A stretch of DNA of 64,000 nt, taken from positions 62,001 to 126,000 of the forward strand of contig NZ_AUAX01000009.1 in the NCBI RefSeq assembly GCF_000428945.1, read 5' to 3'. The position numbers and the translations under genes were made by a program. The stretch comes from Hamadaea tsunoensis DSM 44101 (GTDB taxonomy: Bacteria; Actinomycetota; Actinomycetes; Mycobacteriales; Micromonosporaceae). Positions 1-64,000 of the stretch are shown here, one piece after another. The number at the start of each line of letters is the position of its first letter. Within the stretch, counting starts at the first letter, position 1. The notes under the pieces were generated by a model, which made no database searches, had not been told where the DNA came from, and saw nothing but the letters and a program-made list of their open reading frames with translations.

Positions 1-63
1 ATGTCCTCGGTGCGGTCGGGACCGGCCGCTCCTTGTCTCCGTTCAAGGATCAGGTGGTGTGCG

Positions 64-888
64 ATGACCGAGGTGCGGCGGTATCTCTACTGGTCGCAGC
101 GGCGGGTCCGCGCCATCCTCGAAGACATCGGCGCGGGCACGGAACCGTCCCAGGGCTCGCTGAAGCTGCGCAGCCCGTCGGGGCCGTTCCTTCCCCAGGC
201 CGAGGTGGACCGCCCCGCGCGTACGCCGACCCGGCACGATCTGGCCGTGCGGGTCGAGCGGCATCTCGCCAAGGCGACGTTCACGGGGCAGGGCGGCCGA
301 TTCCGGTTCGCCCGGGGAACCGGCTCCACAGTCTTCGCCGAGTACGCGGGCGGAGGCGCCGAAGCCCAGGACACGATCTCGATCTTCACGGAGTCGGCGG
401 CGGGACCCGGCCGGATGGCGGTGTGCATGTTCGGCAGCCGGGACAACCTGGCGGACATGGTGACCGACTCGACGCCGGCGCGGCGCGGCTGGTCCTCGTC
501 GGCGGCGCCGGAGGTGCACCGGTTCATCCGCGATCGCCACGAGGGACGGTCGGCGCTGATCGCCGACGAGTTCGATCTGGCGGAGGCGGCGGTGGCCATC
601 GCCTGTCAGCAGGGCGGCGACGTCAACCAGCCGTCGGACCGCGGCTTCACCTACGGCCACCTCGCCGAGGTGGGCGAATGGATGATGGAGATCTACCACG
701 ACGTCGACTTCGGTGAGCGCACCACCCGGCAGGGCGATTACCGCCGGGTGCTCATCGGCGCGCCGCTCTGGGTCCGGACACCGTCCCTGGAAGCCTTTGT
801 GGCCTATGCGGACGAGGGCGGAAAGCGGCGATCGGGCTTGCGGGCGGTCTTCACCCGCGCCGCCGCGGGCCGCCGCGAAAAGCCGTAG
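64..888 (+). CDS. Hypothetical protein, possibly DUF7019/SAVMC3_10250-like
   Basis: A soluble 274-residue protein of unknown function. It opens with a short hydrophobic strand (YLYWSQRRV) and closes with RVLIGAPLWV. From memory, this layout resembles the actinobacterial SAVMC3_10250 (DUF7019) family, whose members begin with a YYLYVS-type strand and end with a similar LLGTPLYV segment. No catalytic motif, signal peptide or membrane segment is visible. The frame is open from base 1, but the ATG at 64 is preferred because the family-like strand begins there and the 21 residues before it look non-coding. The family link is tentative and the function unknown. It is followed by a convergent gene. 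Confidence 0.7.
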   Translation: MTEVRRYLYWSQRRVRAILEDIGAGTEPSQGSLKLRSPSGPFLPQAEVDRPARTPTRHDLAVRVERHLAKATFTGQGGRFRFARGTGSTVFAEYAGGGAEAQDTISIFTESAAGPGRMAVCMFGSRDNLADMVTDSTPARRGWSSSAAPEVHRFIRDRHEGRSALIADEFDLAEAAVAIACQQGGDVNQPSDRGFTYGHLAEVGEWMMEIYHDVDFGERTTRQGDYRRVLIGAPLWVRTPSLEAFVAYADEGGKRRSGLRAVFTRAAAGRREKP

Positions 889-923
889 GCCCGCGGCTCA
901 GGCCAGAGGCCGAGGTCCGGAGT

Positions 924-1235
924 TCAGACGAGCTTGCGGGCCTTGTCGAGAGCGTCGCTGAACACCATCACCCGGATCTTGCCGGCTGGGCCGACCGCGA
1001 GCGTCGAGCGGATGCCGGCGGATCTGAGGTGTTCCCGGACCAGGTCGGCATCGACCTGGTCACGGCAGGTGGCGACCGGCACGAGGAGGCCGAAGTCGTC
1101 CGGATGCGGGTCTGCGACCGCCGCCGCCGGCGGTTCGGGCCGGGTCAGCGAGCGGTGCAGGAGGAGGGCCAGCACGCCGGCGACCGTCAAAGCGATCACT
1201 GGACCGATCACGTAAGGGCCGTCGAGAGCGAGCAT
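924..1235 (-). CDS. Small single-pass membrane protein with cytosolic DUF2007-like domain
   Basis: A 103-residue protein. Residues 8-28 form one hydrophobic helix, followed by a proline/alanine linker and a soluble C-terminal half of about 50 residues. That half reads like a small alpha/beta domain (LVPVATCRDQVDADLVREHL, then IRVMVFSDALDKARKLV). The shape resembles small putative signal-transducing (DUF2007-type) proteins, in which the soluble domain starts with a residue-swapping motif about which 'system' to act on. This is a resemblance only. The ATG at 1235 is chosen over 1271 because the helix begins directly after it. It is convergent with the gene at 64-888 and divergent from the dehydrogenase at 1360. 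Confidence 0.6.
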   Translation of the reverse strand: MLALDGPYVIGPVIALTVAGVLALLLHRSLTRPEPPAAAVADPHPDDFGLLVPVATCRDQVDADLVREHLRSAGIRSTLAVGPAGKIRVMVFSDALDKARKLV

Positions 1236-1359
1236 GGCCACAGTCTGCCACCGGTTCGTCGCCCTGCGCACCCATTCGCGAGAACCGTTCTCCTTCTGCC
1301 TGGCTGGGGTGGCTCGATGCGGTTCGGCGTACCGGCTGACCGCTCGTTAAGGTGGGCCC

Positions 1360-2208
1360 ATGACGAAGAAGTTGACGGTGGTCGGCGCCGGCCTGATGGG
1401 TTCCGGCATCGCCCAGGTGGCGGCCCAGGCCGGTTGGGACGTGACGCTGCGGGACCTCGACGAGGCGGCGACCGGCCGGGGGATCGCCGGCATCCGCGCC
1501 TCGCTGGGCAAATTCGCCACAAAGGGGACGATCAGCCAGGAAGACGCCGATGCGGCCCTCGCGCGGATCACGCCCACGAGCGATCTGGAGGCGGCGGCCG
1601 ACGCGGACATCGTGGTCGAGGCGGTGTTCGAGTCGATCGACGTGAAGCGGGACGTCTTCAAGGCGCTGGACAAGATCTGCAAGGACGGCGCCATTCTCGC
1701 CACCAACACGAGCGCCATCCCGATCACGCAGATCGCCGCCGTGACGGCCCGCCCCGAAGCGGTCGTCGGTACGCATTTCTTCTCGCCCGTACCGATGATG
1801 AAGCTCTGCGAGCTGGTACGCGGACTCAAGACGAGCGACGCCACGCTGGACGCGTCGCGTACGTTCGCCGAGGAGCTGGGCAAGACCTGCATCGTGGTGA
1901 ACCGCGACGTCGCCGGGTTCGTCACGACCCGCCTGATCGCGGCGCTGGTCGTCGAGGCCGTCAAGCTGGTCGAGAACGGCGTGGTGTCGGCCGAGGACCT
2001 CGACATCGCCTGCAGGCTCGGCTTCGGCCACGCGATGGGCCCGCTGGCGACCACCGACCTGACCGGCGTGGACATCCTCGCCCACGCCGCCCGCAACATC
2101 TACACCGAGACGGCCGACCCCAAGTTCTTCCCGCCGGAGCTGCTGCAGCGCATGGTCGCCGCCGGCGATCTCGGCCGCAAGACGGGCAAGGGTTTCTACT
2201 CCTATTAG
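1360..2208 (+). CDS. 3-hydroxybutyryl-CoA dehydrogenase
   Basis: A cytosolic NAD(P)-dependent enzyme interconverting acetoacetyl-CoA and 3-hydroxybutyryl-CoA. At 282 residues it has the usual length of the single-domain family. The Rossmann motif GAGLMGSGIAQ lies at residues 9-19, followed by NTSAIPITQIA and the catalytic-histidine block GTHFFSPVPMMKL. The C-terminal domain has NRDVAGFVTTRL and MGPLATTDLTGVD. One oddity is HFFSPV where most relatives have HFFNPV. The start has a purine-rich AAGGTGGG a few bases upstream. In a genome with ethylmalonyl-CoA mutase (3932) and crotonyl-CoA carboxylase/reductase (63412) it likely feeds the ethylmalonyl-CoA pathway, or polyhydroxybutyrate/butyrate metabolism. 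A second, double-domain homologue lies at 21026. Confidence 0.92.
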   Translation: MTKKLTVVGAGLMGSGIAQVAAQAGWDVTLRDLDEAATGRGIAGIRASLGKFATKGTISQEDADAALARITPTSDLEAAADADIVVEAVFESIDVKRDVFKALDKICKDGAILATNTSAIPITQIAAVTARPEAVVGTHFFSPVPMMKLCELVRGLKTSDATLDASRTFAEELGKTCIVVNRDVAGFVTTRLIAALVVEAVKLVENGVVSAEDLDIACRLGFGHAMGPLATTDLTGVDILAHAARNIYTETADPKFFPPELLQRMVAAGDLGRKTGKGFYSY

Positions 2209-2233
2209 CCGTCCTGCGGCCCCGCTGGACGGC

Positions 2234-3013
2234 TCAGCCGTCGCGCTTGGTCGTCCAGCGGAACGTCAGCAGGCTCAGCACCAACCCGGCCACGCACCAC
2301 AGGCCCAGCACCAGTGCCACCTTGCCCAGCTCGAACGAGCCGGCCGGCTCCTGCGCGGCGAACGACTCCGGCAGGAACACCGAGCGCATCCCCTGACACA
2401 TCCACTTGAGCGGGAAGAGCGCGGCGATCTGCTGCATCCAGTGCGGCAGCGAGCCGAACGGGAAGTAGACGCCCGAGATGAACTGCAGGATCAGGGCGAC
2501 CGGCGTGACGACGGCCGGACCCGACCGACCCGTACGCGCCGCGGCCGAGAACGCGATGCCCAGCAGCGTGCAGGCGAGCAGGCCGAGGACGAACACCCAG
2601 ATGAAGGTGAACCACTTGTCGGCGGTGCTCGGCAGCTTCAGCCCGTAGAACGCGCCGATGACGAACAGCAGCGCGGTCGCCAGTACGCCGATCACGAACA
2701 CCTGCAGGAACTTGCCGCCGAAGTAGACCCATTTCGGCATCGGCGTACTGCGGAAGCGCTTGAGGACGCCGCGGTCCCGCTCGATGGGGATGGAGATCGC
2801 CAGGTTCTGGAAGCCCGACGACAGCAGGCCGGACGCGATCATGCCGGCCGCGAAGTACTGCTTGAACGGTACGCCGGCGATGGTGCCCTGGAAGATCGAG
2901 CCGAAGATCAGCAGGATCATCGCCGGGAACAGCAGCGTGAAGACGAACGACTCGCGGGTGCGGACGAACTGCTTGAACTCGATCCCGCCCTGCCGGAGCA
3001 CCAGGCCGATCAT
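2234..3013 (-). CDS. ABC transporter permease (ABC-2 type exporter)
   Basis: A 259-residue integral membrane protein with about six hydrophobic helices. The first, FVFTLLFPAMILLIFGSIF, follows a short cytosolic start, and an ERDRGVLKRFRSTPMPKW segment typical of ABC-2/DrrB-type permeases comes after helix two. It would form the membrane channel for the ATPase encoded upstream. Its ATG lies inside the stop of the ATPase gene (four-base ATGA overlap), so the two are translationally coupled. The substrate is unknown; relatives export drugs, lipids or antibiotics. The stop lies 26 bases from the stop of the convergent dehydrogenase gene. Confidence 0.9.
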   Translation of the reverse strand: MIGLVLRQGGIEFKQFVRTRESFVFTLLFPAMILLIFGSIFQGTIAGVPFKQYFAAGMIASGLLSSGFQNLAISIPIERDRGVLKRFRSTPMPKWVYFGGKFLQVFVIGVLATALLFVIGAFYGLKLPSTADKWFTFIWVFVLGLLACTLLGIAFSAAARTGRSGPAVVTPVALILQFISGVYFPFGSLPHWMQQIAALFPLKWMCQGMRSVFLPESFAAQEPAGSFELGKVALVLGLWCVAGLVLSLLTFRWTTKRDG

Positions 3014-3858
3014 GCCTTCTCCCCATTCGCGATCATGCGCAGGTAGATGTCCTCCAGCGTCGGCCGGTGCACCGCCAGCTCCGGCACCTCGCCGCCGAAC
3101 TCGGCCGCGAGGCGCTGGACCACCGCGGTCGGCGTGTCCGTCTCCTCGCTGCCGCCCCGCCACGTGACCCGGGCCTTCGCGGTGTTGCGGCCGCCCAGCT
3201 CGGCCGGGGCGGCGACGGCGATCATGCGGCCGGCGGCGATCACGCCGACCCGGTCGGCCAGTTCCTCGGCCTCTTCCAGGTAGTGCGTGGTGAGCAGGAT
3301 CGTGGTGCCGCCGTCGCGCAGGCCCCGGATCAGCTCCCAGAACTCGCGCCGCGCCACGGGATCGAACCCGGTCGTCGGCTCGTCCAGGAACAGCAGCTCG
3401 GGCCGGTTGATGATGCCGAGCGCCACGTCGAGGCGGCGCTTCTGGCCACCGGACAGCGTGTGCGTACGCGAGCCGGCCTTCTCGGCCAGCCCGACCTGCC
3501 GGATGACCTCGTCGGGATCGGCCGGGTCGGGGTAGAAGCGGGCGAAGTGCCGCACGACCTCGTCGACCTTGAGCTCGTCGAACTCGCCGGTGCCCTGCAG
3601 GACCACGCCGACCTTGGCCCGCCAGTGGCCGTCGGCCTGCTGCGGATCGGTGCCGAGCACGGACACCTCGCCGGCGTCGCGCTTGCGGAAGCCTTCGAGG
3701 ATCTCGACGGTCGTGGTCTTGCCCGCGCCGTTCGGCCCGAGCAGGGCGAAGATCTCGCCGTGCGCCACCACCAGGTCCACACCATCGACGGCCGTCTTGT
3801 CCTTGTAGGACTTGCGAAGCCCGGAGACCGAGATCGCGGGGTCGGCAGCAGCAGTCAC
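3010..3858 (-). CDS. ABC transporter ATP-binding protein
   Basis: The cytosolic ATPase subunit of a two-gene exporter, 282 residues from the GTG at 3858. Walker A GPNGAGKTT begins at about residue 41, the Q-loop at 88, the signature LSGGQ at 135-139 and Walker B LFLDEP with Glu160. An H-loop histidine lies in LLTTHYLEEAEE. The C-terminal extension ends in PTLEDIYLRM, as in DrrA/NatA-like proteins. An upstream start at 3894 is open, but the GTG at 3858 sits six bases after a TATGGT -10 element, fitting a transcript with no leader. It overlaps the permease gene by four bases. It is divergent from ethylmalonyl-CoA mutase, with only 73 bases between the starts. Confidence 0.92.
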   Translation of the reverse strand: MTAAADPAISVSGLRKSYKDKTAVDGVDLVVAHGEIFALLGPNGAGKTTTVEILEGFRKRDAGEVSVLGTDPQQADGHWRAKVGVVLQGTGEFDELKVDEVVRHFARFYPDPADPDEVIRQVGLAEKAGSRTHTLSGGQKRRLDVALGIINRPELLFLDEPTTGFDPVARREFWELIRGLRDGGTTILLTTHYLEEAEELADRVGVIAAGRMIAVAAPAELGGRNTAKARVTWRGGSEETDTPTAVVQRLAAEFGGEVPELAVHRPTLEDIYLRMIANGEKA

Positions 3859-3864
3859 GCGAGC

Positions 3865-3870
3865 ACCATA
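3865..3870 (-). promoter_or_regulatory. -10 element of a leaderless promoter (ABC exporter)
   Basis: TATGGT on the minus strand, six bases before the GTG at 3858. This is the spacing expected for leaderless actinobacterial transcripts. No Shine-Dalgarno sequence is present. Inferred from pattern only. Confidence 0.55.
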
Positions 3871-3919
3871 GACCAGGCCCGAGACATTTCTCACCGGCCC
3901 AGGTTACTTAACGGTCACT

Positions 3920-3925
3920 TAGACT
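3920..3925 (+). promoter_or_regulatory. -10 element of a leaderless promoter (ethylmalonyl-CoA mutase)
   Basis: TAGACT six bases before the ATG at 3932, with no ribosome binding site between. It sits back to back with the ABC exporter promoter, so the two transcripts share a compact divergent control region of about 70 bases. Confidence 0.55.
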
Positions 3926-3931
3926 TTGACC

Positions 3932-5902
3932 ATGGCGGCCTCCGAAAGCCGGCTCCCCGAGCGGGACCGACCCTGGGTCATGCGTACGTATGCCGGGCAC
4001 TCCAGCGCGGCGGCGACCAACGCGCTGTTCCGGCGCAACCTCGCCAAGGGGCAGACCGGCCTGTCGGTCGCCTTCGACCTGCCCACCCAGACCGGGTACG
4101 ACCCGGACCACGAGCTGGCCGCGGGCGAGGTGGGGCGGGTGGGCGTACCGGTGGCGCACCTCGGGGACATGCGGGCGCTGTTCGACGGGATCGACCTCGG
4201 CCGGGCCAACACCTCCATGACGATCAACGCGACCGCCATGTGGCTGCTCGCCCTCTACGTCGTCGTGGCGCAGGAGCAGGGCGCGCCGGTCGAGAAGCTC
4301 GCCGGGACCACGCAGAACGACCTCATCAAGGAGTACCTGTCCCGGGGCACGTACATCTTCCCGCCCGGGCCGTCGCTGCGGCTGACCACCGACATGATCG
4401 CCTGGACCGTGCGGAACACTCCGCAGTGGAATCCGGTCAACATCTGCAGCTACCACCTCCAGGAGGCCGGCGCCACGCCGGTCCAGGAGGTCGGCTTCGC
4501 GCTCGCCACCGCCGTCGCGGTGCTGGACGCGGTCCGCGACGGCGGCCAGGTCGCCGCCGAACGCATGGGCGACGTCGTCGCGCGCATCTCCTTCTTCGTC
4601 AACTCCGGCGTACGCTTCGTCGAGGAAATGGCCAAGATGCGGGCGTTCGGCCGGCTCTGGGACGAGATCACCCGCGAACGCTACGGCGTCAGCGATGCGA
4701 AGCAGCGGCGCTTCCGCTACGGCGTACAGGTGAATTCGCTGGGTTTGACGGAAGCCCAGCCCGAGAACAACATCCAGCGGATCGTCCTGGAGATGCTCGG
4801 GGTGACGCTGTCGCGCGACGCGCGGGCGCGGGCTGTGCAGCTGCCCGCGTGGAACGAGGCGCTGGGCCTGCCGCGGCCCTGGGACCAGCAGTGGAGCCTG
4901 CGCCTGCAGCAGGTGCTGGCGTTCGAGTCGGACCTGCTGGAGTACCCCGACCTGTTCGAGGGGTCGCACGTGGTCGAGGGCCTGGTCGGCGAGATCGTCA
5001 CCGGCGCGCGGGCCGAGCTGGACAAGATCCTCGACCTCGGCGGCGCGGTCGCCGCGGTCGAGAGCGGCTACCTCAAGAGCTCGCTCGTCGCGTCGCTCGC
5101 GGCCAAGCGGGCCCGGCTGGAGTCCGGCGAGGACACCGTCGTCGGCGTCAACCGGTTCACCGAGACCGAAACGTCGCCGCTCACCGGCGCCGGGGCGATC
5201 GAGCAGATCGACCCCGCCGTGGAGAAGGCCGCCGTCACCGCCGTCGCCGAGTGGCGCGCGCTGCGCTCCACGGAGGACGCGCGTGAGGCCTTGGCCCGGC
5301 TCCGCTCGGACGCCGCCGGCTCCGTGAACCTGATGCCCGCCACCCTTTCCTGCGTACGCGCCGGCGTGACCACCGGAGAGTGGGCGGCCTGCCTCCGGGA
5401 GGTGTTCGGCGAATACCGGGCGCCGACGGGCCTGTCGGGCGTCGCCCCGTCCCCGGCCACGCCGACCGTGCGTGGGCGGGTCGCCGAACTGAGCACCGAA
5501 CTCGGGCACCCGCCCCGGTTCCTCGTCGGCAAGCCGGGACTGGACGGCCACTCCAACGGTGCCGAACAGATCGCCGTACGCGCCCGCGACGCCGGGTTCG
5601 AAGTGATCTACCAGGGCATCCGGCTGACCCCGGCGCAGATCGTCGCCGCCGCGATCGCCGAGGACGTGGACCTGGTGGGGCTGTCCGTCCTCTCCGGTTC
5701 GCACCTGTCGGCGGTCCCGGCGGTACTCCGCGGCCTGCGCGAAGCGGGGTCGGCGGTACCGGTGGTGGTCGGCGGGATCATCCCGCCCGAAGACGCCGAA
5801 GTGCTGCTCGCCCAAGGGGTCGCGGCAGTGTTCACCCCGAAGGACTTCGCCCTCGCCGACATCATGTCCGCCCTGGTGGACGTAGTCCGCGCGGCTCTCT
5901 GA
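3932..5902 (+). CDS. meaA: Ethylmalonyl-CoA mutase (MeaA/Ecm type, B12-dependent)
   Basis: A coenzyme B12-dependent mutase converting ethylmalonyl-CoA to methylsuccinyl-CoA in the ethylmalonyl-CoA pathway. The 656-residue chain fuses a large TIM-barrel substrate domain (about residues 1-510) to a C-terminal cobalamin domain (about 520-656). The barrel starts with RPWVMRTYAGHSSA and contains FDLPTQTGYDPDHE. The cobalamin domain carries the DxHxxG signature DGHSNG, in which His540 would be the lower axial ligand. The short fused form and the N-terminus fit MeaA/Ecm better than the two-subunit methylmalonyl-CoA mutase; isobutyryl-CoA mutase is the main alternative. ATG 3932 is preferred over TTG 3926 because of the -10 element just upstream. 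The partner reductase Ccr lies about 58 kb away at the right edge. Confidence 0.9.
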   Translation: MAASESRLPERDRPWVMRTYAGHSSAAATNALFRRNLAKGQTGLSVAFDLPTQTGYDPDHELAAGEVGRVGVPVAHLGDMRALFDGIDLGRANTSMTINATAMWLLALYVVVAQEQGAPVEKLAGTTQNDLIKEYLSRGTYIFPPGPSLRLTTDMIAWTVRNTPQWNPVNICSYHLQEAGATPVQEVGFALATAVAVLDAVRDGGQVAAERMGDVVARISFFVNSGVRFVEEMAKMRAFGRLWDEITRERYGVSDAKQRRFRYGVQVNSLGLTEAQPENNIQRIVLEMLGVTLSRDARARAVQLPAWNEALGLPRPWDQQWSLRLQQVLAFESDLLEYPDLFEGSHVVEGLVGEIVTGARAELDKILDLGGAVAAVESGYLKSSLVASLAAKRARLESGEDTVVGVNRFTETETSPLTGAGAIEQIDPAVEKAAVTAVAEWRALRSTEDAREALARLRSDAAGSVNLMPATLSCVRAGVTTGEWAACLREVFGEYRAPTGLSGVAPSPATPTVRGRVAELSTELGHPPRFLVGKPGLDGHSNGAEQIAVRARDAGFEVIYQGIRLTPAQIVAAAIAEDVDLVGLSVLSGSHLSAVPAVLRGLREAGSAVPVVVGGIIPPEDAEVLLAQGVAAVFTPKDFALADIMSALVDVVRAAL

Positions 5903-5945
5903 CGCGGCAGGCCCGGCGGAGCGGCGGTGAGTGGCCACTCGCCCG

Positions 5946-5968
5946 TGATCGGAGACGTCCTCCGACAC
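5946..5968. terminator. Possible hairpin terminator between convergent genes
   Basis: Arms TCGGAG (5949-5954) and CTCCGA (5960-5965) around a five-base loop, with flanking GTG/CAC pairing. It lies between the convergent stops at 5902 and 6022. There is no T-run, so it is weak. Confidence 0.3.
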
Positions 5969-6021
5969 GGTCGGCGCCGGTCGGCGTATTCCTGAATGTG
6001 ACTTTGAATGAATGCCCGGGT

Positions 6022-6648
6022 CTAGAGGGAGACCGCCAGGGCGCAGGTGGCGAGCATGCCGCCGAGGAACGTGAGGCCCACCGCTCCCGTGTCCAGGCGG
6101 GTGGCCGCCCAGTGGTCCACCCACCGCGCCGCCAGGGGAATCCCCGCGAACGGTGCGAGGACGAAGCACGGCCAGCTGATCCAGTGGATGTCCGAGAACG
6201 CCGACGCGGTGAGGCAGAGTACCGCCGCCGCGACCGCGCCGACCAGGGTGAGTGAGGCCAGTAGTGGCAGCGGCAGCGCTTCGGCTCCGCGACGGGCGCG
6301 GGCGACCCGGGCCGCGGCTGCCGCGAGGTGGTCGGAAGCTTCGCCGGCGGCGGGACCGGTCGCCGGTGCGGGTACGCCGCCCGCCCGCCGCCCCCGCCAG
6401 CCGCTGCCGGCGACGAGTTCGGACCAGATGCGTTCGGCGTGCTGGTCGACGGCGACGACGGCGAGTTCCCGGGCCGCGACGACCTCGGCACAGGCCTGCT
6501 GGATGCGTTGGGCGGCCTTGGCGTCCTGGGTGACGACCGCCATGCCGTCCAGATAGGACTGTGTCGCGCCGGCGACCGACACGTCCCGCCGCCGGGTGGC
6601 GGCCGCCAGCTCGCCGACGAGCCGGCCGTAGTCATCCGCCGCAGCCAC
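6022..6648 (-). CDS. Membrane protein, last gene of FtsK-type operon
   Basis: A 208-residue protein of unknown function. The N-terminal ~110 residues are helical and alanine-rich, beginning [18 protein letters not shown]. The C-terminal part has three hydrophobic helices (roughly 127-148, 157-175 and 188-207) and ends at the membrane. It starts six bases after the stop of the FtsK-like ATPase gene, so it is almost certainly in the same operon and may be its membrane anchor or channel component. That role is inferred only from position. No family is recognised. Confidence 0.75.
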
Positions 6649-6654
6649 AGCGCC

Positions 6655-9315
6655 TCACAGGTTCACCTCGTACGGGATGACGATCTCGGGGTGCCGGTGC
6701 GTGGCCCGGTCGAAGTAGAGACCTCGCTGCGGGCGCGGGTACCACACCGGACCACCGGGCTGGGGCGACAGCGGTGCGAGCTCGTTGCCGTGCACGTCGA
6801 GGGCGATCCAGGCGCCGATGGCGTCGAGCCGGGCGCCGATGCCGCCGAGGTCGTCGCGCAGCCGGGCGACCGTACGCCACCAGCCGAGCACGTGCGTACG
6901 CCGTTCGGGGCCCCGGCCGAGCAGCGTACGCAGCAACTCGTGGCCGGTCGGTTCGCCGGGTCCGCGCCGGGCGCCGAGGACGGGGGCGGCCGCGTCCAGC
7001 GCGTACGCGAAGACGTAGGTGGGCCGGCCGGAGTCGTCGTCCACCAGGGACGCCAGGAACGGCACGACGTCGCCGGCGGTGATCCAGCGGCACCCCGGCA
7101 GTTCCCGGGCGAGCGCCTTGGCCGACGGTTCGGGGTCGCTGTCGAGGCAGGCCACGGCGAACGCGGCCGAGCCCGGTTCGTGCTGGCGGCCGAGGGCCAG
7201 CCCGGCCGACGCCAGGATCGCGCACGCCTCCTCGGTACGCGTACCGAGGACGGCCAGGTTGCGGCCGGGGGTCCGGGTCAGGCGCAGGGTCGCGGGCCGG
7301 CGGCCGACGTCGATGGTCTCGCCGAGCAGGGCGACCGCGCCCTCCTTGGCGAAGGTGGGCGGCGAGGAGGGCAGTTCGGGGAAGGGCGGGACCGCGTCCC
7401 CGTCGAACAGCCGCGGCGGCTGCGCCAGTACGCCCGCCCGCCCCCACAGCTCCTCCTGCATCGCCTGCCAGCGGGCGCGGTCGCCGGCGTCGGGCAGGCG
7501 GACGACCTGGTTGGCGGGGGCCGCACCGGAATCGGCGTTGACCACCGCGTGGTGGCGGGGGATCAGCTCGGCGGCCAGGTTGGCCTCGGCCAGGATGCGC
7601 CGCGCCTTGGGCAGCGCGATGCGCAGTGTGAACTGGGCGACCAGGGCCGAGCGGCCCCACAGCGCCTCGATGCCGCTGACGTCCTGGCTGGCGAGCACCA
7701 GGTGGATGCCCTGCGAGCGGCCCCGCCGGGCGAGGTCTTCGAGCAGCCCGACGGCCTCGGTCGTGACCTGGTCCCGGGCGCCGAGCAGCACCTGGAACTC
7801 GTCGATCACGGCGACGATCCGCGGCCAGTGCCCCTGCGGATCCTCCGTGCGCAGCTCGGCCAGCTTGGTCGCCTCGTGCTGCTTGGCCGCCGCCGCCCGC
7901 CGCTTCAGCTCCTCGGCCAGGTGGCGCAGCAGGGCCAGGCCGAACTCCCGGTCGGCGTTGACGTTCACGCCGACGACGCGTACCTGGGGAAGCCAGCTGG
8001 GGTCGCGCGGCGAGGGCGCGAACCGGGCGAACGACACGCCCTCCTTGAAGTCGAGCAGGTGCAGCTCCAGCTCGTCCGGGCCGTACCGGGTGGCCAGGGC
8101 CGCGAGCCAGCAGTAGAGCAGGTTGGTCTTGCCCGAGCCGGAGGGGCCGCCGATGAGCGCGTGCGGCGGGTCGTCGCCGAGCGTCAGCTCCACCAGCTCG
8201 CCGTCGGTGCCCTCGCCGATCGGCGCGCGCAGCTCGCGCGCCGCCGAGGCGGTCCAGCGCTCCGCCGGCAGCAGACTGTCCAGTGTGGCCGGTGGGCGGC
8301 CCGCGGCCAGCTCCTTGCCGAACCCCGTCACCAGCTCCGCGGGCGGCGGCGGGTCGAGCACCACGGTCAGGTCGCCCGTCAGCCCGGTCCGTGCGAGGAA
8401 CCCCTCCGTGACCGTCACCGTTCGCACCGTCGGGTGCGGCTCCAGATCCACACCCCGGACCATCAGGTGTACGCCTGCCGCGACGCCTGTACGCGTGACG
8501 CGGTCGAGCTGCGCCCGCTGCGCGGCGGACAGCTCGGTGCCGGGGTCGCCGAGCAGGACCAGTACCCGCCAGGGTTCCGGCCGGCGGCCGAGGGCGGCGG
8601 CGGCCTTGGCGACGGTCGCGTACTCGCCGGCGAGGACGGAGTTCACCCGCTGGATGTGCGCGGCGAACTCGTCCAAGGTGGCGGCCAGCCCGCCGGGCCC
8701 GACGAAGGTCGCGATCGGCCCCGCGCCACCGGCGATCTCCGCGCCGGCCAGCGGGGCGAATCCGGCGAGCGCCCCGCCCAGCCGGCCGGGATCGTAGATC
8801 CACAACCGCACCCCGCCCGCCGGTACGCAGCCCAGCATCCGCAGCAGCAGTCCCGCGACGCAGCCGTCGAGAGTGGACGGATCGGGTCCGGTGAGCGACA
8901 GGTGCGCCGCGTCGAGCAGCGGGACGAGGGCGGGCAGCGGCGGGTCGAACTCGAGCGAGCCGATCCGGAGCAGGGTCGGCGTACCGGTCTGGGACGGCTG
9001 CCACACCGGCCAGGTCGCGCCCGCCGCACCGGGGGCGGCCTGGCCGGCCAGCTCCGCGAGGGCGGCGGCCACCGTGCCCGTCTCCCGGGCCAGCTTCTCC
9101 TCGGCCGCGTGGCGTACCGCGTCCCGTTCGGCGGCCAGCGCCCGGTGCCGGTCCGGCGCCTTCGACCGCACCGCTTCGGACTGCGTACGCGCCTCGGTAT
9201 GGGCCACGGTCGCGGCGACCAGTGCCGCCCGGACGGCTGCCCGGGCGGCAGCGAGATCTCTGCGTACCGCGGTGACCAGGGGCCCGCGGGCGCGCTCAGC
9301 CACCGGCCGGCGCAT
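6655..9315 (-). CDS. FtsK/SpoIIIE-type translocase ATPase
   Basis: An 886-residue cytosolic P-loop motor. An N-terminal alanine/arginine-rich coiled-coil-like region (about 1-80) comes first, then a domain of unknown type. The FtsK/SpoIIIE core has Walker A GGPSGSGKT with Lys396 and Walker B VAVIDEF with Asp505-Glu506. A QDVSG segment follows Walker B. The C-terminal ~220 residues look like a second, degenerate nucleotide-binding domain (NLAVLGTRTEEA where a P-loop would sit, and no GKT). No membrane helices or DNA-reading gamma domain are evident, unlike chromosomal FtsK. ATG 9315 or GTG 9303 both fit; either overlaps the upstream gene. Tandem ATPase domains recall EccC of type VII secretion, but DNA pumping is equally possible. 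Confidence 0.85.
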   Translation of the reverse strand: MRRPVAERARGPLVTAVRRDLAAARAAVRAALVAATVAHTEARTQSEAVRSKAPDRHRALAAERDAVRHAAEEKLARETGTVAAALAELAGQAAPGAAGATWPVWQPSQTGTPTLLRIGSLEFDPPLPALVPLLDAAHLSLTGPDPSTLDGCVAGLLLRMLGCVPAGGVRLWIYDPGRLGGALAGFAPLAGAEIAGGAGPIATFVGPGGLAATLDEFAAHIQRVNSVLAGEYATVAKAAAALGRRPEPWRVLVLLGDPGTELSAAQRAQLDRVTRTGVAAGVHLMVRGVDLEPHPTVRTVTVTEGFLARTGLTGDLTVVLDPPPPAELVTGFGKELAAGRPPATLDSLLPAERWTASAARELRAPIGEGTDGELVELTLGDDPPHALIGGPSGSGKTNLLYCWLAALATRYGPDELELHLLDFKEGVSFARFAPSPRDPSWLPQVRVVGVNVNADREFGLALLRHLAEELKRRAAAAKQHEATKLAELRTEDPQGHWPRIVAVIDEFQVLLGARDQVTTEAVGLLEDLARRGRSQGIHLVLASQDVSGIEALWGRSALVAQFTLRIALPKARRILAEANLAAELIPRHHAVVNADSGAAPANQVVRLPDAGDRARWQAMQEELWGRAGVLAQPPRLFDGDAVPPFPELPSSPPTFAKEGAVALLGETIDVGRRPATLRLTRTPGRNLAVLGTRTEEACAILASAGLALGRQHEPGSAAFAVACLDSDPEPSAKALARELPGCRWITAGDVVPFLASLVDDDSGRPTYVFAYALDAAAPVLGARRGPGEPTGHELLRTLLGRGPERRTHVLGWWRTVARLRDDLGGIGARLDAIGAWIALDVHGNELAPLSPQPGGPVWYPRPQRGLYFDRATHRHPEIVIPYEVNL

Positions 9316-10237
9316 CGGAGCCGCCGGCGAGCGCGTCGACGGCGCTCCGTCGGCGGCTGCCGTCCCCGACCCGCAGGGCCGTACGCTTCGCGTGCGCCTC
9401 CGCCAGGGCCGACCGGCGCCGCTGCTCCTCCTCGACGACCGCGTGGAGTTCGGCCGCACCGCGCCCGGTCGCCCGCAGCAGCCCCGCGACCAGCAGAGCC
9501 GCCGCGGCCGCCGAGTCCACCGGATGCGTCGGCCCCGAGTCCGTACGCCGCTGCGGCGCGGCGTGGCAGACCCGGGCGATGATCTCGTCGGCGGCCTCGG
9601 CCGACAACTTGGGCAGCAGCCCGATCGACGACAGCGCCGCCCGGCGTACTCTCGCGAGGTCTTCCAGCCGGGGCGGGTGACCCACCAGATCGGCCGCGAG
9701 GAACCGCAGCAGCGGGGGAGCGACCGCGGCGAGGCCGAGGCCGACCGCGGCGCCCGAGCCCGCCAGCTCGCGGTGCAGCCGCGCGGGATGCTCGTCGAGC
9801 GCGGCGGAGGCGCAGCGGCGCAGCAGTTCGGTGCTGGTGTCGGCGGGGTCGGACGGCTCGTCGACGGGCCCGTCCGCGAGCACCTGTACGCGCTCGGCCC
9901 ACCAGTCGGTCAGCTGCCGCCCGCCGTCGGCGCGTTGCGTGGGAACCGTGGCGGCCCACGAGTTCGTCGCGGGGACGGAGTCGGCGGCGATGCCGAGCGC
10001 GACCGTGTACTCCTCCAACGCGTCCTGAGCGCCGCGCATCAGCCCGACAGCCGATTCCAGCCGCTCGGTCGCCCCGGCCAACTGCGGTACGCGAGCCGGA
10101 TCGCCCGTCGCGTGCATCACCCAGGCGAGCAGCCCGCCCGCCATCCGCAGCCGCTCGGCGGCCGCCGTCACCTCGGCGACCGGCAGCTCGTCGCGGGCCA
10201 CCCGGATCTGGTCGGCGAGATCCTGGACGAGACTCAT
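9296..10237 (-). CDS. Conserved helical protein of FtsK-type operon, unknown function
   Basis: A 313-residue, mostly alpha-helical, alanine/leucine-rich soluble protein. It begins SLVQDLADQIRVARDELPVA and has a middle part rich in short helices. The last ~50 residues are charged (VEEEQRRRSALAEAHAKR). No known domain is recognised, and there is no signal peptide or clear membrane helix. Its ATG overlaps the stop of the small gene upstream by one base (TGATG). Its own 3' end overlaps the ATPase gene, so translation of all three is coupled. It may be a substrate adaptor or scaffold for the ATPase, but this is inference from position. Confidence 0.75.
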   Translation of the reverse strand: MSLVQDLADQIRVARDELPVAEVTAAAERLRMAGGLLAWVMHATGDPARVPQLAGATERLESAVGLMRGAQDALEEYTVALGIAADSVPATNSWAATVPTQRADGGRQLTDWWAERVQVLADGPVDEPSDPADTSTELLRRCASAALDEHPARLHRELAGSGAAVGLGLAAVAPPLLRFLAADLVGHPPRLEDLARVRRAALSSIGLLPKLSAEAADEIIARVCHAAPQRRTDSGPTHPVDSAAAAALLVAGLLRATGRGAAELHAVVEEEQRRRSALAEAHAKRTALRVGDGSRRRSAVDALAGGSDAPAGG

Positions 10238-10497
10238 CACAACCCCGCTACATACGTCTGGGCCTGATCGACCGCGGCCAGCGTGGCCGACAGGCACTCG
10301 TCCAGCTCGTTCGTGGCCTGGGCGAGGGCCGCCTGGGCGGCGGTCACCGAATCGTGCCCCGACCCCTCGACGGCCACGGCGAGACTCATCTGCGCCTCGC
10401 CCAGCTTGTGGTTCGCCGCGCGTACGGCGTCCTGGCTCTCCTGCACGTGCAGCATGGCGGCATCGATTGCCGCCTTGACCTCGGCGACGCTCGCCAC
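10237..10497 (-). CDS. Small helical protein, first gene of FtsK-type operon
   Basis: An 86-residue all-helical protein (two predicted helices, about 3-45 and 50-83) with many Ala, Gln and Val heptads. It has one Cys (Cys68), no Trp and no WXG motif. In size, shape and position beside an FtsK-type ATPase it resembles ESX/WXG100-like secreted substrates, or the small DUF6244-like proteins of actinomycetes. Neither assignment is proven. A good ribosome binding site, GGGAGGT, precedes the GTG at 10497. It is the promoter-proximal gene of a four-gene run ending at 6022. Confidence 0.75.
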   Translation of the reverse strand: MASVAEVKAAIDAAMLHVQESQDAVRAANHKLGEAQMSLAVAVEGSGHDSVTAAQAALAQATNELDECLSATLAAVDQAQTYVAGL

Positions 10498-10551
10498 GGC
10501 ACCTCCCGGGGGCGGCCGCGGCGGGACATGCTGGTGTGCCGCGGATTGTCC

Positions 10552-10560
10552 TGATTATCC
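10552..10560 (-). promoter_or_regulatory. Possible promoter -10 of FtsK-type operon
   Basis: On the minus strand GGGATAATC, a near-consensus GATAAT hexamer, lies about 57 bases before the operon's first GTG. The surrounding 10498-10659 segment is less GC-rich than its neighbours. No convincing -35 was found at 16-18 bases. The exact transcription start is not determined. Confidence 0.35.
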
Positions 10561-10659
10561 CGTTAAGTCCATTTCTGTAGCCGCATGTGTACGGCGTGTC
10601 GCTTGTACAACGAAGCGACCGGACTTTCGGGGCGGATCATTTTCCGGGGCTGGCCGGCC

Positions 10660-11271
10660 TCACATCGAGCGTTGGGCGGCGGCCGTGGCGCGGGCGCGGG
10701 CCCGCCGGCGGCGGGTGAGTACCCACCAGGCGAACCAGAAGAAGAGCACGACGAACAGCAGGATGAGGATCGGGATCACGATCGCGACGACCGAGACCGT
10801 GGCGCTGGTGGCGTCCTCCGCCGTGGACACGACCGGCGCCCCGAAGCCCAGGGTGAACGTGTTGATCACCGGGCGGGCGGTCGCCTTGACGCCGTGGACC
10901 GTGAGTCCCATGAGGATGCCGACGACGATGGGCACCCACTGCTTCGACTCGAAGAAGCTGCCGGGGTCGGTCACGGTGACCGTCTGCGACTCCGAACCGG
11001 CACCGAACGCGATACCGCCGGCGGTCGGGCGCACGACCGTCTGGATGACGTCGTTGGCGTGATCGATGAGCGGGATCTTGTCCGCGACCAGCTCGATCGC
11101 CAGCAGCACGGCGAGGATCAGCAGCACCCACCCGTTGCTCAGCCAGCTCCACCCCGACGGCAGGGTGATCAGATTCGTGTACCGGTCGAGCAGACCGAGG
11201 GCGAGCAGCGGGATGTACGCGTTGAGGCCGGCGGCGCCGGCCAGTCCTGTTCCCGTGAGCGCTTCGAGCAC
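10660..11271 (-). CDS. DUF4126-family integral membrane protein
   Basis: A 203-residue polytopic membrane protein. Five or so hydrophobic helices are visible, including AYIPLLALGLLDRY near the N-terminus, VLLILAVLLAIELVADKIP, the 120-140 segment, and a long C-terminal VVAIVIPILILLFVVLFFWF. The LNAYIPLLALGL and DHANDVIQTVVRP segments are what I recall of DUF4126 proteins, which have no established function. The GTG at 11271 starts the family-typical LEALTGTGLAG; GTG 11298 is an upstream alternative. It is divergent from nucS. Confidence 0.8.
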   Translation of the reverse strand: MLEALTGTGLAGAAGLNAYIPLLALGLLDRYTNLITLPSGWSWLSNGWVLLILAVLLAIELVADKIPLIDHANDVIQTVVRPTAGGIAFGAGSESQTVTVTDPGSFFESKQWVPIVVGILMGLTVHGVKATARPVINTFTLGFGAPVVSTAEDATSATVSVVAIVIPILILLFVVLFFWFAWWVLTRRRRARARATAAAQRSM

Positions 11272-11312
11272 GCCTTCAGCATGCCAGGTGTGATCCACCC
11301 CCGCTCGGCCGA

Positions 11313-11318
11313 TAGGCT
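11313..11318 (+). promoter_or_regulatory. -10 element of a leaderless promoter (nucS)
   Basis: TAGGCT, six bases before the GTG at 11325, with no ribosome binding site. The same hexamer and spacing recur before the hydrolase gene at 59150. Confidence 0.6.
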
Positions 11319-11324
11319 CGGGCG

Positions 11325-11984
11325 GTGCGTCTGGTTATCGCTCGCTGCTCGGTCGACTACGTGGGCCGGCTCGCCGCCCACCTGCCCACGGCCAACCGGC
11401 TCATCATGGTGAAGGCCGACGGGTCGGTGTCCATCCACGCCGACGACCGGGCGTACAAGCCGCTGAACTGGATGAGCCCGCCCTGCCGGCTCGAAGAGGC
11501 ACCCGGCGTGTGGCGGGTCGTCAACAAGGCGGGCGAGGAGCTGCGGATCACCCTGGAGGAGATCTTCAGCGACTCCAGCCACGAGCTCGGCGTCGACCCC
11601 GGCCTGCGCAAGGACGGCGTCGAGGCCCACCTGCAGGAACTGCTCGCCGCCCAGCCCGAGACCTTCGGCGACGGCTACTCCCTCGTACGCCGGGAGCACA
11701 TGACGGCCATCGGCCCGGTCGACCTGCTCTGCCGCGACTCCGCCGGAGCGCACGTGGCCGTCGAGGTGAAGCGGCGCGGCGAGATCGACGGGGTCGAGCA
11801 GCTGACCCGGTACCTCGAACTGATGAACCGCGACCCGCTGCTGGCGCCGGTCGCCGGGATCTTCGCCGCCCAGGAGATCAAGCCGCAGGCGCGCGTACTG
11901 GCGGTGGACCGGGGGATCCGCTGCGTGGTCGTGGACTACGACCGGCTCCGCGGCGTCGTCAAAGACGAGTGGACCCTCTTCTAG
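11325..11984 (+). CDS. nucS: Mismatch-specific endonuclease NucS/EndoMS
   Basis: A DNA endonuclease that cuts both strands at mismatches. It is the core of the non-canonical mismatch repair of actinobacteria that lack MutS/MutL. The 219-residue chain has an N-terminal dimerisation/binding half (ends near residue 110) and a C-terminal RecB-like nuclease. The catalytic set is Asp133 in GPVDLL, then Glu147 and Lys149 in AVEVKRRG, the spacing seen in archaeal Nuc[10 protein letters not shown] follows. The C-terminus, DEWTLF, looks like a beta-clamp-binding tail, as described for other actinobacterial NucS. The GTG start is leaderless. The convergent gene downstream is separated by a copy of the dispersed palindrome. 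Confidence 0.95.
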
Positions 11985-12010
11985 TCACCACCCAGCCTCA
12001 TCCCCCCGTC

Positions 12011-12092
12011 CCAAGATCCTGTTTGGATCAGGGAAATCACCCGAATCTTGGCTCATGATTCGGGTGGCAACCGTGATCCAAACGGGATCTTG
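12011..12092 (+). repeat. Dispersed ~83-bp nested palindrome, copy 1
   Basis: The outer arms pair CCAAGATCCTGTTTGGATCA with TGATCCAAACGGGATCTTG. The inner arms pair CACCCGAATC with GATTCGGGTG. Between outer and inner arms the left spacer is GGGAAAT-like, which allows orientation to be read. It lies between the convergent stops of nucS (11984) and the gene ending at 12105. Two more copies are at 15067 (inverted) and 53617. Confidence 0.95.
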
Positions 12093-12104
12093 AAGTAGCG
12101 GCGA

Positions 12105-12584
12105 TCAGTAGGGGGCGCCGCAGATCTTCCACTCGCCGGACTCCTTGACCAGCATGAACGTGTGGGACTCCGTGCCGTCGGCGGCCGTGGTGAGCTCGGC
12201 GTCGACCGTCGCCGTGGTCCGCCCGTTGCTGGTCAGCACGTGTGCGCCGGTGATCCTGTGCGACTGGATGCCCTGGTCGGAGGCGAGGACCTCGAACGCG
12301 TTGAGCGGGAACATGGTCTTCGTGACACTGCACAGCAGGGTGTAGGCGGCGGTCGTGTTGCCGGACTCCAGGTCGTCGGCGAACTCGTTCACCACGTTCG
12401 TCACGGGGGCGACGGCGTCCTTGACGGTGGTGAACAGCTTGATGCCGCCGAAGATCCCCCCGGCGCAGCAGAGCACGGCGACGATCCCGACGACGATCAG
12501 GACGGTACGCAGCGTGTGCGACTTCTTGGCCGGTGCGGGCGGCGCGTACTGCGGCTGCGGATAGGGCCCCGTGGGTTGACTCAT
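12105..12584 (-). CDS. Membrane-anchored protein with extracellular NTF2/DUF4878-like domain
   Basis: A 159-residue protein. A proline-rich cytosolic tail (MSQPTGPYPQPQYAPPAPA) is followed by one hydrophobic helix (about residues 26-48). The outside part contains LESGNTTAAYTLLCSVTK and ends SGEWKICGAPY. The pattern of a short tail, single helix and small domain in which 'the residue pool is consumed' (DxxxAYxLLC) resembles DUF4878 or NTF2-like lipoproteins and anchored proteins common in actinobacteria. Cys86 and Cys156 could form a disulfide. The function is unknown. The dispersed palindrome lies just downstream. Confidence 0.75.
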   Translation of the reverse strand: MSQPTGPYPQPQYAPPAPAKKSHTLRTVLIVVGIVAVLCCAGGIFGGIKLFTTVKDAVAPVTNVVNEFADDLESGNTTAAYTLLCSVTKTMFPLNAFEVLASDQGIQSHRITGAHVLTSNGRTTATVDAELTTAADGTESHTFMLVKESGEWKICGAPY

Positions 12585-12612
12585 GTCCGCACCGTAAGGC
12601 TTGTCCGCAAGG

Positions 12613-13818
12613 TCAGCCGAGGGAGGCCAGACGGCCCCGGAGGTAGCGCTGTTCCGCCTGGTTGCGGGTCAGGTCGATCGCCCGCCGGTACGCCTCGGCC
12701 GCCTCCGCCATCCGTCCGGCCCGGCGGAGCAGGTCGGCGCGGGCGGCTTCGCGCAGCGGGACGTCCGCCGTGGACAGCTCGTCGAGCAGGGCGAGGCCGG
12801 CTTCCGGGCCGATTGCCATGCCGACGGCGATGGCGCGGTTGAGGCGTACGGTCGGGGAGGGTACGAGGACCATGAGGTCGTCGTAGAGGCCCGCGATCTG
12901 CGGCCAGTCCGTCGCCGACGCGATCGGTGCGGTCGCGTGGCAGGCCGCGATCAGGGCCTGCAAGCGGTACGGGCCCAGCGGTCCGGCGAGGGCGGCCCGG
13001 CGCAGCAGCGCGAGGCCGTCTTCGATCATCGGCCGGTTCCAGCGGGTCCGGTCCTGCTCCTCCAACGGGATCAGGCCGCCGGCCGCGTCGACCCGGGTCG
13101 CGGCTCGGGCCTGGTGCAGCAGGAGAAGGGCGTACAGGCCCTGGGCCTCGGGGTCGCCGGGCAACAGTTCCGCCACTGCGGCGGCGAGGCGTACGGCAGC
13201 CGCGCACAGGTCCGTGCGCAGCAGGTCAGGGCCGCTCGTGGCCGCGTACCCCTCGTTGAAAAGGAGATAGACCACCCCCAGGACCGCGGCGGTCCGCGCG
13301 GGCAGCAGGTCCGCGGGCGGCACGCGGTAGGGGATGCGCGCGGTCACGATCTTCTTGCGCGTACGCACGAGCCGCTTGGCCATGCTCGCCTCGCTGACCG
13401 CGAACGCGCGGGCGATCTCGGCGACCGACAACCCGCACAGGGTACGCAGCGCCAGCGTGACCTGTGCCTCGAAGCCGAGGGCGGGGTGGCAGCAGGTGAA
13501 GATGAGCCGCAGCCGGTCGTCGGCGATCGGGCCGGGAGGGTCCGACGCGGTCTGGACGGCGAGGAGGCGGAGCTTGTCCGCGCCGACCTTGGCGCGGCGC
13601 AGGCGGTCGACGGCGTGGTTGCGGGCGGCGGTGGTGAGCCACGCCCGCGGCCGTTCCGGTACGCCGTCGCGGCGCCACGCGGGCAGCGCTCGGGCGAACG
13701 CCTCCTGAGCGGACTCCTCGGCGAGGTCCCAGTCGCCCGTGCCGCCGATGAGCGTGGCGACGATGCGGCCCCAGTCGTCGCGGAACGCCTGCTCCAAGGC
13801 CTCCTCGGGGGTCGTCAT
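12613..13818 (-). CDS. ECF sigma factor with C-terminal TPR-like extension (ECF42 type)
   Basis: An RNA polymerase sigma factor of 401 residues, about twice the length of a simple ECF sigma. Region 2 has DWDLAEESAQEAFARAL and PRAWLTTAARNHAVDRLRR. Region 4 contains LCGLSVAEIARAFAVSEASM with a helix-turn-helix. The remaining ~210 residues are helical, with TPR-like RAIAVGMAIG and AEAYRRAIDLT. In the ECF42 group this extension takes the place of an anti-sigma factor and the partner gene encodes a DGPF protein. Exactly that partner lies upstream with a four-base ATGA overlap (13815-13818). The inducing signal is unknown. Confidence 0.92.
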   Translation of the reverse strand: MTTPEEALEQAFRDDWGRIVATLIGGTGDWDLAEESAQEAFARALPAWRRDGVPERPRAWLTTAARNHAVDRLRRAKVGADKLRLLAVQTASDPPGPIADDRLRLIFTCCHPALGFEAQVTLALRTLCGLSVAEIARAFAVSEASMAKRLVRTRKKIVTARIPYRVPPADLLPARTAAVLGVVYLLFNEGYAATSGPDLLRTDLCAAAVRLAAAVAELLPGDPEAQGLYALLLLHQARAATRVDAAGGLIPLEEQDRTRWNRPMIEDGLALLRRAALAGPLGPYRLQALIAACHATAPIASATDWPQIAGLYDDLMVLVPSPTVRLNRAIAVGMAIGPEAGLALLDELSTADVPLREAARADLLRRAGRMAEAAEAYRRAIDLTRNQAEQRYLRGRLASLG

Positions 13819-14186
13819 GCGGCGCGGGTTCCGCCGGTGCCGTCGCGCAGCGGGCGGATCTCGACCTGGCCGATCCGGGTCGCCGGGTGCCCGGCGGCGA
13901 TCGCGATCGCCTCGTCGAGGTCGGCCACCTCCACGATCGCCAGGCCGCCGACCTGTTCGCGGCCCTCGATGAACGGACCGTCGGTGAGCAGGACCTCGCC
14001 GTCGCGGACGCGTACGGTGGTGGCTGTGGGGCTGGGCCGCAGGCCCTCGTGCACGCGCAGGACACCCCGCCGGCGAAGGTCCTCGATCCAGTCCGTGAAG
14101 TCGGCGAAGGCGCCTTCGGCGATGGCGTCGGCCGCCACCTGCTCGTCGGCACTGATCATCAAGAGATAGCGCACGGGTGTCCTCAT
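13815..14186 (-). CDS. DGPF (YCII-related) protein, partner of the ECF42 sigma factor
   Basis: A 123-residue small ferredoxin-fold protein. It starts RYLLMISADEQ and carries the hallmark TDGPFIEGREQVGG, where DGPF gives the family its name. Such proteins are genetically linked to ECF42 sigma factors, but their biochemical role is not settled; YCII-like folds can bind or turn over small molecules. ATG 14186 is chosen because it directly precedes the first beta strand, whereas the upstream extension to 14234 looks non-coding. It is translationally coupled to the sigma gene and divergent from the hydrolase at 14256. Confidence 0.88.
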   Translation of the reverse strand: MRTPVRYLLMISADEQVAADAIAEGAFADFTDWIEDLRRRGVLRVHEGLRPSPTATTVRVRDGEVLLTDGPFIEGREQVGGLAIVEVADLDEAIAIAAGHPATRIGQVEIRPLRDGTGGTRAA

Positions 14187-14255
14187 CTCGCCGGGTCGTT
14201 CGTCCATGGTGTGCCCCGAGGGGCGGACAAGCATTCCAGATTGTCAGGAGACCTG

Positions 14256-15044
14256 ATGAGCACGATCCAGAAAGTGATCTCCCGCGACGGTACGCCCATC
14301 GCGTACGCATCGGTGGGAACGGGGACACCGGTGATTTTCGTGGTGGGGGCGCTCAACGACCGGCACAAGTGCGTACCGGTGGCGGAATCGCTGGCCGACG
14401 GGTTCACCGCCGTCACCTACGACCGCCGGGCCCGGGGCGCCAGCGGCGACACCCGCCCGTACGCGGTCCAGCGCGAGGTCGAGGACCTGACCGCCGTGAT
14501 CGAGGCAGTCGGCGGACCGGCGGCGGTGTTCGGCTTCTCGTCGGGCGCGAACCTCGTCCTGCACGCCGCCGCGGCCGGGGCGCCGATCAGCGAGGTCGTG
14601 CTGTTCGAGCCGCCGTTCACGTTCGGCGTACCGGCGCCGGACCCGGACGACCTGCCGGAGCGGCTGCAGGCGCTGCTCGATGCCGGCAAGCCGGACGAGG
14701 TCGTGACCACGTTCCAGATCGACGGCATCGGCATGCCGGCCGAGGTCGTCGAGCAGATGCGCCACGCACCGTTCTTCGCGGGGCTGGCGGCCATGACGCA
14801 GAGCGTGGTCTACGACGCGGTCGTCGCCCGGGAACTCCGCCTGCCCACTCCGGAGATGCTGGCCGTGAAGGTGCCGGTTCTGATCCTCAACGGTGCCGAG
14901 ACCTGGCCCCGGCTGCGGGACTGGGCGACGGAACTGGCGAACCGGCTGCCGGGCGCCACCCGCGAGGAGGTCTCGGGCGGCGAGAACCACGGCATCCCCA
15001 CCGAATCGACCGCCGAGGCGATCCGCGCGTTCCTGAAGCGCTGA
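14256..15044 (+). CDS. Alpha/beta-fold hydrolase
   Basis: A 262-residue cytosolic hydrolase of unknown substrate. The nucleophile elbow GFSSG places Ser95 as nucleophile. The oxyanion region follows IFVVGALNDR, where the usual HG motif is replaced by GAL. The acid is likely in the VLILNGAETW block and the histidine in GGENHGIPTE. A clear AGGAG lies six bases before the ATG. It is divergent from the DGPF/ECF42 pair across about 70 bases, so it is a plausible target of that sigma factor. This could be tested by looking for a shared promoter motif. Confidence 0.88.
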   Translation: MSTIQKVISRDGTPIAYASVGTGTPVIFVVGALNDRHKCVPVAESLADGFTAVTYDRRARGASGDTRPYAVQREVEDLTAVIEAVGGPAAVFGFSSGANLVLHAAAAGAPISEVVLFEPPFTFGVPAPDPDDLPERLQALLDAGKPDEVVTTFQIDGIGMPAEVVEQMRHAPFFAGLAAMTQSVVYDAVVARELRLPTPEMLAVKVPVLILNGAETWPRLRDWATELANRLPGATREEVSGGENHGIPTESTAEAIRAFLKR

Positions 15045-15066
15045 CCGCCCCGTCCCCGTTGCAGCG

Positions 15067-15149
15067 CCAAGATCCTGTTTGGATCAGCTTTTCCACCCGA
15101 ATCATGGACCAAGATTCGGGTGATTTCCCTGATCCAAGCGGGATCTTGG
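15067..15149 (-). repeat. Dispersed ~83-bp nested palindrome, copy 2 (inverted)
   Basis: Same architecture as the copies at 12011 and 53617, but the asymmetric spacer (ATTTCCC) is on the right, so this copy lies in the opposite orientation. It sits between the convergent stops at 15044 and 15185. A partial extra GGGATCTTGGG follows at 15162-15173. Confidence 0.95.
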
Positions 15150-15184
15150 GGCGGATCCGGTGGGATCTTGGGGGTGGGGTCTGG

Positions 15185-16717
15185 TCAGCGCCCGTGCATG
15201 ATGCGGACGATCTTGTGGCCGAGGGCGACGCTCTTCTCGGTACGCCGGAACGTCAGCAGCGGCACCACCGACGGCAGCCGGCGCCGGGCGATGGACGACG
15301 CGCGACCGAACTCCCGCAGCCCGTCCGCGCCGTGGATACGCCCGAAGCCGGACTGGCCGACCCCGCCGAACGGCAGCTCGGGCAGGACGGCGAAGGAGAA
15401 CGTGGAGTTCACCGCGACCATTCCGGCGCGCAGCCGGCGCGCGATCTTCAGTCCGTTGTGCTTGGAGAACACCGCCCCGCCGAGCCCGTAGGGCACCGCG
15501 TTGGCCTTGGCGACCGCCTCGTCCATGGAGGCCACCTTGGCGACCGTCATCGTCGGGCCGAAGGTCTCCTCGCACACCGCGGCGGAGTCCTCGGGCACGT
15601 CGACCAGGATGGTCGGCCGGACGACCGGGCCGCGTACGGAGTCGGGGCCGCCGAGGACCGCCGTGCCGCCGCGGGCCAGGGCGTCGTCGATGTGCCGCCG
15701 GATGATCTCGCGCTGGCCGGGCATGGTGATCGGGCCGACGTCCTCGCCCGGATCGGTGCCGTAGGTGAGCTTCTCGGCGTCGCCGACGAGCGCCTTGAGG
15801 AACGGCTCGTAGACCTTCTCGTGCACGTAGACGCGCTCGATGCCGACGCACGACTGGCCGGCGTTGGTCATCGCGCCCCAGAGGGCGGCGTCCGCGGCCG
15901 CCTTCACGTCCGCGTCCGCGTCGACGATCAGGGCGTCCTTGCCGCCGCATTCGACCAGCACGGGCACCAGGTTCTCGGCGCAGGCGGCCATGACCTTCTT
16001 GCCGGTCGCGGTCGAGCCGGTGAAGGCGACCTTGTCCACGCCCGAGCGGCACAGGGCGGCGCCCACGTCGCCGAGACCGTGCACGATCTGCAGCACCGGC
16101 TGCTCCGGCACGACCTCGCGGAACAGGTCGACGTACCACTGGCCGACGGCCGGGGTGTACTCGCTGGGCTTGAAGACCACCGCGTTGCCGGCCGCCAGCG
16201 CGTACGCGATGGAACCCATGGGCGTGAACAGCGGGTAGTTCCAGGGGCCGATGACGCCGACCACGCCGTAGGGCCGGTACTCCAGGCGGCCCGCGAACTC
16301 GGGCTGCAGCAGCGAACCGCCGACGCGGCGGGGACCGAGCACCTTGCGCGCGTGCCGGGCGGCCCAGGCGATGTGCTCGATGGTCACGAACGTCTCGAGC
16401 GTGGAGTCGATGCGCGGCTTGCCGCCCTCGGCCGTCATGAGCGCGGCGAGTTCCGGGATGCGCCGGGTCAGCAGGGCGCGGAAGCGCAGCAGGCGGCGCT
16501 TGCGCTCGGGAAAGCCGAGCGACTCCCACCAGGCGCCCGCCTCGCGCGCGGTCCGGACGGCCGCGGCCACGTCCTCGGCGCTCGCCACCGGGAAGGCGCC
16601 GACCTCCTCGCCCGTGGCGGGGTTCGTCGAGATGAGGCGGCCGTCGGCGACCCGGCTCGCGCCAGGCACGGGGAGGTCCGCACGGTCGGTCTGCAGCGGG
16701 TCGCTGGTAGTGGTCAC
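15185..16717 (-). CDS. NAD(P)-dependent aldehyde dehydrogenase
   Basis: A cytosolic aldehyde dehydrogenase of 510 residues. The active-site set is complete: Asn160 in GPWNYP, Lys183 in FKPSEYT, general base Glu256 in LVECGGKD and nucleophile Cys290 in NAGQSCVG. The cofactor motif FTGSTATGK lies at 232-240. The closing block PFGGVGQSGFGR is typical. It resembles succinate-semialdehyde or broad long-chain aldehyde dehydrogenases; the substrate cannot be read from sequence. It starts with GTG. The 3' end faces the inverted copy of the dispersed palindrome. The SDR gene follows its start region on the same strand. Confidence 0.93.
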   Translation of the reverse strand: MTTTSDPLQTDRADLPVPGASRVADGRLISTNPATGEEVGAFPVASAEDVAAAVRTAREAGAWWESLGFPERKRRLLRFRALLTRRIPELAALMTAEGGKPRIDSTLETFVTIEHIAWAARHARKVLGPRRVGGSLLQPEFAGRLEYRPYGVVGVIGPWNYPLFTPMGSIAYALAAGNAVVFKPSEYTPAVGQWYVDLFREVVPEQPVLQIVHGLGDVGAALCRSGVDKVAFTGSTATGKKVMAACAENLVPVLVECGGKDALIVDADADVKAAADAALWGAMTNAGQSCVGIERVYVHEKVYEPFLKALVGDAEKLTYGTDPGEDVGPITMPGQREIIRRHIDDALARGGTAVLGGPDSVRGPVVRPTILVDVPEDSAAVCEETFGPTMTVAKVASMDEAVAKANAVPYGLGGAVFSKHNGLKIARRLRAGMVAVNSTFSFAVLPELPFGGVGQSGFGRIHGADGLREFGRASSIARRRLPSVVPLLTFRRTEKSVALGHKIVRIMHGR

Positions 16718-16779
16718 GGCGCGAAGTCTAATGCGCGTTCAGGCGAACGCGAAAGATCCTCACTGGTAACCAAGGCCGC

Positions 16780-17454
16780 CTAAACGGCCAGATATTCATC
16801 GAAGATTTCCTTTGCCACGTGCGCGGGCGGCCGCAGCTCACCCTCGGCGTGACGGCGGATGAAGCGGTCCCGCTCCGCGAAGTCGGCGCCGCGGATGATC
16901 TCCTGCATCCCGGTGTCGAGCACCCCCGGGTTGACCACCGAGACCGTCACCCCCGGATCGTGGGCCCACTCCGCGGCCACGTGGGCGAAGAACTCCTCCG
17001 CGCCGCGCTTCGTCGCCGAGTACACCGACCAGCCGTCGATCACGTGATGCGCCGCGCCCGTGGACACGAAAACGATCTTCAGCGGTACGCCGTCCGGCCG
17101 CGCCGCCAGCACCGCGCCGGTCAGCAGCACGGCGGAGGTGAGGTTGACGGCGACCGCCCGCTCGACGGCCGCGGGGTCCAGGCGTACGGCGGGGCCGATC
17201 GGTTCGACGACGGCGGCGTTGAGCACCAGCGCGGCCTCCCGGGCTCCGGCGAGGAACCCGGCCAGTGCGGCCCGGCCCGGCAGGCTGCCGAGCTCGGCGA
17301 GGTCGCAGGCGTACGGGGTGAGCCGGGGGTCGGCCTCCTGCTCGGCCGTGAAGCCGCGGGCCAGGGCCAGCACCCGGGCACCGGGCTCGCCGAGCACCTG
17401 GTCGGCGAGGGCGGCGCCGAGGCCGCGGGACGTACCGGTGATCACCACATGCAT
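16780..17454 (-). CDS. Short-chain dehydrogenase/reductase
   Basis: A 224-residue NAD(P)-dependent oxidoreductase of the classical SDR fold. The cofactor motif TGTSRGLG lies at residues 7-14, NAAV stands in for NNAG, the catalytic Ser is in FVSTGAAH, and YSATK provides Tyr and Lys. The PGVLDTGM block is typical. ATG 17454 is taken over 17463 because it lies seven bases after a TACGAT -10 element. The substrate is unknown; some relatives act as sepiapterin-reductase-like enzymes. It is divergent from the hydrolase at 17519. Confidence 0.88.
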   Translation of the reverse strand: MHVVITGTSRGLGAALADQVLGEPGARVLALARGFTAEQEADPRLTPYACDLAELGSLPGRAALAGFLAGAREAALVLNAAVVEPIGPAVRLDPAAVERAVAVNLTSAVLLTGAVLAARPDGVPLKIVFVSTGAAHHVIDGWSVYSATKRGAEEFFAHVAAEWAHDPGVTVSVVNPGVLDTGMQEIIRGADFAERDRFIRRHAEGELRPPAHVAKEIFDEYLAV

Positions 17455-17461
17455 TCGTCCC

Positions 17462-17467
17462 ATCGTA
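17462..17467 (-). promoter_or_regulatory. -10 element of a leaderless promoter (SDR gene)
   Basis: TACGAT on the minus strand, seven bases before the ATG at 17454. The alternative ATG at 17463 would overlap it, which supports the shorter start. Confidence 0.45.
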
Positions 17468-17518
17468 GTGACGGCACACCTGGCGTACGCCGTCGGAGCT
17501 GTGCAAGCATGCCGGGCC

Positions 17519-18397
17519 ATGGCGTACGCGAAGCAGACGGTGGCGGTCGGCGGCGGCGAACTGGCCGTCGGGGTGTGGGGCGAGACGGGACCGCTGGTGG
17601 TGGCGGTGCACGGGATCACGTCCAACCATCTCGCCTGGACCCTGGTCGGCGAGGATCTCGGCCGCGACCACCGGTTCGTGGCGGTCGACCTGCGCGGCCG
17701 CGGCGACAGCCGGGATCTCCCCGGGCCCTACGGCATGGCGCGGCACGCCGAGGACGTGGCCGCCGTCATCGAGGCGTTCGGCGGCGGCCCGATCGTCCTG
17801 GCCGGCCAGTCGATGGGCGGCTGGGTCACGGTCGAGACCGCGCACCGCCGGCCCGACCTCGTCGAGCGGCTCGTCCTGGTGGACGGGGGCGCGCCGCTGC
17901 CGCTGCCGGACGGCGTACCGGCGCGGGCGTCCGAGGCGGATCTGCGCTCGGCGGTCGAGCAGACGGTCGGCACGGCCTTCGCCCGGCTGACGATGACCTT
18001 CCCGGACGTCGAGTCGGCCGTCTCGCTGTGGCGCGGCCATCCGGCGCTGACGGAATGGACTCCGCTGCTGCAGGCGTACGCCGAATATGACGTGACACCG
18101 GCCGGCGACGGCGTGGCGACGAAGGCGGTCCTGGCCGCGGCGGTACGCGACGCGCAGGAGCTGTACGCGCTGGCCGGCACCGAACCGCGGGCCCTGCCGG
18201 TGCCGGGGGTGTTCCTGCGGGCCGAGTTCGGCATGCTCGGCGGCCTCCCGGCGATGTACGCGCCCGGCGACGCGACGCACTGGCTGCCCGGCGTCGCGGA
18301 GTCGACGATCGACGATGTCAATCACTACACGGTGCTGATGGGGGAGCGGGGCGCGAAAGCCGTCATAGCCGCGATTCGCGGCGCGGCGGCTGCCTGA
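17519..18397 (+). CDS. Alpha/beta-fold hydrolase
   Basis: A 292-residue hydrolase of the epoxide-hydrolase/haloperoxidase-like shape. The oxyanion block is VAVHGITSNHLAW and the strand VAVDLRGRGDS follows. The nucleophile elbow GQSMGG places Ser98. The histidine is in DDVNHYTVLM near the C-terminus. The segment between about 120 and 210 is a helical cap. The substrate is unknown. It lies 65 bases from the start of the divergent SDR gene. Confidence 0.88.
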   Translation: MAYAKQTVAVGGGELAVGVWGETGPLVVAVHGITSNHLAWTLVGEDLGRDHRFVAVDLRGRGDSRDLPGPYGMARHAEDVAAVIEAFGGGPIVLAGQSMGGWVTVETAHRRPDLVERLVLVDGGAPLPLPDGVPARASEADLRSAVEQTVGTAFARLTMTFPDVESAVSLWRGHPALTEWTPLLQAYAEYDVTPAGDGVATKAVLAAAVRDAQELYALAGTEPRALPVPGVFLRAEFGMLGGLPAMYAPGDATHWLPGVAESTIDDVNHYTVLMGERGAKAVIAAIRGAAAA

Positions 18398-18472
18398 TCG
18401 GGCCGGTCGGCCTGACCAATCGGTCAAATCCCATACGCGACACCGGCACAGGTGGCGTCCTCCGAGGAACGG

Positions 18473-18482
18473 TCACTAAGGT
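18473..18482 (+). promoter_or_regulatory. Possible promoter -10 region, shared with 26726
   Basis: TCACTAAGGT, containing the -10-like hexamer TAAGGT, about 50 bases before the secreted dehydrogenase gene. The identical ten bases occur at 26726-26735, upstream of another secreted protein. Confidence 0.35.
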
Positions 18483-18532
18483 AACCCCCTCGGGGACGCC
18501 GTCGCTGCGACGGGCCCCGTGGGGAGGAAGTC

Positions 18533-20911
18533 ATGGTCCGCAGCGGCCGCCGTTTCCGGCGTGCGACGCTTGCCGCCCTGCTCGTCGCCGGGGTGCTCAT
18601 GCCCCTGTCCACGGCACCGACCGCGCAGGCCGCGACGACGCCGAGCCTGCCGTCCGGTTTCCAGGAGCAGATCCTCTTCAGCGGCCTGAACCAGCCGACG
18701 AACATCGAGTTCGCGCCGGACGGGCGGGTCTTCGTCGCCGAGAAGGGCGGCCGGATCAAGGTCTTCGACGACCTCGCGGACAACACCCCGGACCTGTTCG
18801 CCGACCTCACCGACGAGGTGGTCGGCGTCTTCGACCGGGGTCTGCTCGGCCTGGCCCTGGCGCCGAACTTCCCCGCGAACCCGTACGTCTACGTGCTCTA
18901 CGACTACGGCGACCCGCTCGGCTCCCGGATGCCGGTGGTCTCCAACGACTGCACGAGCGCGACCGGCGGCGGTACGGGCGGGCGCTGCGTCATCTCGGCC
19001 CGGCTGTCGCGCCTGACGGTCGACGGCACGACGAACCACATGCTGGCGGGCAGCGAGAAGGTCCTCATCAACGACTGGTGCCAGCAGTACTCCAGCCACT
19101 CCATCGGCGACCTGCACTTCGGGCAGGACGGGATGCTCTACGTCTCGGCCGGCGACGGCGCGAGCTACGCCACCACCGACTGGGGCCAGCTGCCCACCAA
19201 CTCCAACCTGAACCCGTGCGACGACCCGGCCAAGGAGGGCGGCGCGCTGCGGTCCCAGGACCTTTCGACCGGCGGCGACCCGGTCGGCCTCGACGGCACG
19301 ATCATCCGGGTCGACCCGAACACCGGCGCCGCCGCCGCGGGCAACCCGAACATCGGGGCGAGTGACGCGAACGCCAAGCGGATCGTCGCGTACGGGCTGC
19401 GCAACCCGTTCCGCTTCACCATGCGGCCGGGCAGCAACGAGATCTGGGTGGGCGACGTCGGGTACCAGACCTGGGAGGAGATCAACCGGATCCCCAATCC
19501 CACCGCGTCGCTGACCAACTTCGGCTGGCCCTGCTACGAGGGCAGCGCGCAGACGCCCGGTTACTCCAGCGCCGACCTGCCGATCTGCACCAGCCTGTAC
19601 GCGGCCGGCAACACGACCGGGCCGTACCTCACCTACAACCACGCGGCCGACGTCGTGCCGGGCGAGAACTGCGGCAAGGGCGGCGACTCGACCACCGGTG
19701 TCGCGTTCTACCCGGCGAGCGGCGGGCCCTACCCGGCCGCGTACAACGGGGCGCTCTTCTTCGCGGACTACTCGCGCAACTGCATCTGGGCGATGCGGGC
19801 GCCGACGCCGGGGGCCGACCCGTCGCCGTCGAACGTCACGCTGTTCGAGCAGAACGCGTCCGCACCGGTGGACCTGACGGTCGGGCCCGGCAACGAGCTG
19901 TACTACGTGGACATGACCGGCACGGTCCGGCGGATCCGGTACTACTCCGGCAACCGCCCCCCGACGGCCGTCATCGCCGCGACCCCGACGGGCGGCAAGT
20001 CGCCGCTGAACGTGCAGTTCGACGGCAGCGGCTCGGTGGACCTCGACGCGTCCGACGCGGGCCGCCTCACGTACGCCTGGGACCTCGACGGCGACGGCGC
20101 GACCGACGACTCGACGGACCCGAATCCGACCTGGCAGTACACCACCAACGGCTCGCATGCGGTGAAACTGACGGTGACGGACACGCTCGGCGCGAGCGCG
20201 TCGGCCACCACGACGATCATGGTGGGCGACAACGTCCCGACGGCGTTCATGGACACTCCGGTGGCGACCATGCAGTGGTCGGCCGACCAGACCGTCACCT
20301 TCAGCGGGCACGGTACGAACGGCGACGCCGCGCTGCCCGTGTCGGGGCTGCACTGGAAGCTACGCCTGCAGCACTGCGAGACGCTCAACAACTGCCACAC
20401 GCACTACCTGCAGGAATGGGACGGCGTGGCGAGCGGCTCGTTCACCGCCCCCGACCACGAGTATCCGTCCTATCTGGAGCTCGAACTCGACGCCACGAAC
20501 TCCGACGGCCTGACCACCTCGGTCGTGCGGCGGCTCGACCCGGCGACCGTGGACATCACGGTCAACAGCGTCCCGGCCGGCCGGATGGTGACCGTCGGCT
20601 CGGTCACGAAGATCGCGCCGTTCACGCTGACGGTCATCAAGGGCTCGACCGTGACGCTGAGCGCGCCCTCGCCGCAGAACGCGAACGCGGTGGTCTACAC
20701 CTACCTCCAGTGGTCGGACGGGCAGGGGCAGACGCACGCCGTCGACGGTCCGGACAAGCCGACGACGTACACGGTCACGTTCCGCGGGACCTTCACCCGG
20801 CGTACGATCTCGGGCGCCTTCGGATCGACGTTCCGGCGCCTGGTCGAGCTGGGTGCGGCCACGCTGGAGACCCGCGTACTGATCCGGGCGACGTCGCCGA
20901 GACGGCGGTAG
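18533..20911 (+). CDS. Secreted PQQ-type glucose/sorbosone dehydrogenase with PKD domain
   Basis: A secreted 792-residue oxidoreductase. The signal peptide (RRFRRATLAALLVAGVLMPL, cut near AQA-A at 33) is followed by a six-bladed beta-propeller of the soluble glucose/sorbosone dehydrogenase family. Evidence is NIEFAPDGRVFVAEKGGR, then SSHSIGDLHFGQDGMLYVS with the expected active-site His, and YGLRNPFRFTM. A PKD domain follows at about 475-565 (YAWDLDGDGATDDS). The last ~220 residues are beta-rich and of unknown type. Many cysteines suit an exported protein. The ribosome binding site is GGGGAGGAAG. Relatives oxidise sugars with PQQ, but PQQ use here is inferred. There is no cell-wall sorting signal. 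Confidence 0.88.
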   Translation: MVRSGRRFRRATLAALLVAGVLMPLSTAPTAQAATTPSLPSGFQEQILFSGLNQPTNIEFAPDGRVFVAEKGGRIKVFDDLADNTPDLFADLTDEVVGVFDRGLLGLALAPNFPANPYVYVLYDYGDPLGSRMPVVSNDCTSATGGGTGGRCVISARLSRLTVDGTTNHMLAGSEKVLINDWCQQYSSHSIGDLHFGQDGMLYVSAGDGASYATTDWGQLPTNSNLNPCDDPAKEGGALRSQDLSTGGDPVGLDGTIIRVDPNTGAAAAGNPNIGASDANAKRIVAYGLRNPFRFTMRPGSNEIWVGDVGYQTWEEINRIPNPTASLTNFGWPCYEGSAQTPGYSSADLPICTSLYAAGNTTGPYLTYNHAADVVPGENCGKGGDSTTGVAFYPASGGPYPAAYNGALFFADYSRNCIWAMRAPTPGADPSPSNVTLFEQNASAPVDLTVGPGNELYYVDMTGTVRRIRYYSGNRPPTAVIAATPTGGKSPLNVQFDGSGSVDLDASDAGRLTYAWDLDGDGATDDSTDPNPTWQYTTNGSHAVKLTVTDTLGASASATTTIMVGDNVPTAFMDTPVATMQWSADQTVTFSGHGTNGDAALPVSGLHWKLRLQHCETLNNCHTHYLQEWDGVASGSFTAPDHEYPSYLELELDATNSDGLTTSVVRRLDPATVDITVNSVPAGRMVTVGSVTKIAPFTLTVIKGSTVTLSAPSPQNANAVVYTYLQWSDGQGQTHAVDGPDKPTTYTVTFRGTFTRRTISGAFGSTFRRLVELGAATLETRVLIRATSPRRR

Positions 20912-21025
20912 CGCACCCCTGGGCAAGTGGTGACCGGCGGGTAACTTCTCACACCCGGCGCCGCTTCCTGGGCTCCGCCGCGCCATGGCAGACTCATCAC
21001 GGCTGAACGGTCGTTCGAGGAGGCT

Positions 21026-22804
21026 GTGGTGGAGATCAGTACGGTGGGCGTCGTCGGGCTCGGCACGATGGGCGCCGGCATCGTGGAGGTCTTCGCCCGC
21101 AACGGGCTGAACGTCGTGGCCGTCGAGATCGCCGAGGCCGCCCTGGAACGCGGCCGCGGCAACCTGACCGGCTCCACCGACCGGGCCGTGGCCAAGGGCA
21201 AGCTCGCCCCCGAGGACCGCGACGCCCTGATGTCCCGGGTCGACTTCCAGGTCGGGCTGGCCGCCCTGAGCGAGGTCGACTTCGTCATCGAGGCCGTGCC
21301 CGAGCACCTGGACCTGAAGCAGGCGATCTTCGCCGAGCTGGACAAGGTCTGCAAGCCCGAGGCCATCCTCGCCACCAACACCAGCTCGCTCAGCGTCACC
21401 GAGATCTCGGTCGCCACCCACCGGCCGCACCGGGTGATCGGCGTGCACTTCTTCAACCCCGCCCCGGTCATGAAGCTGGTCGAGGTGATCAGGACCGTCG
21501 TCACCGCCGAGGACGTGGTGGCCGACGTCGAGGCGCTGTGCGTACGCCTCGGTAAGGTGGACGTCACCATCGCCGACCGGGCCGGCTTCATCGCCAACGC
21601 CCTGCTGTTCGGCTACCTGAACCACGCGGTGGGCATGGTCGAGGCGCACTACGCCACCCGCGAGGACATCGACGACGCGATGCGGCTCGGCTGCGGCCTG
21701 CCGATGGGCCCGCTGGCGCTGATGGACCTGATCGGCCTCGACACCGCGTACGAGATCCTGGACACGATGTACCGCCGGGGCGGCCGCGACCGCCGGCACG
21801 CGCCCGCGCCGCTGCTCAAGCAGATGGTGACCGCGGGCCTGCTGGGCCGCAAGTCCGGCCGCGGCTTCTACACCTACGAGAAGCCGGGTTCGCCGGTCGT
21901 CGTGGCGGACGAGCTGACCCCGTCGGGAACGGCGGCCGTCGACGGCGCCCGCGCGATCGGGTCGGTCGGCGTGGTCGGCTCGGGCACGATGGCCGCCGGC
22001 ATCATCGAGGTCTTCGCCAAGGCCGGCTTCGAGGTCACCAACGTGACGCGGGGCGGGGAGAAGTCGGCGGCGCTCTGCGAGGCGTTCAAGCTCTCCCTCG
22101 GCAAATCGGTCGTCCGCGGCCGGCTCACCGAGGCGGAGCGGGACGCGATCATCAACCGCGTCACCTGGTCCACCAACCTGGAACACCTGGCCGAGGTGGA
22201 CATGGTGGTCGAGGCGGTCGTCGAGGAGCTGTCGGTCAAGAAGGCGCTCTTCGCCAGCCTCGACGAGATCTGCAAGCCGGGTGTGGTGCTGGCCACCACC
22301 ACGTCGAGCCTGCCGGTGGTCGAGTGCGCGATGGCGACCGGCCGCCCCGCCGACGTCATCGGCCTGCACTTCTTCAACCCCGCGCCGGCGATGAAGCTGG
22401 TCGAGGTCGTCCGGACGATCCGTACCTCGCCGTCGACCGTCGCCACCGCCCTCGACGTCGTCGCCCGCCTCGGCAAGCACGCCGTACGCTGCGACGACCG
22501 GGCCGGGTTCATCGTCAACGCGCTGCTGTTCCCGTACCTGAACGACGCGGTGAAGATGCTCGAGGCCTCGTACGCGACGGCCGACGACATCGACCACGCG
22601 ATGAAGCTGGGCTGCGGCTACCCGATGGGGCCGTTCGAGCTGCTGGACGTCGTCGGGCTGGACGTGTCGCTGGCCATCCAGCGCGAGCTGTACCTGGAAC
22701 TGCGGGAGCCCGGCTTCTCTCCGGCCCCGCTGCTGGAGCACCTCGTGACGGCCGGGTACCTGGGCCGCAAGACCGGCCGGGGCTTCCGTGACCACACTCG
22801 CTGA
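21026..22804 (+). CDS. Double-domain 3-hydroxyacyl-CoA dehydrogenase
   Basis: A 592-residue cytosolic protein made of two complete 3-hydroxyacyl-CoA dehydrogenase units joined head to tail (about 1-290 and 312-592). Unit 1 has GLGTMGAGI, NTSSLSVTEI, GVHFFNPAPVMKL and GFIANALL. Unit 2 has GSGTMAAGI, TTTSSLPVVE, GLHFFNPAPAMKL and GFIVNALL. Both keep the catalytic Ser, His and Asn. Unit 2 has Ala for the third Rossmann glycine and lost the first Asn of NTSS, so its activity may be reduced. There is no enoyl-CoA hydratase domain. Relatives are annotated 3-hydroxybutyryl-CoA dehydrogenase (PaaH-like). The start is GTG after CGAGGAGG. It overlaps in role with the gene at 1360. Confidence 0.9.
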   Translation: MVEISTVGVVGLGTMGAGIVEVFARNGLNVVAVEIAEAALERGRGNLTGSTDRAVAKGKLAPEDRDALMSRVDFQVGLAALSEVDFVIEAVPEHLDLKQAIFAELDKVCKPEAILATNTSSLSVTEISVATHRPHRVIGVHFFNPAPVMKLVEVIRTVVTAEDVVADVEALCVRLGKVDVTIADRAGFIANALLFGYLNHAVGMVEAHYATREDIDDAMRLGCGLPMGPLALMDLIGLDTAYEILDTMYRRGGRDRRHAPAPLLKQMVTAGLLGRKSGRGFYTYEKPGSPVVVADELTPSGTAAVDGARAIGSVGVVGSGTMAAGIIEVFAKAGFEVTNVTRGGEKSAALCEAFKLSLGKSVVRGRLTEAERDAIINRVTWSTNLEHLAEVDMVVEAVVEELSVKKALFASLDEICKPGVVLATTTSSLPVVECAMATGRPADVIGLHFFNPAPAMKLVEVVRTIRTSPSTVATALDVVARLGKHAVRCDDRAGFIVNALLFPYLNDAVKMLEASYATADDIDHAMKLGCGYPMGPFELLDVVGLDVSLAIQRELYLELREPGFSPAPLLEHLVTAGYLGRKTGRGFRDHTR

Positions 22805-22829
22805 GCGCGGGGACCGCGTACCGATTGGC

Positions 22830-22835
22830 TAACCT
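22830..22835 (+). promoter_or_regulatory. -10 element of a leaderless promoter (small Cys/His protein)
   Basis: TAACCT, seven bases before the GTG at 22843, with no ribosome binding site. It lies in the 38-base gap after the dehydrogenase gene. Confidence 0.5.
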
Positions 22836-22842
22836 GGTAGGC

Positions 22843-23154
22843 GTGAGTCCGCGGCGAAACAACCGGCAGCCAGGCAAGACCGAGATCGACGAGACGTCGT
22901 CGCGGCGTGGCGTCGAACTCGAGTACGGCCGTGACGGCTTCGACGGTGACTTCAACGTGCGCCACATCACCGCGGCGGGGGCGACGAAGGCGTACCGGTG
23001 CCCGGGCTGTGACCATGAGATCCCGGCCGGGGTCGCGCACGTGGTCGCCTGGCCCGCCGACGGCCGGGGCGACGCGTCCGACCGGCGGCACTGGCACACC
23101 GCCTGCTGGCGGGCCCGCGACCGGCGCCGTCCGACCCCGAAGCACCTACGTTGA
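22843..23154 (+). CDS. Small putative zinc-binding protein
   Basis: A 103-residue basic protein. It has a CPGC knuckle (about residue 52-55) in YRCPGCDHEIPAGVAH and a downstream HWHTAC (about 88-93), together a likely single zinc site (C-x2-C ... H-x-H-x2-C). Arg-rich tails sit at both ends (PRRNNRQPGK; RARDRRRPTPKHLR), suggesting nucleic-acid contact. Similar proteins in actinomycetes are called ATP/GTP-binding protein without evidence. The function is unknown. The GTG at 22843 follows a leaderless -10; a TTG at 22825 is open but unlikely. Confidence 0.75.
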   Translation: MSPRRNNRQPGKTEIDETSSRRGVELEYGRDGFDGDFNVRHITAAGATKAYRCPGCDHEIPAGVAHVVAWPADGRGDASDRRHWHTACWRARDRRRPTPKHLR

Positions 23155-23172
23155 CCAGCTGAAAGGCCTCTG

Positions 23173-23958
23173 GTGAGCATGGCCGACATCCGCGCCAACT
23201 CGATCCTGCCCGCCCGGCGTACGCCGATCGAGCTGCACACCGCCGACGGCCTGAAGCTGATCGGGGAGCTGGCGGTCCCGCTGGACCGGGAGCCGGCCGG
23301 GACGATCGTGTGCTTCCATCCGCTGCCGACGCACGGCGGCATGATGGACAGCCACATCTACCGCAAGGCCGCGTGGCGGCTGCCGGCGCTGGCCGGGATG
23401 GCCGTGCTGCGCTTCAACACGCGGGGCACGACGAGCGTCCAGGGCACGAGCGAGGGCGCCTTCGACGGCGGGAACGGCGAGCGGTTCGACGTCGCCGCCG
23501 CCATCGAGTACGCCGAGTTCGCCGACCTGCCGAACATCTGGGCCGTCGGCTGGTCCTTCGGCACCGATCTGGTGCTCAGATACGGGGCGGAGCCGGGGGT
23601 GCGGGGCGCGATCCTGCTGTCGCCGCCGCTGCGGTACGCCACCGAGGCGGACCTGCGAAACTGGGCGGAATCCGGCAAACCTGTCGTGGCGCTCGTGCCC
23701 GAACTCGACGATTACCTGCGCCCGGCCGAAGCCGCCGCCCGTTTCGCCGCGATTCCACAGGCGGAGGTGGTCGGCATCGAGGGCGGTAAGCACCTGTGGG
23801 TCGGCCAGGCCGAGCGGGCCCTCGACGAAATTGTACGCAGAGTGACACCTTCGACACCGACGCCGCTTCCTCAGACGTGGGAGGGTTCGATGGAGGCCGG
23901 TGACGCCACCGCGTACGCCGACCGCACGACGGCCGCCTTCGGACCGCTTCAGCAGTGA
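23173..23958 (+). CDS. Alpha/beta hydrolase, CocE/dienelactone-hydrolase-like
   Basis: A 261-residue hydrolase. TIVCFHPLPTHGGMMDSHIY carries the oxyanion block. The nucleophile elbow is VGWSFGTD (G-W-S-F-G). The likely acid lies in VPELDDYLRPAEAAARF and the histidine in IEGGKHLWVG. The C-terminal 40 residues are low-complexity. It begins 18 bases after the zinc-binding-like gene, so co-transcription is likely. GTG 23173 or ATG 23179 are both possible starts. The substrate is unknown. Confidence 0.85.
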   Translation: MSMADIRANSILPARRTPIELHTADGLKLIGELAVPLDREPAGTIVCFHPLPTHGGMMDSHIYRKAAWRLPALAGMAVLRFNTRGTTSVQGTSEGAFDGGNGERFDVAAAIEYAEFADLPNIWAVGWSFGTDLVLRYGAEPGVRGAILLSPPLRYATEADLRNWAESGKPVVALVPELDDYLRPAEAAARFAAIPQAEVVGIEGGKHLWVGQAERALDEIVRRVTPSTPTPLPQTWEGSMEAGDATAYADRTTAAFGPLQQ

Positions 23959-24099
23959 TTCCTACGCCACATCGTTGCTGGTGACAGGAATCCGACCGCA
24001 ATCGTCGTCCATACGGCCGAAGTCGTCGCTCGGCCCGCACCGGTAATGTCGTTTGTGCCCGAGCACGCATCGTCGAGGGCTTTCGTGAGGAACCTAGCA

Positions 24100-25659
24100 A
24101 TGCGTGAAGCGAGCGTCGTCAAGGACCCGGGTGTGCCACCGGGTTCTTTCTTCGACCTCGCCTACCGGCATGAGCCCGCCGACGACTACGTCCGGCTGAA
24201 GTGGTCCCCTTCGGGCAAGCGGCGCTGGGTCCGCCCGCGCGGCAGCCGGCAGGCGTCCTGGCTGCTGCAGGCGTACGTGGTGGCGATGTTCGTGCTGCCG
24301 ACCGACGCCGCGATCCAGGTGATCGGGGCCCAGGGCTACGCCGCCGCCCTCGTCGCGATGCTGATGTTCGCCGCCTGGCTGATCACGGCGCTGTTCGGTC
24401 TGCACGACCCGATCCACAGCCGCTACCCCGTACGCGGCGCGCTCGCCTTCCTCTGGGTCGCATCGCTGATCTCCTATGTGGCGATGCCCTTCTTCGGGCC
24501 CTCGCCGACGCAGCGGCTGAGCGCCGACCGGTGGCTGATGCTGCTGATCGCGGCGTCCGGCATCATCCTGGTCGCCGGCGAGCACCTGCGGGCGCCCCGC
24601 GACATCCTCCGCGTGGTCCGCGCCTTCGTCTACGGCGCGGCCTTCTCCGGTTTCGTCGCCGTGCTGCAGTTCTTCGCGCACTTCGACATCAAGCCGTACC
24701 TGCGGATGGTGCTCATCGGGTTCAACTCGGGCGGCGCGGACATCAGCCTCACGCCCCGCGACGCCCTGCTGCGCGTGTCCGGCACGGCCAACCATCCGAT
24801 CGAGTTCGGCGTGACCGCGGCGATGGTCCTGCCGCTGGCGATCTGGCTCGGCTTCTTCGACCGGGAGCGGTCGCTGGTGAAGCGGTGGGCGCCGGCCGGG
24901 CTGATCGGCGTCTGCCTGGCGCTGTCGGTCTCGCGCTCGGCCATCCTGACCGTGCTGATCTCCATCGGCCTGATGGTCGCCCTGCTGCCCGCCCGCTTCC
25001 GCGTGTGGATCCTGGGCGTGGCACCGTTCGCCGCGGTGGGCGTCATGGCGGTCACGCCCGGCTATCTCAAGACCATGGTCTCGTTCACGAGCATGGGCGG
25101 GGACGATCCGTCGATCACCAACCGCACCAACAACTACCCGCGGGTGGCGGCGCTCGTCTCCGAGTCGCCGTACTTCGGGCACGGCGGGGGCACGTTCCTG
25201 CCGGCCGACGCCACGAAGATCCTGGACAACCAATACCTGAAGACGTCGATCGAGCTCGGGCTCGTGGGCGTCTTCGCGCTCATCCTCTACTTCCTCGTGC
25301 CCGCCATCTCGGCGCTCATCGCCCGGGCGAGCCACAAGGACGACGCGTTCCGCGGCCTGTGCGCGGCCCTCGCCGGCGGGTGTCTCGCCGCGGCGGTCGG
25401 CTGCACGGCCTTCGACGGTTTCTCCTTCCCGCAGTTCACGTCGGCGCACGCGCTGATGCTGGGCCTGTGCGGAGCGGTCTGGCTGTACGCACAGCGCGCC
25501 CGTCTGTCAGACTCGCAGGTCGCCGGGGCGTCTCCGGCGGGCGCGTCGTCGGCGGGGCCGGCCGTCATCGAGACCAGGATCCTGGTCCCCGCAGGGGGTC
25601 CGGAAATCGTCGGCAAGCCGAGTAACCTGAGTTCCCTCCGGAAAGAAACGAGCCTCTGA
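24100..25659 (+). CDS. Wzy/O-antigen-ligase-like polytopic membrane protein
   Basis: A 519-residue membrane protein with about ten to twelve helices (the first near residue 53, the last near 440) and a large loop between about 310 and 375. The loop contains the short segment ITNRTNNYPRVAALVSESP and a GHGGGT turn, as in O-antigen ligase/polymerase (Wzy_C/WaaL) proteins. Such enzymes polymerise or transfer lipid-linked sugar chains outside the membrane. ATG 24100 is chosen for its GTGAGGAA ribosome binding site; 24046 is an open alternative. The stop overlaps the next start (TGATG). It opens the polysaccharide locus. Confidence 0.8.
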   Translation: MREASVVKDPGVPPGSFFDLAYRHEPADDYVRLKWSPSGKRRWVRPRGSRQASWLLQAYVVAMFVLPTDAAIQVIGAQGYAAALVAMLMFAAWLITALFGLHDPIHSRYPVRGALAFLWVASLISYVAMPFFGPSPTQRLSADRWLMLLIAASGIILVAGEHLRAPRDILRVVRAFVYGAAFSGFVAVLQFFAHFDIKPYLRMVLIGFNSGGADISLTPRDALLRVSGTANHPIEFGVTAAMVLPLAIWLGFFDRERSLVKRWAPAGLIGVCLALSVSRSAILTVLISIGLMVALLPARFRVWILGVAPFAAVGVMAVTPGYLKTMVSFTSMGGDDPSITNRTNNYPRVAALVSESPYFGHGGGTFLPADATKILDNQYLKTSIELGLVGVFALILYFLVPAISALIARASHKDDAFRGLCAALAGGCLAAAVGCTAFDGFSFPQFTSAHALMLGLCGAVWLYAQRARLSDSQVAGASPAGASSAGPAVIETRILVPAGGPEIVGKPSNLSSLRKETSL

Positions 25660-26579
25660 TGGATCTGGTGGCAGTATTCTCCAGCCTTCGCCGGCACAAG
25701 ATCATTGTCTTGATGGTCCTGCTGCTGACGATCGGTGGAGACCTGTTCGTGGTCTACGGGCTGCCGCAGCAGTACGAGTCGAAGGCGCAGTACCTGCTCA
25801 GCCCGCCGCCGCCCCCGCCCACCGACGAGGAGATCCAGAAGAATCCCTCGCTGGCCAAGCTCAACGCCAACAACCCGTACCTGCGGGTGGCGACCCTGTC
25901 CGTCGTGACCGACGTGCTGGCCCAGCGGGTCGGCGCCGACGAGACCCGCAAGAAGCTCATCGCCAAGGGCGCGGACCAGGACTACGCGATCGCGACCACC
26001 AACGCGATCGGTTCGGGGCAGCTGATCGAGATCACGGGTACGGGCCACTCACCGGAGGAGTCCGACCGCACCCGCGACATCGTCGTCGACCAGATGGTGA
26101 GCGAGCTGCACGACATGCAGACGGTGAACGGGGCCGACGAGCGCTACCTGATCAAGGCGATTCCGGTCACACAGTCCGCCGAACCCCTGCACAAGGTGAC
26201 GGTGACGATGCGTTCCGTCATCGCCGTGACGGTCGCCGGCTTGATCCTCCTGTTCGCACTGATCTCCATCGCGGACGCGATCGCGCCGTGGCGCCGCCGC
26301 CGCGCCGGCCTGGACACCCTGGCGGCGCCGGAGCCCCCGCGCCAGCTGGAGCAGCGGCCGACCGGCACCGCGGGCGTACCGGCGTACAACGGGACGACCT
26401 ACAACGGCACCGCGGTCAACGGCGGCTACAACGGGACCGCGGTCCCGAGTACCCCCAGCATGCCGGCCATTCCGGACGTCGAGAAGACCATGCCGGTGCT
26501 TCTCGAATGGCGTCAGCCGCCCGGCCAGGAGGACGACAGTACGATCATCCTCCCGCTGTCCAAGGTGCGCGAGAACTGA
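25659..26579 (+). CDS. Wzz/chain-length-determinant-like membrane protein
   Basis: A 306-residue protein with two membrane helices, about 14-36 and 192-214, around an extracytoplasmic domain. That is the Wzz/polysaccharide co-polymerase layout. After the second helix comes a basic stop (PWRRRRAG) and a cytosolic tail with four NGT steps (YNGTTYNGTAV, NGGYNGTAV) of unknown use. There is no tyrosine-kinase domain. It would set polymer chain length with the Wzy-like protein whose stop it overlaps by one base. The assignment rests on topology, size and neighbourhood rather than strong motifs. Confidence 0.75.
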   Translation: MDLVAVFSSLRRHKIIVLMVLLLTIGGDLFVVYGLPQQYESKAQYLLSPPPPPPTDEEIQKNPSLAKLNANNPYLRVATLSVVTDVLAQRVGADETRKKLIAKGADQDYAIATTNAIGSGQLIEITGTGHSPEESDRTRDIVVDQMVSELHDMQTVNGADERYLIKAIPVTQSAEPLHKVTVTMRSVIAVTVAGLILLFALISIADAIAPWRRRRAGLDTLAAPEPPRQLEQRPTGTAGVPAYNGTTYNGTAVNGGYNGTAVPSTPSMPAIPDVEKTMPVLLEWRQPPGQEDDSTIILPLSKVREN

Positions 26580-26705
26580 TCACGTCATAGCAGGTCAGGG
26601 GCGCGCTCGGCGTCGCCTGGGAGCTTCTGTCGCCTACCCAACACACATGGGCTCTTCGGTCACGTACCGTCGGCCGGGCGGTGCCTCGTTCTACAGACAG
26701 GGCGG

Positions 26706-26735
26706 TTGTTGCTCAACGCCCAAGTTCACTAAGGT
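26706..26735 (+). promoter_or_regulatory. Possible promoter TTGTTG-18-TAAGGT
   Basis: A -35-like TTGTTG (26706-26711) and a -10-like TAAGGT (26730-26735) with 18-base spacing lie about 60 bases before the GTG at 26796. The gene also has a strong ribosome binding site, AGGAGG. The ten bases TCACTAAGGT are shared with 18473-18482. The rest of the 26580-26795 gap shows nothing further that I can support. Confidence 0.45.
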
Positions 26736-26795
26736 CACACGCTAGCCACCGACGATGGCATCGGGGGTGCATTTTTCCTCTCAGGAGGTAGAGCC

Positions 26796-29700
26796 GTGCG
26801 CGGCGACCAGATAAACCAGAGTTCTCGACTTTCGTCCGGCGCTATCGGCCGCTGGCGGGGGGCGTCGGGTCGGCGTAAGACATTCGCCACCGCGGTCGCC
26901 CTGGTGCTACTCGCCGCTGCCAGTCTGGTCGTGAGCGGGTCGATCCCTGCCGCCGCGGACAGCTGCCTGCCGAACCCGGTGGCATGCGAGAACGCCAAGC
27001 CGGGCGTGCCGGAGTCCACTTGGGACGTCGTCGGCAGCGGTGACCCCAGCATCCAGGGCTTCGCGACGCAGATCAGCGTCACCCCGGGCGGCCAGGAGCA
27101 GTTCAAGGTCAAGACCGACGCCCACGCGTACACGATCACGATCTACCGGCTCGGCTGGTACAACGGCGACGGCGCCCGGCAGATCGACACCGTGCCGGTC
27201 AGCGCGACGCTCCCGCAGACGCAGCCCGCCTGCATCACCTCGCCCGCGACCGAGATCTACGACTGCGGCAACTGGGGCGTCTCGGCGACCTGGAACGTGC
27301 CGAGCACGGCGGTCTCCGGTGTCTACATCGCCAAGCTGATCCGCACGGACAACAGCGGCGACAGCCTGATCCCGTTCATCGTGCGCGACGACACCAGCCA
27401 CTCGGACATGGTCTTCCAGACCTCCGACACGACCTGGCACGCGTACAACACGTACGGCGGATCGGACTTCTACCAGGGCGCGGCGAACGGCCGGGCGTAC
27501 AAGCTGAGCTACAACCGCCCGATCACGACGCGGGGCCAGAACAACGGCCGCGACTTCCTGTTCGCCAACGAGTACCCGATGATCCGGTTCCTCGAGCGCA
27601 ACGGGTACGACGTGAGCTACATCTCCGGTCTGGACACCGCGGTCCGCGGCAACCTGCTGACCAACCACAAGGTCTTCCTGTCGGTCGGCCACGACGAGTA
27701 CTGGGCGGGCGACGCGCGTACCAACGTCGAGCACGCGCGGGACGCGGGCGTGAACCTCGCCTTCTTCAGCGGCAACGAGGTCTACTGGAAGACCCGCTGG
27801 GAGCCGAGCGTCGACGGCACGAACACGGCCAACCGCACGATGGTCAGCTACAAGGAGACCTGGGCCAACGCCAAGATCGACCCGTCCAGCGAGTGGACCG
27901 GCACGTGGCGGGACCCGCGGTTCACCCCGCCCTCCAACGGGGCGCGGCCGGAGAACCAGCTGACGGGTACGGCGTACGTGTCGAACTCCGACGACATCGC
28001 GATGCAGGTGACGCAGCAGCAGGGCCTGAACCGGTTCTGGAACTACACCACGGTGGAGAACCTGACCGCCGGCACGACCGCCACGCTGGCCGCGCACACC
28101 GTCGGCTACGAGTCGGACGAGGACCTCGACAACGGCTTCCGGCCGGGCGGCCTGATCTGGCTGACGACCACGACCGCACCGGTGCCGCAGTACCTGCACG
28201 ACTTCGGCAACGACGTGCAGCCGGGCACCACCACGCACCACATGACGCTGTACAAGGCGCCGTCGGGCGCGCTCGTCTTCAGCGCCGGCTCGATCCAGTA
28301 CACGTGGGGTCTCGACCAGGACCACGACGGCCCCGGTGACCCGGCCGACGTGCGCATCCAGCAGTCGACGGTGAACCTGTTCGCCGACATGCACGTCCAG
28401 CCGACCAGCCTGATGGGCACCCTGCACGCCGCGACGGCGAGCGCCGACGGCACCGCGCCGACGGCGACCATCACCTCCCCGGCGGCCGGCGCGAGCATGG
28501 CCAACGGCGCCAAGGTCACGCTGAGCGGCACCGCGACCGACGCGGGCGGCGGCGTGGTGGCCGGCGTCGAGGTCTCCACCGACGGCGGCAGCACCTGGCA
28601 CGCGGCCACCGGCCAGGCGTCCTGGTCGTACGCGTACTACGCGGCCGGCACGACCACGCAGACGGTCCTGGTCCGGGCGATGGACGACAGCGCGAACATC
28701 CAGCCGACCCCGACCTCGCGGGCGTTCACCATCACGGGTGCGTCCTCGCTGTTCGGCCAGCGCGTACCGACCACTCCGGCGGACGTCGACGGCTCGGCGC
28801 TGACCCTCGGCGTACGCTTCACGCCGCAGGTGAACGGGACGATCACGGGCATCCGGTTCTACAAGGGCACCGGCAACACCGGTACGCACGTCGGCACCCT
28901 GTGGTCCAACACCGGTACGCAGCTGGCGACCGGGACGTTCACGGGCGAGACGAGCACCGGCTGGCAGACGCTGACGTTCTCCACGCCGGTGTCGGTGACG
29001 GCCGGCGCGACCTACGTTGCCTCGTACTACGCCCCGAGCGGCCACTACGCGGAGCAGAACTGGTACTTCAGCTACGGCGACTACACCGCGTACCCGCTGA
29101 CGGCCACCCGGTCCTTCGGCAGCAGCCCCAACGGGCTCTACCGGGCGGGCAACGGGTTCCCGACCTCGTCGTACTCGGACACCAACTACTACGTGGACGT
29201 GCTGTTCTCGGCCGGCGGCGTCACGCTGCCGACGGTGATCGCGACCACACCCACCTCGGGCTCGACGATGGTGGCGGCGTCGGTGAAGCCGACCGCGACG
29301 TTCAACATCGCGGTCAACCCGGCGACGATCAGCTTCGAGGTCTCGGACGGGTCGGACACCCCGGTGGCCGGCACGACCACCTACGACGCGGCCAGCAAGA
29401 CGGCGACCTTCACGCCGTCGGCCAACCTCGCGGCGGGCACCGCCTTCACCGCGACGGTCGACGCCGACGACACCCTGGGCCACTCGATGGCCGCGCCGGC
29501 CGTGTGGAACTTCACCACCAGCGCGGCCGGCGACACGCAGACGCTCTTCGCGAGCAACGCGGTGCCGACCAACCCGGGCACGAGCGACTCGAACTCCGTC
29601 GAGCTGGGTGTGAAGTTCAGCTCGTCGACCGCCGGGCAGGTGGTGGGCATCCGCTTCTACAAGGACAACGGCAACACGGGTACGCACATCGGCAACCTGT

Positions 29701-30569
29701 GGTCGTCGACCGGCACGAAGCTCGCCAGCGCCACGTTCACCAACGAGACGGCCTCGGGCTGGCAGTACGTCCAGTTCAGCTCGCCGGTCACGGTGACGCC
29801 GGGGACGACGTACGTCGCGTCGTACTTCGCGCCGAGCGGTGACTACGCGGCGGACGGCGGCTACTTCGCGTCGGCGCTGACCAACGGCGACCTGTCCGCT
29901 CCGTCCGGGACGAACGGCGTCTACCACTACGGCTCGGACGCCTTCCCGACGGATTCGTGGAACTCCACGAACTACTGGGTCGACCCGGTGTTCGTGGCAG
30001 GGACGGGTGCGCCCGCCCCGAGCCCGTCCCCGTCGCCGTCCGCGCCGGCGAGCCCCAGCCCCAGCCCGAGCCCTTCGGCCACTGGGAGTCCCGCCGCTAC
30101 GGTGGGGCTGTTTCCCGATACCGCCGTCCCGACGAACACGACCTGGAACGACAACGGCCCCATCGAGGTGGGCGTACAGTTCAAGTCTTCCGTAGCCGGG
30201 AAGGTGACGGGGGTCCAGTTCTACAAGGGCACGGGCAACACCGGTACGCACACCGCGCGCCTGTGGAGCTCGACCGGTACGCAGCTGGCTTCCGCGACCT
30301 TCAGCGGGGAGACGGCCTCCGGATGGCAGACGGTCACCTTCAGTGCACCGGTGACGCTCACCGTGGGGACGACGTACGTGGTCTCCGTCTATGAGCCGGC
30401 CGGGCACTACTCGCTCGACAGCAACTACTTCGCGTCGGCCTACACGAGCGGGGCGCTGAGCGCTCCGGCGACCTCGAACGGGCTGTTCCTGTACGGTGCT
30501 ACGGGCTTCCCGACCAGCTCGTACAACGCGAGCAACTATTGGGTGGACGTCGTGTTCCAGCCGGTCTGA
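26796..30569 (+). CDS. Secreted N,N-dimethylformamidase-beta-like protein with three DUF4082 domains
   Basis: A secreted 1257-residue modular protein. A signal peptide with a long basic start has its core at about 29-46. Residues ~60-545 resemble the large subunit domain of N,N-dimethylformamidase (DUF6605-type): TIYRLGWYNGDGAR, HAYNTYGGSDFY, SVGHDEYWAGDAR. An Ig-like domain (~555-645) follows, then DUF4082 repeats at ~650-790, ~915-1060 and ~1103-1257. A second Ig-like segment lies at ~810-905 and a Pro/Ser linker at ~1070-1098. Each DUF4082 repeat has FYKGTGNTGTH or a variant. Relatives are surface proteins; amidase activity is not shown. The position inside the polysaccharide locus suggests binding to, or processing of, the polymer. 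Confidence 0.85.
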   Translation: MRGDQINQSSRLSSGAIGRWRGASGRRKTFATAVALVLLAAASLVVSGSIPAAADSCLPNPVACENAKPGVPESTWDVVGSGDPSIQGFATQISVTPGGQEQFKVKTDAHAYTITIYRLGWYNGDGARQIDTVPVSATLPQTQPACITSPATEIYDCGNWGVSATWNVPSTAVSGVYIAKLIRTDNSGDSLIPFIVRDDTSHSDMVFQTSDTTWHAYNTYGGSDFYQGAANGRAYKLSYNRPITTRGQNNGRDFLFANEYPMIRFLERNGYDVSYISGLDTAVRGNLLTNHKVFLSVGHDEYWAGDARTNVEHARDAGVNLAFFSGNEVYWKTRWEPSVDGTNTANRTMVSYKETWANAKIDPSSEWTGTWRDPRFTPPSNGARPENQLTGTAYVSNSDDIAMQVTQQQGLNRFWNYTTVENLTAGTTATLAAHTVGYESDEDLDNGFRPGGLIWLTTTTAPVPQYLHDFGNDVQPGTTTHHMTLYKAPSGALVFSAGSIQYTWGLDQDHDGPGDPADVRIQQSTVNLFADMHVQPTSLMGTLHAATASADGTAPTATITSPAAGASMANGAKVTLSGTATDAGGGVVAGVEVSTDGGSTWHAATGQASWSYAYYAAGTTTQTVLVRAMDDSANIQPTPTSRAFTITGASSLFGQRVPTTPADVDGSALTLGVRFTPQVNGTITGIRFYKGTGNTGTHVGTLWSNTGTQLATGTFTGETSTGWQTLTFSTPVSVTAGATYVASYYAPSGHYAEQNWYFSYGDYTAYPLTATRSFGSSPNGLYRAGNGFPTSSYSDTNYYVDVLFSAGGVTLPTVIATTPTSGSTMVAASVKPTATFNIAVNPATISFEVSDGSDTPVAGTTTYDAASKTATFTPSANLAAGTAFTATVDADDTLGHSMAAPAVWNFTTSAAGDTQTLFASNAVPTNPGTSDSNSVELGVKFSSSTAGQVVGIRFYKDNGNTGTHIGNLWSSTGTKLASATFTNETASGWQYVQFSSPVTVTPGTTYVASYFAPSGDYAADGGYFASALTNGDLSAPSGTNGVYHYGSDAFPTDSWNSTNYWVDPVFVAGTGAPAPSPSPSPSAPASPSPSPSPSATGSPAATVGLFPDTAVPTNTTWNDNGPIEVGVQFKSSVAGKVTGVQFYKGTGNTGTHTARLWSSTGTQLASATFSGETASGWQTVTFSAPVTLTVGTTYVVSVYEPAGHYSLDSNYFASAYTSGALSAPATSNGLFLYGATGFPTSSYNASNYWVDVVFQPV

Positions 30570-30659
30570 CCGGCGGATCCGATAGCGATGGCGGTGCGCC
30601 GGTCATGATCGACCGGCGCACCGCGCCGTGCACAGGCCTGGGGGGAGACGAAAGGCCCG

Positions 30660-32753
30660 ATGGACAAGCCGAGACTGCTGTTCTTCCGGTGGATCCACGA
30701 CAACCTGCCGGGGTTCATCCTGCGGCACATCGAGGAGCAGACCCGCTGCCTGGAGCGGTGGTTCGAGGTCACCGTGGTCGGCGAGGACGGCGACTACGCC
30801 GAGTTCTGCGACCGCCACCGGCCCGACCTGGTCGTCTTCGAGACCGGGGTCTACACCCGGCGGCACCGGATCACCAACCTGGGCGCGTACCAGCAGATCC
30901 CGCGGCTCGGCTTCATCCACTCGGACGCGTACTGCCTGTCCCGGTCGGCGTCGATCGCGGACATGGAGCGCTACGGCGTCGAGGCGATCTTCACGATGTC
31001 CGCCTCGCTGGCCGAGTACACCCCGGAGATCGCCGACCGGCTGTTCGTCTGGCCCAACTTCGTCGACCCCGAGCTGTACCGCGACTACGGCATGCCGAAA
31101 TCGACGCCGGTCCTCTTCACCGGCAGCCAGGCGATCCACTATCCCTGGCGCAACGCCGTCAGCCGGGTCGTCGGGCAGAGCTACCCGACGCTGACCGCCC
31201 CGCACGCCGGCTGGTTCGACCGGCAGCGCTCGTCGCGGATGGTGCACGGCGAGCCCTATGCCCGAATGATCAACTCTGCGCAGTTCGTGCCCGCCTGCGG
31301 CACGATCGCCAAGGAGGTCGTCCGCAAGCACCTGGAGATCCCGGCCGCGCGTACCTGCCTGATCGCCGAGCCGACCGCCGGGCTCGCGGCCGCCGGGTTC
31401 GTGGACATGCAGAACGTCGTCTTCGCCGACGAGCACGACGTCCTCGACAAGCTGGACCACCTCTTCGCGAACCCGGACGAGCTGCAGCGGATCACCGACG
31501 CCGGGCACGCCCTGGTGCACGACCGGCACACCGCCGCGCACCGGGCCCAGTTCCGCCAGTGGTACGACCTGCGCAAGAACCTGCGGCCGGGCGAGCGGAT
31601 CGTGCAGCCGGGCCCGTTCCAGGCGCTCACCGTCACGACCGGCACCGAGGGCAACCACCACCCGACCAGCTTCGGGCGGGACCGCGTACTGCTGGCCCAG
31701 GGCGACGAGAAGCTTCTGTCCGGCGACCACCAGGCGGCGCGCGAGTTCTACCTGCGCTGCCTGAACTTCCACTTCATGGCCGAACCGGTGCTCCGGCTGG
31801 CCTGGACCGCGCTGGCGCTCGGCGAGCCCGACCGTGCCGCGCACTGGCTGGACCAGACGATCGAGGGTTCGCTGATCACGCACAACGCGCTCGAACCCGA
31901 CCCGGTCGAATGGGCCTTCCTCATCCGTACGCTGCTCTGCCGGGGCAAGGCCGACGAGGCCGCCCGGCAGGCGGGGGAGTTCCCCGGCCTGAACCACCCC
32001 GAGCTCGACCGGGTACGCGCGGTCGCCCGCCTGCTCGCGAACGGCGACCGGCTCGCGTTGCCGGCCGACGGGAAGAACCGCCGGGCGAGCCTGCACCCGT
32101 TGCCGGACAAGGCTTTGCCGGAGTGGCTCGCGGAGTTCGCGGCGCACCTGACGGCCTGTGGCCAGCAGCGTCTCGCCGACCTGCTCCGCGAGCGGACGGG
32201 GGCGTTCACGACGGCGCCGGTGACGCTCGCCCCAAAAGCGCCTGAGCAGCCGGGAAGCCCCAGCGTCCGGCTGCGCCTGCGGTTGTCGTCGACCCGGCTG
32301 CGCCGCAAGGTCGAGTACCGGCTGCGCCAGCGCTCGGCCCCGGCCCCGCTGACCGGACTGGCCGCGGTGGTCCGCGATCTCGCCCAGCACGAGCAGCTGG
32401 CGTCGGTCCTGTACGCCGGCCCCGCGCACTGGCCGCACCGGCAGCACCTGGTCGACGGGCTGGCCGACAATCCGGGCCGACCGCCGCTCGCCGCCGTCGC
32501 AAATCTGTCCGAAGTAGACCGCCACGCCGTCGCGTACGACATGGTGGTGATGGTGGGCGGCGGCGAGGCGGCGGCGATCCCGGGCAGCGTGCGCGACGCG
32601 GGCCTGGTCCTGATCGAGGGGTTGAACAGCGAGCCGGGCTACCGGATCGCGGCCGAGTACGCCGACGACCCCTGGTACCTGCTCGTGGCCCACGAGCCCG
32701 AGGCCGGCTATGCCGTCTTCCGCCGCGCGGCGCGCCTGGAGGAACCCGCATGA
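30660..32753 (+). CDS. Large glycosyltransferase-like protein with helical repeats
   Basis: A 697-residue cytosolic protein. The first ~330 residues have a GT-B/CgeB-like look: LLFFRWIHDNLPGF at the start, VWPNFVDPELYRDYG, and a late YARMINSAQFVPACGTIAKE block where GT-B enzymes bind the sugar nucleotide. Residues ~350-520 are alpha-helical, with TPR-like pairs (DHQAAREFYLRCLNF, GEPDRAAHWLDQTI). The last ~150 residues form another alpha/beta domain ending at the membrane-flippase gene. The donor and acceptor are unknown. It overlaps the flippase start by four bases, so the two products are made together. Confidence 0.75.
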   Translation: MDKPRLLFFRWIHDNLPGFILRHIEEQTRCLERWFEVTVVGEDGDYAEFCDRHRPDLVVFETGVYTRRHRITNLGAYQQIPRLGFIHSDAYCLSRSASIADMERYGVEAIFTMSASLAEYTPEIADRLFVWPNFVDPELYRDYGMPKSTPVLFTGSQAIHYPWRNAVSRVVGQSYPTLTAPHAGWFDRQRSSRMVHGEPYARMINSAQFVPACGTIAKEVVRKHLEIPAARTCLIAEPTAGLAAAGFVDMQNVVFADEHDVLDKLDHLFANPDELQRITDAGHALVHDRHTAAHRAQFRQWYDLRKNLRPGERIVQPGPFQALTVTTGTEGNHHPTSFGRDRVLLAQGDEKLLSGDHQAAREFYLRCLNFHFMAEPVLRLAWTALALGEPDRAAHWLDQTIEGSLITHNALEPDPVEWAFLIRTLLCRGKADEAARQAGEFPGLNHPELDRVRAVARLLANGDRLALPADGKNRRASLHPLPDKALPEWLAEFAAHLTACGQQRLADLLRERTGAFTTAPVTLAPKAPEQPGSPSVRLRLRLSSTRLRRKVEYRLRQRSAPAPLTGLAAVVRDLAQHEQLASVLYAGPAHWPHRQHLVDGLADNPGRPPLAAVANLSEVDRHAVAYDMVVMVGGGEAAAIPGSVRDAGLVLIEGLNSEPGYRIAAEYADDPWYLLVAHEPEAGYAVFRRAARLEEPA

Positions 32754-34303
32754 GCGAGACCATGACCGACTCCGCCATGGCCTCGAAGGTCAAGAAGGGG
32801 CTGGCCTGGAGCACGATCAACAGCCTGGCCCTGCGGGCGGGCAGCTTCGCGGTCGGCATCCTGCTGGCGCACCTGCTGGCGCCCAAGGAGTTCGGCGTCT
32901 TCGCCGTCGCGCTGACGGTGCAGTCGATCATCGTGACGCTGGCCGATCCGGGCATCAGCGTGGACCTGATCCGCAACGGCGACGTCGAGCGCCGCGCGGC
33001 CACCACGACGACCCTCGCGCTGATGGTGAGCGGTGTTCTCGCCGTCATCATGGCCGTCTTCGCCGGTCCGGTGTCGAGCGCGCTGGGCAGCGGCGAGGCC
33101 GCCCCGGTCGTCCGGGTGATGGCGTTCACGCTGCTGCTGAGCGGCCTGTCCACGGTCCCGTACGCCAAGATGCAGCGGGAGTTCCGCCAGTCGGCCCAGC
33201 TCGCGGTGGACGCGACCACGCTGATCGTCAACGTGCTGGTGATCCTCGTGCTCGTGCCGCTCGGCATGGGCGCGATGGCGCTGGCCGTGGCCCGCGTGGT
33301 CTCCCAGGGCTGCGCGTGCGTACTGCAGTTCGCGTTGACGAAGTCGCTGCCGAGCATCGGCTTCAACCGCGACATCGCGCGCGGCGTCCTGAAGTTCGGC
33401 ATCCCGCTCGCCTCGGCGAACCTGCTCGCCTGGATCGTGCTCAACGTCGACTACATGGTCGTCGGCAGCACGGCCGGCGCGGTCGTCCTCGGCTTCTACA
33501 CGCTGGCGTTCAACATCTCCTCGTGGCCGCTGAACTCGCTCGGCACCGCCATCCGCAGCGTCGCGCTGCCGGCGTTCTCGCAGCTGGGCGACGCGGGCCG
33601 GCAGCTGTCGGGGTTCCTCGCGGCGACCGCGCTGGGCTGGGCCGCCGCGCTCGGCGTCGGCGTCGGGCTGTCCGGCCTGGCCATGGTTCTGATCACCCTG
33701 GTCTACGGCGAGAAGTGGGAACCGGCGACGGCCGCGCTCGCCGGGCTCGCCTTCTTCGGCGCGCTGCGGGTGATCTTCGACCTCGCCGCGACCTTCCTCA
33801 TCGCCAAGGGCAGCAGCAAGTCCATCCTGTTCCTGCAGGCGGGCTGGCTGATCCTGCTGGTGCCCGCCATGGCCGTCGGCACGCGGCAGTGGGGCCTCGC
33901 CGGCGCCGGCTGGGCGCACGTCGTGGTCGCCGCGGTCGCCATCGCCCCGATGTACTTCTTCGCCCTGCGCCGGCACGGCATCCGCCTCGGCCCGGTGCTG
34001 CGCCAGCTGATCGTGCCCGCGCTCTGCGCGGCCCTCTCGCTCGGCGTCGGCCTCCCCCTGATCCACCACCTGAGCAACCGGTTCGTCGCGCTCTTCGTCG
34101 GCGGCGCCGTCCTTCTCCTGCTGTACGCGGTGCCGATGCTGCCCTGGTTGCGCGGACGTCTCCGCGACCTGAAGGCCGCCGCGGCGGCCGCGCCCGCACC
34201 GGAGCCCGAGCCCCTGCCCAGCCTCGACGAGACCGTCGAGTTCGCCCGTATCCCACCGCAGTCGGGGGACCCCCGGCAGCAGCCGACCACGGCCGAGATC
34301 TGA
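32750..34303 (+). CDS. Wzx-like polysaccharide flippase (MOP superfamily)
   Basis: A 517-residue membrane protein with about 12-14 helices. It begins KKGLAWSTINSLALRAGSF and LLAHLLAPKEFGVFAVALTV, the classic start of Wzx/RfbX-type exporters. AKMQREFRQSA lies in the first half. The C-terminal ~50 residues are a soluble acidic/proline tail. It would flip lipid-linked oligosaccharide across the membrane for the Wzy-like protein at 24100. The ATG overlaps the stop of the gene before it and has GGAGGAA upstream. Confidence 0.9.
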   Translation: MSETMTDSAMASKVKKGLAWSTINSLALRAGSFAVGILLAHLLAPKEFGVFAVALTVQSIIVTLADPGISVDLIRNGDVERRAATTTTLALMVSGVLAVIMAVFAGPVSSALGSGEAAPVVRVMAFTLLLSGLSTVPYAKMQREFRQSAQLAVDATTLIVNVLVILVLVPLGMGAMALAVARVVSQGCACVLQFALTKSLPSIGFNRDIARGVLKFGIPLASANLLAWIVLNVDYMVVGSTAGAVVLGFYTLAFNISSWPLNSLGTAIRSVALPAFSQLGDAGRQLSGFLAATALGWAAALGVGVGLSGLAMVLITLVYGEKWEPATAALAGLAFFGALRVIFDLAATFLIAKGSSKSILFLQAGWLILLVPAMAVGTRQWGLAGAGWAHVVVAAVAIAPMYFFALRRHGIRLGPVLRQLIVPALCAALSLGVGLPLIHHLSNRFVALFVGGAVLLLLYAVPMLPWLRGRLRDLKAAAAAAPAPEPEPLPSLDETVEFARIPPQSGDPRQQPTTAEI

Positions 34304-34315
34304 AGGGATCTTCCA

Positions 34316-35416
34316 GTGACGCGCCTCGAACCGATCGTCCGTGCGGCCGCTCCGGTACCGGACCTGCCCGCCGGGCGCCGGCCGCTCGTGTCGGTCATCA
34401 CCCCGTGCTACAACTACGGCCACTTCCTGCGGGCGAGCGCGCTGAGCGTACTGGCGCAGGAGGGGGTGGACGTCGAACTCGTGATCGTCAACGACACCTC
34501 CACCGACGACAGCGGGGCGATCGCGGACGAGCTGGCCGCGGCCGACTCCCGGGTCAAGGTCGTGCACAACCCGCGCAACACCGGCCACGTCGTCGCCTTC
34601 AACAACGGGTACGCGGTGGCGACCGGCGAGTACATCGTCCGGCTGGACGCCGACGACCTGCTGACGCCGGGTTCCCTGGCCCGGGCGACCGCCCTGTTCG
34701 AGGCGCACCCGAACGTCGGGCTCGTGTACGGGCACCCGGTGCACTTCACGACCGACGTGCCGGAGACCTCCCGGCAGGAGCCGACCGGCTGGACGGTCTG
34801 GGCCGGGGTGGACTGGGTGGCCCGGCGCTGCAAGCTGGGCGTCAACTGCATCACCACGCCCGAGGCCATGGTCCGGGGCAGCGTGATGAAGGAGGTCGGC
34901 GCCCTCGACACCCGCCTGAAGTACGCGCAGGACATGGAGATGTGGCTGCGTACCGCCTCGGTGTCGGACGTCGGCCGGGTGGACGGGGCCGACCAGGCGT
35001 TCCACCGCGACCACGCGGGCAGCATGAGCGTGAACGACGGCGGCGGCCTGCTGCTCGACCTGCGCGAGCGCCGGACCGTCTTCGACGCCGTCTTCGGCGG
35101 CCCCGGCGGCCGGCTGCCCGGTGGCCCCGCCCTGCACGACCTGTCCCGGCGTACGCTCGCCGCCGAGGCCCTGACCAGCGCGTCGCACGCGTACGACCGG
35201 GGGCTGACCGAGCAGCACGGCGTCGACGAGTTGATCGCCTTCGCCCTGGAGACGTCGCCGGACGCCCAGCGGCTGCCGCAGTGGCGGGCCCTGCGCCGGC
35301 GGCAGCTCGTGGGGGCCAAGTTGGCGCCGCTCAATCCGGGGTTCGTCGCGACGGTGGCCGTCCGGCGGCTGCGCCGCGATGCCGCGTACCGGCGCTGGCT
35401 GCGGACGGGAGTCTGA
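34316..35416 (+). CDS. Family 2 glycosyltransferase
   Basis: A 366-residue cytosolic GT-A enzyme. The nucleotide-binding start is VSVITPCYNYGHFLRASALS, with VNDTSTDDS after it. The metal-binding LDADD lies near residue 110. The C-terminal part holds the acceptor region (YAQDMEMWLR). It would add one sugar to the lipid-linked repeat unit. It starts with GTG 12 bases after the flippase gene; GAAGGGA lies upstream. The next gene starts three bases after its stop. Confidence 0.92.
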   Translation: MTRLEPIVRAAAPVPDLPAGRRPLVSVITPCYNYGHFLRASALSVLAQEGVDVELVIVNDTSTDDSGAIADELAAADSRVKVVHNPRNTGHVVAFNNGYAVATGEYIVRLDADDLLTPGSLARATALFEAHPNVGLVYGHPVHFTTDVPETSRQEPTGWTVWAGVDWVARRCKLGVNCITTPEAMVRGSVMKEVGALDTRLKYAQDMEMWLRTASVSDVGRVDGADQAFHRDHAGSMSVNDGGGLLLDLRERRTVFDAVFGGPGGRLPGGPALHDLSRRTLAAEALTSASHAYDRGLTEQHGVDELIAFALETSPDAQRLPQWRALRRRQLVGAKLAPLNPGFVATVAVRRLRRDAAYRRWLRTGV

Positions 35417-35419
35417 CCG

Positions 35420-36538
35420 GTGGCCCGCCCCCTCCTCGTCTTCTGCGCCGGTACGCCGTGGGAAGGGCTCGCCGGCTCGGACCGGTTGCTCGCGACGGCC
35501 CTGCTGCGCCACGCCGACGTGCTGTTCGTCGACCCGCCGCTGTCGGTGCTGCGCTCCGGTGGCCAGCTCACCCCGAAGCTGACCGGGATCGGCGAGCCCA
35601 TGAGCCATCTCGTGACCGTCGTCCCGCCGTTTCACACCCGGGTCGGCGTACGCCAGGCGGTCGGCCCGATCGTGCGGCGCCAGATCGGCTGGGCGCTGTC
35701 CAAACTGGACCGCCGCCCGTACGCCGTGGTCGACTGCCGCCTCGGCGGCCTGCTCGGCGGCTGGGGCGAGGGCGTCCGCGACGTCCTGTACGCGACCGAC
35801 GACTTCGTGGCCGGCGCGCAGCTGATGGGGCTGGACGTCGAGCACGTCCGGACCCTGGAGGCGAAGTCCGCCCGCCTCGCCGACCTGGTCGCCTGCGTCT
35901 CGCCGCTGGTCGAGGAGCACTGGGCGGCCCTCGGTGCCCGTGATGTCTTCGCGTTGCCGAACGGGGTCAACACGGCCGCGTACGCGGATCTGGCGAACGT
36001 GCCCCCGGCGGCCGATGTGGACCTTCCCGGCCCGATCGCGGGGGTCGTCGGCCACCTCTCCGCCCGGATCGACATGGATCTGCTCGAAGCCGTTGCGGCG
36101 CAAGGCATTTCGCTGCTCCTCGTCGGTCCCGTCGACCCGCGCTGGGAGCCGGAGCGCTTCGCCGCGCTCGTCGAGCGCAAGAACGTCTCCTGGCTCGGCC
36201 GCAAGCCCTACGAGGAGATGCCCGCGTACCTGAAGGTCATCGACGTCGGCCTGACCCCCTACGCGGACACCCAGTTCAACCGGGCCTCCTTCCCCCTGAA
36301 GACGCTGGAGTACCTGGGCGCCGGGCGGAGTGTGGTGAGCACCGACCTGCCCGCGACGCGCTGGCTGGACACGCCGTTCATCCAGGTCGCCACCGGTCCG
36401 GCCGAGTTCGCCGCGGCCGTCGTGGCCGCCGTCGCCGATCCCCGGCCGGAGCTGTTCGAGGCCCGCCGCGCGTACGCCGAGGGGCACTCCTGGCCGGCCC
36501 GCGCGGACCGCCTCGCGAAGGCCCTCTCCCTCCAGTAG
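35420..36538 (+). CDS. Family 1-like GT-B glycosyltransferase
   Basis: A 372-residue cytosolic glycosyltransferase of the GT-B fold. The N-terminal half recognises the acceptor. The C-terminal half has VVGHLSARIDMDLL, a LVGPVDPRWE strand and the sugar-nucleotide-binding FPLKTLEYLGAGRSVVSTD. This resembles TuaH-like and other EPS glycosyltransferases. It is the last gene of the 24.1-36.5 kb run and is followed by a hairpin. The sugar specificity cannot be read. Confidence 0.9.
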   Translation: MARPLLVFCAGTPWEGLAGSDRLLATALLRHADVLFVDPPLSVLRSGGQLTPKLTGIGEPMSHLVTVVPPFHTRVGVRQAVGPIVRRQIGWALSKLDRRPYAVVDCRLGGLLGGWGEGVRDVLYATDDFVAGAQLMGLDVEHVRTLEAKSARLADLVACVSPLVEEHWAALGARDVFALPNGVNTAAYADLANVPPAADVDLPGPIAGVVGHLSARIDMDLLEAVAAQGISLLLVGPVDPRWEPERFAALVERKNVSWLGRKPYEEMPAYLKVIDVGLTPYADTQFNRASFPLKTLEYLGAGRSVVSTDLPATRWLDTPFIQVATGPAEFAAAVVAAVADPRPELFEARRAYAEGHSWPARADRLAKALSLQ

Positions 36539-36581
36539 AGCTGATCGGAGAGGGCTGGAGCTGATCGGAGGAGGCTGCCCC

Positions 36582-36605
36582 GCCGCGCGGACAAACCCGC
36601 GCGGC
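36582..36605 (+). terminator. Hairpin after the glycosyltransferase run
   Basis: Arms GCCGCGCGG (36582-36590) and CCGCGCGGC (36597-36605) with a six-base loop, 44 bases after the stop at 36538. There is no T-run. A 13-base direct repeat, GAGCTGATCGGAG, sits just before it (starting 36539 and 36559). The rest of the 36539-36752 gap holds a weaker CGACACC/GGTGTCG hairpin. Confidence 0.4.
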
Positions 36606-36752
36606 GCAATGGACGGCCGGACCTCGACACCGGGGGGCGATCTGGTGTCGGCAATCAGCAGTTAGATCAATCAACGAAGTCGTTCACGGCAGACTGCCAG
36701 CGAACCCCTGCGCATCTTCCACAGCCTCCTCATCTTTGGAGCGAACCCCCTC

Positions 36753-39700
36753 ATGGTTCCTTTGATCCGTTCTGGCACGGTCGTGCTCGCGACGGCCGCC
36801 CTCGTGGGCGCCTCGCTGGTGGCCGCGACCCCCGCGCAGGCGGCCGCACCGGCCTTCGTTCAGCAGGCTTCCGCGCACGGGCAGGGCAGCGCGACCCGCG
36901 CGGCGACGATGACCGCCAACACCGCCGCGGGCAACCGCATCATCGTCGAGGTCGGCGTCTGGAGCTCCGGCAACGCCACCGCCACCGCCGTGACCGACAA
37001 CGCGGGCGACACCTTCGTGAAGCTGGTGAGCTTCACCGCCTCCGAGCACACCGAGCTGAGCGTGTGGACGGCGGTCGTCGCCACCGGCGGCACCAAGCCC
37101 GTCATCACCGCCACGGCGACGGCCTCCGCCGACATCGGCCTGGTCGCGCTGGAGTACTCGGGCCTGTCCACTGTGGCCGATGCGAGCGTCGTGGACCGGC
37201 AGTCGCACGCCACCGGGACGACCGGCAGCGCGAGCACGGTCAGCTCGTCGGCGACGACCGCGGTCAGCGCCTCGAACGAGCTGGCCGTCGGCTTCTACGC
37301 CGACTCGGGCTTCGGCTCGACCCTGACCGCCGGCTCCGGCTACACCCAGCGGGCCAAGGTCCAGCAGGTCAGCGACATGGACATGCTCGTCGAGGACGCC
37401 GTCGTCAACACCGGCGCGACCCCGGCGGCCACCTTCGGCACCAGTGCGAGCACGGTGTGGCTGGCGGCGGTCGTGGTGTTCCGCGTACCGGCGGCGGCGG
37501 CGACCGCGCCGGACGCCCCGACCGGCGTGACGGCCACCCCCGGTGACAAGCAGGCGGCGGTGTCCTGGACGGCTCCGGCCGACAACGGCAGCACCATCAC
37601 CTCCTACACCGTGACGCCCTACATCGGCTCGACCGCGCAGACCCCCACCACCGTCACCGGTACGCCGGCCGCCACCAACGCGACGGTCACCGGGCTGACG
37701 AACGGGACCGCGTACACGTTCAGGGTGACGGCCGCGAACGCGATCGGCACCGGCCCGGCGTCGGCGGCCTCCGCGGCGGTGACCCCGGCGGTCAGCACCA
37801 CGGGTTCCTTCGCGGCCCTGCAGAGCTGGCCGATCGTGGCGCTGAGCAACGTCCTGCTGCCCAACGGCAACACGGTCGCGTGGGACGGCTGGCAGCAGCC
37901 GCAGCCGACGGTCGTGTGGAACCCCGCGCAGCCCTCGAACTTCACCACGTTCAACGCCCCGACGAGCGTCTTCTGCGACGGCGCGGCCAGCCTGCCGGAC
38001 GGGCGGCTGCTGGTGGCCGGCGGGTACGGCGTACCGACGACGGGGAATCTCGGCATCGCGGACACGTACATCTTCGACTACACCAACAATTCGTGGACCC
38101 GCGTCGCGGACATGCACTACGCGCGCTGGTACCCGTCGGTGACCGAGACGGCCGACGGCCGCTACGTGGCGATCAGCGGCAACGACACGCTGAACACGCA
38201 CTGGGCGGACACCCCGGAGATCTACGACCCGGCGACCAACACCTGGACGCTGCTGACCGGCGTCTCGACCCCGCAGGTGCACGAGACCGAGTACCCGTTC
38301 ACCTACCTGCTGCCCAGCGGCAAGCTGTTCACCATCGGCACCAACGAGGACAACTCGTTCCTGCTCGACGTGAACGCCAAGACCTGGACGCCGGTCGGCG
38401 GGGCCAGCGGCATCCACAATGGATCGTCGGTCATGTACCTGCCCGGCAAGGTGATGTACAGCGGCGGCGGCGCGGACGTGAACTCGGCCGGCCCGTCGTA
38501 CAAGACCACGTCGGTCATCGACCTCAACGCCGCGACGCCGCAGTGGCAGCAGACCGCGCCGATGAACTCCGCGCGGATCTACCACACGCTGACGATGCTG
38601 CCGAACGGCAAGGTGCTCTCGGTCGGCGGCGCGTCCGACACCGACCAGCACATCATCACCACCGGCCAGCTCCAGACCGAGATCTGGGACCCGGCCACGC
38701 AGACGTGGACGAACGACGCCACGATGGCGGTCTCCCGCAACTACCACTCGACCGCGCTGCTGATGCCGGACGGGCGCGTACTGGTCGCGGGCGGCGGGCA
38801 CCCGTTCCAGGCCAGTGACCCCGGGCAGTTCTCGGCGCAGTACTACTCGCCGGCGTACCTGTCGGCGGGGCCGCGCCCGACCATCACCTCGTCGCCGGCC
38901 GGGACCACCTACGGCTCGACGTTCTCCGTCGGGACCCCGGACGCCGCCGACATCTCGGCGGTCAACCTCGTCTCGCTCGGCGCGGACACCCACCAGCTGG
39001 ACATGAACCAGCACTTCGTGCCGCTGAACTTCACCAAGGGCTCGGGCACGCTCGACGTCACCGCGCCGGCCTCGGCGGGCCTCGCCCCGCCCGGGTACTA
39101 CATGTTGTTCGTGCTCAACAGCGCGGGCGTACCGGCGATGGCCAAGATGATCCAGATCGCCGCCAACCCGACCGCGCCGGCCGCGCCCACCGGCGTCACG
39201 GCCATCCCGGGCAACGCCTCGGCCACGGTCGCCTGGACCGCGCCGAAGAACACCGGCAGCCCGATCACCGGCTACACGGTCACGCCCTACATCGGCGCCA
39301 CCGCGCAGACGCCCACCACGGTGTCCGGCCTGCCGCCGGCGACCAGCGTCAACATCACCGGGCTGACCAACGGCACCGCGTACACCTTCAAGGTCACCGC
39401 CACGAACGGCGTCGGAACCTCGCCGGCCTCCGCGGCCACCAATGCCGTGACGCCCGGTTCGGTCCCACCGCCCACGTTCATCCAACAAGTGAGTACGCAG
39501 AACGGGGCGGCCAGCGTCCTGTCGGTGACGCCGACGGCGAACCTGACGGCCGGCAACCGGCTCATCGTGCAGGCGGGCGTCTGGAGCTCGACGAACGCGA
39601 CGATCAGCTCGGTGACCGACACCGCCGGCGACGTGTTCACGAAGGTCGCGAGCTGGAAGGCGGGCGATCAGACCGAGCAGAGCGTCTGGACCGCGCCGAT

Positions 39701-41078
39701 CACGGCCGGGGCGGGCACGAAGCCGCAGATCACCGCACATGCGACCGGGACGGCCGACGTCGGCGTCAGCGCCCTGGAGTACGCGGGTCTGTCCACAGTG
39801 GCCGACGCGACCGCGGTCGACCAGAAGACCACGAACGCGGGCCTCACGTCGGGGGCCGGATCGGTGTCGTCCGGCGCGACGGCCGGGGCGTCGTCGAGCA
39901 ATTCGCTGGCGCTCGGCTTCTACGCCGACTCGGGCTTCAACACCGGCTTGACCGGCGGTTCCGGCTGGACGGTACGCGGCAACATGTCGCCCAACGGCAA
40001 CATGGACCTGCTGACCGAGGAGAAGACGGTGGCGGCCGGGGACACCCCGAACGCGGCCGTCGGCACCGGCCCGAACACCTACTGGCTGCTCGGTACGCTG
40101 ATCTTCAAGCCCGCGGCCACCAGCGCGCCCACGGCTCCGAGCGCCCCGACGGGCGTCTCGGCGACCGCCGGGAACGGCTCGGCGACGGTCACGTGGACGG
40201 CCCCGAACAACGGCGGCAGTGCGCTCACGTCCTACACGGTGACTCCGTACATCGGCTCCACCGCGCAGACTCCGACCACCGTCACCGGTACGCCCCCGAC
40301 GACCAGTGCCGCGATCAGCGGGCTGACCAACGGGACGGCGTACACGTTCACGGTGACGGCGACGAACGCGGTCGGGACCAGCCCCGCCTCGGCCGCCTCG
40401 GCCGCGGTGACGCCGACGGTCTCGGTGCCGGCACCGGCCTTCGTCCAGGCGAAGTCCACGCAGTCGGGCAGCGCAACCACCCTCGGCGTGACGATGACCA
40501 ACAACACGACCGCGGGCAACCGGATCGTCGTCGAGGTCGGCATCTGGAACTCGTCGTCGAGCGTGATCACCGGGGTCACCGACAACGCCGGTGACACGTT
40601 CACCCTGGTCACTTCGTTCACGGCGAGCGACCACGCGCAGATCAGCGTCTGGACGGCGGTGGTGGCGACCGGCGGCACGAAGCCGACGATCACCGCGACC
40701 GCGCCGAAGACCGCCGACCTGGGCATCGCCGTGGCGGAGTACTCCGGCCTGTCGACGGCCACCGGCACCGGCTCGGTGGACGTCTTCGCCACCGGCACCG
40801 GCACGACGAGCGGAGCGGCCACCGTACGCGCGGCCGCCACTGCTCCGACGACGGCCGCCGGGGAACTCGCGATCTCCTTCTACGGCGACTCCGGTTTCGG
40901 CACCGCGCTGTCCGCCGACGCCGCGTACGCGTCCCGGACGAACCTGTCCCCGAACGGCAACTGGGACATGCTGATCCAGGACGCGACGGTGGCCTCGGGC
41001 GCGACCCCGCAACCGGGGACCGGCACCGGCCCGGCTACCGTCTGGCTCATGGCGACGGTCGTCTTCAAGCATGCCTGA
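36753..41078 (+). CDS. Secreted galactose oxidase/GlxA-like copper radical oxidase with three FN3 modules
   Basis: A secreted 1441-residue protein with signal peptide cut near AQA-A (residue 31). Module order: beta-domain A (~30-250), FN3 (~252-350), kelch oxidase with DUF1929 end (~355-800), FN3 (~808-905), beta-domain B (~906-1125), FN3 (~1128-1225) and beta-domain C (~1228-1441). By alignment from memory with fungal galactose oxidase, the thioether pair is Cys408 (VFCDG) and Tyr460 (ARWYPS). The copper ligands are Tyr664-His665 (RNYHS) and His747 (ADTHQ). All are present, so it should be active. In Streptomyces, GlxA matures a glucan at the tip with CslA. Here it sits between glycosyltransferase genes. 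The three FN3 modules are nearly identical, suggesting recent duplication. Confidence 0.92.
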   Translation: MVPLIRSGTVVLATAALVGASLVAATPAQAAAPAFVQQASAHGQGSATRAATMTANTAAGNRIIVEVGVWSSGNATATAVTDNAGDTFVKLVSFTASEHTELSVWTAVVATGGTKPVITATATASADIGLVALEYSGLSTVADASVVDRQSHATGTTGSASTVSSSATTAVSASNELAVGFYADSGFGSTLTAGSGYTQRAKVQQVSDMDMLVEDAVVNTGATPAATFGTSASTVWLAAVVVFRVPAAAATAPDAPTGVTATPGDKQAAVSWTAPADNGSTITSYTVTPYIGSTAQTPTTVTGTPAATNATVTGLTNGTAYTFRVTAANAIGTGPASAASAAVTPAVSTTGSFAALQSWPIVALSNVLLPNGNTVAWDGWQQPQPTVVWNPAQPSNFTTFNAPTSVFCDGAASLPDGRLLVAGGYGVPTTGNLGIADTYIFDYTNNSWTRVADMHYARWYPSVTETADGRYVAISGNDTLNTHWADTPEIYDPATNTWTLLTGVSTPQVHETEYPFTYLLPSGKLFTIGTNEDNSFLLDVNAKTWTPVGGASGIHNGSSVMYLPGKVMYSGGGADVNSAGPSYKTTSVIDLNAATPQWQQTAPMNSARIYHTLTMLPNGKVLSVGGASDTDQHIITTGQLQTEIWDPATQTWTNDATMAVSRNYHSTALLMPDGRVLVAGGGHPFQASDPGQFSAQYYSPAYLSAGPRPTITSSPAGTTYGSTFSVGTPDAADISAVNLVSLGADTHQLDMNQHFVPLNFTKGSGTLDVTAPASAGLAPPGYYMLFVLNSAGVPAMAKMIQIAANPTAPAAPTGVTAIPGNASATVAWTAPKNTGSPITGYTVTPYIGATAQTPTTVSGLPPATSVNITGLTNGTAYTFKVTATNGVGTSPASAATNAVTPGSVPPPTFIQQVSTQNGAASVLSVTPTANLTAGNRLIVQAGVWSSTNATISSVTDTAGDVFTKVASWKAGDQTEQSVWTAPITAGAGTKPQITAHATGTADVGVSALEYAGLSTVADATAVDQKTTNAGLTSGAGSVSSGATAGASSSNSLALGFYADSGFNTGLTGGSGWTVRGNMSPNGNMDLLTEEKTVAAGDTPNAAVGTGPNTYWLLGTLIFKPAATSAPTAPSAPTGVSATAGNGSATVTWTAPNNGGSALTSYTVTPYIGSTAQTPTTVTGTPPTTSAAISGLTNGTAYTFTVTATNAVGTSPASAASAAVTPTVSVPAPAFVQAKSTQSGSATTLGVTMTNNTTAGNRIVVEVGIWNSSSSVITGVTDNAGDTFTLVTSFTASDHAQISVWTAVVATGGTKPTITATAPKTADLGIAVAEYSGLSTATGTGSVDVFATGTGTTSGAATVRAAATAPTTAAGELAISFYGDSGFGTALSADAAYASRTNLSPNGNWDMLIQDATVASGATPQPGTGTGPATVWLMATVVFKHA

Positions 41079-41499
41079 CCAGCGCATCTCTGACAGCGAG
41101 CCGGTCCGCCTTCCGAGGTGGGCCGGCCCGCTGGCCGTCGAGGGCCTCGTGCTCGTGCTCGCGACGGTGCTCGGGGTGCTGCTGTGGCCCGACAGCACCC
41201 CGCATCCGGACCGGGTGACGACCCTGGTGCAGGCGTGCGACCTGAGCGCGTTCGGGGCCGCGCAGGTCGACTTCACGATCCGCAACGACGACGTCGTCGA
41301 GCACAACTACGAGGTGCTGCTGCGTGTCTCGCACGGCACGACGCCGCTGGGGACCAACCTGAGTTACGGCAACTTCGTGAAGCCCGCGCAGACGATCACC
41401 GTGCACGCGCTCGTGCCGGTCACCGGCGACACCGCCGACGCCGTCTGCGCAGCCAAGGCCACCGTCCACGACACCGAGGTCGGCCACCGGCACTCCTAG
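41071..41499 (+). CDS. Small membrane-anchored protein coupled to the copper oxidase
   Basis: A 142-residue protein with one helix (about 20-42) near the N-terminus and an external beta-rich domain, in which the two cysteines Cys56 and Cys124 could pair. The domain contains VDFTIRNDDVVEHNYEVLL. It ends histidine-rich (TEVGHRHS). Its ATG overlaps the oxidase stop by eight bases, so it is translated with it. It may be a docking partner or help copper loading; both are guesses. No family is recognised. Confidence 0.7.
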   Translation: MPDQRISDSEPVRLPRWAGPLAVEGLVLVLATVLGVLLWPDSTPHPDRVTTLVQACDLSAFGAAQVDFTIRNDDVVEHNYEVLLRVSHGTTPLGTNLSYGNFVKPAQTITVHALVPVTGDTADAVCAAKATVHDTEVGHRHS

Positions 41500-41536
41500 T
41501 CCGGTAGCCGCCGTCACCGCTCAGGAGGAACACCGC

Positions 41537-42565
41537 ATGTCGAACGCCGTACCCGCGCCGGAGCACCGGCCGGGCCTGTCCACCGCGCGCCTGCTGCGCC
41601 TGATGCGGCGGGCCGTGGCCGAGTGCTCGCTCGACCTCGCCGGCCGGGTCGTGCTCACCGAGGCGGCCACCGGACCGTACGTCGTGACGCCGATCCTGGC
41701 CGCGCTGGCCGGGGCCGAGGTCGTGGCGTGGACGAAGACCACCCGGTACGGCACGGCGGCCGACATCGCGGCGACGACCATGGCCCTGGCCAAGGAGGCG
41801 GGCGTCGCGGACCGGATCACCGTCACCGAGACCCGTGATCTCGCGGACGTGGCCCGCGCCGACGTCATCACCAACTCCGGCCACGTACGCCCGATCGACC
41901 GCGCCCTGATCGACGCGATGAAGCCGACGGCGGTCGTGCCGCTGATGTTCGAGGCGTGGGAGGCCGAAGCCGGGCGCAGCGACCTCGACCTGACCGCCTT
42001 GCGCGCCAAGGGCGTCCAGATCCACGGCACGAACGAGCGGCACCCGAACGTCGACGTGTTCTCCTACCTCGGCCTGATGGCCGTGAAGCTGCTGCTCGAC
42101 GCGGGCGTTCCGGCGTACCGGAGCCGGATCGCGGTGCTCTGCGACAACCCGTTCCACGACTACCTCGTCCGCGGCCTCGAAGGTGCGGGCGCCACGGTCA
42201 CCTCGGCCGCCTCCCTGGCCGGCCTGCTCGACCAGGACGCTCCGGACGCCCTGCTCGTCTCGCAGAAGCCGCGTGGTGGATCGGTGCTCTCGGCGGCCGA
42301 GGTCGAACGGCTCGCGAGCGGCTGGCCCGGCGTACTCGTGGCGCAGTATTGGGGTGACCTGGACCGCGCGGAGCTGGCGCGGTACGACCTGCCGGTGTGG
42401 CCCGCGACGGCGCCCGGGGCCGGGCACATGGCGGTGCTGCCCTCGGAGGTCGGGCCGGAGCCGATCGTGCGCCTGCAGTCCGGCGGGCTGAAGGTCGGCG
42501 AGGTGCTGCTGAAGCCGGCGGCCGAGCGGACGGCGGCGGATCTGGAGTATGTCGATGAGCTCTGA
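41537..42565 (+). CDS. Unrecognised Rossmann-type protein paired with formyltransferase
   Basis: A 342-residue soluble protein with two alpha/beta halves. The first has VVLTEAATGPYVVTPILAALAG followed by AEVVAWTKTTRYGTA, and then ADVITNSGHVRPIDR, which reads like an NAD-binding dehydrogenase (D-2-hydroxyacid/SAH hydrolase shape). The second has RIAVLCDNPFHDYLVRGLEGA, a second nucleotide-binding-like strand. A histidine/asparagine-rich IHGTNERHPN sits between. The substrate is unknown. Its last 17 bases overlap the formyltransferase gene, so the two act together, probably in making or checking a formylated sugar or amine. A good AGGAGGA lies upstream. Confidence 0.7.
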   Translation: MSNAVPAPEHRPGLSTARLLRLMRRAVAECSLDLAGRVVLTEAATGPYVVTPILAALAGAEVVAWTKTTRYGTAADIAATTMALAKEAGVADRITVTETRDLADVARADVITNSGHVRPIDRALIDAMKPTAVVPLMFEAWEAEAGRSDLDLTALRAKGVQIHGTNERHPNVDVFSYLGLMAVKLLLDAGVPAYRSRIAVLCDNPFHDYLVRGLEGAGATVTSAASLAGLLDQDAPDALLVSQKPRGGSVLSAAEVERLASGWPGVLVAQYWGDLDRAELARYDLPVWPATAPGAGHMAVLPSEVGPEPIVRLQSGGLKVGEVLLKPAAERTAADLEYVDEL

Positions 42566-43502
42566 GGTGCGCGTTCTACTCGTGGGCCTGGGCCCCACCA
42601 CCGAGACGGCGCTGAACAGCCTGCTCGCGCGGTGCTCGGTCGTGGGGCTGCTGCGGCCCGGCGACGACACCGTGGTCGAGACCGCCCGGAAGCTGGACAT
42701 CCCGGTCCGCGCCGAGACGTCCGTGGCCGCCCTGAAGTCCTTTGTGGACGAGCTGGCGCCGGACGCGGTCGTCGTGTCGTCGTATGACCGGATCCTGCCG
42801 GCGGAGGTGCTGGAGGGGCGGCCGTTCGTGAACGTGCACTACGCCCCGCTGCCGCGCTACCGGGGCCGGGCCACGGTCAACTGGGCGCTGATCAACGGCG
42901 AGCCGAGCGCGACGATCTCCGTACACTGCCTGGTCCCCGGGCTCGACGCGGGCGGCATCCTGTTCGCGCAGGACGTGCCGATCGGGCCGCGCGACACCGT
43001 CACCGAGCTCTACGACCGGCTCAACGCCGTGCAGGAGACCGCCCTGGGCGACGCGGTCCTGCGCCGGATCGCCGGTGACACCGGTGTCGAGCAGGACGAA
43101 AACCTCGCCACCTACGCCTGTACGCGGCTGCCCGCCGACGGCGAGATCGACTGGTCCGGCCCGACCGTGGCCGCCGACCGGCTCGTCCGCGCGCTGACCG
43201 CGCCGTTCCCGGGGGCGTACACGTACCTGGGGCTGGAGCAGCTGGTGGTCGACCGGGCCGAGCCGCGCGACGACGCCCCGGTCTTCGACGGGCGGATCCC
43301 GGGCCGGGTGGTCGGACGATCGGCGGCCGGCGGCTGGGTGGACGTCCTCACCGGCGACGGCGTCCTGCGCCTGCACGAGGTACGCCTGCGCGGCGAACGC
43401 CACCGGGCGGGCGACCTGATCCGGTCGGTGAAGGTCACGCTGGGTTTGCGCCAGGCCGACCTGCTGGCGAAGATCGCCGAACTGGAAGCACGGCTCGCGT
43501 GA
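42549..43502 (+). CDS. Sugar N-formyltransferase-like enzyme
   Basis: A 317-residue enzyme of the N10-formyltetrahydrofolate-dependent formyltransferase fold. The active-site triad is present: Asn95 and His97 in FVNVHYAPLPRYRG and Asp133 in GLDAGG. Met-tRNA formyltransferase shares these motifs, but the gene lies in a polysaccharide locus beside DegT aminotransferases. Sugar formylation (VioF/WbtJ/ArnA-like, forming an N-formylamino sugar) is therefore more likely. It starts at ATG 42549 (or 42555) inside the previous gene. Confidence 0.85.
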   Translation: MSMSSEVRVLLVGLGPTTETALNSLLARCSVVGLLRPGDDTVVETARKLDIPVRAETSVAALKSFVDELAPDAVVVSSYDRILPAEVLEGRPFVNVHYAPLPRYRGRATVNWALINGEPSATISVHCLVPGLDAGGILFAQDVPIGPRDTVTELYDRLNAVQETALGDAVLRRIAGDTGVEQDENLATYACTRLPADGEIDWSGPTVAADRLVRALTAPFPGAYTYLGLEQLVVDRAEPRDDAPVFDGRIPGRVVGRSAAGGWVDVLTGDGVLRLHEVRLRGERHRAGDLIRSVKVTLGLRQADLLAKIAELEARLA

Positions 43503-43730
43503 GCGGGCGCACCGCCTGTCCGCCGCGCAACCGGTCGACCGGCCCAGCATGGAGGCACGGAAGACTGAATCCGGCTTCGGGTAGTGCCAGAAATCGGTCA
43601 AGGGGGCTCCGCGCCAGACGCTGGACTTGCTAGTCTTCGCGCGCCCAGGTCGATGACGCACAGTGATCAAATGTGCCCGACGAAGTCTGTGATCACGTAC
43701 GCCGTTCGCGTACCTCACCGAAGGGTCGTC

Positions 43731-45242
43731 ATGTCCAACGAGACGTGGACGTACAAGAAGCCACGCCCCCGGCGACGCATGGGACGCATGATCGGTATCA
43801 CGACGGCGATCGCGGCCGTCGTCGCGGGCGCCACCGTCGTCGTCCTCGCGGTCAACCGGTCCGACGGCAACGCCGACCGCTCGGCGACCGGCGGCGACTC
43901 GTCGCTGGGCGTACCGGGATCGCCGGGCGGGGTCCTGCCGTCCGGATCGGCGGGCCCGAGCGCCTCCGCGTCACCGTCCGCCTCACCGTCACCGTCGGCG
44001 GCCTCGTTGTCGAAGACGGCCGCGGCCAAGGGCGGCACCGGGGTCAAGCTGCGCGGGGTCGACGGCGGCACCGGCTACTACGGCAAGTTCTCGCCCGGCC
44101 TGCCGACCAGCGCGTCGTTCTTCCCGGTCGCGGTGTGGTTCGAGAGCGTCAGCGACAGCGGCGACACGGCCAAGGACAAGGCCGCCGGCCTGAACACCTA
44201 CGTCGAGCTGACCGACTCCAGCCGGCTGGACGTCGTCAAGGCGGCCGGCATGTACGCGATCACCGACCAGGAGAACTGGTCGGGCGACGCGCTCGTCGGC
44301 CACCTGCTCAGCGACGAGGCCGACATGTGGGGCGGCCCCGGCAGCGCGACCTGGACCGGCAAGTACCCCGGCGACGGGACGATCTGCAACCCGGGCAACG
44401 CGTCCTGCGGGTACACGGTCCAGTCGACCCTGCGCGGCAAGCTGCCGGCCGACAAGCGGATGCGCTACGCCAACTACGGCAAGGGCATCACGTTCTGGCA
44501 GAGCGACAGCCAGGCGGCCAAGTTCGTGAACACGTACCAGGACCTGCTGTCGGCCGACAACTACTGGTTCACCGACAACAACATCTGTACGCCGACCGAA
44601 GGCGGCTCCCTCTTCGGCGACCGTACGCTGTCGTCGGCCGAGTGCCACCGCGCCTCGAACTACGGCAAGACGATCGACCGGGTCCGGTCGCTGGTGTCGC
44701 CCAAGGGCAGCAAGCCGGTGTGGGCCTTCGTCGAACTGGGCCACCCGTTCACCGAGGGCGACTGGCCGTCGATCACGGGCGCGCAGGCGACCGCGGCGGT
44801 CTGGAGCAGCCTCATCCACGGCGCCCGCGGCATCATCTACTTCAACCACAGCTTCGCCGGCGACTGCCAGACGCAGCACGCCCTGCGCGACAGCTGCTAC
44901 TCGGCGATCCGGCAGTCGGTCACGGCCGTCAACGCCCGGGTCAAGGCGCTCGCGCCGGTCCTCAACGCGCCGTTCGCGGACAACGTGGTGAAGGGCAGCG
45001 CGGGGGTCGACGTCTCGCTGAAGTGGTACAACGGCAACTTCTACCTGCTGGCCGGGTCCAACGGGGGGACGGGCAAGCAGACGTTCAAGCTGCCCTGCAT
45101 CGGGAAGACGGCCAACGCCACGGTCCTGGACGAGGGGCGGTCGATCCCGATCAGCGGGGGAACGTTCTCCGACACGTTCGCCAACTCCAACGCGGTGCAC
45201 ATCTACCGCATCGACGGCGGGTCCAGCTGCGGCGCTTACTAG
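43731..45242 (+). CDS. Membrane-anchored TIM-barrel-like glycoside-hydrolase candidate
   Basis: A 503-residue protein. A basic start (KKPRPRRRMGR) precedes a single hydrophobic helix (about 18-42). A Pro/Ser/Ala spacer (about 70-95) leads to a large outside domain. This begins GTGYYGKFSPGLPTSASFFPVAVWFES and has Cys pairs (CNPGNASC, CTPTEGGS..., CQTQHALRDSC). FVELGHPFTEGDW and GARGIIYFNHSFAG fit the barrel strands of a polysaccharide-degrading or -modifying enzyme. No family is certain. The ATG at 43731 follows GAAGGG. The 228-base gap before it holds a TAGTCT-like -10 (43631) but nothing firm. It could trim the polymer made by this locus. Confidence 0.7.
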   Translation: MSNETWTYKKPRPRRRMGRMIGITTAIAAVVAGATVVVLAVNRSDGNADRSATGGDSSLGVPGSPGGVLPSGSAGPSASASPSASPSPSAASLSKTAAAKGGTGVKLRGVDGGTGYYGKFSPGLPTSASFFPVAVWFESVSDSGDTAKDKAAGLNTYVELTDSSRLDVVKAAGMYAITDQENWSGDALVGHLLSDEADMWGGPGSATWTGKYPGDGTICNPGNASCGYTVQSTLRGKLPADKRMRYANYGKGITFWQSDSQAAKFVNTYQDLLSADNYWFTDNNICTPTEGGSLFGDRTLSSAECHRASNYGKTIDRVRSLVSPKGSKPVWAFVELGHPFTEGDWPSITGAQATAAVWSSLIHGARGIIYFNHSFAGDCQTQHALRDSCYSAIRQSVTAVNARVKALAPVLNAPFADNVVKGSAGVDVSLKWYNGNFYLLAGSNGGTGKQTFKLPCIGKTANATVLDEGRSIPISGGTFSDTFANSNAVHIYRIDGGSSCGAY

Positions 45243-45255
45243 CGGGGTTTTCGGC

Positions 45256-45302
45256 CCGGGCCTTTGGGGGTCCGGGCCTTTGGGGGTCCGGGCCTTCGGG
45301 CT
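45256..45302 (+). repeat. Tandem 16-bp repeat, 3 units
   Basis: Two exact units of CCGGGCCTTTGGGGGT (45256-45271, 45272-45287) and a degenerate third (to 45302), directly after the stop at 45242. A compact CCGCCC-TTC-GGGCGG hairpin (45327-45341) follows. Confidence 0.9.
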
Positions 45303-45326
45303 AGGGGTGGAAGGTTGTTGCTGGGC

Positions 45327-45341
45327 CCGCCCTTCGGGCGG
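45327..45341. terminator. Compact hairpin, possible terminator
   Basis: Six-pair stem CCGCCC/GGGCGG with a three-base TTC loop between the convergent genes ending at 45242 and 45463. There is no T-run. Confidence 0.4.
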
Positions 45342-45383
45342 TGCCGGGCACTCGGCCCCATAGTGCAACGTCCGTCAGCACAG

Positions 45384-45414
45384 AGATCAACAATTACTTC
45401 GTATTTGTTGATCT
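45384..45414. repeat. AT-rich inverted repeat in the convergent gap
   Basis: AGATCAACAA (45384-45393) and TTGTTGATCT (45405-45414) form a perfect ten-base inverted repeat around a 11-base loop. It is markedly less GC-rich than the surroundings and could be a bidirectional transcription stop. Confidence 0.7.
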
Positions 45415-45462
45415 TGCACTGCCGGACGTCGCGGGCCGAGTGCGGTGCGGTTGCGGCCGTGG

Positions 45463-46326
45463 TTATGCGTTGAACTCCTTGAGGGCTGCTCGCCGGGTTT
45501 CCAAGGGGGTGCGGGACTTGGCCGAGATCATGACCGCGACGTCGGTCGGGGACAGCTTGCCGAGGAAGTCGCGTACCGTCTGGTCGTCCAGGGGGGTGTC
45601 GTCCCAGTAGGTGTGGCAGAGGGCGTCGTCGGAGGCGAAGGACGTGGCCCGGGCGCCGAGGACCTCGTCGACGAAGACGCCGTAGAGGGTCCATTCGGAG
45701 AAGTGCAGCTGGGAGCCTACGACCGTGGGCCAGGGGCTGCCGGTCGTCTTCTCGATGCGGGCGAACATCTCGGTCAGGATCGCCGGGTCCCAGGCCAGGA
45801 TCGACGAGACGTAGTCGTGGTAGGGCGGCGGCGCGGCCGGCAGGCCGAGCATCTCGCGGGCGGCCTTGTGCCACAGCACATGCCGGGGCAGCCGGTCGTC
45901 GATCTCGTTCGGCTTGCGGTAGAAGCGGGCGACGCCGTCGCGGACGAAGGTGTCAGGGCCGAAGGGACGGCAGAAGCTGATGTCCGAGTCGACCAGGAGC
46001 AGCGTGTCCGCGTCGACGGCTCCGCTGGCCAGCTTCACGATCTGCTGGATGATCCAGCCCCGCAGCGGCGGGAACGGCCGGCGCAGGTTCAGCGAGTACT
46101 TCGTGCCGGGCAGGTGGCGTACCGAGCGGGGCAGGAAGTCCGTCTCGTCGAGCACGTGCGTACGCGGTCCGCTCAGCGATCCGAACAGTTCCAGGTCGCG
46201 GCGCGGCACGATGAGGTGATGGTGCACGTCCGGCGGCGCGTACGCGAGCACGGAGGCGTTCAGGTCCCGGCTGAGCTCGAAGTCCCCGGCGAAACTCGGG
46301 GTGACGACGGCGAGGCGGTCGGCCAT
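45463..46326 (-). CDS. DUF6492-family glycosyltransferase-like protein
   Basis: A 287-residue cytosolic protein. It starts RLAVVTPSFAGDFELSRDLN and continues HHLIVPRRDLELFG, the pattern I recall for DUF6492 proteins, which are GT-A-like. LLLVDSDISFCRPF supplies a DxD-type metal site. The late QLHFSEWTLYGVFVDEV matches the family. It is the last gene of a four-gene minus-strand run (48999 to 45463) of glycosyltransferases. ATG 46326 is chosen over 46395. The donor sugar is unknown. Confidence 0.82.
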   Translation of the reverse strand: MADRLAVVTPSFAGDFELSRDLNASVLAYAPPDVHHHLIVPRRDLELFGSLSGPRTHVLDETDFLPRSVRHLPGTKYSLNLRRPFPPLRGWIIQQIVKLASGAVDADTLLLVDSDISFCRPFGPDTFVRDGVARFYRKPNEIDDRLPRHVLWHKAAREMLGLPAAPPPYHDYVSSILAWDPAILTEMFARIEKTTGSPWPTVVGSQLHFSEWTLYGVFVDEVLGARATSFASDDALCHTYWDDTPLDDQTVRDFLGKLSPTDVAVMISAKSRTPLETRRAALKEFNA

Positions 46327-46331
46327 GGTGT

Positions 46332-47213
46332 TCAGTGTGACCCTTCGGCGGTCCCGGAACCGGTCCCGGAACGGGTGGAGTCGTCGCGTTCCCACGACGC
46401 GTTGCGGTCGGCCCGGTACGCCAGCCGGGCGGTGACGACGAGGCCGGCGTACGTGGCCGCGTCCATGGCGCCCCGGGGTCCCTGGCGGACCAGTTTGAGC
46501 ACGTCGCGGGCTGCCCCGCCGGACGTCTCCCGAGCGGTGGCGGCATTGGTCCGGTGGTGTTCGGCCTTGCCCCGATAGGTGCGGCGCAACACCTTGAGCA
46601 GATCGCGTACCCGCCGCGGCAGCGCGACCGTCACCGGCGGGCAGTCGACGATCTCGATCTCACCGGTGCCGAACAGCTGATCCACGAAGAGGTCGTCGGC
46701 GACCTGGTCGGGGAACTCGTCGAACCGGGCGCGACCCGCAGCCGACAGTGCGTACACGCCCGCGCCCCAGAGGGAGTTGAGGACGGCGGGCATCTGCGAG
46801 CGCGCCCGGGAATAGCGGCGGACCAGCGCGACCGACTTCGCCGAGTCGTAGACCAGCGGCGGGCGGCCGGCCAGCGGTCGCTGCTCGCCTGGGATCTCCG
46901 GCGTCAGACGGTCGGCCACGGTCAGCGCCGACTGCAACGGCAGCACCACGTCCGCGTCCAGGTAGATCCGCGGGAGCGCGCGTACCGCCTTGTCGCCCGC
47001 GCGCAGCGCGAGCACTTTCGAGCCTTCCGCCAGCTCCAGCACGCGTACGCCCGCGAAGCGCCGGGCGATCTCGGCGGTGTTGTCGGTGCAGCCGTTGGCG
47101 ACGACCACGACCTCCAGGCGGCCGTCGAGGACGGCGGGGTGCAGTTCGGTGAGGCAGGCGGCGATGACCGCCGACTCGTTGTGGGCCGGGATGACGACCG
47201 AGGCGAGGGTCAC
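46332..47213 (-). CDS. Family 2 glycosyltransferase
   Basis: A 293-residue GT-A enzyme. It begins LASVVIPAHNESAVIAACL and has VVVANGCTDNTAEIARRF; the metal site is YLDADVVLP. A basic C-terminal half (RRVRDLLKVLRRTYRGKAEH) could sit at the membrane. It starts at the GTG whose first bases overlap the previous stop (GTGA), so it is coupled to the gene at 47210. The sugar specificity is unknown. Confidence 0.9.
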   Translation of the reverse strand: MTLASVVIPAHNESAVIAACLTELHPAVLDGRLEVVVVANGCTDNTAEIARRFAGVRVLELAEGSKVLALRAGDKAVRALPRIYLDADVVLPLQSALTVADRLTPEIPGEQRPLAGRPPLVYDSAKSVALVRRYSRARSQMPAVLNSLWGAGVYALSAAGRARFDEFPDQVADDLFVDQLFGTGEIEIVDCPPVTVALPRRVRDLLKVLRRTYRGKAEHHRTNAATARETSGGAARDVLKLVRQGPRGAMDAATYAGLVVTARLAYRADRNASWERDDSTRSGTGSGTAEGSH

Positions 47214-48178
47214 CGCAGTCCCTTCTGCTGGGGCCGGTCGCCGCCGGGCAGCGCCGCCCAGCGCTTGCGCGACAGCAGTACGCGCAGCGCGTACCGGTTG
47301 GCGGGCCGGTGGATGCGGAGAGCTTCGTTGAGCGCGACGACGGCGCGGAAGACGGAGGTGGCGAACCGGCCGTGGTACTTCGCGAAGTACCGCACGCGGT
47401 TGACCGTGTTGAGCGCGACCAGGCCGTGGCTCGCGCCGGACGCGCCGCCCTCGTGGGTGACCACGGCGTCGGGCACGTAACGGATCGCCCAGCCGGCCTG
47501 GCGCAGGCGGCGCGCGTAGTCGGTCTCCTCGCTGTAGAGGAAGAACCGCTCGTCGTCCCAGGCGCCGATCTGCTCGTCGGCGGCCCAGGCGATCGCCAGC
47601 ACCGCGCCGGTCGCCCAGTCGACGTCGCCCGGCCGCTCGTACGGCGCCCGGGACCAGATCATCTCCGAGAGCCCGGCCGGCCGGTCCGGCCACTTCTTGC
47701 CCAGCAGCGCGTCGCCGAGCGCCCGGCCGATCGACGGCTCGCGGCGCAGCGACGGGTAGGGCTCGCCGTTCTCGTCGTCGAACCGCGGCACCGCCGCCCC
47801 GACACCGTCCTCGTGCAGGGCCGCCAGCAGCTTGCGTACGCTGCCCGGGGCCAGCTCCAGGTCCGGGTTGAGGATCAGCACCGCGCCGGTCTCGCCGAGC
47901 AGTTCGCGCCCGGCGTTGATCCCGCCGGAGTAGCCCAGGTTCTGCCCGGTCGGGTGGAACACCACGTCCGGGTACTTCGCCATCACCGCAGGCAGGTCGT
48001 CGCGCGAGCCGTTGTCGACGACGATCACGCGTACGCGCAGGCCGTCGGCGGCCGCCGGCAGGGTGTCCAGCAGACCGGCGATCCGGTCGGCGCTGTTGTA
48101 CGTCACCGTGATCACGGTGCAGTCGACCGCGACCGTCGCCGACGGTTCGAACCCGGCCGTACGCATCGGGTTGGTCAC
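47210..48178 (-). CDS. Family 2 glycosyltransferase (rhamnosyltransferase-like)
   Basis: A 322-residue GT-A enzyme. CTVITVTYNSADRIAGLL and VVDNGSRDD are typical, followed by the LNPDLEL block characteristic of WbbL/GtfA-like rhamnosyl or related transferases. The acceptor region contains DVDWATGAVLAIA and FFLYSEETDYARRLRQAGW. The GTG at 48178 overlaps the stop of the WecG-like gene by four bases. Rhamnosyl transfer is a resemblance, not proof. Confidence 0.9.
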   Translation of the reverse strand: MTNPMRTAGFEPSATVAVDCTVITVTYNSADRIAGLLDTLPAAADGLRVRVIVVDNGSRDDLPAVMAKYPDVVFHPTGQNLGYSGGINAGRELLGETGAVLILNPDLELAPGSVRKLLAALHEDGVGAAVPRFDDENGEPYPSLRREPSIGRALGDALLGKKWPDRPAGLSEMIWSRAPYERPGDVDWATGAVLAIAWAADEQIGAWDDERFFLYSEETDYARRLRQAGWAIRYVPDAVVTHEGGASGASHGLVALNTVNRVRYFAKYHGRFATSVFRAVVALNEALRIHRPANRYALRVLLSRKRWAALPGGDRPQQKGLR

Positions 48179-48999
48179 TTGTCCTCCGTGGTCGCCGGGG
48201 ACTCGGTGGCCAGCCGGGAGTTCTTGCGGAGCCGGTACAGCGCGGGCGGGCCCTGCACGATATAGCGGCGGGCGAGCCGGCGGGGCTCCCGGGCCAGCCG
48301 GTACGCGCCCTCGACACCCGCCTTGCGGACCCAGGCCGGAGCACGCTGGACGGTGCCGGCGATGAAGTCCGTCGCCGCCCCGAAGGCGAGCAGTACGCGA
48401 GCCCCGCTGGCCTGCGCGTACTCGGCGATCCACCGTTCCTGGCGGGGTTTGCCGAGCCCCACGACGAGCAGCTCGGTACGCGTACCCGCCACGGTCGCGG
48501 CCAGCTCGGCGGCGCCCTTCGGGTCGGTCAGCTGGGCCCGGGGCGGCGCCCACGTGCCCGAGATCTTGAGCGCGGGCAGCTGCTCGGAGAGCGCGGCGAG
48601 GAGCAGCTCGTGGCCGGTCGGCGTACCGCCGAGGAAGCCGACCGTGGCGCCGGCCGACTCGGCCACGCCCAGCAGGAGCGGCAGCAGGTCGGACCCGGCG
48701 AGCAGCGGCCAGTCCCGGCCGGTCAGGAGGGCCGCGCGGCGTACGAGCGGGACGCCGTCGAGCAGGACGAGCCAGTCGGGGCTCGCGGGGCCGGCGGCCT
48801 CGAAGTCGACGCGGCCCTGGCCGGCGCTGCCGAAGTGGTGGATGTGATCGACGTTGGCAGAGGCGATGGCCAGCGGCCGGGCGGGCTGAGCCGGGGCGGT
48901 CAGGCGGTCGCGGACCGCGCCGACGACCCCGTCCAGCTCGAGCAGATGCACGACGGTGCCGCCCAGGAGAATCCGGGCGGCCGGCAGGTTATCGGTCAT
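48175..48999 (-). CDS. WecG/TagA/CpsF-family glycosyltransferase
   Basis: A 274-residue enzyme of the family that adds a ManNAc(A)-type second sugar to a lipid-linked GlcNAc. The conserved block VVGLGKPRQERWIAEY is present. ASANVDHIHHF corresponds to the usual NxxH region, and LLDGVPLV and GFLGGTPTG to the substrate pocket. The tail is basic (REPRRLARRYIVQGP). It likely makes the second step of repeat-unit assembly, after the initiating phosphoglycosyltransferase, which is not in this window. ATG 48999 is used; an earlier start at 49044 is open. Confidence 0.88.
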   Translation of the reverse strand: MTDNLPAARILLGGTVVHLLELDGVVGAVRDRLTAPAQPARPLAIASANVDHIHHFGSAGQGRVDFEAAGPASPDWLVLLDGVPLVRRAALLTGRDWPLLAGSDLLPLLLGVAESAGATVGFLGGTPTGHELLLAALSEQLPALKISGTWAPPRAQLTDPKGAAELAATVAGTRTELLVVGLGKPRQERWIAEYAQASGARVLLAFGAATDFIAGTVQRAPAWVRKAGVEGAYRLAREPRRLARRYIVQGPPALYRLRKNSRLATESPATTEDK

Positions 49000-49263
49000 G
49001 CGCTCAATCCGTATTCCGACAGTGAGAATTCGACAGTGATCCATGAATAAGGGCGGTTTCCGCCAGTGCCCAGCTAACCTGGTCCGGATGCCGGACTAGT
49101 ACGGCCGAACGGCCGATGACCTGGCATCCTTTGGCGACGTAGGGAGGCGGAAAGGTTCGACCTTGGAGAAAAAGCACAGCTCAGGCTCGGTATGTGAGGG
49201 GTATTTACGGTGCGGTCTGCCAGATATCCGTCAGTGGCATACCGGCTGACCAGGGCGTCCGGC

Positions 49264-49269
49264 TAGCCT
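49264..49269 (+). promoter_or_regulatory. -10 element of a leaderless promoter (sugar-nucleotide operon)
   Basis: TAGCCT, six bases before the GTG at 49276. The 49000-49275 gap is an AT-richer divergent control region. It holds a direct repeat CGACAGTGA (near 49018 and 49031) but no other clear element. Confidence 0.55.
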
Positions 49270-49275
49270 GCCCGG

Positions 49276-50343
49276 GTGTCGTTGACCTCTGACGAGCCCA
49301 TTGGCGTGGCTGTCGTCGGGGCCGGTTACTGGGGCCCCAATCTCGTTCGCAATTTCCAATCCAGCCCGGACTTCCGGCTTGCCTGGCTGTGCGACCTCGA
49401 TGTCGCGCGAGCCAAGAAGGTACTCGGCGGCTACTCGACCGTCCAGCCGACGGACGACCTGGCCCTCGTGCTCGCCGACGAGAACGTGGCGGCCGTGGCG
49501 ATCGCCACACCGGCCGGCACGCACCTCGACGTGGCGATGCAGGCGCTGGCCGCCGGCAAGCACGTCCTCGTCGAGAAGCCGCTCGCGGCCACGTACGCCG
49601 AGGGTGTGGAACTGGTGGCCGAGGCGGAGCGCCGCGGCCTGATCCTCATGTGCGACCACACGTTCTGCTACACGCCGGTCGTGACCCGGATCCGTGAGCT
49701 GGTGCACTCGGGCGAGATCGGCGATCTGCAGTTCCTCGACTCGGTCCGCATCAACCTCGGCCTCGTCCAGCGCGACATCGACGTGCTCTGGGACCTCGCC
49801 CCGCACGACCTGTCGATCCTGGACTTCATCCTGCCCGCCGGCGTGGAGGTCGTTTCGGTCAGCGCGCACGGCACCGACCCGATCGGCGCCGGCCGGGCCT
49901 GCATCGGCTACCTGACGCTCCAGCTGTCGACCGGTGCCATCGCGCACGTCCACGTGAACTGGCTCTCACCGATCAAGGTGCGTACCACGATCATCGGCGG
50001 CTCGAAGCGGACCCTGGTCTGGGACGACCTCAGCCCGACCACCCGCCTCGCGATCTACGACCGGGGCGTCGACGTCGCGGCACCCGAGGAACTCGGGGAC
50101 GAAGCCAGGCGAAACCTGCTCGTGTCGTATCGATCGGGGGACATGGTGGCCCCGGCGCTCCTCGAACGCGAGGCGCTGAGCACTATGGTGGCCCAGTACG
50201 CGGCCGCGATCCGCACCGGAACGCCGCCGCTCACCGACGGGCGCGCGGGGCTGCGCGTACTGCGGATCCTGGAAGCGGCCTCGGCCAGCCTGCGGGCCGG
50301 CGGCGTCGCCGTGCGTCTGGACACCGATGGAGGAATCTCGTGA
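49276..50343 (+). CDS. Gfo/Idh/MocA sugar oxidoreductase (WlbA/WbpB-like)
   Basis: A 355-residue NAD-dependent sugar dehydrogenase. The Rossmann motif is VVGAGYWGPNLVRN and the family block VLVEKPLAA carries the catalytic Lys. AIATPAGTHLD is also typical. Given the DegT aminotransferases downstream and a WlbB/WbpD-like acetyltransferase at 56149, it probably oxidises C3 of a UDP-GlcNAc-derived uronic acid (WlbA/WbpB step). Alternative Gfo/Idh roles cannot be excluded. The start is GTG with a leaderless promoter. It opens a four-gene plus-strand operon with overlapping genes. Confidence 0.85.
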   Translation: MSLTSDEPIGVAVVGAGYWGPNLVRNFQSSPDFRLAWLCDLDVARAKKVLGGYSTVQPTDDLALVLADENVAAVAIATPAGTHLDVAMQALAAGKHVLVEKPLAATYAEGVELVAEAERRGLILMCDHTFCYTPVVTRIRELVHSGEIGDLQFLDSVRINLGLVQRDIDVLWDLAPHDLSILDFILPAGVEVVSVSAHGTDPIGAGRACIGYLTLQLSTGAIAHVHVNWLSPIKVRTTIIGGSKRTLVWDDLSPTTRLAIYDRGVDVAAPEELGDEARRNLLVSYRSGDMVAPALLEREALSTMVAQYAAAIRTGTPPLTDGRAGLRVLRILEAASASLRAGGVAVRLDTDGGIS

Positions 50344-51350
50344 GTGCAGCGGTTGCCGTGAGCGGATCGCGGGCGCTGGTCACCGGCGGCGCCGGAACGA
50401 TCGGCTCGCACGTCGTCGACCTGCTCGTGCAGGGGGGCGCGACCGAGGTGATCGTGCTCGACAACCTGGTACGCGGGCGCCTGGCGAACCTGCGCGAGTC
50501 GCTCCCGTCCGGGGTCGTCCGGGTGGTCGAGGGTGACATCCGCGACGCCGCCCTGGTACGTGACCTGACCGAGGGCATGGATCTCGTCTTCCACCTGGCG
50601 GCGCTGCGGATCACGCAGTGCGCCCAGGAGCCGCGGCTGGCCAACGAGGTGCTGGTCGACGGCACCTTCAACGTGATCGAGGCGGCCGCCGACGCCGGCG
50701 TACGCAAGGTGATCGCGTCCAGCTCGGCGAGCGTCTACGGCCTGGCGGAGCAGTTCCCGACCACCGAGCGCCACCACCCGTACAACAACGACACCTTCTA
50801 CGGCGCGGCCAAGGCGTTCAACGAGGGGATGCTGCGCAGCTTCAAGGCCATGAAGGGCCTGGACTACGTGGCGCTGCGCTACTTCAACGTCTACGGCCCC
50901 CGGATGGACGTCTTCGGCCTCTACACCGAGGTGCTCATCCGCTGGATGGAGCGCATCGAGAGCGGGCAGCCGCCGCTGATCCTCGGCGACGGGCTGGCGA
51001 CCATGGACTTCGTGCACGTCGCCGACATCGCGCGGGCCAACATCCTGGCCGCCGAGGCGGACGTCACCGACGACGTGTTCAACATCGCGTCGGGTACCGA
51101 GACGAGCCTGCGGGAACTGGCCGCCGCGCTCAGCGCGGTCATGAAGTCCGACCTGGAGCCGGAGTTCGGTCCGGCCCGCTCGGTCAACGGCGTCACCCGC
51201 CGGCTCGCCGAGATCGAGAACACCGCGAGCCGCATCGGTTTCCGCAACGAGATCACCATGGAGGAGGGCCTGCGCGGCCTCGTCGAGTGGTGGCGCGCGG
51301 AGCGCATCGCGGGCGACGACCCCGGCGCGGCGAAGGCGGTCTCTCAGTGA
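50340..51350 (+). CDS. NAD-dependent sugar epimerase/dehydratase (extended SDR)
   Basis: A 336-residue sugar-nucleotide enzyme of the GalE-like extended SDR class. The cofactor motif is VTGGAGTIGSHVV, and the catalytic residues sit in SSSASVYG and YGAAKAFNE (Y-x3-K). LRYFNVYGPRMD and GDGLATMDFVHVAD are typical. Whether it is a 4-epimerase or a dehydratase cannot be told from this. GTG 50340 overlaps the previous stop (GTGA) and its own stop overlaps the next start, so the three are coupled. Confidence 0.9.
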   Translation: MSAAVAVSGSRALVTGGAGTIGSHVVDLLVQGGATEVIVLDNLVRGRLANLRESLPSGVVRVVEGDIRDAALVRDLTEGMDLVFHLAALRITQCAQEPRLANEVLVDGTFNVIEAAADAGVRKVIASSSASVYGLAEQFPTTERHHPYNNDTFYGAAKAFNEGMLRSFKAMKGLDYVALRYFNVYGPRMDVFGLYTEVLIRWMERIESGQPPLILGDGLATMDFVHVADIARANILAAEADVTDDVFNIASGTETSLRELAAALSAVMKSDLEPEFGPARSVNGVTRRLAEIENTASRIGFRNEITMEEGLRGLVEWWRAERIAGDDPGAAKAVSQ

Positions 51351-52477
51351 GCAACGCGAAGATCCCTGTCATGCTGCCGTGCCTGGGCGAGGAAGAGGCC
51401 CAGGCCGCCGCAGAAGCCGTACGCTCCGGCTGGGTCGCCCAAGGCCCCCGGGTCACCGCGTTCGAGAAGGCGTTCGCCGAGCGTGTCGGCGCCGCCGAGG
51501 GCATCGCGGTCAGCAACTGCACGACCGGCCTGCACCTGGCGCTCGTCGCGATCGGCGTCGGCCCCGGCGACGAGGTCATCGTCCCGTCGCTGTCGTTCAT
51601 CGCCACCGCCAACGCGGCCCGCTACGTCGGCGCCACCCCGGTCTTCGCGGACGTCGACCTGGCCACGGGCAACCTGACCGAGGCCACGATCGACGCGGTG
51701 CGTACCGAGCGGACGAAGGCGATCATCGCAGTCCACCAGGGCGGCAACCCGTTCGACACCCGCGCGCTGCGGGCCGCCGCCACCCGCTGGGGCGTCGCGC
51801 TCGTCGAGGACGCGGCCTGCGCCGCCGGCTCGACCGCGTACGGGCGGCCGGTGGGGGAGGGCGCGCTCATCGCCGCCTGGTCGTTCCACCCGCGCAAGGT
51901 CATCACGACCGGCGAGGGCGGCATGATCACCACCGACGACGCCGAGTGGGCGGTCCGCCTGCGCCGCCTGCGCGAGCACGGCATGAACGTCTCCGCCGCC
52001 GAGCGGCACGCCGCCACCCAGCCGGTGCTGGAGGCGTACCTGGAGACCGGTTACAACTACCGGATGACGGACATCCAGGCGGCCGTCGGCCTCGTGCAGC
52101 TCGACCGGCTGGACGGCCTCGTCGCCCAGCGCCGCGAGCTCGCCGCCCGCTACGACGAGCTGCTCAAGGGCATCGAGGGTGTCACGCCCGTCACCGTTCC
52201 CGGGTACGCCGAGAGCAACTACCAGTCGTACTGGATCCTGTTCGGCGCGGAGTTCGCCACCGACCGGGACGACGTCCTGCGGATCCTGGCCGACGCCGGG
52301 ATCTCGGCCCGCCGGGGCATCATGGCGGCCCACCTCGAGCCCGCGTACGCGGGTGTCGAAGCCGATCTGCCGAACACCGAGCGGCTCACCCGGCACTCGC
52401 TGATCCTCCCGCTGCACCACCTGCTGACCGCCGAGGACCAGGACCGGATCGTCGGCGTCCTGCGTACCCTGGCCTAG
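51347..52477 (+). CDS. DegT/DnrJ/EryC1-type PLP sugar aminotransferase
   Basis: A 376-residue PLP enzyme that aminates a keto-sugar nucleotide. The Schiff-base Lys184 lies in SFHPRKVITTGEGG and Asp155 in LVEDAACAAG. The SNCTTGLHLAL block binds the cofactor phosphate and MTDIQAAVGLVQL closes the fold. It resembles perosamine/4-amino-type aminotransferases (PseC/VioA/GDP-perosamine group). It could make the amine that the formyltransferase at 42549 acts on. The start is GTG overlapping the epimerase stop by four bases. Confidence 0.92.
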   Translation: MSNAKIPVMLPCLGEEEAQAAAEAVRSGWVAQGPRVTAFEKAFAERVGAAEGIAVSNCTTGLHLALVAIGVGPGDEVIVPSLSFIATANAARYVGATPVFADVDLATGNLTEATIDAVRTERTKAIIAVHQGGNPFDTRALRAAATRWGVALVEDAACAAGSTAYGRPVGEGALIAAWSFHPRKVITTGEGGMITTDDAEWAVRLRRLREHGMNVSAAERHAATQPVLEAYLETGYNYRMTDIQAAVGLVQLDRLDGLVAQRRELAARYDELLKGIEGVTPVTVPGYAESNYQSYWILFGAEFATDRDDVLRILADAGISARRGIMAAHLEPAYAGVEADLPNTERLTRHSLILPLHHLLTAEDQDRIVGVLRTLA

Positions 52478-52491
52478 AGGAGACCGCTTTC

Positions 52492-53598
52492 ATGGGCAAC
52501 ATCCCGCTCGTCGACCTGGCCGCGGCGCACGCCGAGGTGGCCGCCGAGGTCGAGACCGGCTTCAAGCGCATCATCGCCGACACGGCGTTCATCGGCGGCG
52601 CCGAGGTGACCGCGTTCGAGCAGGAGTACGCCGCCTTCTCGGGCGTCGGGCACTGCGTTGGCGTCGCCAACGGCACCGACGCGATCGAGCTGGCCCTGCG
52701 CGCGATGGACATCGGCCCCGGCGACGAGGTCGTCACCGCGGCCAACACGTTCGTCGCGACCGTCGAGGCGATCGCGCGGACGGGTGCGCGTACGGTCCTG
52801 GTCGACTGCGACCCGGCGACCTACCTGATCGACACCGACGCCGCGCTCGCGGCGATCACCCCGGCCACCAAGGCGATCGCCCCGGTGCACCTCTACGGCC
52901 AGCTCGCGCCGGTCGAGAAGCTTCGGGCCGGCACCGCGCTGCCGATCATGGAGGACGCGGCGCAGTGCCAGGGCGCCACCCGCTTCGGCAAGGGCGCGGG
53001 CTCCGGCGGTATCGCGTCCACCAGCTTCTACCCGGGCAAGAACCTCGGCGCGTACGGTGACGCGGGCGCCGTGGTCACCGACGACGAGGACCTCGCCCGG
53101 CTGGTGCGCACCATCGGCAGCCACGGCGGCCTGGCCAAGTACCGGCACGACGTCATCGGCTTCAACAGCCGGCTCGACGGGCTGCAGGCGGTCGTGCTCC
53201 GCGCCAAGCTGGCCCGCCTCGCCCACTGGAACGACCTGCGCCGCGCGGCCGCCGCCCGCTACGACGAGCTGCTCGCCGGCCTGGACGTGGTCACCCCGGT
53301 CACCCTCGACGGCAACGAGCACGTCTGGCACCTCTACGTGGTACGCGTACCCGGCGACGGCACGCCGGCCCGCCGTGACGCGGTGCTCGCCGAGCTGAAC
53401 GCGGCCGGGATCGGAGCGGGCATCCACTACCCGTACCCGGTGCACCTGACGCCGGCGTTCTCGGGTCTCGGCTACGGGCCCGGTGCGTTCCCGGTGGCGG
53501 AGAAGACCGCGACGGAGATCCTGTCGCTGCCGCTGTTCCCGCAGATCACGCCCGAGCAGCAGCAACGCGTCGTCTCGGTGCTGACCACCGCCCTGTAA
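52492..53598 (+). CDS. Second DegT/DnrJ-type sugar aminotransferase (WlbC/WbpE-like)
   Basis: A 368-residue PLP aminotransferase. It starts NIPLVDLAAAHAEV, as 3-aminotransferases of the WbpE/WlbC/QdtB type do. Lys183 is in SFYPGKNLGAYGDAG and Asp155 in PIMEDAAQCQGA; GIHYPYPVHLTPAF closes the sequence. It would form the 3-amino sugar that the acetyltransferase at 56149 acetylates. The ATG has AGAGGAGA upstream and lies 14 bases after the first aminotransferase. It is followed by copy 3 of the dispersed palindrome. Confidence 0.92.
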   Translation: MGNIPLVDLAAAHAEVAAEVETGFKRIIADTAFIGGAEVTAFEQEYAAFSGVGHCVGVANGTDAIELALRAMDIGPGDEVVTAANTFVATVEAIARTGARTVLVDCDPATYLIDTDAALAAITPATKAIAPVHLYGQLAPVEKLRAGTALPIMEDAAQCQGATRFGKGAGSGGIASTSFYPGKNLGAYGDAGAVVTDDEDLARLVRTIGSHGGLAKYRHDVIGFNSRLDGLQAVVLRAKLARLAHWNDLRRAAAARYDELLAGLDVVTPVTLDGNEHVWHLYVVRVPGDGTPARRDAVLAELNAAGIGAGIHYPYPVHLTPAFSGLGYGPGAFPVAEKTATEILSLPLFPQITPEQQQRVVSVLTTAL

Positions 53599-53616
53599 CG
53601 CCGCTTCACGGCACCC

Positions 53617-53699
53617 CCAAGATCCCGTTTGGATCAGGGAAATCACCCGAATCATGGACCAAGATTCGGGTGGAAAACCTGATCCAAGCGGGATCTTGG
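53617..53699 (+). repeat. Dispersed ~83-bp nested palindrome, copy 3
   Basis: Outer arms CCAAGATCCCGTTTGGATCA / TGATCCAAGCGGGATCTTGG and inner arms CACCCGAATC / GATTCGGGTG, in the same orientation as the copy at 12011. It lies between the convergent stops at 53598 and 53730, 18 bases from the aminotransferase stop. Confidence 0.95.
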
Positions 53700-53729
53700 C
53701 GTACCCGGGAGCCGGCTTGGGGGGCTTGG

Positions 53730-54752
53730 CTAGCGGATGACGGCGGGGGACCAGGCGTCGTGGACCAGGACCGACGGGCTGCCGGAGCCGTCCGCGGGGA
53801 CCTGCCAGATGTCGCTGGTCGCCGTACCGGCCGTGTCCCGGGAAAGTCCATACAGGACGGTCTTGTCGTCGAGCCACTCCACCTGGTCGTCGACGCTGCG
53901 CTCCTCGGCGAGCACGGTCTCCTTGCCGCTGGCCAGGTCGTACACCGCCAGCCGCCAGTGCCCCGCCGGCAGGTCGCCGTGCTTCTTGAAGGCGATCTTC
54001 GTACCGTCCGGCGACAGCGACGGGCACTCCACGTCGCCGCGTACGCTCACCAGGCGCCTGTCCGCGATGCTGCCCTTGACCAGCCACGTCTTGCCGCCCG
54101 AGGCCGCCGTCGCGTAGAAGGCGTCGTCGTCCACGAAGGTCACGCCCCACACGTTGCGGTCCGTGGCCGTGATCTTCCTGCCGTCCACCAGCAACTCGTA
54201 CTGTTCCGCGTCCGCGACCACCTGGCCCGAGGAGCGGCTGATCAGCGTACGCGTGGAGAACTGCCCCGGATTCGCGTAGGAGTCGCCGAAGACGAAGGTC
54301 GTCGTGCTGGTCAGCGTGCCGTCGCGGGAGATGCGGGCCCGGCTCGGCAGTCCCGAGAGCGACAGGTCGGCGGTGGGCTGGAAATCCGCCCCGAGCATCT
54401 GCCCCTTGTACGACGTGACGAGTCCCCGCGTCGCGAACAGGCAGATCGCGGCGCCGCGCTGCGCGTACACCCGATCGCAGGTGGCGGGGGTGACGGCCCG
54501 CGGGCCGTCGGCGTTCGTCAGGGGTGTGACGGCGACCTGGCCGTAGCCGTCGCCGAGGGCGGTGTTGCGGAAGACCAGGTGCGGCGCGGCCAGGTAGCCG
54601 GCGAGATCGGTGGAGGTGGCGGTGGTCGTGGCGGATTTCGCGTCGGCCTGCTGCCCGTGCACGTGCGCGAGGTACGCGACGGTGCCGCCGACGGCCACGA
54701 CGACGACCGCGGCCAGGGCGAGGAGCCGGCCGCGGGTGAGGGTCTCGGTCAC
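53730..54752 (-). CDS. Membrane-anchored TolB-like beta-propeller protein
   Basis: A 340-residue protein with a short cytosolic tail and one helix (about 10-28), followed by an external beta-rich domain. The last third reads like WD40/TolB propeller blades (CPSLSPDGTKIAFKK, then WRLAVYDLASGKETVL, then SDIWQVPADGSG). Two cysteine pairs lie in the N-terminal part. It is probably a sensor or scaffold; no enzyme motif is seen. The GTG start overlaps the stop of the MFS gene by four bases, so they are expressed together. Confidence 0.8.
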   Translation of the reverse strand: MTETLTRGRLLALAAVVVVAVGGTVAYLAHVHGQQADAKSATTTATSTDLAGYLAAPHLVFRNTALGDGYGQVAVTPLTNADGPRAVTPATCDRVYAQRGAAICLFATRGLVTSYKGQMLGADFQPTADLSLSGLPSRARISRDGTLTSTTTFVFGDSYANPGQFSTRTLISRSSGQVVADAEQYELLVDGRKITATDRNVWGVTFVDDDAFYATAASGGKTWLVKGSIADRRLVSVRGDVECPSLSPDGTKIAFKKHGDLPAGHWRLAVYDLASGKETVLAEERSVDDQVEWLDDKTVLYGLSRDTAGTATSDIWQVPADGSGSPSVLVHDAWSPAVIR

Positions 54753-55990
54753 ACGGCCTCCACGGGCGTACGCGTGGCGAGCAGCCAGGCCGCCACGGGG
54801 ATGACGATCGCCAGGAGCACCGAGACGAGGGTGAGCGCGCGGGCCGGGCCGAGGGCGACCGACAGCGAGCCGAAGGCGACCGACGAGGCGAACCGGGCGA
54901 AGACCTGGACGGTCTGCGCGGCGGCGAGGCCGGTGCCGCGTCCCTGTTCGGGGATGAGGCGACTGATCAGCGCCGAGAGTACGCCGTCGGTCGCGGCGTA
55001 GAAGGTGCCCAGCAGGGCGAGTGTGACGATCGTCCAGGCGAGGCCGGTGACCGGGACGGCGGCCGTGATGTAGACGGCGACCAGCACGACGTGCCCGCCG
55101 ATGAGGACGGCCGGCTTGCCGATGCGGTCCGCGAGCCGCCCGAGCGGGATCGCCAGCGCCAGGTACGCGATGTTCGTGCCCACGTAGAGCAGCGGGAACC
55201 ACTGGGCGGCGAAGTCGTCGCGGTGCTGCAGGGACAGGTAGAGGAAGCCGTCGCCGACGGTGAACAGGCCGAGCAGCGCGGCCGCGAGCACCGGTTTGCG
55301 CATCGCGCGGCCGGTCGCGATCTTGAGCAGCGCCCCGATGCCGGGCTTCTTCGCGCCGCTCGCGGTACGCCGGTTCGGCACCAGCAGGACGAGCACGGCC
55401 ACCCCGATCAGGGCGGCGGCGAACGAGGCGACCCAGACGGACCTGTAGCTGCCCGGCAGCAGGGCGAGGATGCCGAAGGCGACGATCGGTCCCACGGCGG
55501 CGCCGACCGTGTCCAACGCCCGGTGTACGCCGAACGAGCGACCCAGGTTCGCCGGATCGGAGTTCGCCGCGATCAACGCGTCCCGGGGCGCCGTACGCAG
55601 CCCCTTGCCGAGCCGGTCGGCGCTGATCACGCCCAGGATGGCGGTGAGGCCGTGGGCCGGGAACATGGCGAGCCGGCTGAGCGCGGAGACGCCGTAGCCG
55701 ATCACGGCGACCAGTTTCGGCTGCTCGCCCCGGTCCCCGGCGAAGCCGCCGACCAGCCGGACGAGTCCGCTGACGCCCTGGTAGACCCCGTCCACCAGCC
55801 CGTACGCGACCAGGCTCAGGCCGACCTCGGCGGTCAGGTACACCGGCAGGACGGCGTTGACCATTTCCGAGGAGATGTCGGTGAACAGGCTCACCAGGCC
55901 GAGCACCACGACCGTGGTGGCCACGCGACGGGCAGCGGGGGCTGCGCCGGACTCGGTCTGACCGGGCCGGTCACGGACCGAGACGTACAT
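54749..55990 (-). CDS. Major facilitator superfamily transporter
   Basis: A 413-residue membrane transporter with 12 helices. It starts VVVLGLVSLFTDISSEMVNAV, as in the MFS group near YbfB/FsrA-like carriers. The inter-helix motif GDRGEQPK is in loop 2-3, and RLADRIGKPAVLIGG is the second-half counterpart. The substrate is unknown. ATG 55990 is preferred over TTG 55999 because of the TAAGGT element at 55999-56004. It is the first gene of a two-gene run and is divergent from the acetyltransferase. Confidence 0.88.
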   Translation of the reverse strand: MYVSVRDRPGQTESGAAPAARRVATTVVVLGLVSLFTDISSEMVNAVLPVYLTAEVGLSLVAYGLVDGVYQGVSGLVRLVGGFAGDRGEQPKLVAVIGYGVSALSRLAMFPAHGLTAILGVISADRLGKGLRTAPRDALIAANSDPANLGRSFGVHRALDTVGAAVGPIVAFGILALLPGSYRSVWVASFAAALIGVAVLVLLVPNRRTASGAKKPGIGALLKIATGRAMRKPVLAAALLGLFTVGDGFLYLSLQHRDDFAAQWFPLLYVGTNIAYLALAIPLGRLADRIGKPAVLIGGHVVLVAVYITAAVPVTGLAWTIVTLALLGTFYAATDGVLSALISRLIPEQGRGTGLAAAQTVQVFARFASSVAFGSLSVALGPARALTLVSVLLAIVIPVAAWLLATRTPVEAV

Positions 55991-55998
55991 GGGACCCA

Positions 55999-56004
55999 AC
56001 CTTA
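55999..56004 (-). promoter_or_regulatory. -10 element of a leaderless promoter (MFS gene)
   Basis: TAAGGT on the minus strand, eight bases before the ATG at 55990, at the slightly long end of the leaderless range. Confidence 0.45.
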
Positions 56005-56091
56005 CGGGCCGCGGCCCTCGTCCGACAGACGGCTAAACGACACTTTCCGCTGCTCGCGCGGCTGATCCGGGGCCGGTATCTTCGGTCCGGT

Positions 56092-56137
56092 CCGCTGAGG
56101 ATCCGCTGGGAAGGCCCGCTGAGGGTCCGCTGGAAGG
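56092..56137 (+). repeat. Tandem duplication of the ribosome-binding leader
   Basis: Two units, CCGCTGAGGATCCGCTGGGA plus AGG (56092-56114) and CCGCTGAGGGTCCGCTGGAA plus GG (56116-56137), directly before the acetyltransferase gene. Each ends in GGAAGG, so the second supplies the ribosome binding site 11 bases before the ATG. Confidence 0.85.
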
Positions 56138-56148
56138 AACAGTCCGCC

Positions 56149-56760
56149 ATGACAGTACGCATCGCCGCCACCGCCGACGTCGACGAGCGCGCGACGATCG
56201 GAGACGGGACGAACGTCTGGCACCTCGCCCAGATCCGGGAGGATGCGACCCTCGGCGAGAACTGCAACGTCGGCCGGGGCGCGTACGTGGGACCGGGCGT
56301 GCGGATCGGCGACAACGTCAAGCTCCAGAACTACGCCCTCGTCTACGAGCCGGCCGTGCTCGGCGACGGGGTGTTCATCGGACCGGCGGCGGTGCTGAGC
56401 AACGACGAGTACCCCCGCGCGGTCACCCCCGACGGCCGTCTCAAGAACGGCGACGACTGGCACGCCGTAGGGGTCGAGATCGGCGACGGCGCATCGATCG
56501 GAGCCCGGGCCGTCTGTGTCGCCCCGGTCCGCGTCGGGCGCTGGGCACTGGTCGCGGCCGGTGCCGTGGTGACCAAGGACGTGCCCGACTTCGCGCTGGT
56601 CGTGGGGGTTCCGGCGCGACGCGTACGCTGGGTCGGCAAGGCCGGCTTCCCGCTGGAGGAGAAGGGCGACGGGCTGTTCGTGTGCCCGCGTACCGGTGCG
56701 GAGTACGTGGAGAGCGAGGGCGTCCTGAGCGAGTCGGACCCCGGATCCACCCAGGGGTGA
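56149..56760 (+). CDS. Left-handed beta-helix sugar N-acetyltransferase (WlbB/WbpD-like)
   Basis: A 203-residue acyltransferase of the hexapeptide-repeat family. Repeats run from about residue 14 to 150 (IGDGTNVWHLAQI, LGENCNVGRGAYVGPG, IGDNVKLQNYALV). The GVEIGDGASIGARAV and FALVVGVPARRVRWV segments match WbpD/WlbB, and the end CPRTGAEYVE matches the family's CPxTGxxY tail. The enzyme would acetylate a UDP-3-amino uronic acid. It sits a little apart from its presumed partners at 49276 and 52492, behind a divergent MFS pair. Confidence 0.9.
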   Translation: MTVRIAATADVDERATIGDGTNVWHLAQIREDATLGENCNVGRGAYVGPGVRIGDNVKLQNYALVYEPAVLGDGVFIGPAAVLSNDEYPRAVTPDGRLKNGDDWHAVGVEIGDGASIGARAVCVAPVRVGRWALVAAGAVVTKDVPDFALVVGVPARRVRWVGKAGFPLEEKGDGLFVCPRTGAEYVESEGVLSESDPGSTQG

Positions 56761-56836
56761 ACCCCGCCTCCGGAACCCGGGCCGGTTCCTCCTTCGCGGC
56801 GAGGAGATCGGCCCGAGCGGCGCTGAAGATCATTTC

Positions 56837-57454
56837 GTGATCGTTGAGCTGCCGCCCGTCATCGTCCCCGCCCGCCGCCTCGCCCGCCTGGCCGGTCTCG
56901 GCCTCGTCGTGGCCGCCGTCAGCACCCTCGCCGGCCACCTGGCCGCCGACCCCGGGCTCACCGCCTGGGGCGCCACCATCAGCGACTACGCCGCCGCCGA
57001 CCGGGGCGGAGCGGTCGAGACCGGCATGTTCCTCTGCGGACTGTCCTCGCTGCTGCTCCTGGTCGCCCTGCACCTGGCCAGGCAGCCGCTCACCTGGCTC
57101 GCCTCCGCCGGCATGGGCGTCTGGTCAGCCGGCCTGCTCATCGCCGCGTACGTGCCGACGGATCCGCTCGGCGAGCCACTCAGCATGAACGGCCAGATCC
57201 ACCGGTACGCGTCGGTGACCGCGTTCGTGGCACTCGTGATCGCCTGCGTGTCGCTGGGCCGCCGGCTCGGTGAGGCCGCCTGGCTGCGGGTGCTGACCGC
57301 GGTCGCCGGAACAGCTGGGGTGGCGATGCTCGTCAGCGCCGAGATCGGCCACCGGGTGATGATCGGGGCGGCCGAGCGGATCCTCACCGCCGCCCAGATC
57401 CTGGCCCTGATCCTGCTGGCCGTCCGCGTCAGCCGGCAACCTCAAGATCATTAG
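56837..57454 (+). CDS. DUF998-like polytopic membrane protein
   Basis: A 205-residue membrane protein with six likely helices. GATISDYAAADRG lies in a loop after helix one, and a YVPTDPLGEPLSMNGQIHRYA block near the middle carries HRYAS, the pattern typical of DUF998 proteins. The function is unknown. GTG 56837 has no strong ribosome binding site. It is followed by the gene-free repeat region. Confidence 0.78.
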   Translation: MIVELPPVIVPARRLARLAGLGLVVAAVSTLAGHLAADPGLTAWGATISDYAAADRGGAVETGMFLCGLSSLLLLVALHLARQPLTWLASAGMGVWSAGLLIAAYVPTDPLGEPLSMNGQIHRYASVTAFVALVIACVSLGRRLGEAAWLRVLTAVAGTAGVAMLVSAEIGHRVMIGAAERILTAAQILALILLAVRVSRQPQDH

Positions 57455-58370
57455 AACCATGATGTCCCGGGCTCGTCGACCTCACCGCCACTTGTCGCGA
57501 CTGTCCGACTTGTGCCCCAAGATGTCCGACGATCTTGCGCGAATGCCCCGAATTTCGTCCGGTGTACCCGGAATGCCCGGACATTCGCGCAAGATCGCCG
57601 ACCGCAGGGAAGATCGAGGTCCCCATCCGGGCCTGGCTGGTCCGGGCTGTGTCGCGACTGTCCGCTGTGGCCGGCTAGCCGGATCGGCTGGGTGGCTGGG
57701 CGGTGATCGTTCGCGGTGGGGATGTAGTTTTCGACCCCGTCCCCTCGATCCAATGCGGCCGGGATGTAGGTAAAGGCCGATTTCTTACATCCCCACCGCT
57801 GTAGATCTTGGGCGTGGGGTGCGTTTTGACATCTCAACCGCTGTGGATCACATCCACGCCGTCTCGCCGACGGCCATTGCCCGTGATGCGGGAACGATCT
57901 TCCGTCACATGGACACGGGGCACTATTTTCTTGATCGTTTACGGCTGGGGTGTAAATCCAGCCCGATCTGCATGATCAATTACGCGTCAGGTGCAGCAAA
58001 ACCCGGTCAGCGCGCTCCAGAACCGTAAACGATCATGCATCGGGTGGCCGTTTTCGAACCTCAGCCGTAAACGATCGCCCCACCAGCCGCCGCCCCAGCG
58101 CCCATCTCGGACAGTCGCGACAAAGTCAGAACCGGCCAGGGTCGGACGGTAGCCCCGATCGTCGACCGCCTCGGGCGCAAGTCGGATAGTCGGGACAAAG
58201 GCTGGGGTGAAGGTTGAAACGGTGACCGGACGACGGTGGACGATGCTTCGCCTCGGAAACCTGGCAGTGGAGTCCCCGGAGCGCAGCGATAGGGGCGCAA
58301 CGGTCTCCCGCGCGAGGAGCGGAGGTGAGATCGACGAACCCGGGACATGAATTTGATCTTGATTAGATCT
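57455..58370. other. Gene-free, inverted-repeat-rich region
   Basis: About 0.9 kb without a credible gene. It holds several perfect or near-perfect inverted repeats. One is GATCTTGCGCGAATG (57531-57545) against CATTCGCGCAAGATC (57582-57596). Another is a 14-base GCGGTGGGGATGTA (57713-57726) against TACATCCCCACCGC (57786-57799). A third is GATCGTTTACGGCTG (57933-57947) against CAGCCGTAAACGATC (58062-58076), with a shorter copy at 58023. A 17-base TTGTCGCGACTGTCCGA at 57492 recurs inverted at 58107, with weaker copies at 57650 and near 58182. No terminal repeat or transposase is found. It could be a decayed mobile element, a structured RNA or a binding-site cluster. Confidence 0.8.
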
Positions 58371-59150
58371 TTACGCACTCCGCACATCGGACCGGAGGAA
58401 GTCCAGGAGGAGCGGGTTGAAGCGGGTCGGGGACTCCAGGCTCGGGAGATGGCCGGCCCAGTCCAGGTGGACGCGGCGGACGTCCGGGATCTCCGCTTCG
58501 AGCGAATCCGCGATCGCCTGGAAGAACGGCAGGTCGTACGCGCCGGACACCACCAGCGTCGGAGCCGTGATCGAGGCCGGGTCGTAGGGCTCGTGGCGTA
58601 CCTGGACGTCGGCGGCGTCCTTCTGCACCGTGAACTGGTGGAGTTGCAGGGCGCCGACGAATTCCCTGGTCTCCGTGGACGCCGCCGGCCCCACCCAGGT
58701 ACGCACGTTCAGCTCCACGGCGCCCGCGAGGTCGTCGGCCTCGATGCACGCGTTCTCGGCCTCGCCGAACGCGAGCACGTCGGGCGTCTCCGGATACCCC
58801 GTACGCCCGCCGCACACCACGGCCAGTCTCGTGACGCGGTCCGGCCGGTGAGCGGCGATCTCCTGGGCGATCCGGCCGCCGTAGGAGGCGCCGACGATCG
58901 CGTACTCGCTGATGGACAGCGACTCCAGGAGGTCCGTGACGTCCTCGGCGGGGCTGTAGCCGACGGTGCCGAAGGGTGTCTCGCCGTAGGCGCGGAAGTC
59001 GCAGCGCACGACGCGGAAGCCGGCGTCGAGCAGGAGCCGCCACTGCTCGTTCCACATGCGACGGTCGGTGACGGACGAGTGGAGCAGGACCACGGTGGGG
59101 CCGCCGCCCTCGACGTCGTGGCTCAGGCGCGGAAGCTCAGACGAATGCAC
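58371..59150 (-). CDS. Alpha/beta-fold hydrolase
   Basis: A 259-residue hydrolase. VVLLHSSVTDRRMW is the oxyanion block and RCDFRAYGETPF the next strand. The elbow VGASYGGRI gives the nucleophile Ser. The acid is in VVSGAYDLPF and the His in DWAGHLPSLE. It resembles 3-oxoadipate enol-lactonase-like proteins but has no pathway neighbours. The GTG at 59150 lies six bases after a TAGGCT element. Confidence 0.9.
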   Translation of the reverse strand: MHSSELPRLSHDVEGGGPTVVLLHSSVTDRRMWNEQWRLLLDAGFRVVRCDFRAYGETPFGTVGYSPAEDVTDLLESLSISEYAIVGASYGGRIAQEIAAHRPDRVTRLAVVCGGRTGYPETPDVLAFGEAENACIEADDLAGAVELNVRTWVGPAASTETREFVGALQLHQFTVQKDAADVQVRHEPYDPASITAPTLVVSGAYDLPFFQAIADSLEAEIPDVRRVHLDWAGHLPSLESPTRFNPLLLDFLRSDVRSA

Positions 59151-59156
59151 GTCGGG

Positions 59157-59162
59157 AGCCTA
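59157..59162 (-). promoter_or_regulatory. -10 element of a leaderless promoter (hydrolase)
   Basis: TAGGCT on the minus strand, six bases before the GTG at 59150. It has the same hexamer and spacing as the nucS promoter (11313). Confidence 0.55.
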
Positions 59163-59292
59163 GGACCCGGACGGATGTACCGACAGCGAATATGACATTC
59201 GTCCTGCGGAAGTGCGTATGGAGCGATCTGCCCGCGAACACCGTGACGCGCGACCCTGAAGGGGACGACGATTCCGAAAGGTGGCACCCGCC

Positions 59293-60285
59293 ATGCGACG
59301 TCTCGCACCGGCCTTCGCCCTCTACTTCCTCGCTCCGTTCGTGGCGGAGTTCCTGCTGGGTGACTTCCCGGTCACGATGATCTTCCTGATCCTCCCGTTC
59401 TCGCTGATGTACGGCGGCGGGGCGCTGCTCATCCGCGAGGTGACCCGCCGGGCCGGGCGCGGCTGGCCGACGATGGCGCTGCTCGCACTCGCGTACGGGG
59501 TGCTGGAGGAGGGGCTGACGACGCAGTCGCTGTTCAATCCGAACTACGTCGACGCACATCTGCTCGACCAGGGGTTCGTGCCCGCGCTCGGTATCGCGGT
59601 CCCGTGGACGATCTTCGTACTCGCGATCCACGTGATCTGGAGCATCAGCACGCCGATCGCGATCGTCGAGGAGTCCACCCGGGACCGCCGCGAGCAGCCG
59701 TGGCTGCGCACGCCCGGCCTCGTGGTGACGGCCGTCCTGTTCCTCCTCGGCACCGTCTTCACCTTTGCCGTGTCCTACGGGGACGGCCATTTCATGGCCA
59801 CACCCGCGCAGCTCATCGCCAGCGTCGTCGCCGTGGTCGCCCTGGTCGTCGCCGCCTTCGCGCTGCCGCGCCGCCGTCCCGCCGCGGGTACCGGCGGCGT
59901 GCCGGGAGCCTGGGTCGTCTTCGGCCTCACCCTGGCCACGGGGATCGTCTTCTTCGCCGCGCAAGCCCTGCCGACCTGGCCCGGCGTCGCCGTCATGGCC
60001 CTGAGCCTGGTCCTCGCGGTCGTCGGCACCGCCCTCTGGTCGGCCCGCGCCGGCTGGGGCCGGTGGCACCGCTTCGCCGTCGCGGCCGGCTCGCTGCTCA
60101 CCTACACCTGGCACTCGTTCCTGATGCACCCGATCGGCGAGGCGACCGCTGTCGTCAACCTGGTCAGCCACATCATCTTCGCGGTGGTCGCCGTCCTCAT
60201 CCTCTGGTACGCGTACCGCCGCACGAGCCGTCCGCTGAGCGCCCCGGTCCCCGCCGCGCCGGCGGAGGTGGTCCCGGCCGCCTGA
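59293..60285 (+). CDS. Polytopic membrane protein of unknown function
   Basis: A 330-residue membrane protein with about nine or ten helices. YGGGALLIREVTRRAGRGWP and the acidic LALAYGVLEEGLTTQS lie on one side of the membrane. The EExxTTQS pattern faintly recalls CPBP/CAAX-like proteases, but their full motifs are not present. ATG 59293, with AAAGGTGG upstream, is preferred to GTG 59281. The strong terminator at 60309 ends it. Confidence 0.75.
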   Translation: MRRLAPAFALYFLAPFVAEFLLGDFPVTMIFLILPFSLMYGGGALLIREVTRRAGRGWPTMALLALAYGVLEEGLTTQSLFNPNYVDAHLLDQGFVPALGIAVPWTIFVLAIHVIWSISTPIAIVEESTRDRREQPWLRTPGLVVTAVLFLLGTVFTFAVSYGDGHFMATPAQLIASVVAVVALVVAAFALPRRRPAAGTGGVPGAWVVFGLTLATGIVFFAAQALPTWPGVAVMALSLVLAVVGTALWSARAGWGRWHRFAVAAGSLLTYTWHSFLMHPIGEATAVVNLVSHIIFAVVAVLILWYAYRRTSRPLSAPVPAAPAEVVPAA

Positions 60286-60308
60286 CCGGAACCACGGAAG
60301 GAGATACG

Positions 60309-60346
60309 GAAAAAGGGGCGCCTGCTCGGGGAGGCGCCCCTTTTTC
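60309..60346. terminator. Strong bidirectional rho-independent terminator
   Basis: A 15-base perfect stem: GAAAAAGGGGCGCCT (60309-60323) and AGGCGCCCCTTTTTC (60332-60346), loop of eight. It gives a GC-rich stem followed by a T-run on both strands. It lies between the convergent stops at 60285 and 60359. Confidence 0.9.
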
Positions 60347-60358
60347 CTGCGTACGCGA

Positions 60359-61822
60359 TCAGTGGGCGACGGTCGCCTCGTCCGGGACCGGCAGCACGGC
60401 CGTCTTCTCCTCCTCGGCGACGGGCTGCGGCGGGATCGGCTCGGTCGGCGGCTCCGCCTGCTCGGCCGCGACGGGCTGCTCCGCCTTCGTGGACTGTTCG
60501 GCCTTCGCGGGCTGCTCCGCCTGGGCGGACTGGTCGGCCTTCGTGGACTGTTCGGTCTTGGCGGGCTGCCCTGCCTTGGCGGGCTGCGCGATCCGCACGG
60601 TGTTCTCGGCGTGGTCGACACTCGCGGGCTGCTCGGCGTTGTCGGCCTTGTCGGCGCTCCCGGCCTGCTCCGGCACGGCAGCCGCCGCGGCGGCCTGCGC
60701 ACGGGCAGCGGATTCACGGGCGGCCTGCTCGCGGGCGGCCTGCTCACGCAGCTTGTCGAGCTGCGCCTTGACCTCGTCGGACTCGCGTCGCGCCGCGTCC
60801 AGCCCGCGGTTCGCCTCCTGGCTCTGCAGCTGGATCTGCCGGGTGGCCTCCTGGATCTCGGCCAGCTCCTTGCGCCCGGCGGCCAACTGCTGCTGTACCT
60901 CCGTCAGCCCTTCCGTCGCCACCTGCGACTCGGACCGGGCCACGGCCACCTTCTGTTCGAGTTCGAGCAGGGTCGCCTGGGCCGCTGCCGCGGCGCGCTG
61001 CTCGGACTCGGCGAGCTGGGCGGCGCGTACGCGGGCCTGCTCGGCGGCGGCGGCCCGGGCTGCGGCCTCGGTGGCCTCGCGCTCGGCGGCCGCGCGGGCG
61101 GCCTGGATGTCCGCGGCGGCGGCGTCCTTGAGCTGCTGGACCTCGGCCGCCGTGGCGGTACGCAGCTGCTGCATCTCGGTCGTGGTGGTGTCCCGGAGCA
61201 GTTGGATCTCGGCCGTGACCGCCTCACGCTGCTGCTGGAGCTCGGTGGCGGCCGCCGCGCGCTGCTGCTGGGCCTCGCGCGTCGCGGTGTCGCGGAGCGT
61301 GCCCGCGTCGCGCTGGGCGCTGGCCAGGGTCTGGGCGGCCTGCTCGCGGCGTTCGGCGTCCGCGCGCTGCTCGTCGGAGCGGCGGGCGGAGAGGGCGACC
61401 TCGAAGTCGCGGATGGCGGCGGTGGCGCGCTCGCGGGCGTCGGCGAGCATCCGCTCGGCCTCGGCGCGGTCGTCGGCGGCCTGCCGGTGGCCGTCCTTGA
61501 TGATCTCCTCGGCCTGCTCCTCGGCCATGGCGAGGATCTGCTCGACCCGCGGGCCGAGGTGCCGGAACGAGATCTTCTGCGGCAGTTGGCCGCGGCGGCG
61601 CAGCTCGGCGATCTCCTCCTGGAGGAGCTGGACCTGGCCGGCGAGCGCCTGCATCTGCTGGTACGCCTGTTCTCGCTCGGCGGCGAGCGTGGCGATCTCG
61701 GTTTCCGCCTGGACGACGTACCGGTCGACCTGTCTCTTGTCGTAGCCCCGCAGAGCTCCTTCGAAACCGGGCTGGGTGGCTACGCCCTCACCGAGCGCGA
61801 ACAGATCTCCGCCTTGCGACAT
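60359..61822 (-). CDS. DivIVA-motif coiled-coil protein (Scy/FilP-like)
   Basis: A 487-residue, almost entirely coiled-coil protein. The DivIVA-like start FEGALRGYDKRQVDRYV (about residues 20-36) is followed by an uninterrupted Ala/Gln/Glu/Arg coiled coil to about 385. A low-complexity tail then has octapeptide-like repeats (QPAKAGQPAKTEQSTKADQ) and a proline-rich end. This layout matches the Scy/FilP-like coiled-coil proteins that organise tip growth in filamentous actinobacteria. GTGAGGA lies eight bases before ATG 61822. It is followed on the same strand by the paralogue-like gene's stop region. Confidence 0.82.
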   Translation of the reverse strand: MSQGGDLFALGEGVATQPGFEGALRGYDKRQVDRYVVQAETEIATLAAEREQAYQQMQALAGQVQLLQEEIAELRRRGQLPQKISFRHLGPRVEQILAMAEEQAEEIIKDGHRQAADDRAEAERMLADARERATAAIRDFEVALSARRSDEQRADAERREQAAQTLASAQRDAGTLRDTATREAQQQRAAAATELQQQREAVTAEIQLLRDTTTTEMQQLRTATAAEVQQLKDAAAADIQAARAAAEREATEAAARAAAAEQARVRAAQLAESEQRAAAAAQATLLELEQKVAVARSESQVATEGLTEVQQQLAAGRKELAEIQEATRQIQLQSQEANRGLDAARRESDEVKAQLDKLREQAAREQAARESAARAQAAAAAAVPEQAGSADKADNAEQPASVDHAENTVRIAQPAKAGQPAKTEQSTKADQSAQAEQPAKAEQSTKAEQPVAAEQAEPPTEPIPPQPVAEEEKTAVLPVPDEATVAH

Positions 61823-61978
61823 GGGGCCAATCCTCACATGTCTCGTCTACTCCCGCACTCCGCCTCTCCGCAGTCACAGGAGATGCTCAGGAGTCTCCCC
61901 AGGACGGGAGACGATACAACGGGCCGCCGGTTCCAGAAAGGAGGAACCGGCGACCCGAGGATGCCCCGGATGAACAGA

Positions 61979-63208
61979 TCAGGCCGAAGCCTTCTCCTCG
62001 TCGTTCTTCTTGCCCTTGTCGGCCGGCGCGGCCTGCACGGGGACGATGCCGGCGAGGCCGGACAGCATCTGGCCGAGCTGGGTGGTGACAGCGTCCTTCT
62101 GGCGCGTGAGGTCCTCGACCTCGCGGCGGGCGTGCGTGGTGGTGAGCTCCGCCTCGGTACGCGCCTCGGTGAGCAGTCGGTGCGCCTCGGCCTTGGCCTC
62201 GCTGACGGCCTTCTCGGCAGCCGCCTTGGCCTTCTCGAGGGTCTCGGTCGCGGTGCGCTCGGACTCGACCCGGCGGGTCTCGGCGCGCTGCTCGATCTCC
62301 TTGGCCCGGTCCTCGGCGGCGCGGGCGCGCTCCTCGGCCTCGTTGACCATCTTCTGCGTGGCGGCGACCTGCGCGGCGTGCCGTGCGGACTCCTCGCGCT
62401 CGGTCTTCTCGCGGCGCTCGGCCAGCTCGAGCTGCAGGGCCTGGAGGTCCTTGTCGCGCTTGTCGCGGGCGTCGGCGAGCATCTTGGACGCCTCGGCGCG
62501 CTTCTCCTCGGCCTCACGGGAGGCCTTGGCCCGCAGCTGGGTGATCTCCCGCTCGGCGGTGGCGCGCAGCGTCGCGACCTCGCGCTCGACCGTGGCCTTC
62601 AGCTCGGCGACCTCGTGCGCGGTGGCCGTACGCAGCTGCTTGGTCTCGCGGTCGGCGTCGGCGCGCAGGGTGTCGGCCTCACGCCGGGCCTGGACGCGCA
62701 CCTCGGCGGCCTCGCGCTCGCCGGCGGTGCGGACGTTGGTGGCCTCGCGCTCGGCGGTCGCCTTCATGGCGGCGGACTCGGCCCGCGCCTTGTCGGTGAT
62801 CTCGCGGGCCTCCAGGCGGCCGGCGGACAGGATGCCCTCCGCCTCCCGCTTGGCCTCGCCGCGGTGGTCGTTGGCCTGCTCCTCGGCGAGGCGCAGGATC
62901 TGCTCGACCCGCGTGCCGAGACCCGAGAGGGTGGGCCGGCTGTTCTCTTCGAGCTGCTTATTGGTGTCGGTGAGCTTCTGCTCGACCGAGTTGAGTCGCT
63001 GTTCGGCCTGGCGCAGGCGGCGCTGGGCGTCGTTCATGCGCTGCTCGGACTCGCCGCGCGCCTGGTCCGACTGGATCAGCTGCGCGTTGAGCCGGGAAAG
63101 TTCCCGGTTGACCTGCTCGCGGTCGTAACCGCGCAGGACGACGGTGAAATCGCTGGCGTGGGACGCGCCGTCGAGGAACGGCGCGACATCAGGTTGCGGC
63201 TGGGGCAT
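61979..63208 (-). CDS. Second DivIVA-motif coiled-coil protein (Scy/FilP-like)
   Basis: A 409-residue coiled-coil protein with the same LRGYDREQVNRELSRL start (about 26-41). A long Arg/Glu/Ala heptad array runs to about 370, in repeats like EREATNVRTAGEREAAEV. A short Lys/Glu tail (DKGKKNDEEKASA) follows, with no low-complexity Pro tail. It pairs with the gene at 60359; the two have the same orientation and partial resemblance. Tandem Scy and FilP genes in Streptomyces look alike in this way. It is likely a polarity scaffold or stress-bearing cytoskeleton. ATG 63208 is preferred; a weak leaderless -10 (CAGGAT) is possible. Confidence 0.82.
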   Translation of the reverse strand: MPQPQPDVAPFLDGASHASDFTVVLRGYDREQVNRELSRLNAQLIQSDQARGESEQRMNDAQRRLRQAEQRLNSVEQKLTDTNKQLEENSRPTLSGLGTRVEQILRLAEEQANDHRGEAKREAEGILSAGRLEAREITDKARAESAAMKATAEREATNVRTAGEREAAEVRVQARREADTLRADADRETKQLRTATAHEVAELKATVEREVATLRATAEREITQLRAKASREAEEKRAEASKMLADARDKRDKDLQALQLELAERREKTEREESARHAAQVAATQKMVNEAEERARAAEDRAKEIEQRAETRRVESERTATETLEKAKAAAEKAVSEAKAEAHRLLTEARTEAELTTTHARREVEDLTRQKDAVTTQLGQMLSGLAGIVPVQAAPADKGKKNDEEKASA

Positions 63209-63348
63209 TGGGACATCCTGACAGACGTACCGGGGTGTTTCGCAAGAGCATGGGCCCTGTTTCGCTGACAAAGGCATGGTCAACTTGCGGGAGTTGTAAA
63301 TTTTGTGGCTATTGCCCGTTCTTCGGGTGATAAATGCCACCGATGGAG

Positions 63349-63378
63349 CGGTACAGGCGCGTCGTTGAGCCTGTACCG
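63349..63378. terminator. Hairpin after crotonyl-CoA carboxylase/reductase
   Basis: Perfect ten-base stem CGGTACAGGC (63349-63358) and GCCTGTACCG (63369-63378), 34 bases beyond the stop of the minus-strand gene. There is no T-run. Confidence 0.5.
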
Positions 63379-63411
63379 GGTCACCCACACAGGGCATCCG
63401 CGCGTACGCGG

Positions 63412-64000
63412 TCAGACGCCCCGGAAACGGTTGATCGCCTCGCTGTGCCGGGCACGCTTCTCCGGATCGCGTACGCCGAGTCCTTCTTCGGGGGCGAGGC
63501 ACAGTACGCCCACTTTGCCCTGATGTGCGTTGCGGTGCACCTCGTACGTCGCCTGCCCGGTCTGCTCCATCGGGAACGTCTTGGACAGCGTCGGGTGCAC
63601 GAGGCCGAGATCGATCAGCCGGTTGGCCTGCCACGCCTCGTGGTAGTTGGCGAAATGGCTGCCGACGATCCGCTTCAGATGCATCCACAGATAGCGATTG
63701 TCGTACTGGTGCTCGAAGCCGCTCGTGGACGCGCACGTCACGATCGTGCCGCCGCGCTTGGCCACGAACACGCTGGCGCCGAACGTCTCCCGGCCCGGGT
63801 GCTCGAAGACGATGTCGGGGTCCTCGCCGCCGGTCAGCTCCCGGATGCGGGCCCCCAACCGCTTCCATTCGGCCGGATCCTGGGTGTTGTCGTCCTTCCA
63901 GAACCGGTACGCCTCGGCGGTCCGGTCGATCACCAGCTCGGCGCCCATCCGCTTGCAGAGATCGGCTTTCTCCGGACTGGACACCACGCAGACGGGGATG
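63412..64000 (-). CDS. ccr: Crotonyl-CoA carboxylase/reductase, 3' part (cut by the right edge)
   Basis: The last ~195 residues of an NADPH-dependent medium-chain dehydrogenase/reductase-fold enzyme that reductively carboxylates crotonyl-CoA to ethylmalonyl-CoA. The frame continues off the window (the reading before the first Met is IPVCV). Family-typical segments are SSPEKADLCKRMGAEL, YRFWKDDNTQDPAEWKR, DIVFEHPGRETFG, NYHEAWQANRLI and the C-terminal NAHQGKVGVLCLAPEEGLGVRD. The CO2/NADPH-binding N-terminal part is outside the window. Its partners are ethylmalonyl-CoA mutase (3932) and hydroxybutyryl-CoA dehydrogenase (1360). Confidence 0.92.
   Translation of the reverse strand, partial: IPVCVVSSPEKADLCKRMGAELVIDRTAEAYRFWKDDNTQDPAEWKRLGARIRELTGGEDPDIVFEHPGRETFGASVFVAKRGGTIVTCASTSGFEHQYDNRYLWMHLKRIVGSHFANYHEAWQANRLIDLGLVHPTLSKTFPMEQTGQATYEVHRNAHQGKVGVLCLAPEEGLGVRDPEKRARHSEAINRFRGV

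Follow-up and report, generated by a model that had tools for sequence, protein, structure and literature searches.

An 83-bp palindrome, which we call element A, is dispersed through this genome at the 3' ends of genes. We consider it about 60% probable that A is a REP-like repeat that serves as a transcript 3'-end or terminator hairpin and has replaced older terminators. What is new here is the swap of the palindrome between sister species, together with the apparent replacement of terminators; it is commonly assumed that terminators evolve at their own sites, one gene at a time.

Element A in the window

The window is a 64,000-nt stretch (positions 62001-126000 of contig C9; 71% GC) from an actinomycete-like genome of 9.48 Mb in 68 contigs. 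As the preliminary description stated, it contains three 83-bp copies of A (Table 1). Of the outer 22 positions, 19, 19, and 21 match in copies 1, 2, and 3, and no copy has a mismatch in its inner ten-base arms. The middle copy is inverted, as judged by the GGGAAAT spacer. The window has 6 arm matches, as compared to 0.02 expected from shuffles. The copies were also said to lie near plus-strand stops in convergent gene pairs, and our gene calls, which are from a purpose-written codon-usage gene caller and not an annotation, agree: the element begins 26, 22, and 18 nt past the plus-strand stop for copies 1, 2, and 3, and it is 11, 35, and 30 nt from the end of the minus-strand gene. Rfam, at its gathering thresholds, reported no family in the window. 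A phage search with 10283-16783 gave four unannotated records (2-19% of the query matched, at 66-74% identity), and no record covered most of the query.

Table 1. Copies of the palindromes and their neighboring genes, in window coordinates
Feature	Position	Strand	Remarks
nucS, upstream of copy 1	11361..11984	+	Domains NucS_N and NucS_C (Pfam)
Element A, copy 1	12011..12093	+	Constant half first; between nucS and convergent gene
Convergent gene facing copy 1	12105..12584	-	No Pfam family
Alpha/beta hydrolase gene, before copy 2	14256..15044	+	Pfam, using the longer frame 13887-15044
Element A, copy 2 (inverted)	15067..15149	-	Constant half on the minus strand; between hydrolase and aldehyde dehydrogenase genes
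Aldehyde dehydrogenase gene, convergent, past copy 2	15185..16717	-	Pfam
DegT/DnrJ/EryC1 aminotransferase gene, before copy 3	52492..53598	+	Pfam
Element A, copy 3	53617..53699	+	Constant half first; between DegT/DnrJ/EryC1-type aminotransferase gene and convergent gene
Convergent gene past copy 3	53730..54752	-	Pfam: sub-threshold PD40 match only
Repeat-rich gap	57455-58370		
Element B	57527..57598	+	Nested palindrome, ~73 bp; arms CGACGATCTTGCGCGAATGTC; sequence unrelated to A

Structure and asymmetry of element A

Element A has an outer pair of arms (about 20-22 bp) and an inner pair (ten bases each), with unpaired spacers between them and nine bases at the center. RNA from either strand forms one long hairpin. 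For the window copies, the predicted folding energies are -49.7 to -61.9 kcal/mol (z of -7.3 to -11.0). Both pairs of arms had been described as conserved. Among 74 distinct copies, this is true of the outer stem, which is paired in 93.8% of cells and in which both partners have changed at 6 of the 22 pairs, but not of the inner stem, which is paired in 76.5% of cells: in 32 of the 74, an ACGT-type inner arm disrupts it and pairing is lost at two central pairs. Covariation between the arms, which was proposed as a check, is found by one measure of three. The covariation score is higher than in any of the 500 shuffles. The count of double-changed pairs (318/500 shuffles as high) and that of pair types (405/500), however, are no better than shuffled.

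The asymmetry of the element, which had been ascribed to the spacer, is that of a near-constant half opposite a diversified half. We could parse 70 of 75 full copies into two halves, and a single spelling, GGGAAATCACCCGA, accounts for 61 of the 140 halves. It appears on both sides of just one parsed copy, instead of the 13.3 expected if halves were paired at random (one of the five unparsed copies also has it on both sides). The variable half has many spellings that are built from few modules, including the ACGT-type inner arm. The entropy is 0.16 bits on the constant side and 0.73 bits on the other, but the low value arises partly by construction, as copies were oriented by this motif (9 of the 75 could not be oriented). 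The simplest account is an asymmetric master ancestor whose variable half has since diversified.

Copy number and distribution

Across the genome, the arm pattern has 260 + 249 matches with up to two mismatches, and the reversed control has none, which excludes a low copy number: there are about 250 copies of A or more. We found any arm match in just 37 of 354 genomes from the family. Outside of this genome there were at most two per genome, and the other three members of the genus (G001-G003) had none, so among the family genomes examined, A is confined to one species. Viral contigs contained no exact match to the arm. The matches listed from a scan of bacterial contigs include at least two single arm matches, in unrelated bacteria.

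For a closer look, we used a sample of 1.936 Mb, or 20% of the genome (C1, C3:1-400000, C4:1-400000, C9, and C2:200001-400000). It has 78 places with element A, of which 71 are full-length. The density is uneven, with no full copy in the 200 kb of C2. The interrupted copies contain other repeats, and several further intergenic repeat families are present in this genome as well.

Element B is a second nested palindrome (Table 1). It has 205 + 205 arm matches in this genome and few matches elsewhere in the family; paired ones occur in the genus g17, for instance in G120. The sample contains 48 full copies of B, with 21 in convergent gaps, 22 in tandem gaps, 3 in divergent gaps, and 2 dropped.

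Placement at the 3' ends of genes

The preference for convergent pairs that was noted in the window is not an accident of small numbers. We dropped two of the 71 full copies of A, which fell at an edge or within a predicted gene. Among the other 69, 37 lie in convergent gaps, 31 in tandem gaps, and 1 in a divergent gap, while the background junctions in the sample are 313 convergent, 1033 tandem, and 311 divergent. About 13 convergent copies were expected (binomial P = 1.2e-10 by share of junctions, or 9e-10 by share of base pairs), and the deficit in divergent gaps is also significant relative to their base pairs (P = 1e-9). Per gene 3' end, convergent gaps are favored over tandem gaps less strongly (P = 0.006). 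The main rule is therefore placement at a 3' end and not convergence as such.

The tandem gaps fit this rule: A is closer to the upstream stop in 27 of 31, with medians of 27 nt to the stop and 98 nt to the next start. The element showed no clear bias in orientation within tandem gaps, where the constant half leads in 11 copies and trails in 6. (Three copies were undecided: two in tandem gaps and one counted separately as "--".)

Apparent replacement of older terminators

If A had been added to junctions that already had terminators, then a second hairpin would often be present. Of the 89 convergent junctions with neither A nor B, 44 form their own hairpin (z < -3). Once A was cut out, this was true of only 2 of 28 junctions (Fisher P = 3.8e-5), as compared to 37 of 38 with A left in place. 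(Cut-out remnants outside of 36-160 nt were dropped, which kept 28 of the 38 junctions.) Limiting the test to remnants of up to 90 nt gave 35/64 without an element and 1/22 with A cut out (Fisher P = 2.8e-5). Cutting out B left a hairpin at 1 of 12 convergent junctions, and divergent gaps, with 10/153, are near the cut-out level. A smaller earlier run was concordant (29/51 without an element, 0/15 with A cut out, 2/11 with B cut out, and 8/94 for divergent gaps); in that run, 18 of 24 convergent junctions in G003 had a hairpin. Together with the placement at 3' ends and the near-absence from divergent gaps, the finding that A is the sole strong hairpin at most convergent junctions supports the earlier suggestion of a bidirectional terminator.

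A and B also seem to exclude each other. They never share a junction in the sample, although 5.41 such cases were expected in convergent gaps of at least 90 nt (Fisher P = 0.00095). In tandem gaps there were 0 versus 1.75 expected (P = 0.15), so there the exclusivity is weak. (With no condition on gap length, the expectation is about 2.5 convergent plus 0.7 tandem gaps.) No junction in the sample holds two copies of A.

We rejected as unsupported the idea that A entered an older hairpin at its tip. The sequences on the two sides of A show no more pairing with each other than swapped flanks do (swaps were as good in 27/200 cases for convergent, 81/200 for tandem, and 63/200 for all copies; for B, 12/200 for tandem and 192/200 for convergent), and the lack of a hairpin in the cut-out junctions also speaks against this idea.

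Homologous palindromes in the sister species

The preliminary description expected the arms to be conserved in related strains. Their sequence is not, but the frame and most of the pairing are, in G001-G003. To locate the corresponding regions in these sister genomes, we used the nucS orthologs as anchors. One kind of sister palindrome, A' (with AGATCACGGTTACGCATG arms), has 54 + 52, 74 + 73, and 104 + 108 matches in G001, G002, and G003, and none in our genome. Another, A2 (with GGATCAGGGTTCTnnGTCGAATCTT arms), has 195 + 190, 199 + 194, and 109 + 112 matches, as compared to 2 + 5 in our genome. Thus, each same-genus genome has roughly 110-200 copies of the A2 homolog, which has the same 55-bp frame as A with different stem segments. 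A and A2 align with almost no gaps and share GGATCAGGG, GAATCTTG..CAAGATTC, and CCCTGATCC, while nine intervening bases and the outside stem differ, mostly still paired.

From 30 fetched loci, we parsed 24 places with A or A2, of which 19 were assigned to the sisters by their outer arms. These 19 include 11 in convergent gaps, 2 in tandem gaps, none in divergent gaps, and 6 with the gene missing on one side. When A and A2 are analyzed together (38 sequences), 11 of 29 pairs have double changes, in 99 cells, and the covariation score is 0.191, versus 0.107 when shuffled (0/500 as high) and at most 0.061 when slid. The pair count (391/500) and the pair types (499/500) did not beat the shuffles, which suggests mostly one block difference between the groups and few independent events.

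We also compared 126 orthologous 3' ends, although two ends that belong to the same junction do not count as independent. Synteny between our C1 and G003 is patchy, so these orthologs are from C9 plus scattered loci. Our genome has A at 5 of the 21 ends where a sister has an A2- or A'-type palindrome (three junctions), as compared to 7 of the 105 ends where the sister does not (five junctions). At two of those five junctions, the sister has a classic hairpin, in one case followed by TTTT. The other three show no clear hairpin (one has a weak fold, and two were judged by eye). The sequence of changes that gave each junction its present state is inferred. In our genome, neither A nor B is present at the remaining 16 of the 21 ends, which weighs against the main reading, as do the three junctions where the sister shows no clear hairpin, the weak exclusivity in tandem gaps, the two covariation measures that did not beat shuffles, and the mirrored skew of the flanks described below.

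How element A may have spread

Element A has several properties of REPs: it is intergenic and high-copy, it is found in one species, and it has homologs in the sisters. In this respect the preliminary description's REP/MITE-like candidate survives, but a strict MITE is not supported. There is no target-site duplication: the mean match between flanks is 1.23 nt, versus 1.10 nt for swapped flanks (56/300 swaps as high). No parent transposon came to light either, as far as the interrupted copies in the sample show. A REP-like element and a bidirectional terminator do not exclude each other. We also considered a RAYT or IS200-type transposase as the mover of A and rejected it, as the Y1 transposase family (PF01797) has no hit in any of the four genomes of the genus, while 5 of 14 control genomes were positive. 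GTAG or CGTC tags are also nearly absent: within 12 nt and counting both strands, neither side has one of them in more than 2 of the 71 copies. Element A appears to have spread by copying.

Another reading goes further. The genus might use interchangeable terminator cassettes of at least four families (A and B in our genome, A2 and A' in the sisters), one per junction, that move into gene ends, displace the resident terminator or another cassette, and are spread by a non-RAYT system that reads the constant half. We offer this reading tentatively.

Perhaps A is instead a purely selfish REP/MITE-like element, with no host function, that survives where it does the least harm, just past stop codons. 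The restriction of its many copies to a single species, its near-absence from divergent gaps, and the further repeat families in this genome are all compatible with this. REPs described in the literature, too, are found mostly in unidirectional and convergent gaps (accessible part of PMC3733652). However, plain insertion should leave the older terminator behind, and 26 of the 28 cut-out convergent junctions lack a hairpin with z < -3. A selfish element should also share a gap with B or with a second A at times, which was not seen, and A has no target-site duplication. On balance, we think that it is rather unlikely that A is selfish only.

Termination or stabilization

Element A does not have the U-tract of an intrinsic terminator: within 12 nt past the hairpin, the longest T-run is 0-1 on 126 of 142 sides, 2 on 15 sides, and 3 on one side. 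So, A would be a U-less (I-shaped) terminator or an end-protecting hairpin.

The stretch from the stop codon to A is 53-54% C and 26% G on the transcript strand. After dropping ends closer than 12 nt, the C-G skew is 0.36-0.38, versus 0.04-0.06 at element-free ends (P = 1.6e-20), and B is similar. Twelve sister orthologs lack the skew (0.37 in our genome versus 0.03, P = 0.01), and so do the sister palindromes (0.07 versus 0.00, P = 0.17). Rut sites are C-rich, and the C-richness of the near side would suit Rho loading on both strands. At tandem copies, however, the far side is as strongly G-rich as the near side is C-rich, so coding transcripts alone do not explain the flanks. This mirror symmetry may be a property of A or of its spread.

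These flanks bear on whether A is only a stabilizer of mRNA 3' ends or a processing stop, with termination further on via Rho. The placement and the hairpin fit this possibility as well as they fit termination, the U-tract is missing, and the stretch before the element is C-rich and G-poor like a rut site. Against this, tandem copies show the mirror image of the skew beyond the element, and the sister palindromes are without such a skew. We view stabilization alone as quite improbable, and we infer that A terminates transcripts rather than only stabilizing them.

The least likely proposal, and we give it very little credence, is that A is recognized by a DNA-binding protein, whether nucleoid-associated, gyrase-like, or of another kind, that accepts sites at 3' ends alone. 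A protein-binding role was proposed for the BIMEs of E. coli, and a hairpin alone does not require a near-constant half opposite a diverse one, but between sister species the frame is retained and the sequence exchanged, and most junctions with A are without any other hairpin. The nucleoid- or topology-related site of the preliminary description gains no support of its own.

If A is a 3'-end or terminator hairpin that replaced older ones, then a polymerase leaving a gene would transcribe a two-part hairpin (a 22-bp outer stem and an inner stem of about 10 bp) tens of bases past the stop codon, and, because A is palindromic, it would serve the transcripts from both sides. It might act as a U-less (I-shaped) terminator or as a hairpin that fixes and protects an end made by Rho. 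Copies of A would have multiplied in this species and displaced the earlier terminators, and the same process may have occurred in the sister species with homologous and unrelated palindromes.

One sequence lies at hundreds of gene ends, and it is exchanged in the sisters at some shared junctions. If termination is confirmed, then the turnover of terminators by mobile repeats would be directly testable, the copies would form a natural set of bidirectional terminators for GC-rich hosts, and they would point to an undescribed mode of palindrome spread.

Comparison with known systems

We did not find a description of these palindrome families in the open-licence literature, which is weak evidence of absence. 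REPs and BIMEs with their RAYT transposases are, like A, species-specific, high-copy, intergenic, and mostly in convergent or unidirectional gaps, according to the portions available of PMC3733652 and PMC12306157. By its placement, A could belong with the GTAG/CGTC type of REP. Unlike REPs and BIMEs, A is nested and shows evidence for terminator replacement, and because it lacks the tag and a Y1 transposase (in the four genomes of the genus) and is 83 bp long instead of 20-40 bp, we do not classify it as a REP.

The Ype and Efa elements are also longer than REPs and prefer the 3' ends of genes (PMC1590033, in the accessible part). They differ from A in sequence and in hosts, and that part of the source describes no swap between sister species for them.

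In Streptomyces, Term-seq identified a class of structured ends without a U-tract, which was likened to I-shaped terminators or to Rho-dependent ends (PMC8269248, available sections). A resembles the I-shaped or bidirectional ends of GC-rich actinobacteria in those sections: it too is a strong, GC-rich hairpin close past the stop codon and has no U-tract. The I-shaped terminators described there have unrelated sequences for each gene, whereas A is one sequence at hundreds of ends, where it probably terminates transcription.

Finally, the paired uptake sequences (USS or DUS) of Neisseria and Pasteurellaceae, as presented in the accessible text of PMC1852404, are species-specific repeats that form terminator hairpins and are enriched between tail-to-tail genes, as A is. 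Those are inverted pairs of motifs of about 9-11 nt with at least 1,000 copies, and single copies occur too. In contrast, A is an 83-bp unit, with 71 of 78 places in the sample full-length, and not a short motif that also occurs unpaired. The terminators formed by USS pairs are the nearest functional parallel to A.

Gaps holding several repeats

Between convergent genes at 57455-58370 lies a 916-bp gap that is dense in repeats. Besides element B, an approximately 73-bp nested palindrome unrelated to element A, the gap holds repeats of the CGCGACTGTCC, GTAAACGATCATGC, and GGTGAGATCGACGAACCCGGGACA types, and each of these, like element B, is present in many copies across the sampled genome. In G002, a sister genome of the same genus, a single gap in the nucS region contains several CAAGATCGTCGGCTTCCGACGATCA-type repeats, which are one more GATC-containing palindrome family of the genus.

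Flanks, interruptions, and distribution

Elements A and B have C-rich sequence ahead of them and G-rich sequence behind, whichever strand is read. This pattern also holds in tandem gaps; it was not seen at the sister orthologs.

Contig C2 (565 kb) is almost devoid of element A: among the matches listed, exact arms occur once on C2 versus 21 times on the similar-sized C1, and no full-length copy was found in 200 kb of C2. C2 could be its own replicon, or else a young region.

Three copies of element A are split at the palindrome centre by other, non-A repeats (about 0.4-0.6 kb). The ends of these interrupting repeats resemble each other (GCTCTCC..TGTGTGGG), and it may be that another element uses the loop of element A as its landing site.

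Locations of repeat features
Feature	Location	Context
Element B	window 57527-57598	inside 916-bp convergent gap
Element A flanks (example)	window 11985-12010 and 12094-12104	
Interrupted element A	own genome C1:202050-202683	
Interrupted element A	own genome C2:207487-207957	
Interrupted element A	own genome C1:263913-264459	
Paired B-like arms	G120 C1:110728-110796	genus g17
Paired B-like arms	G120 C98:16203-16270	genus g17

In G120, from another genus of the family (g17), B-like arms occur in pairs, spaced about 69 bp, which suggests that element B is older or was transferred.
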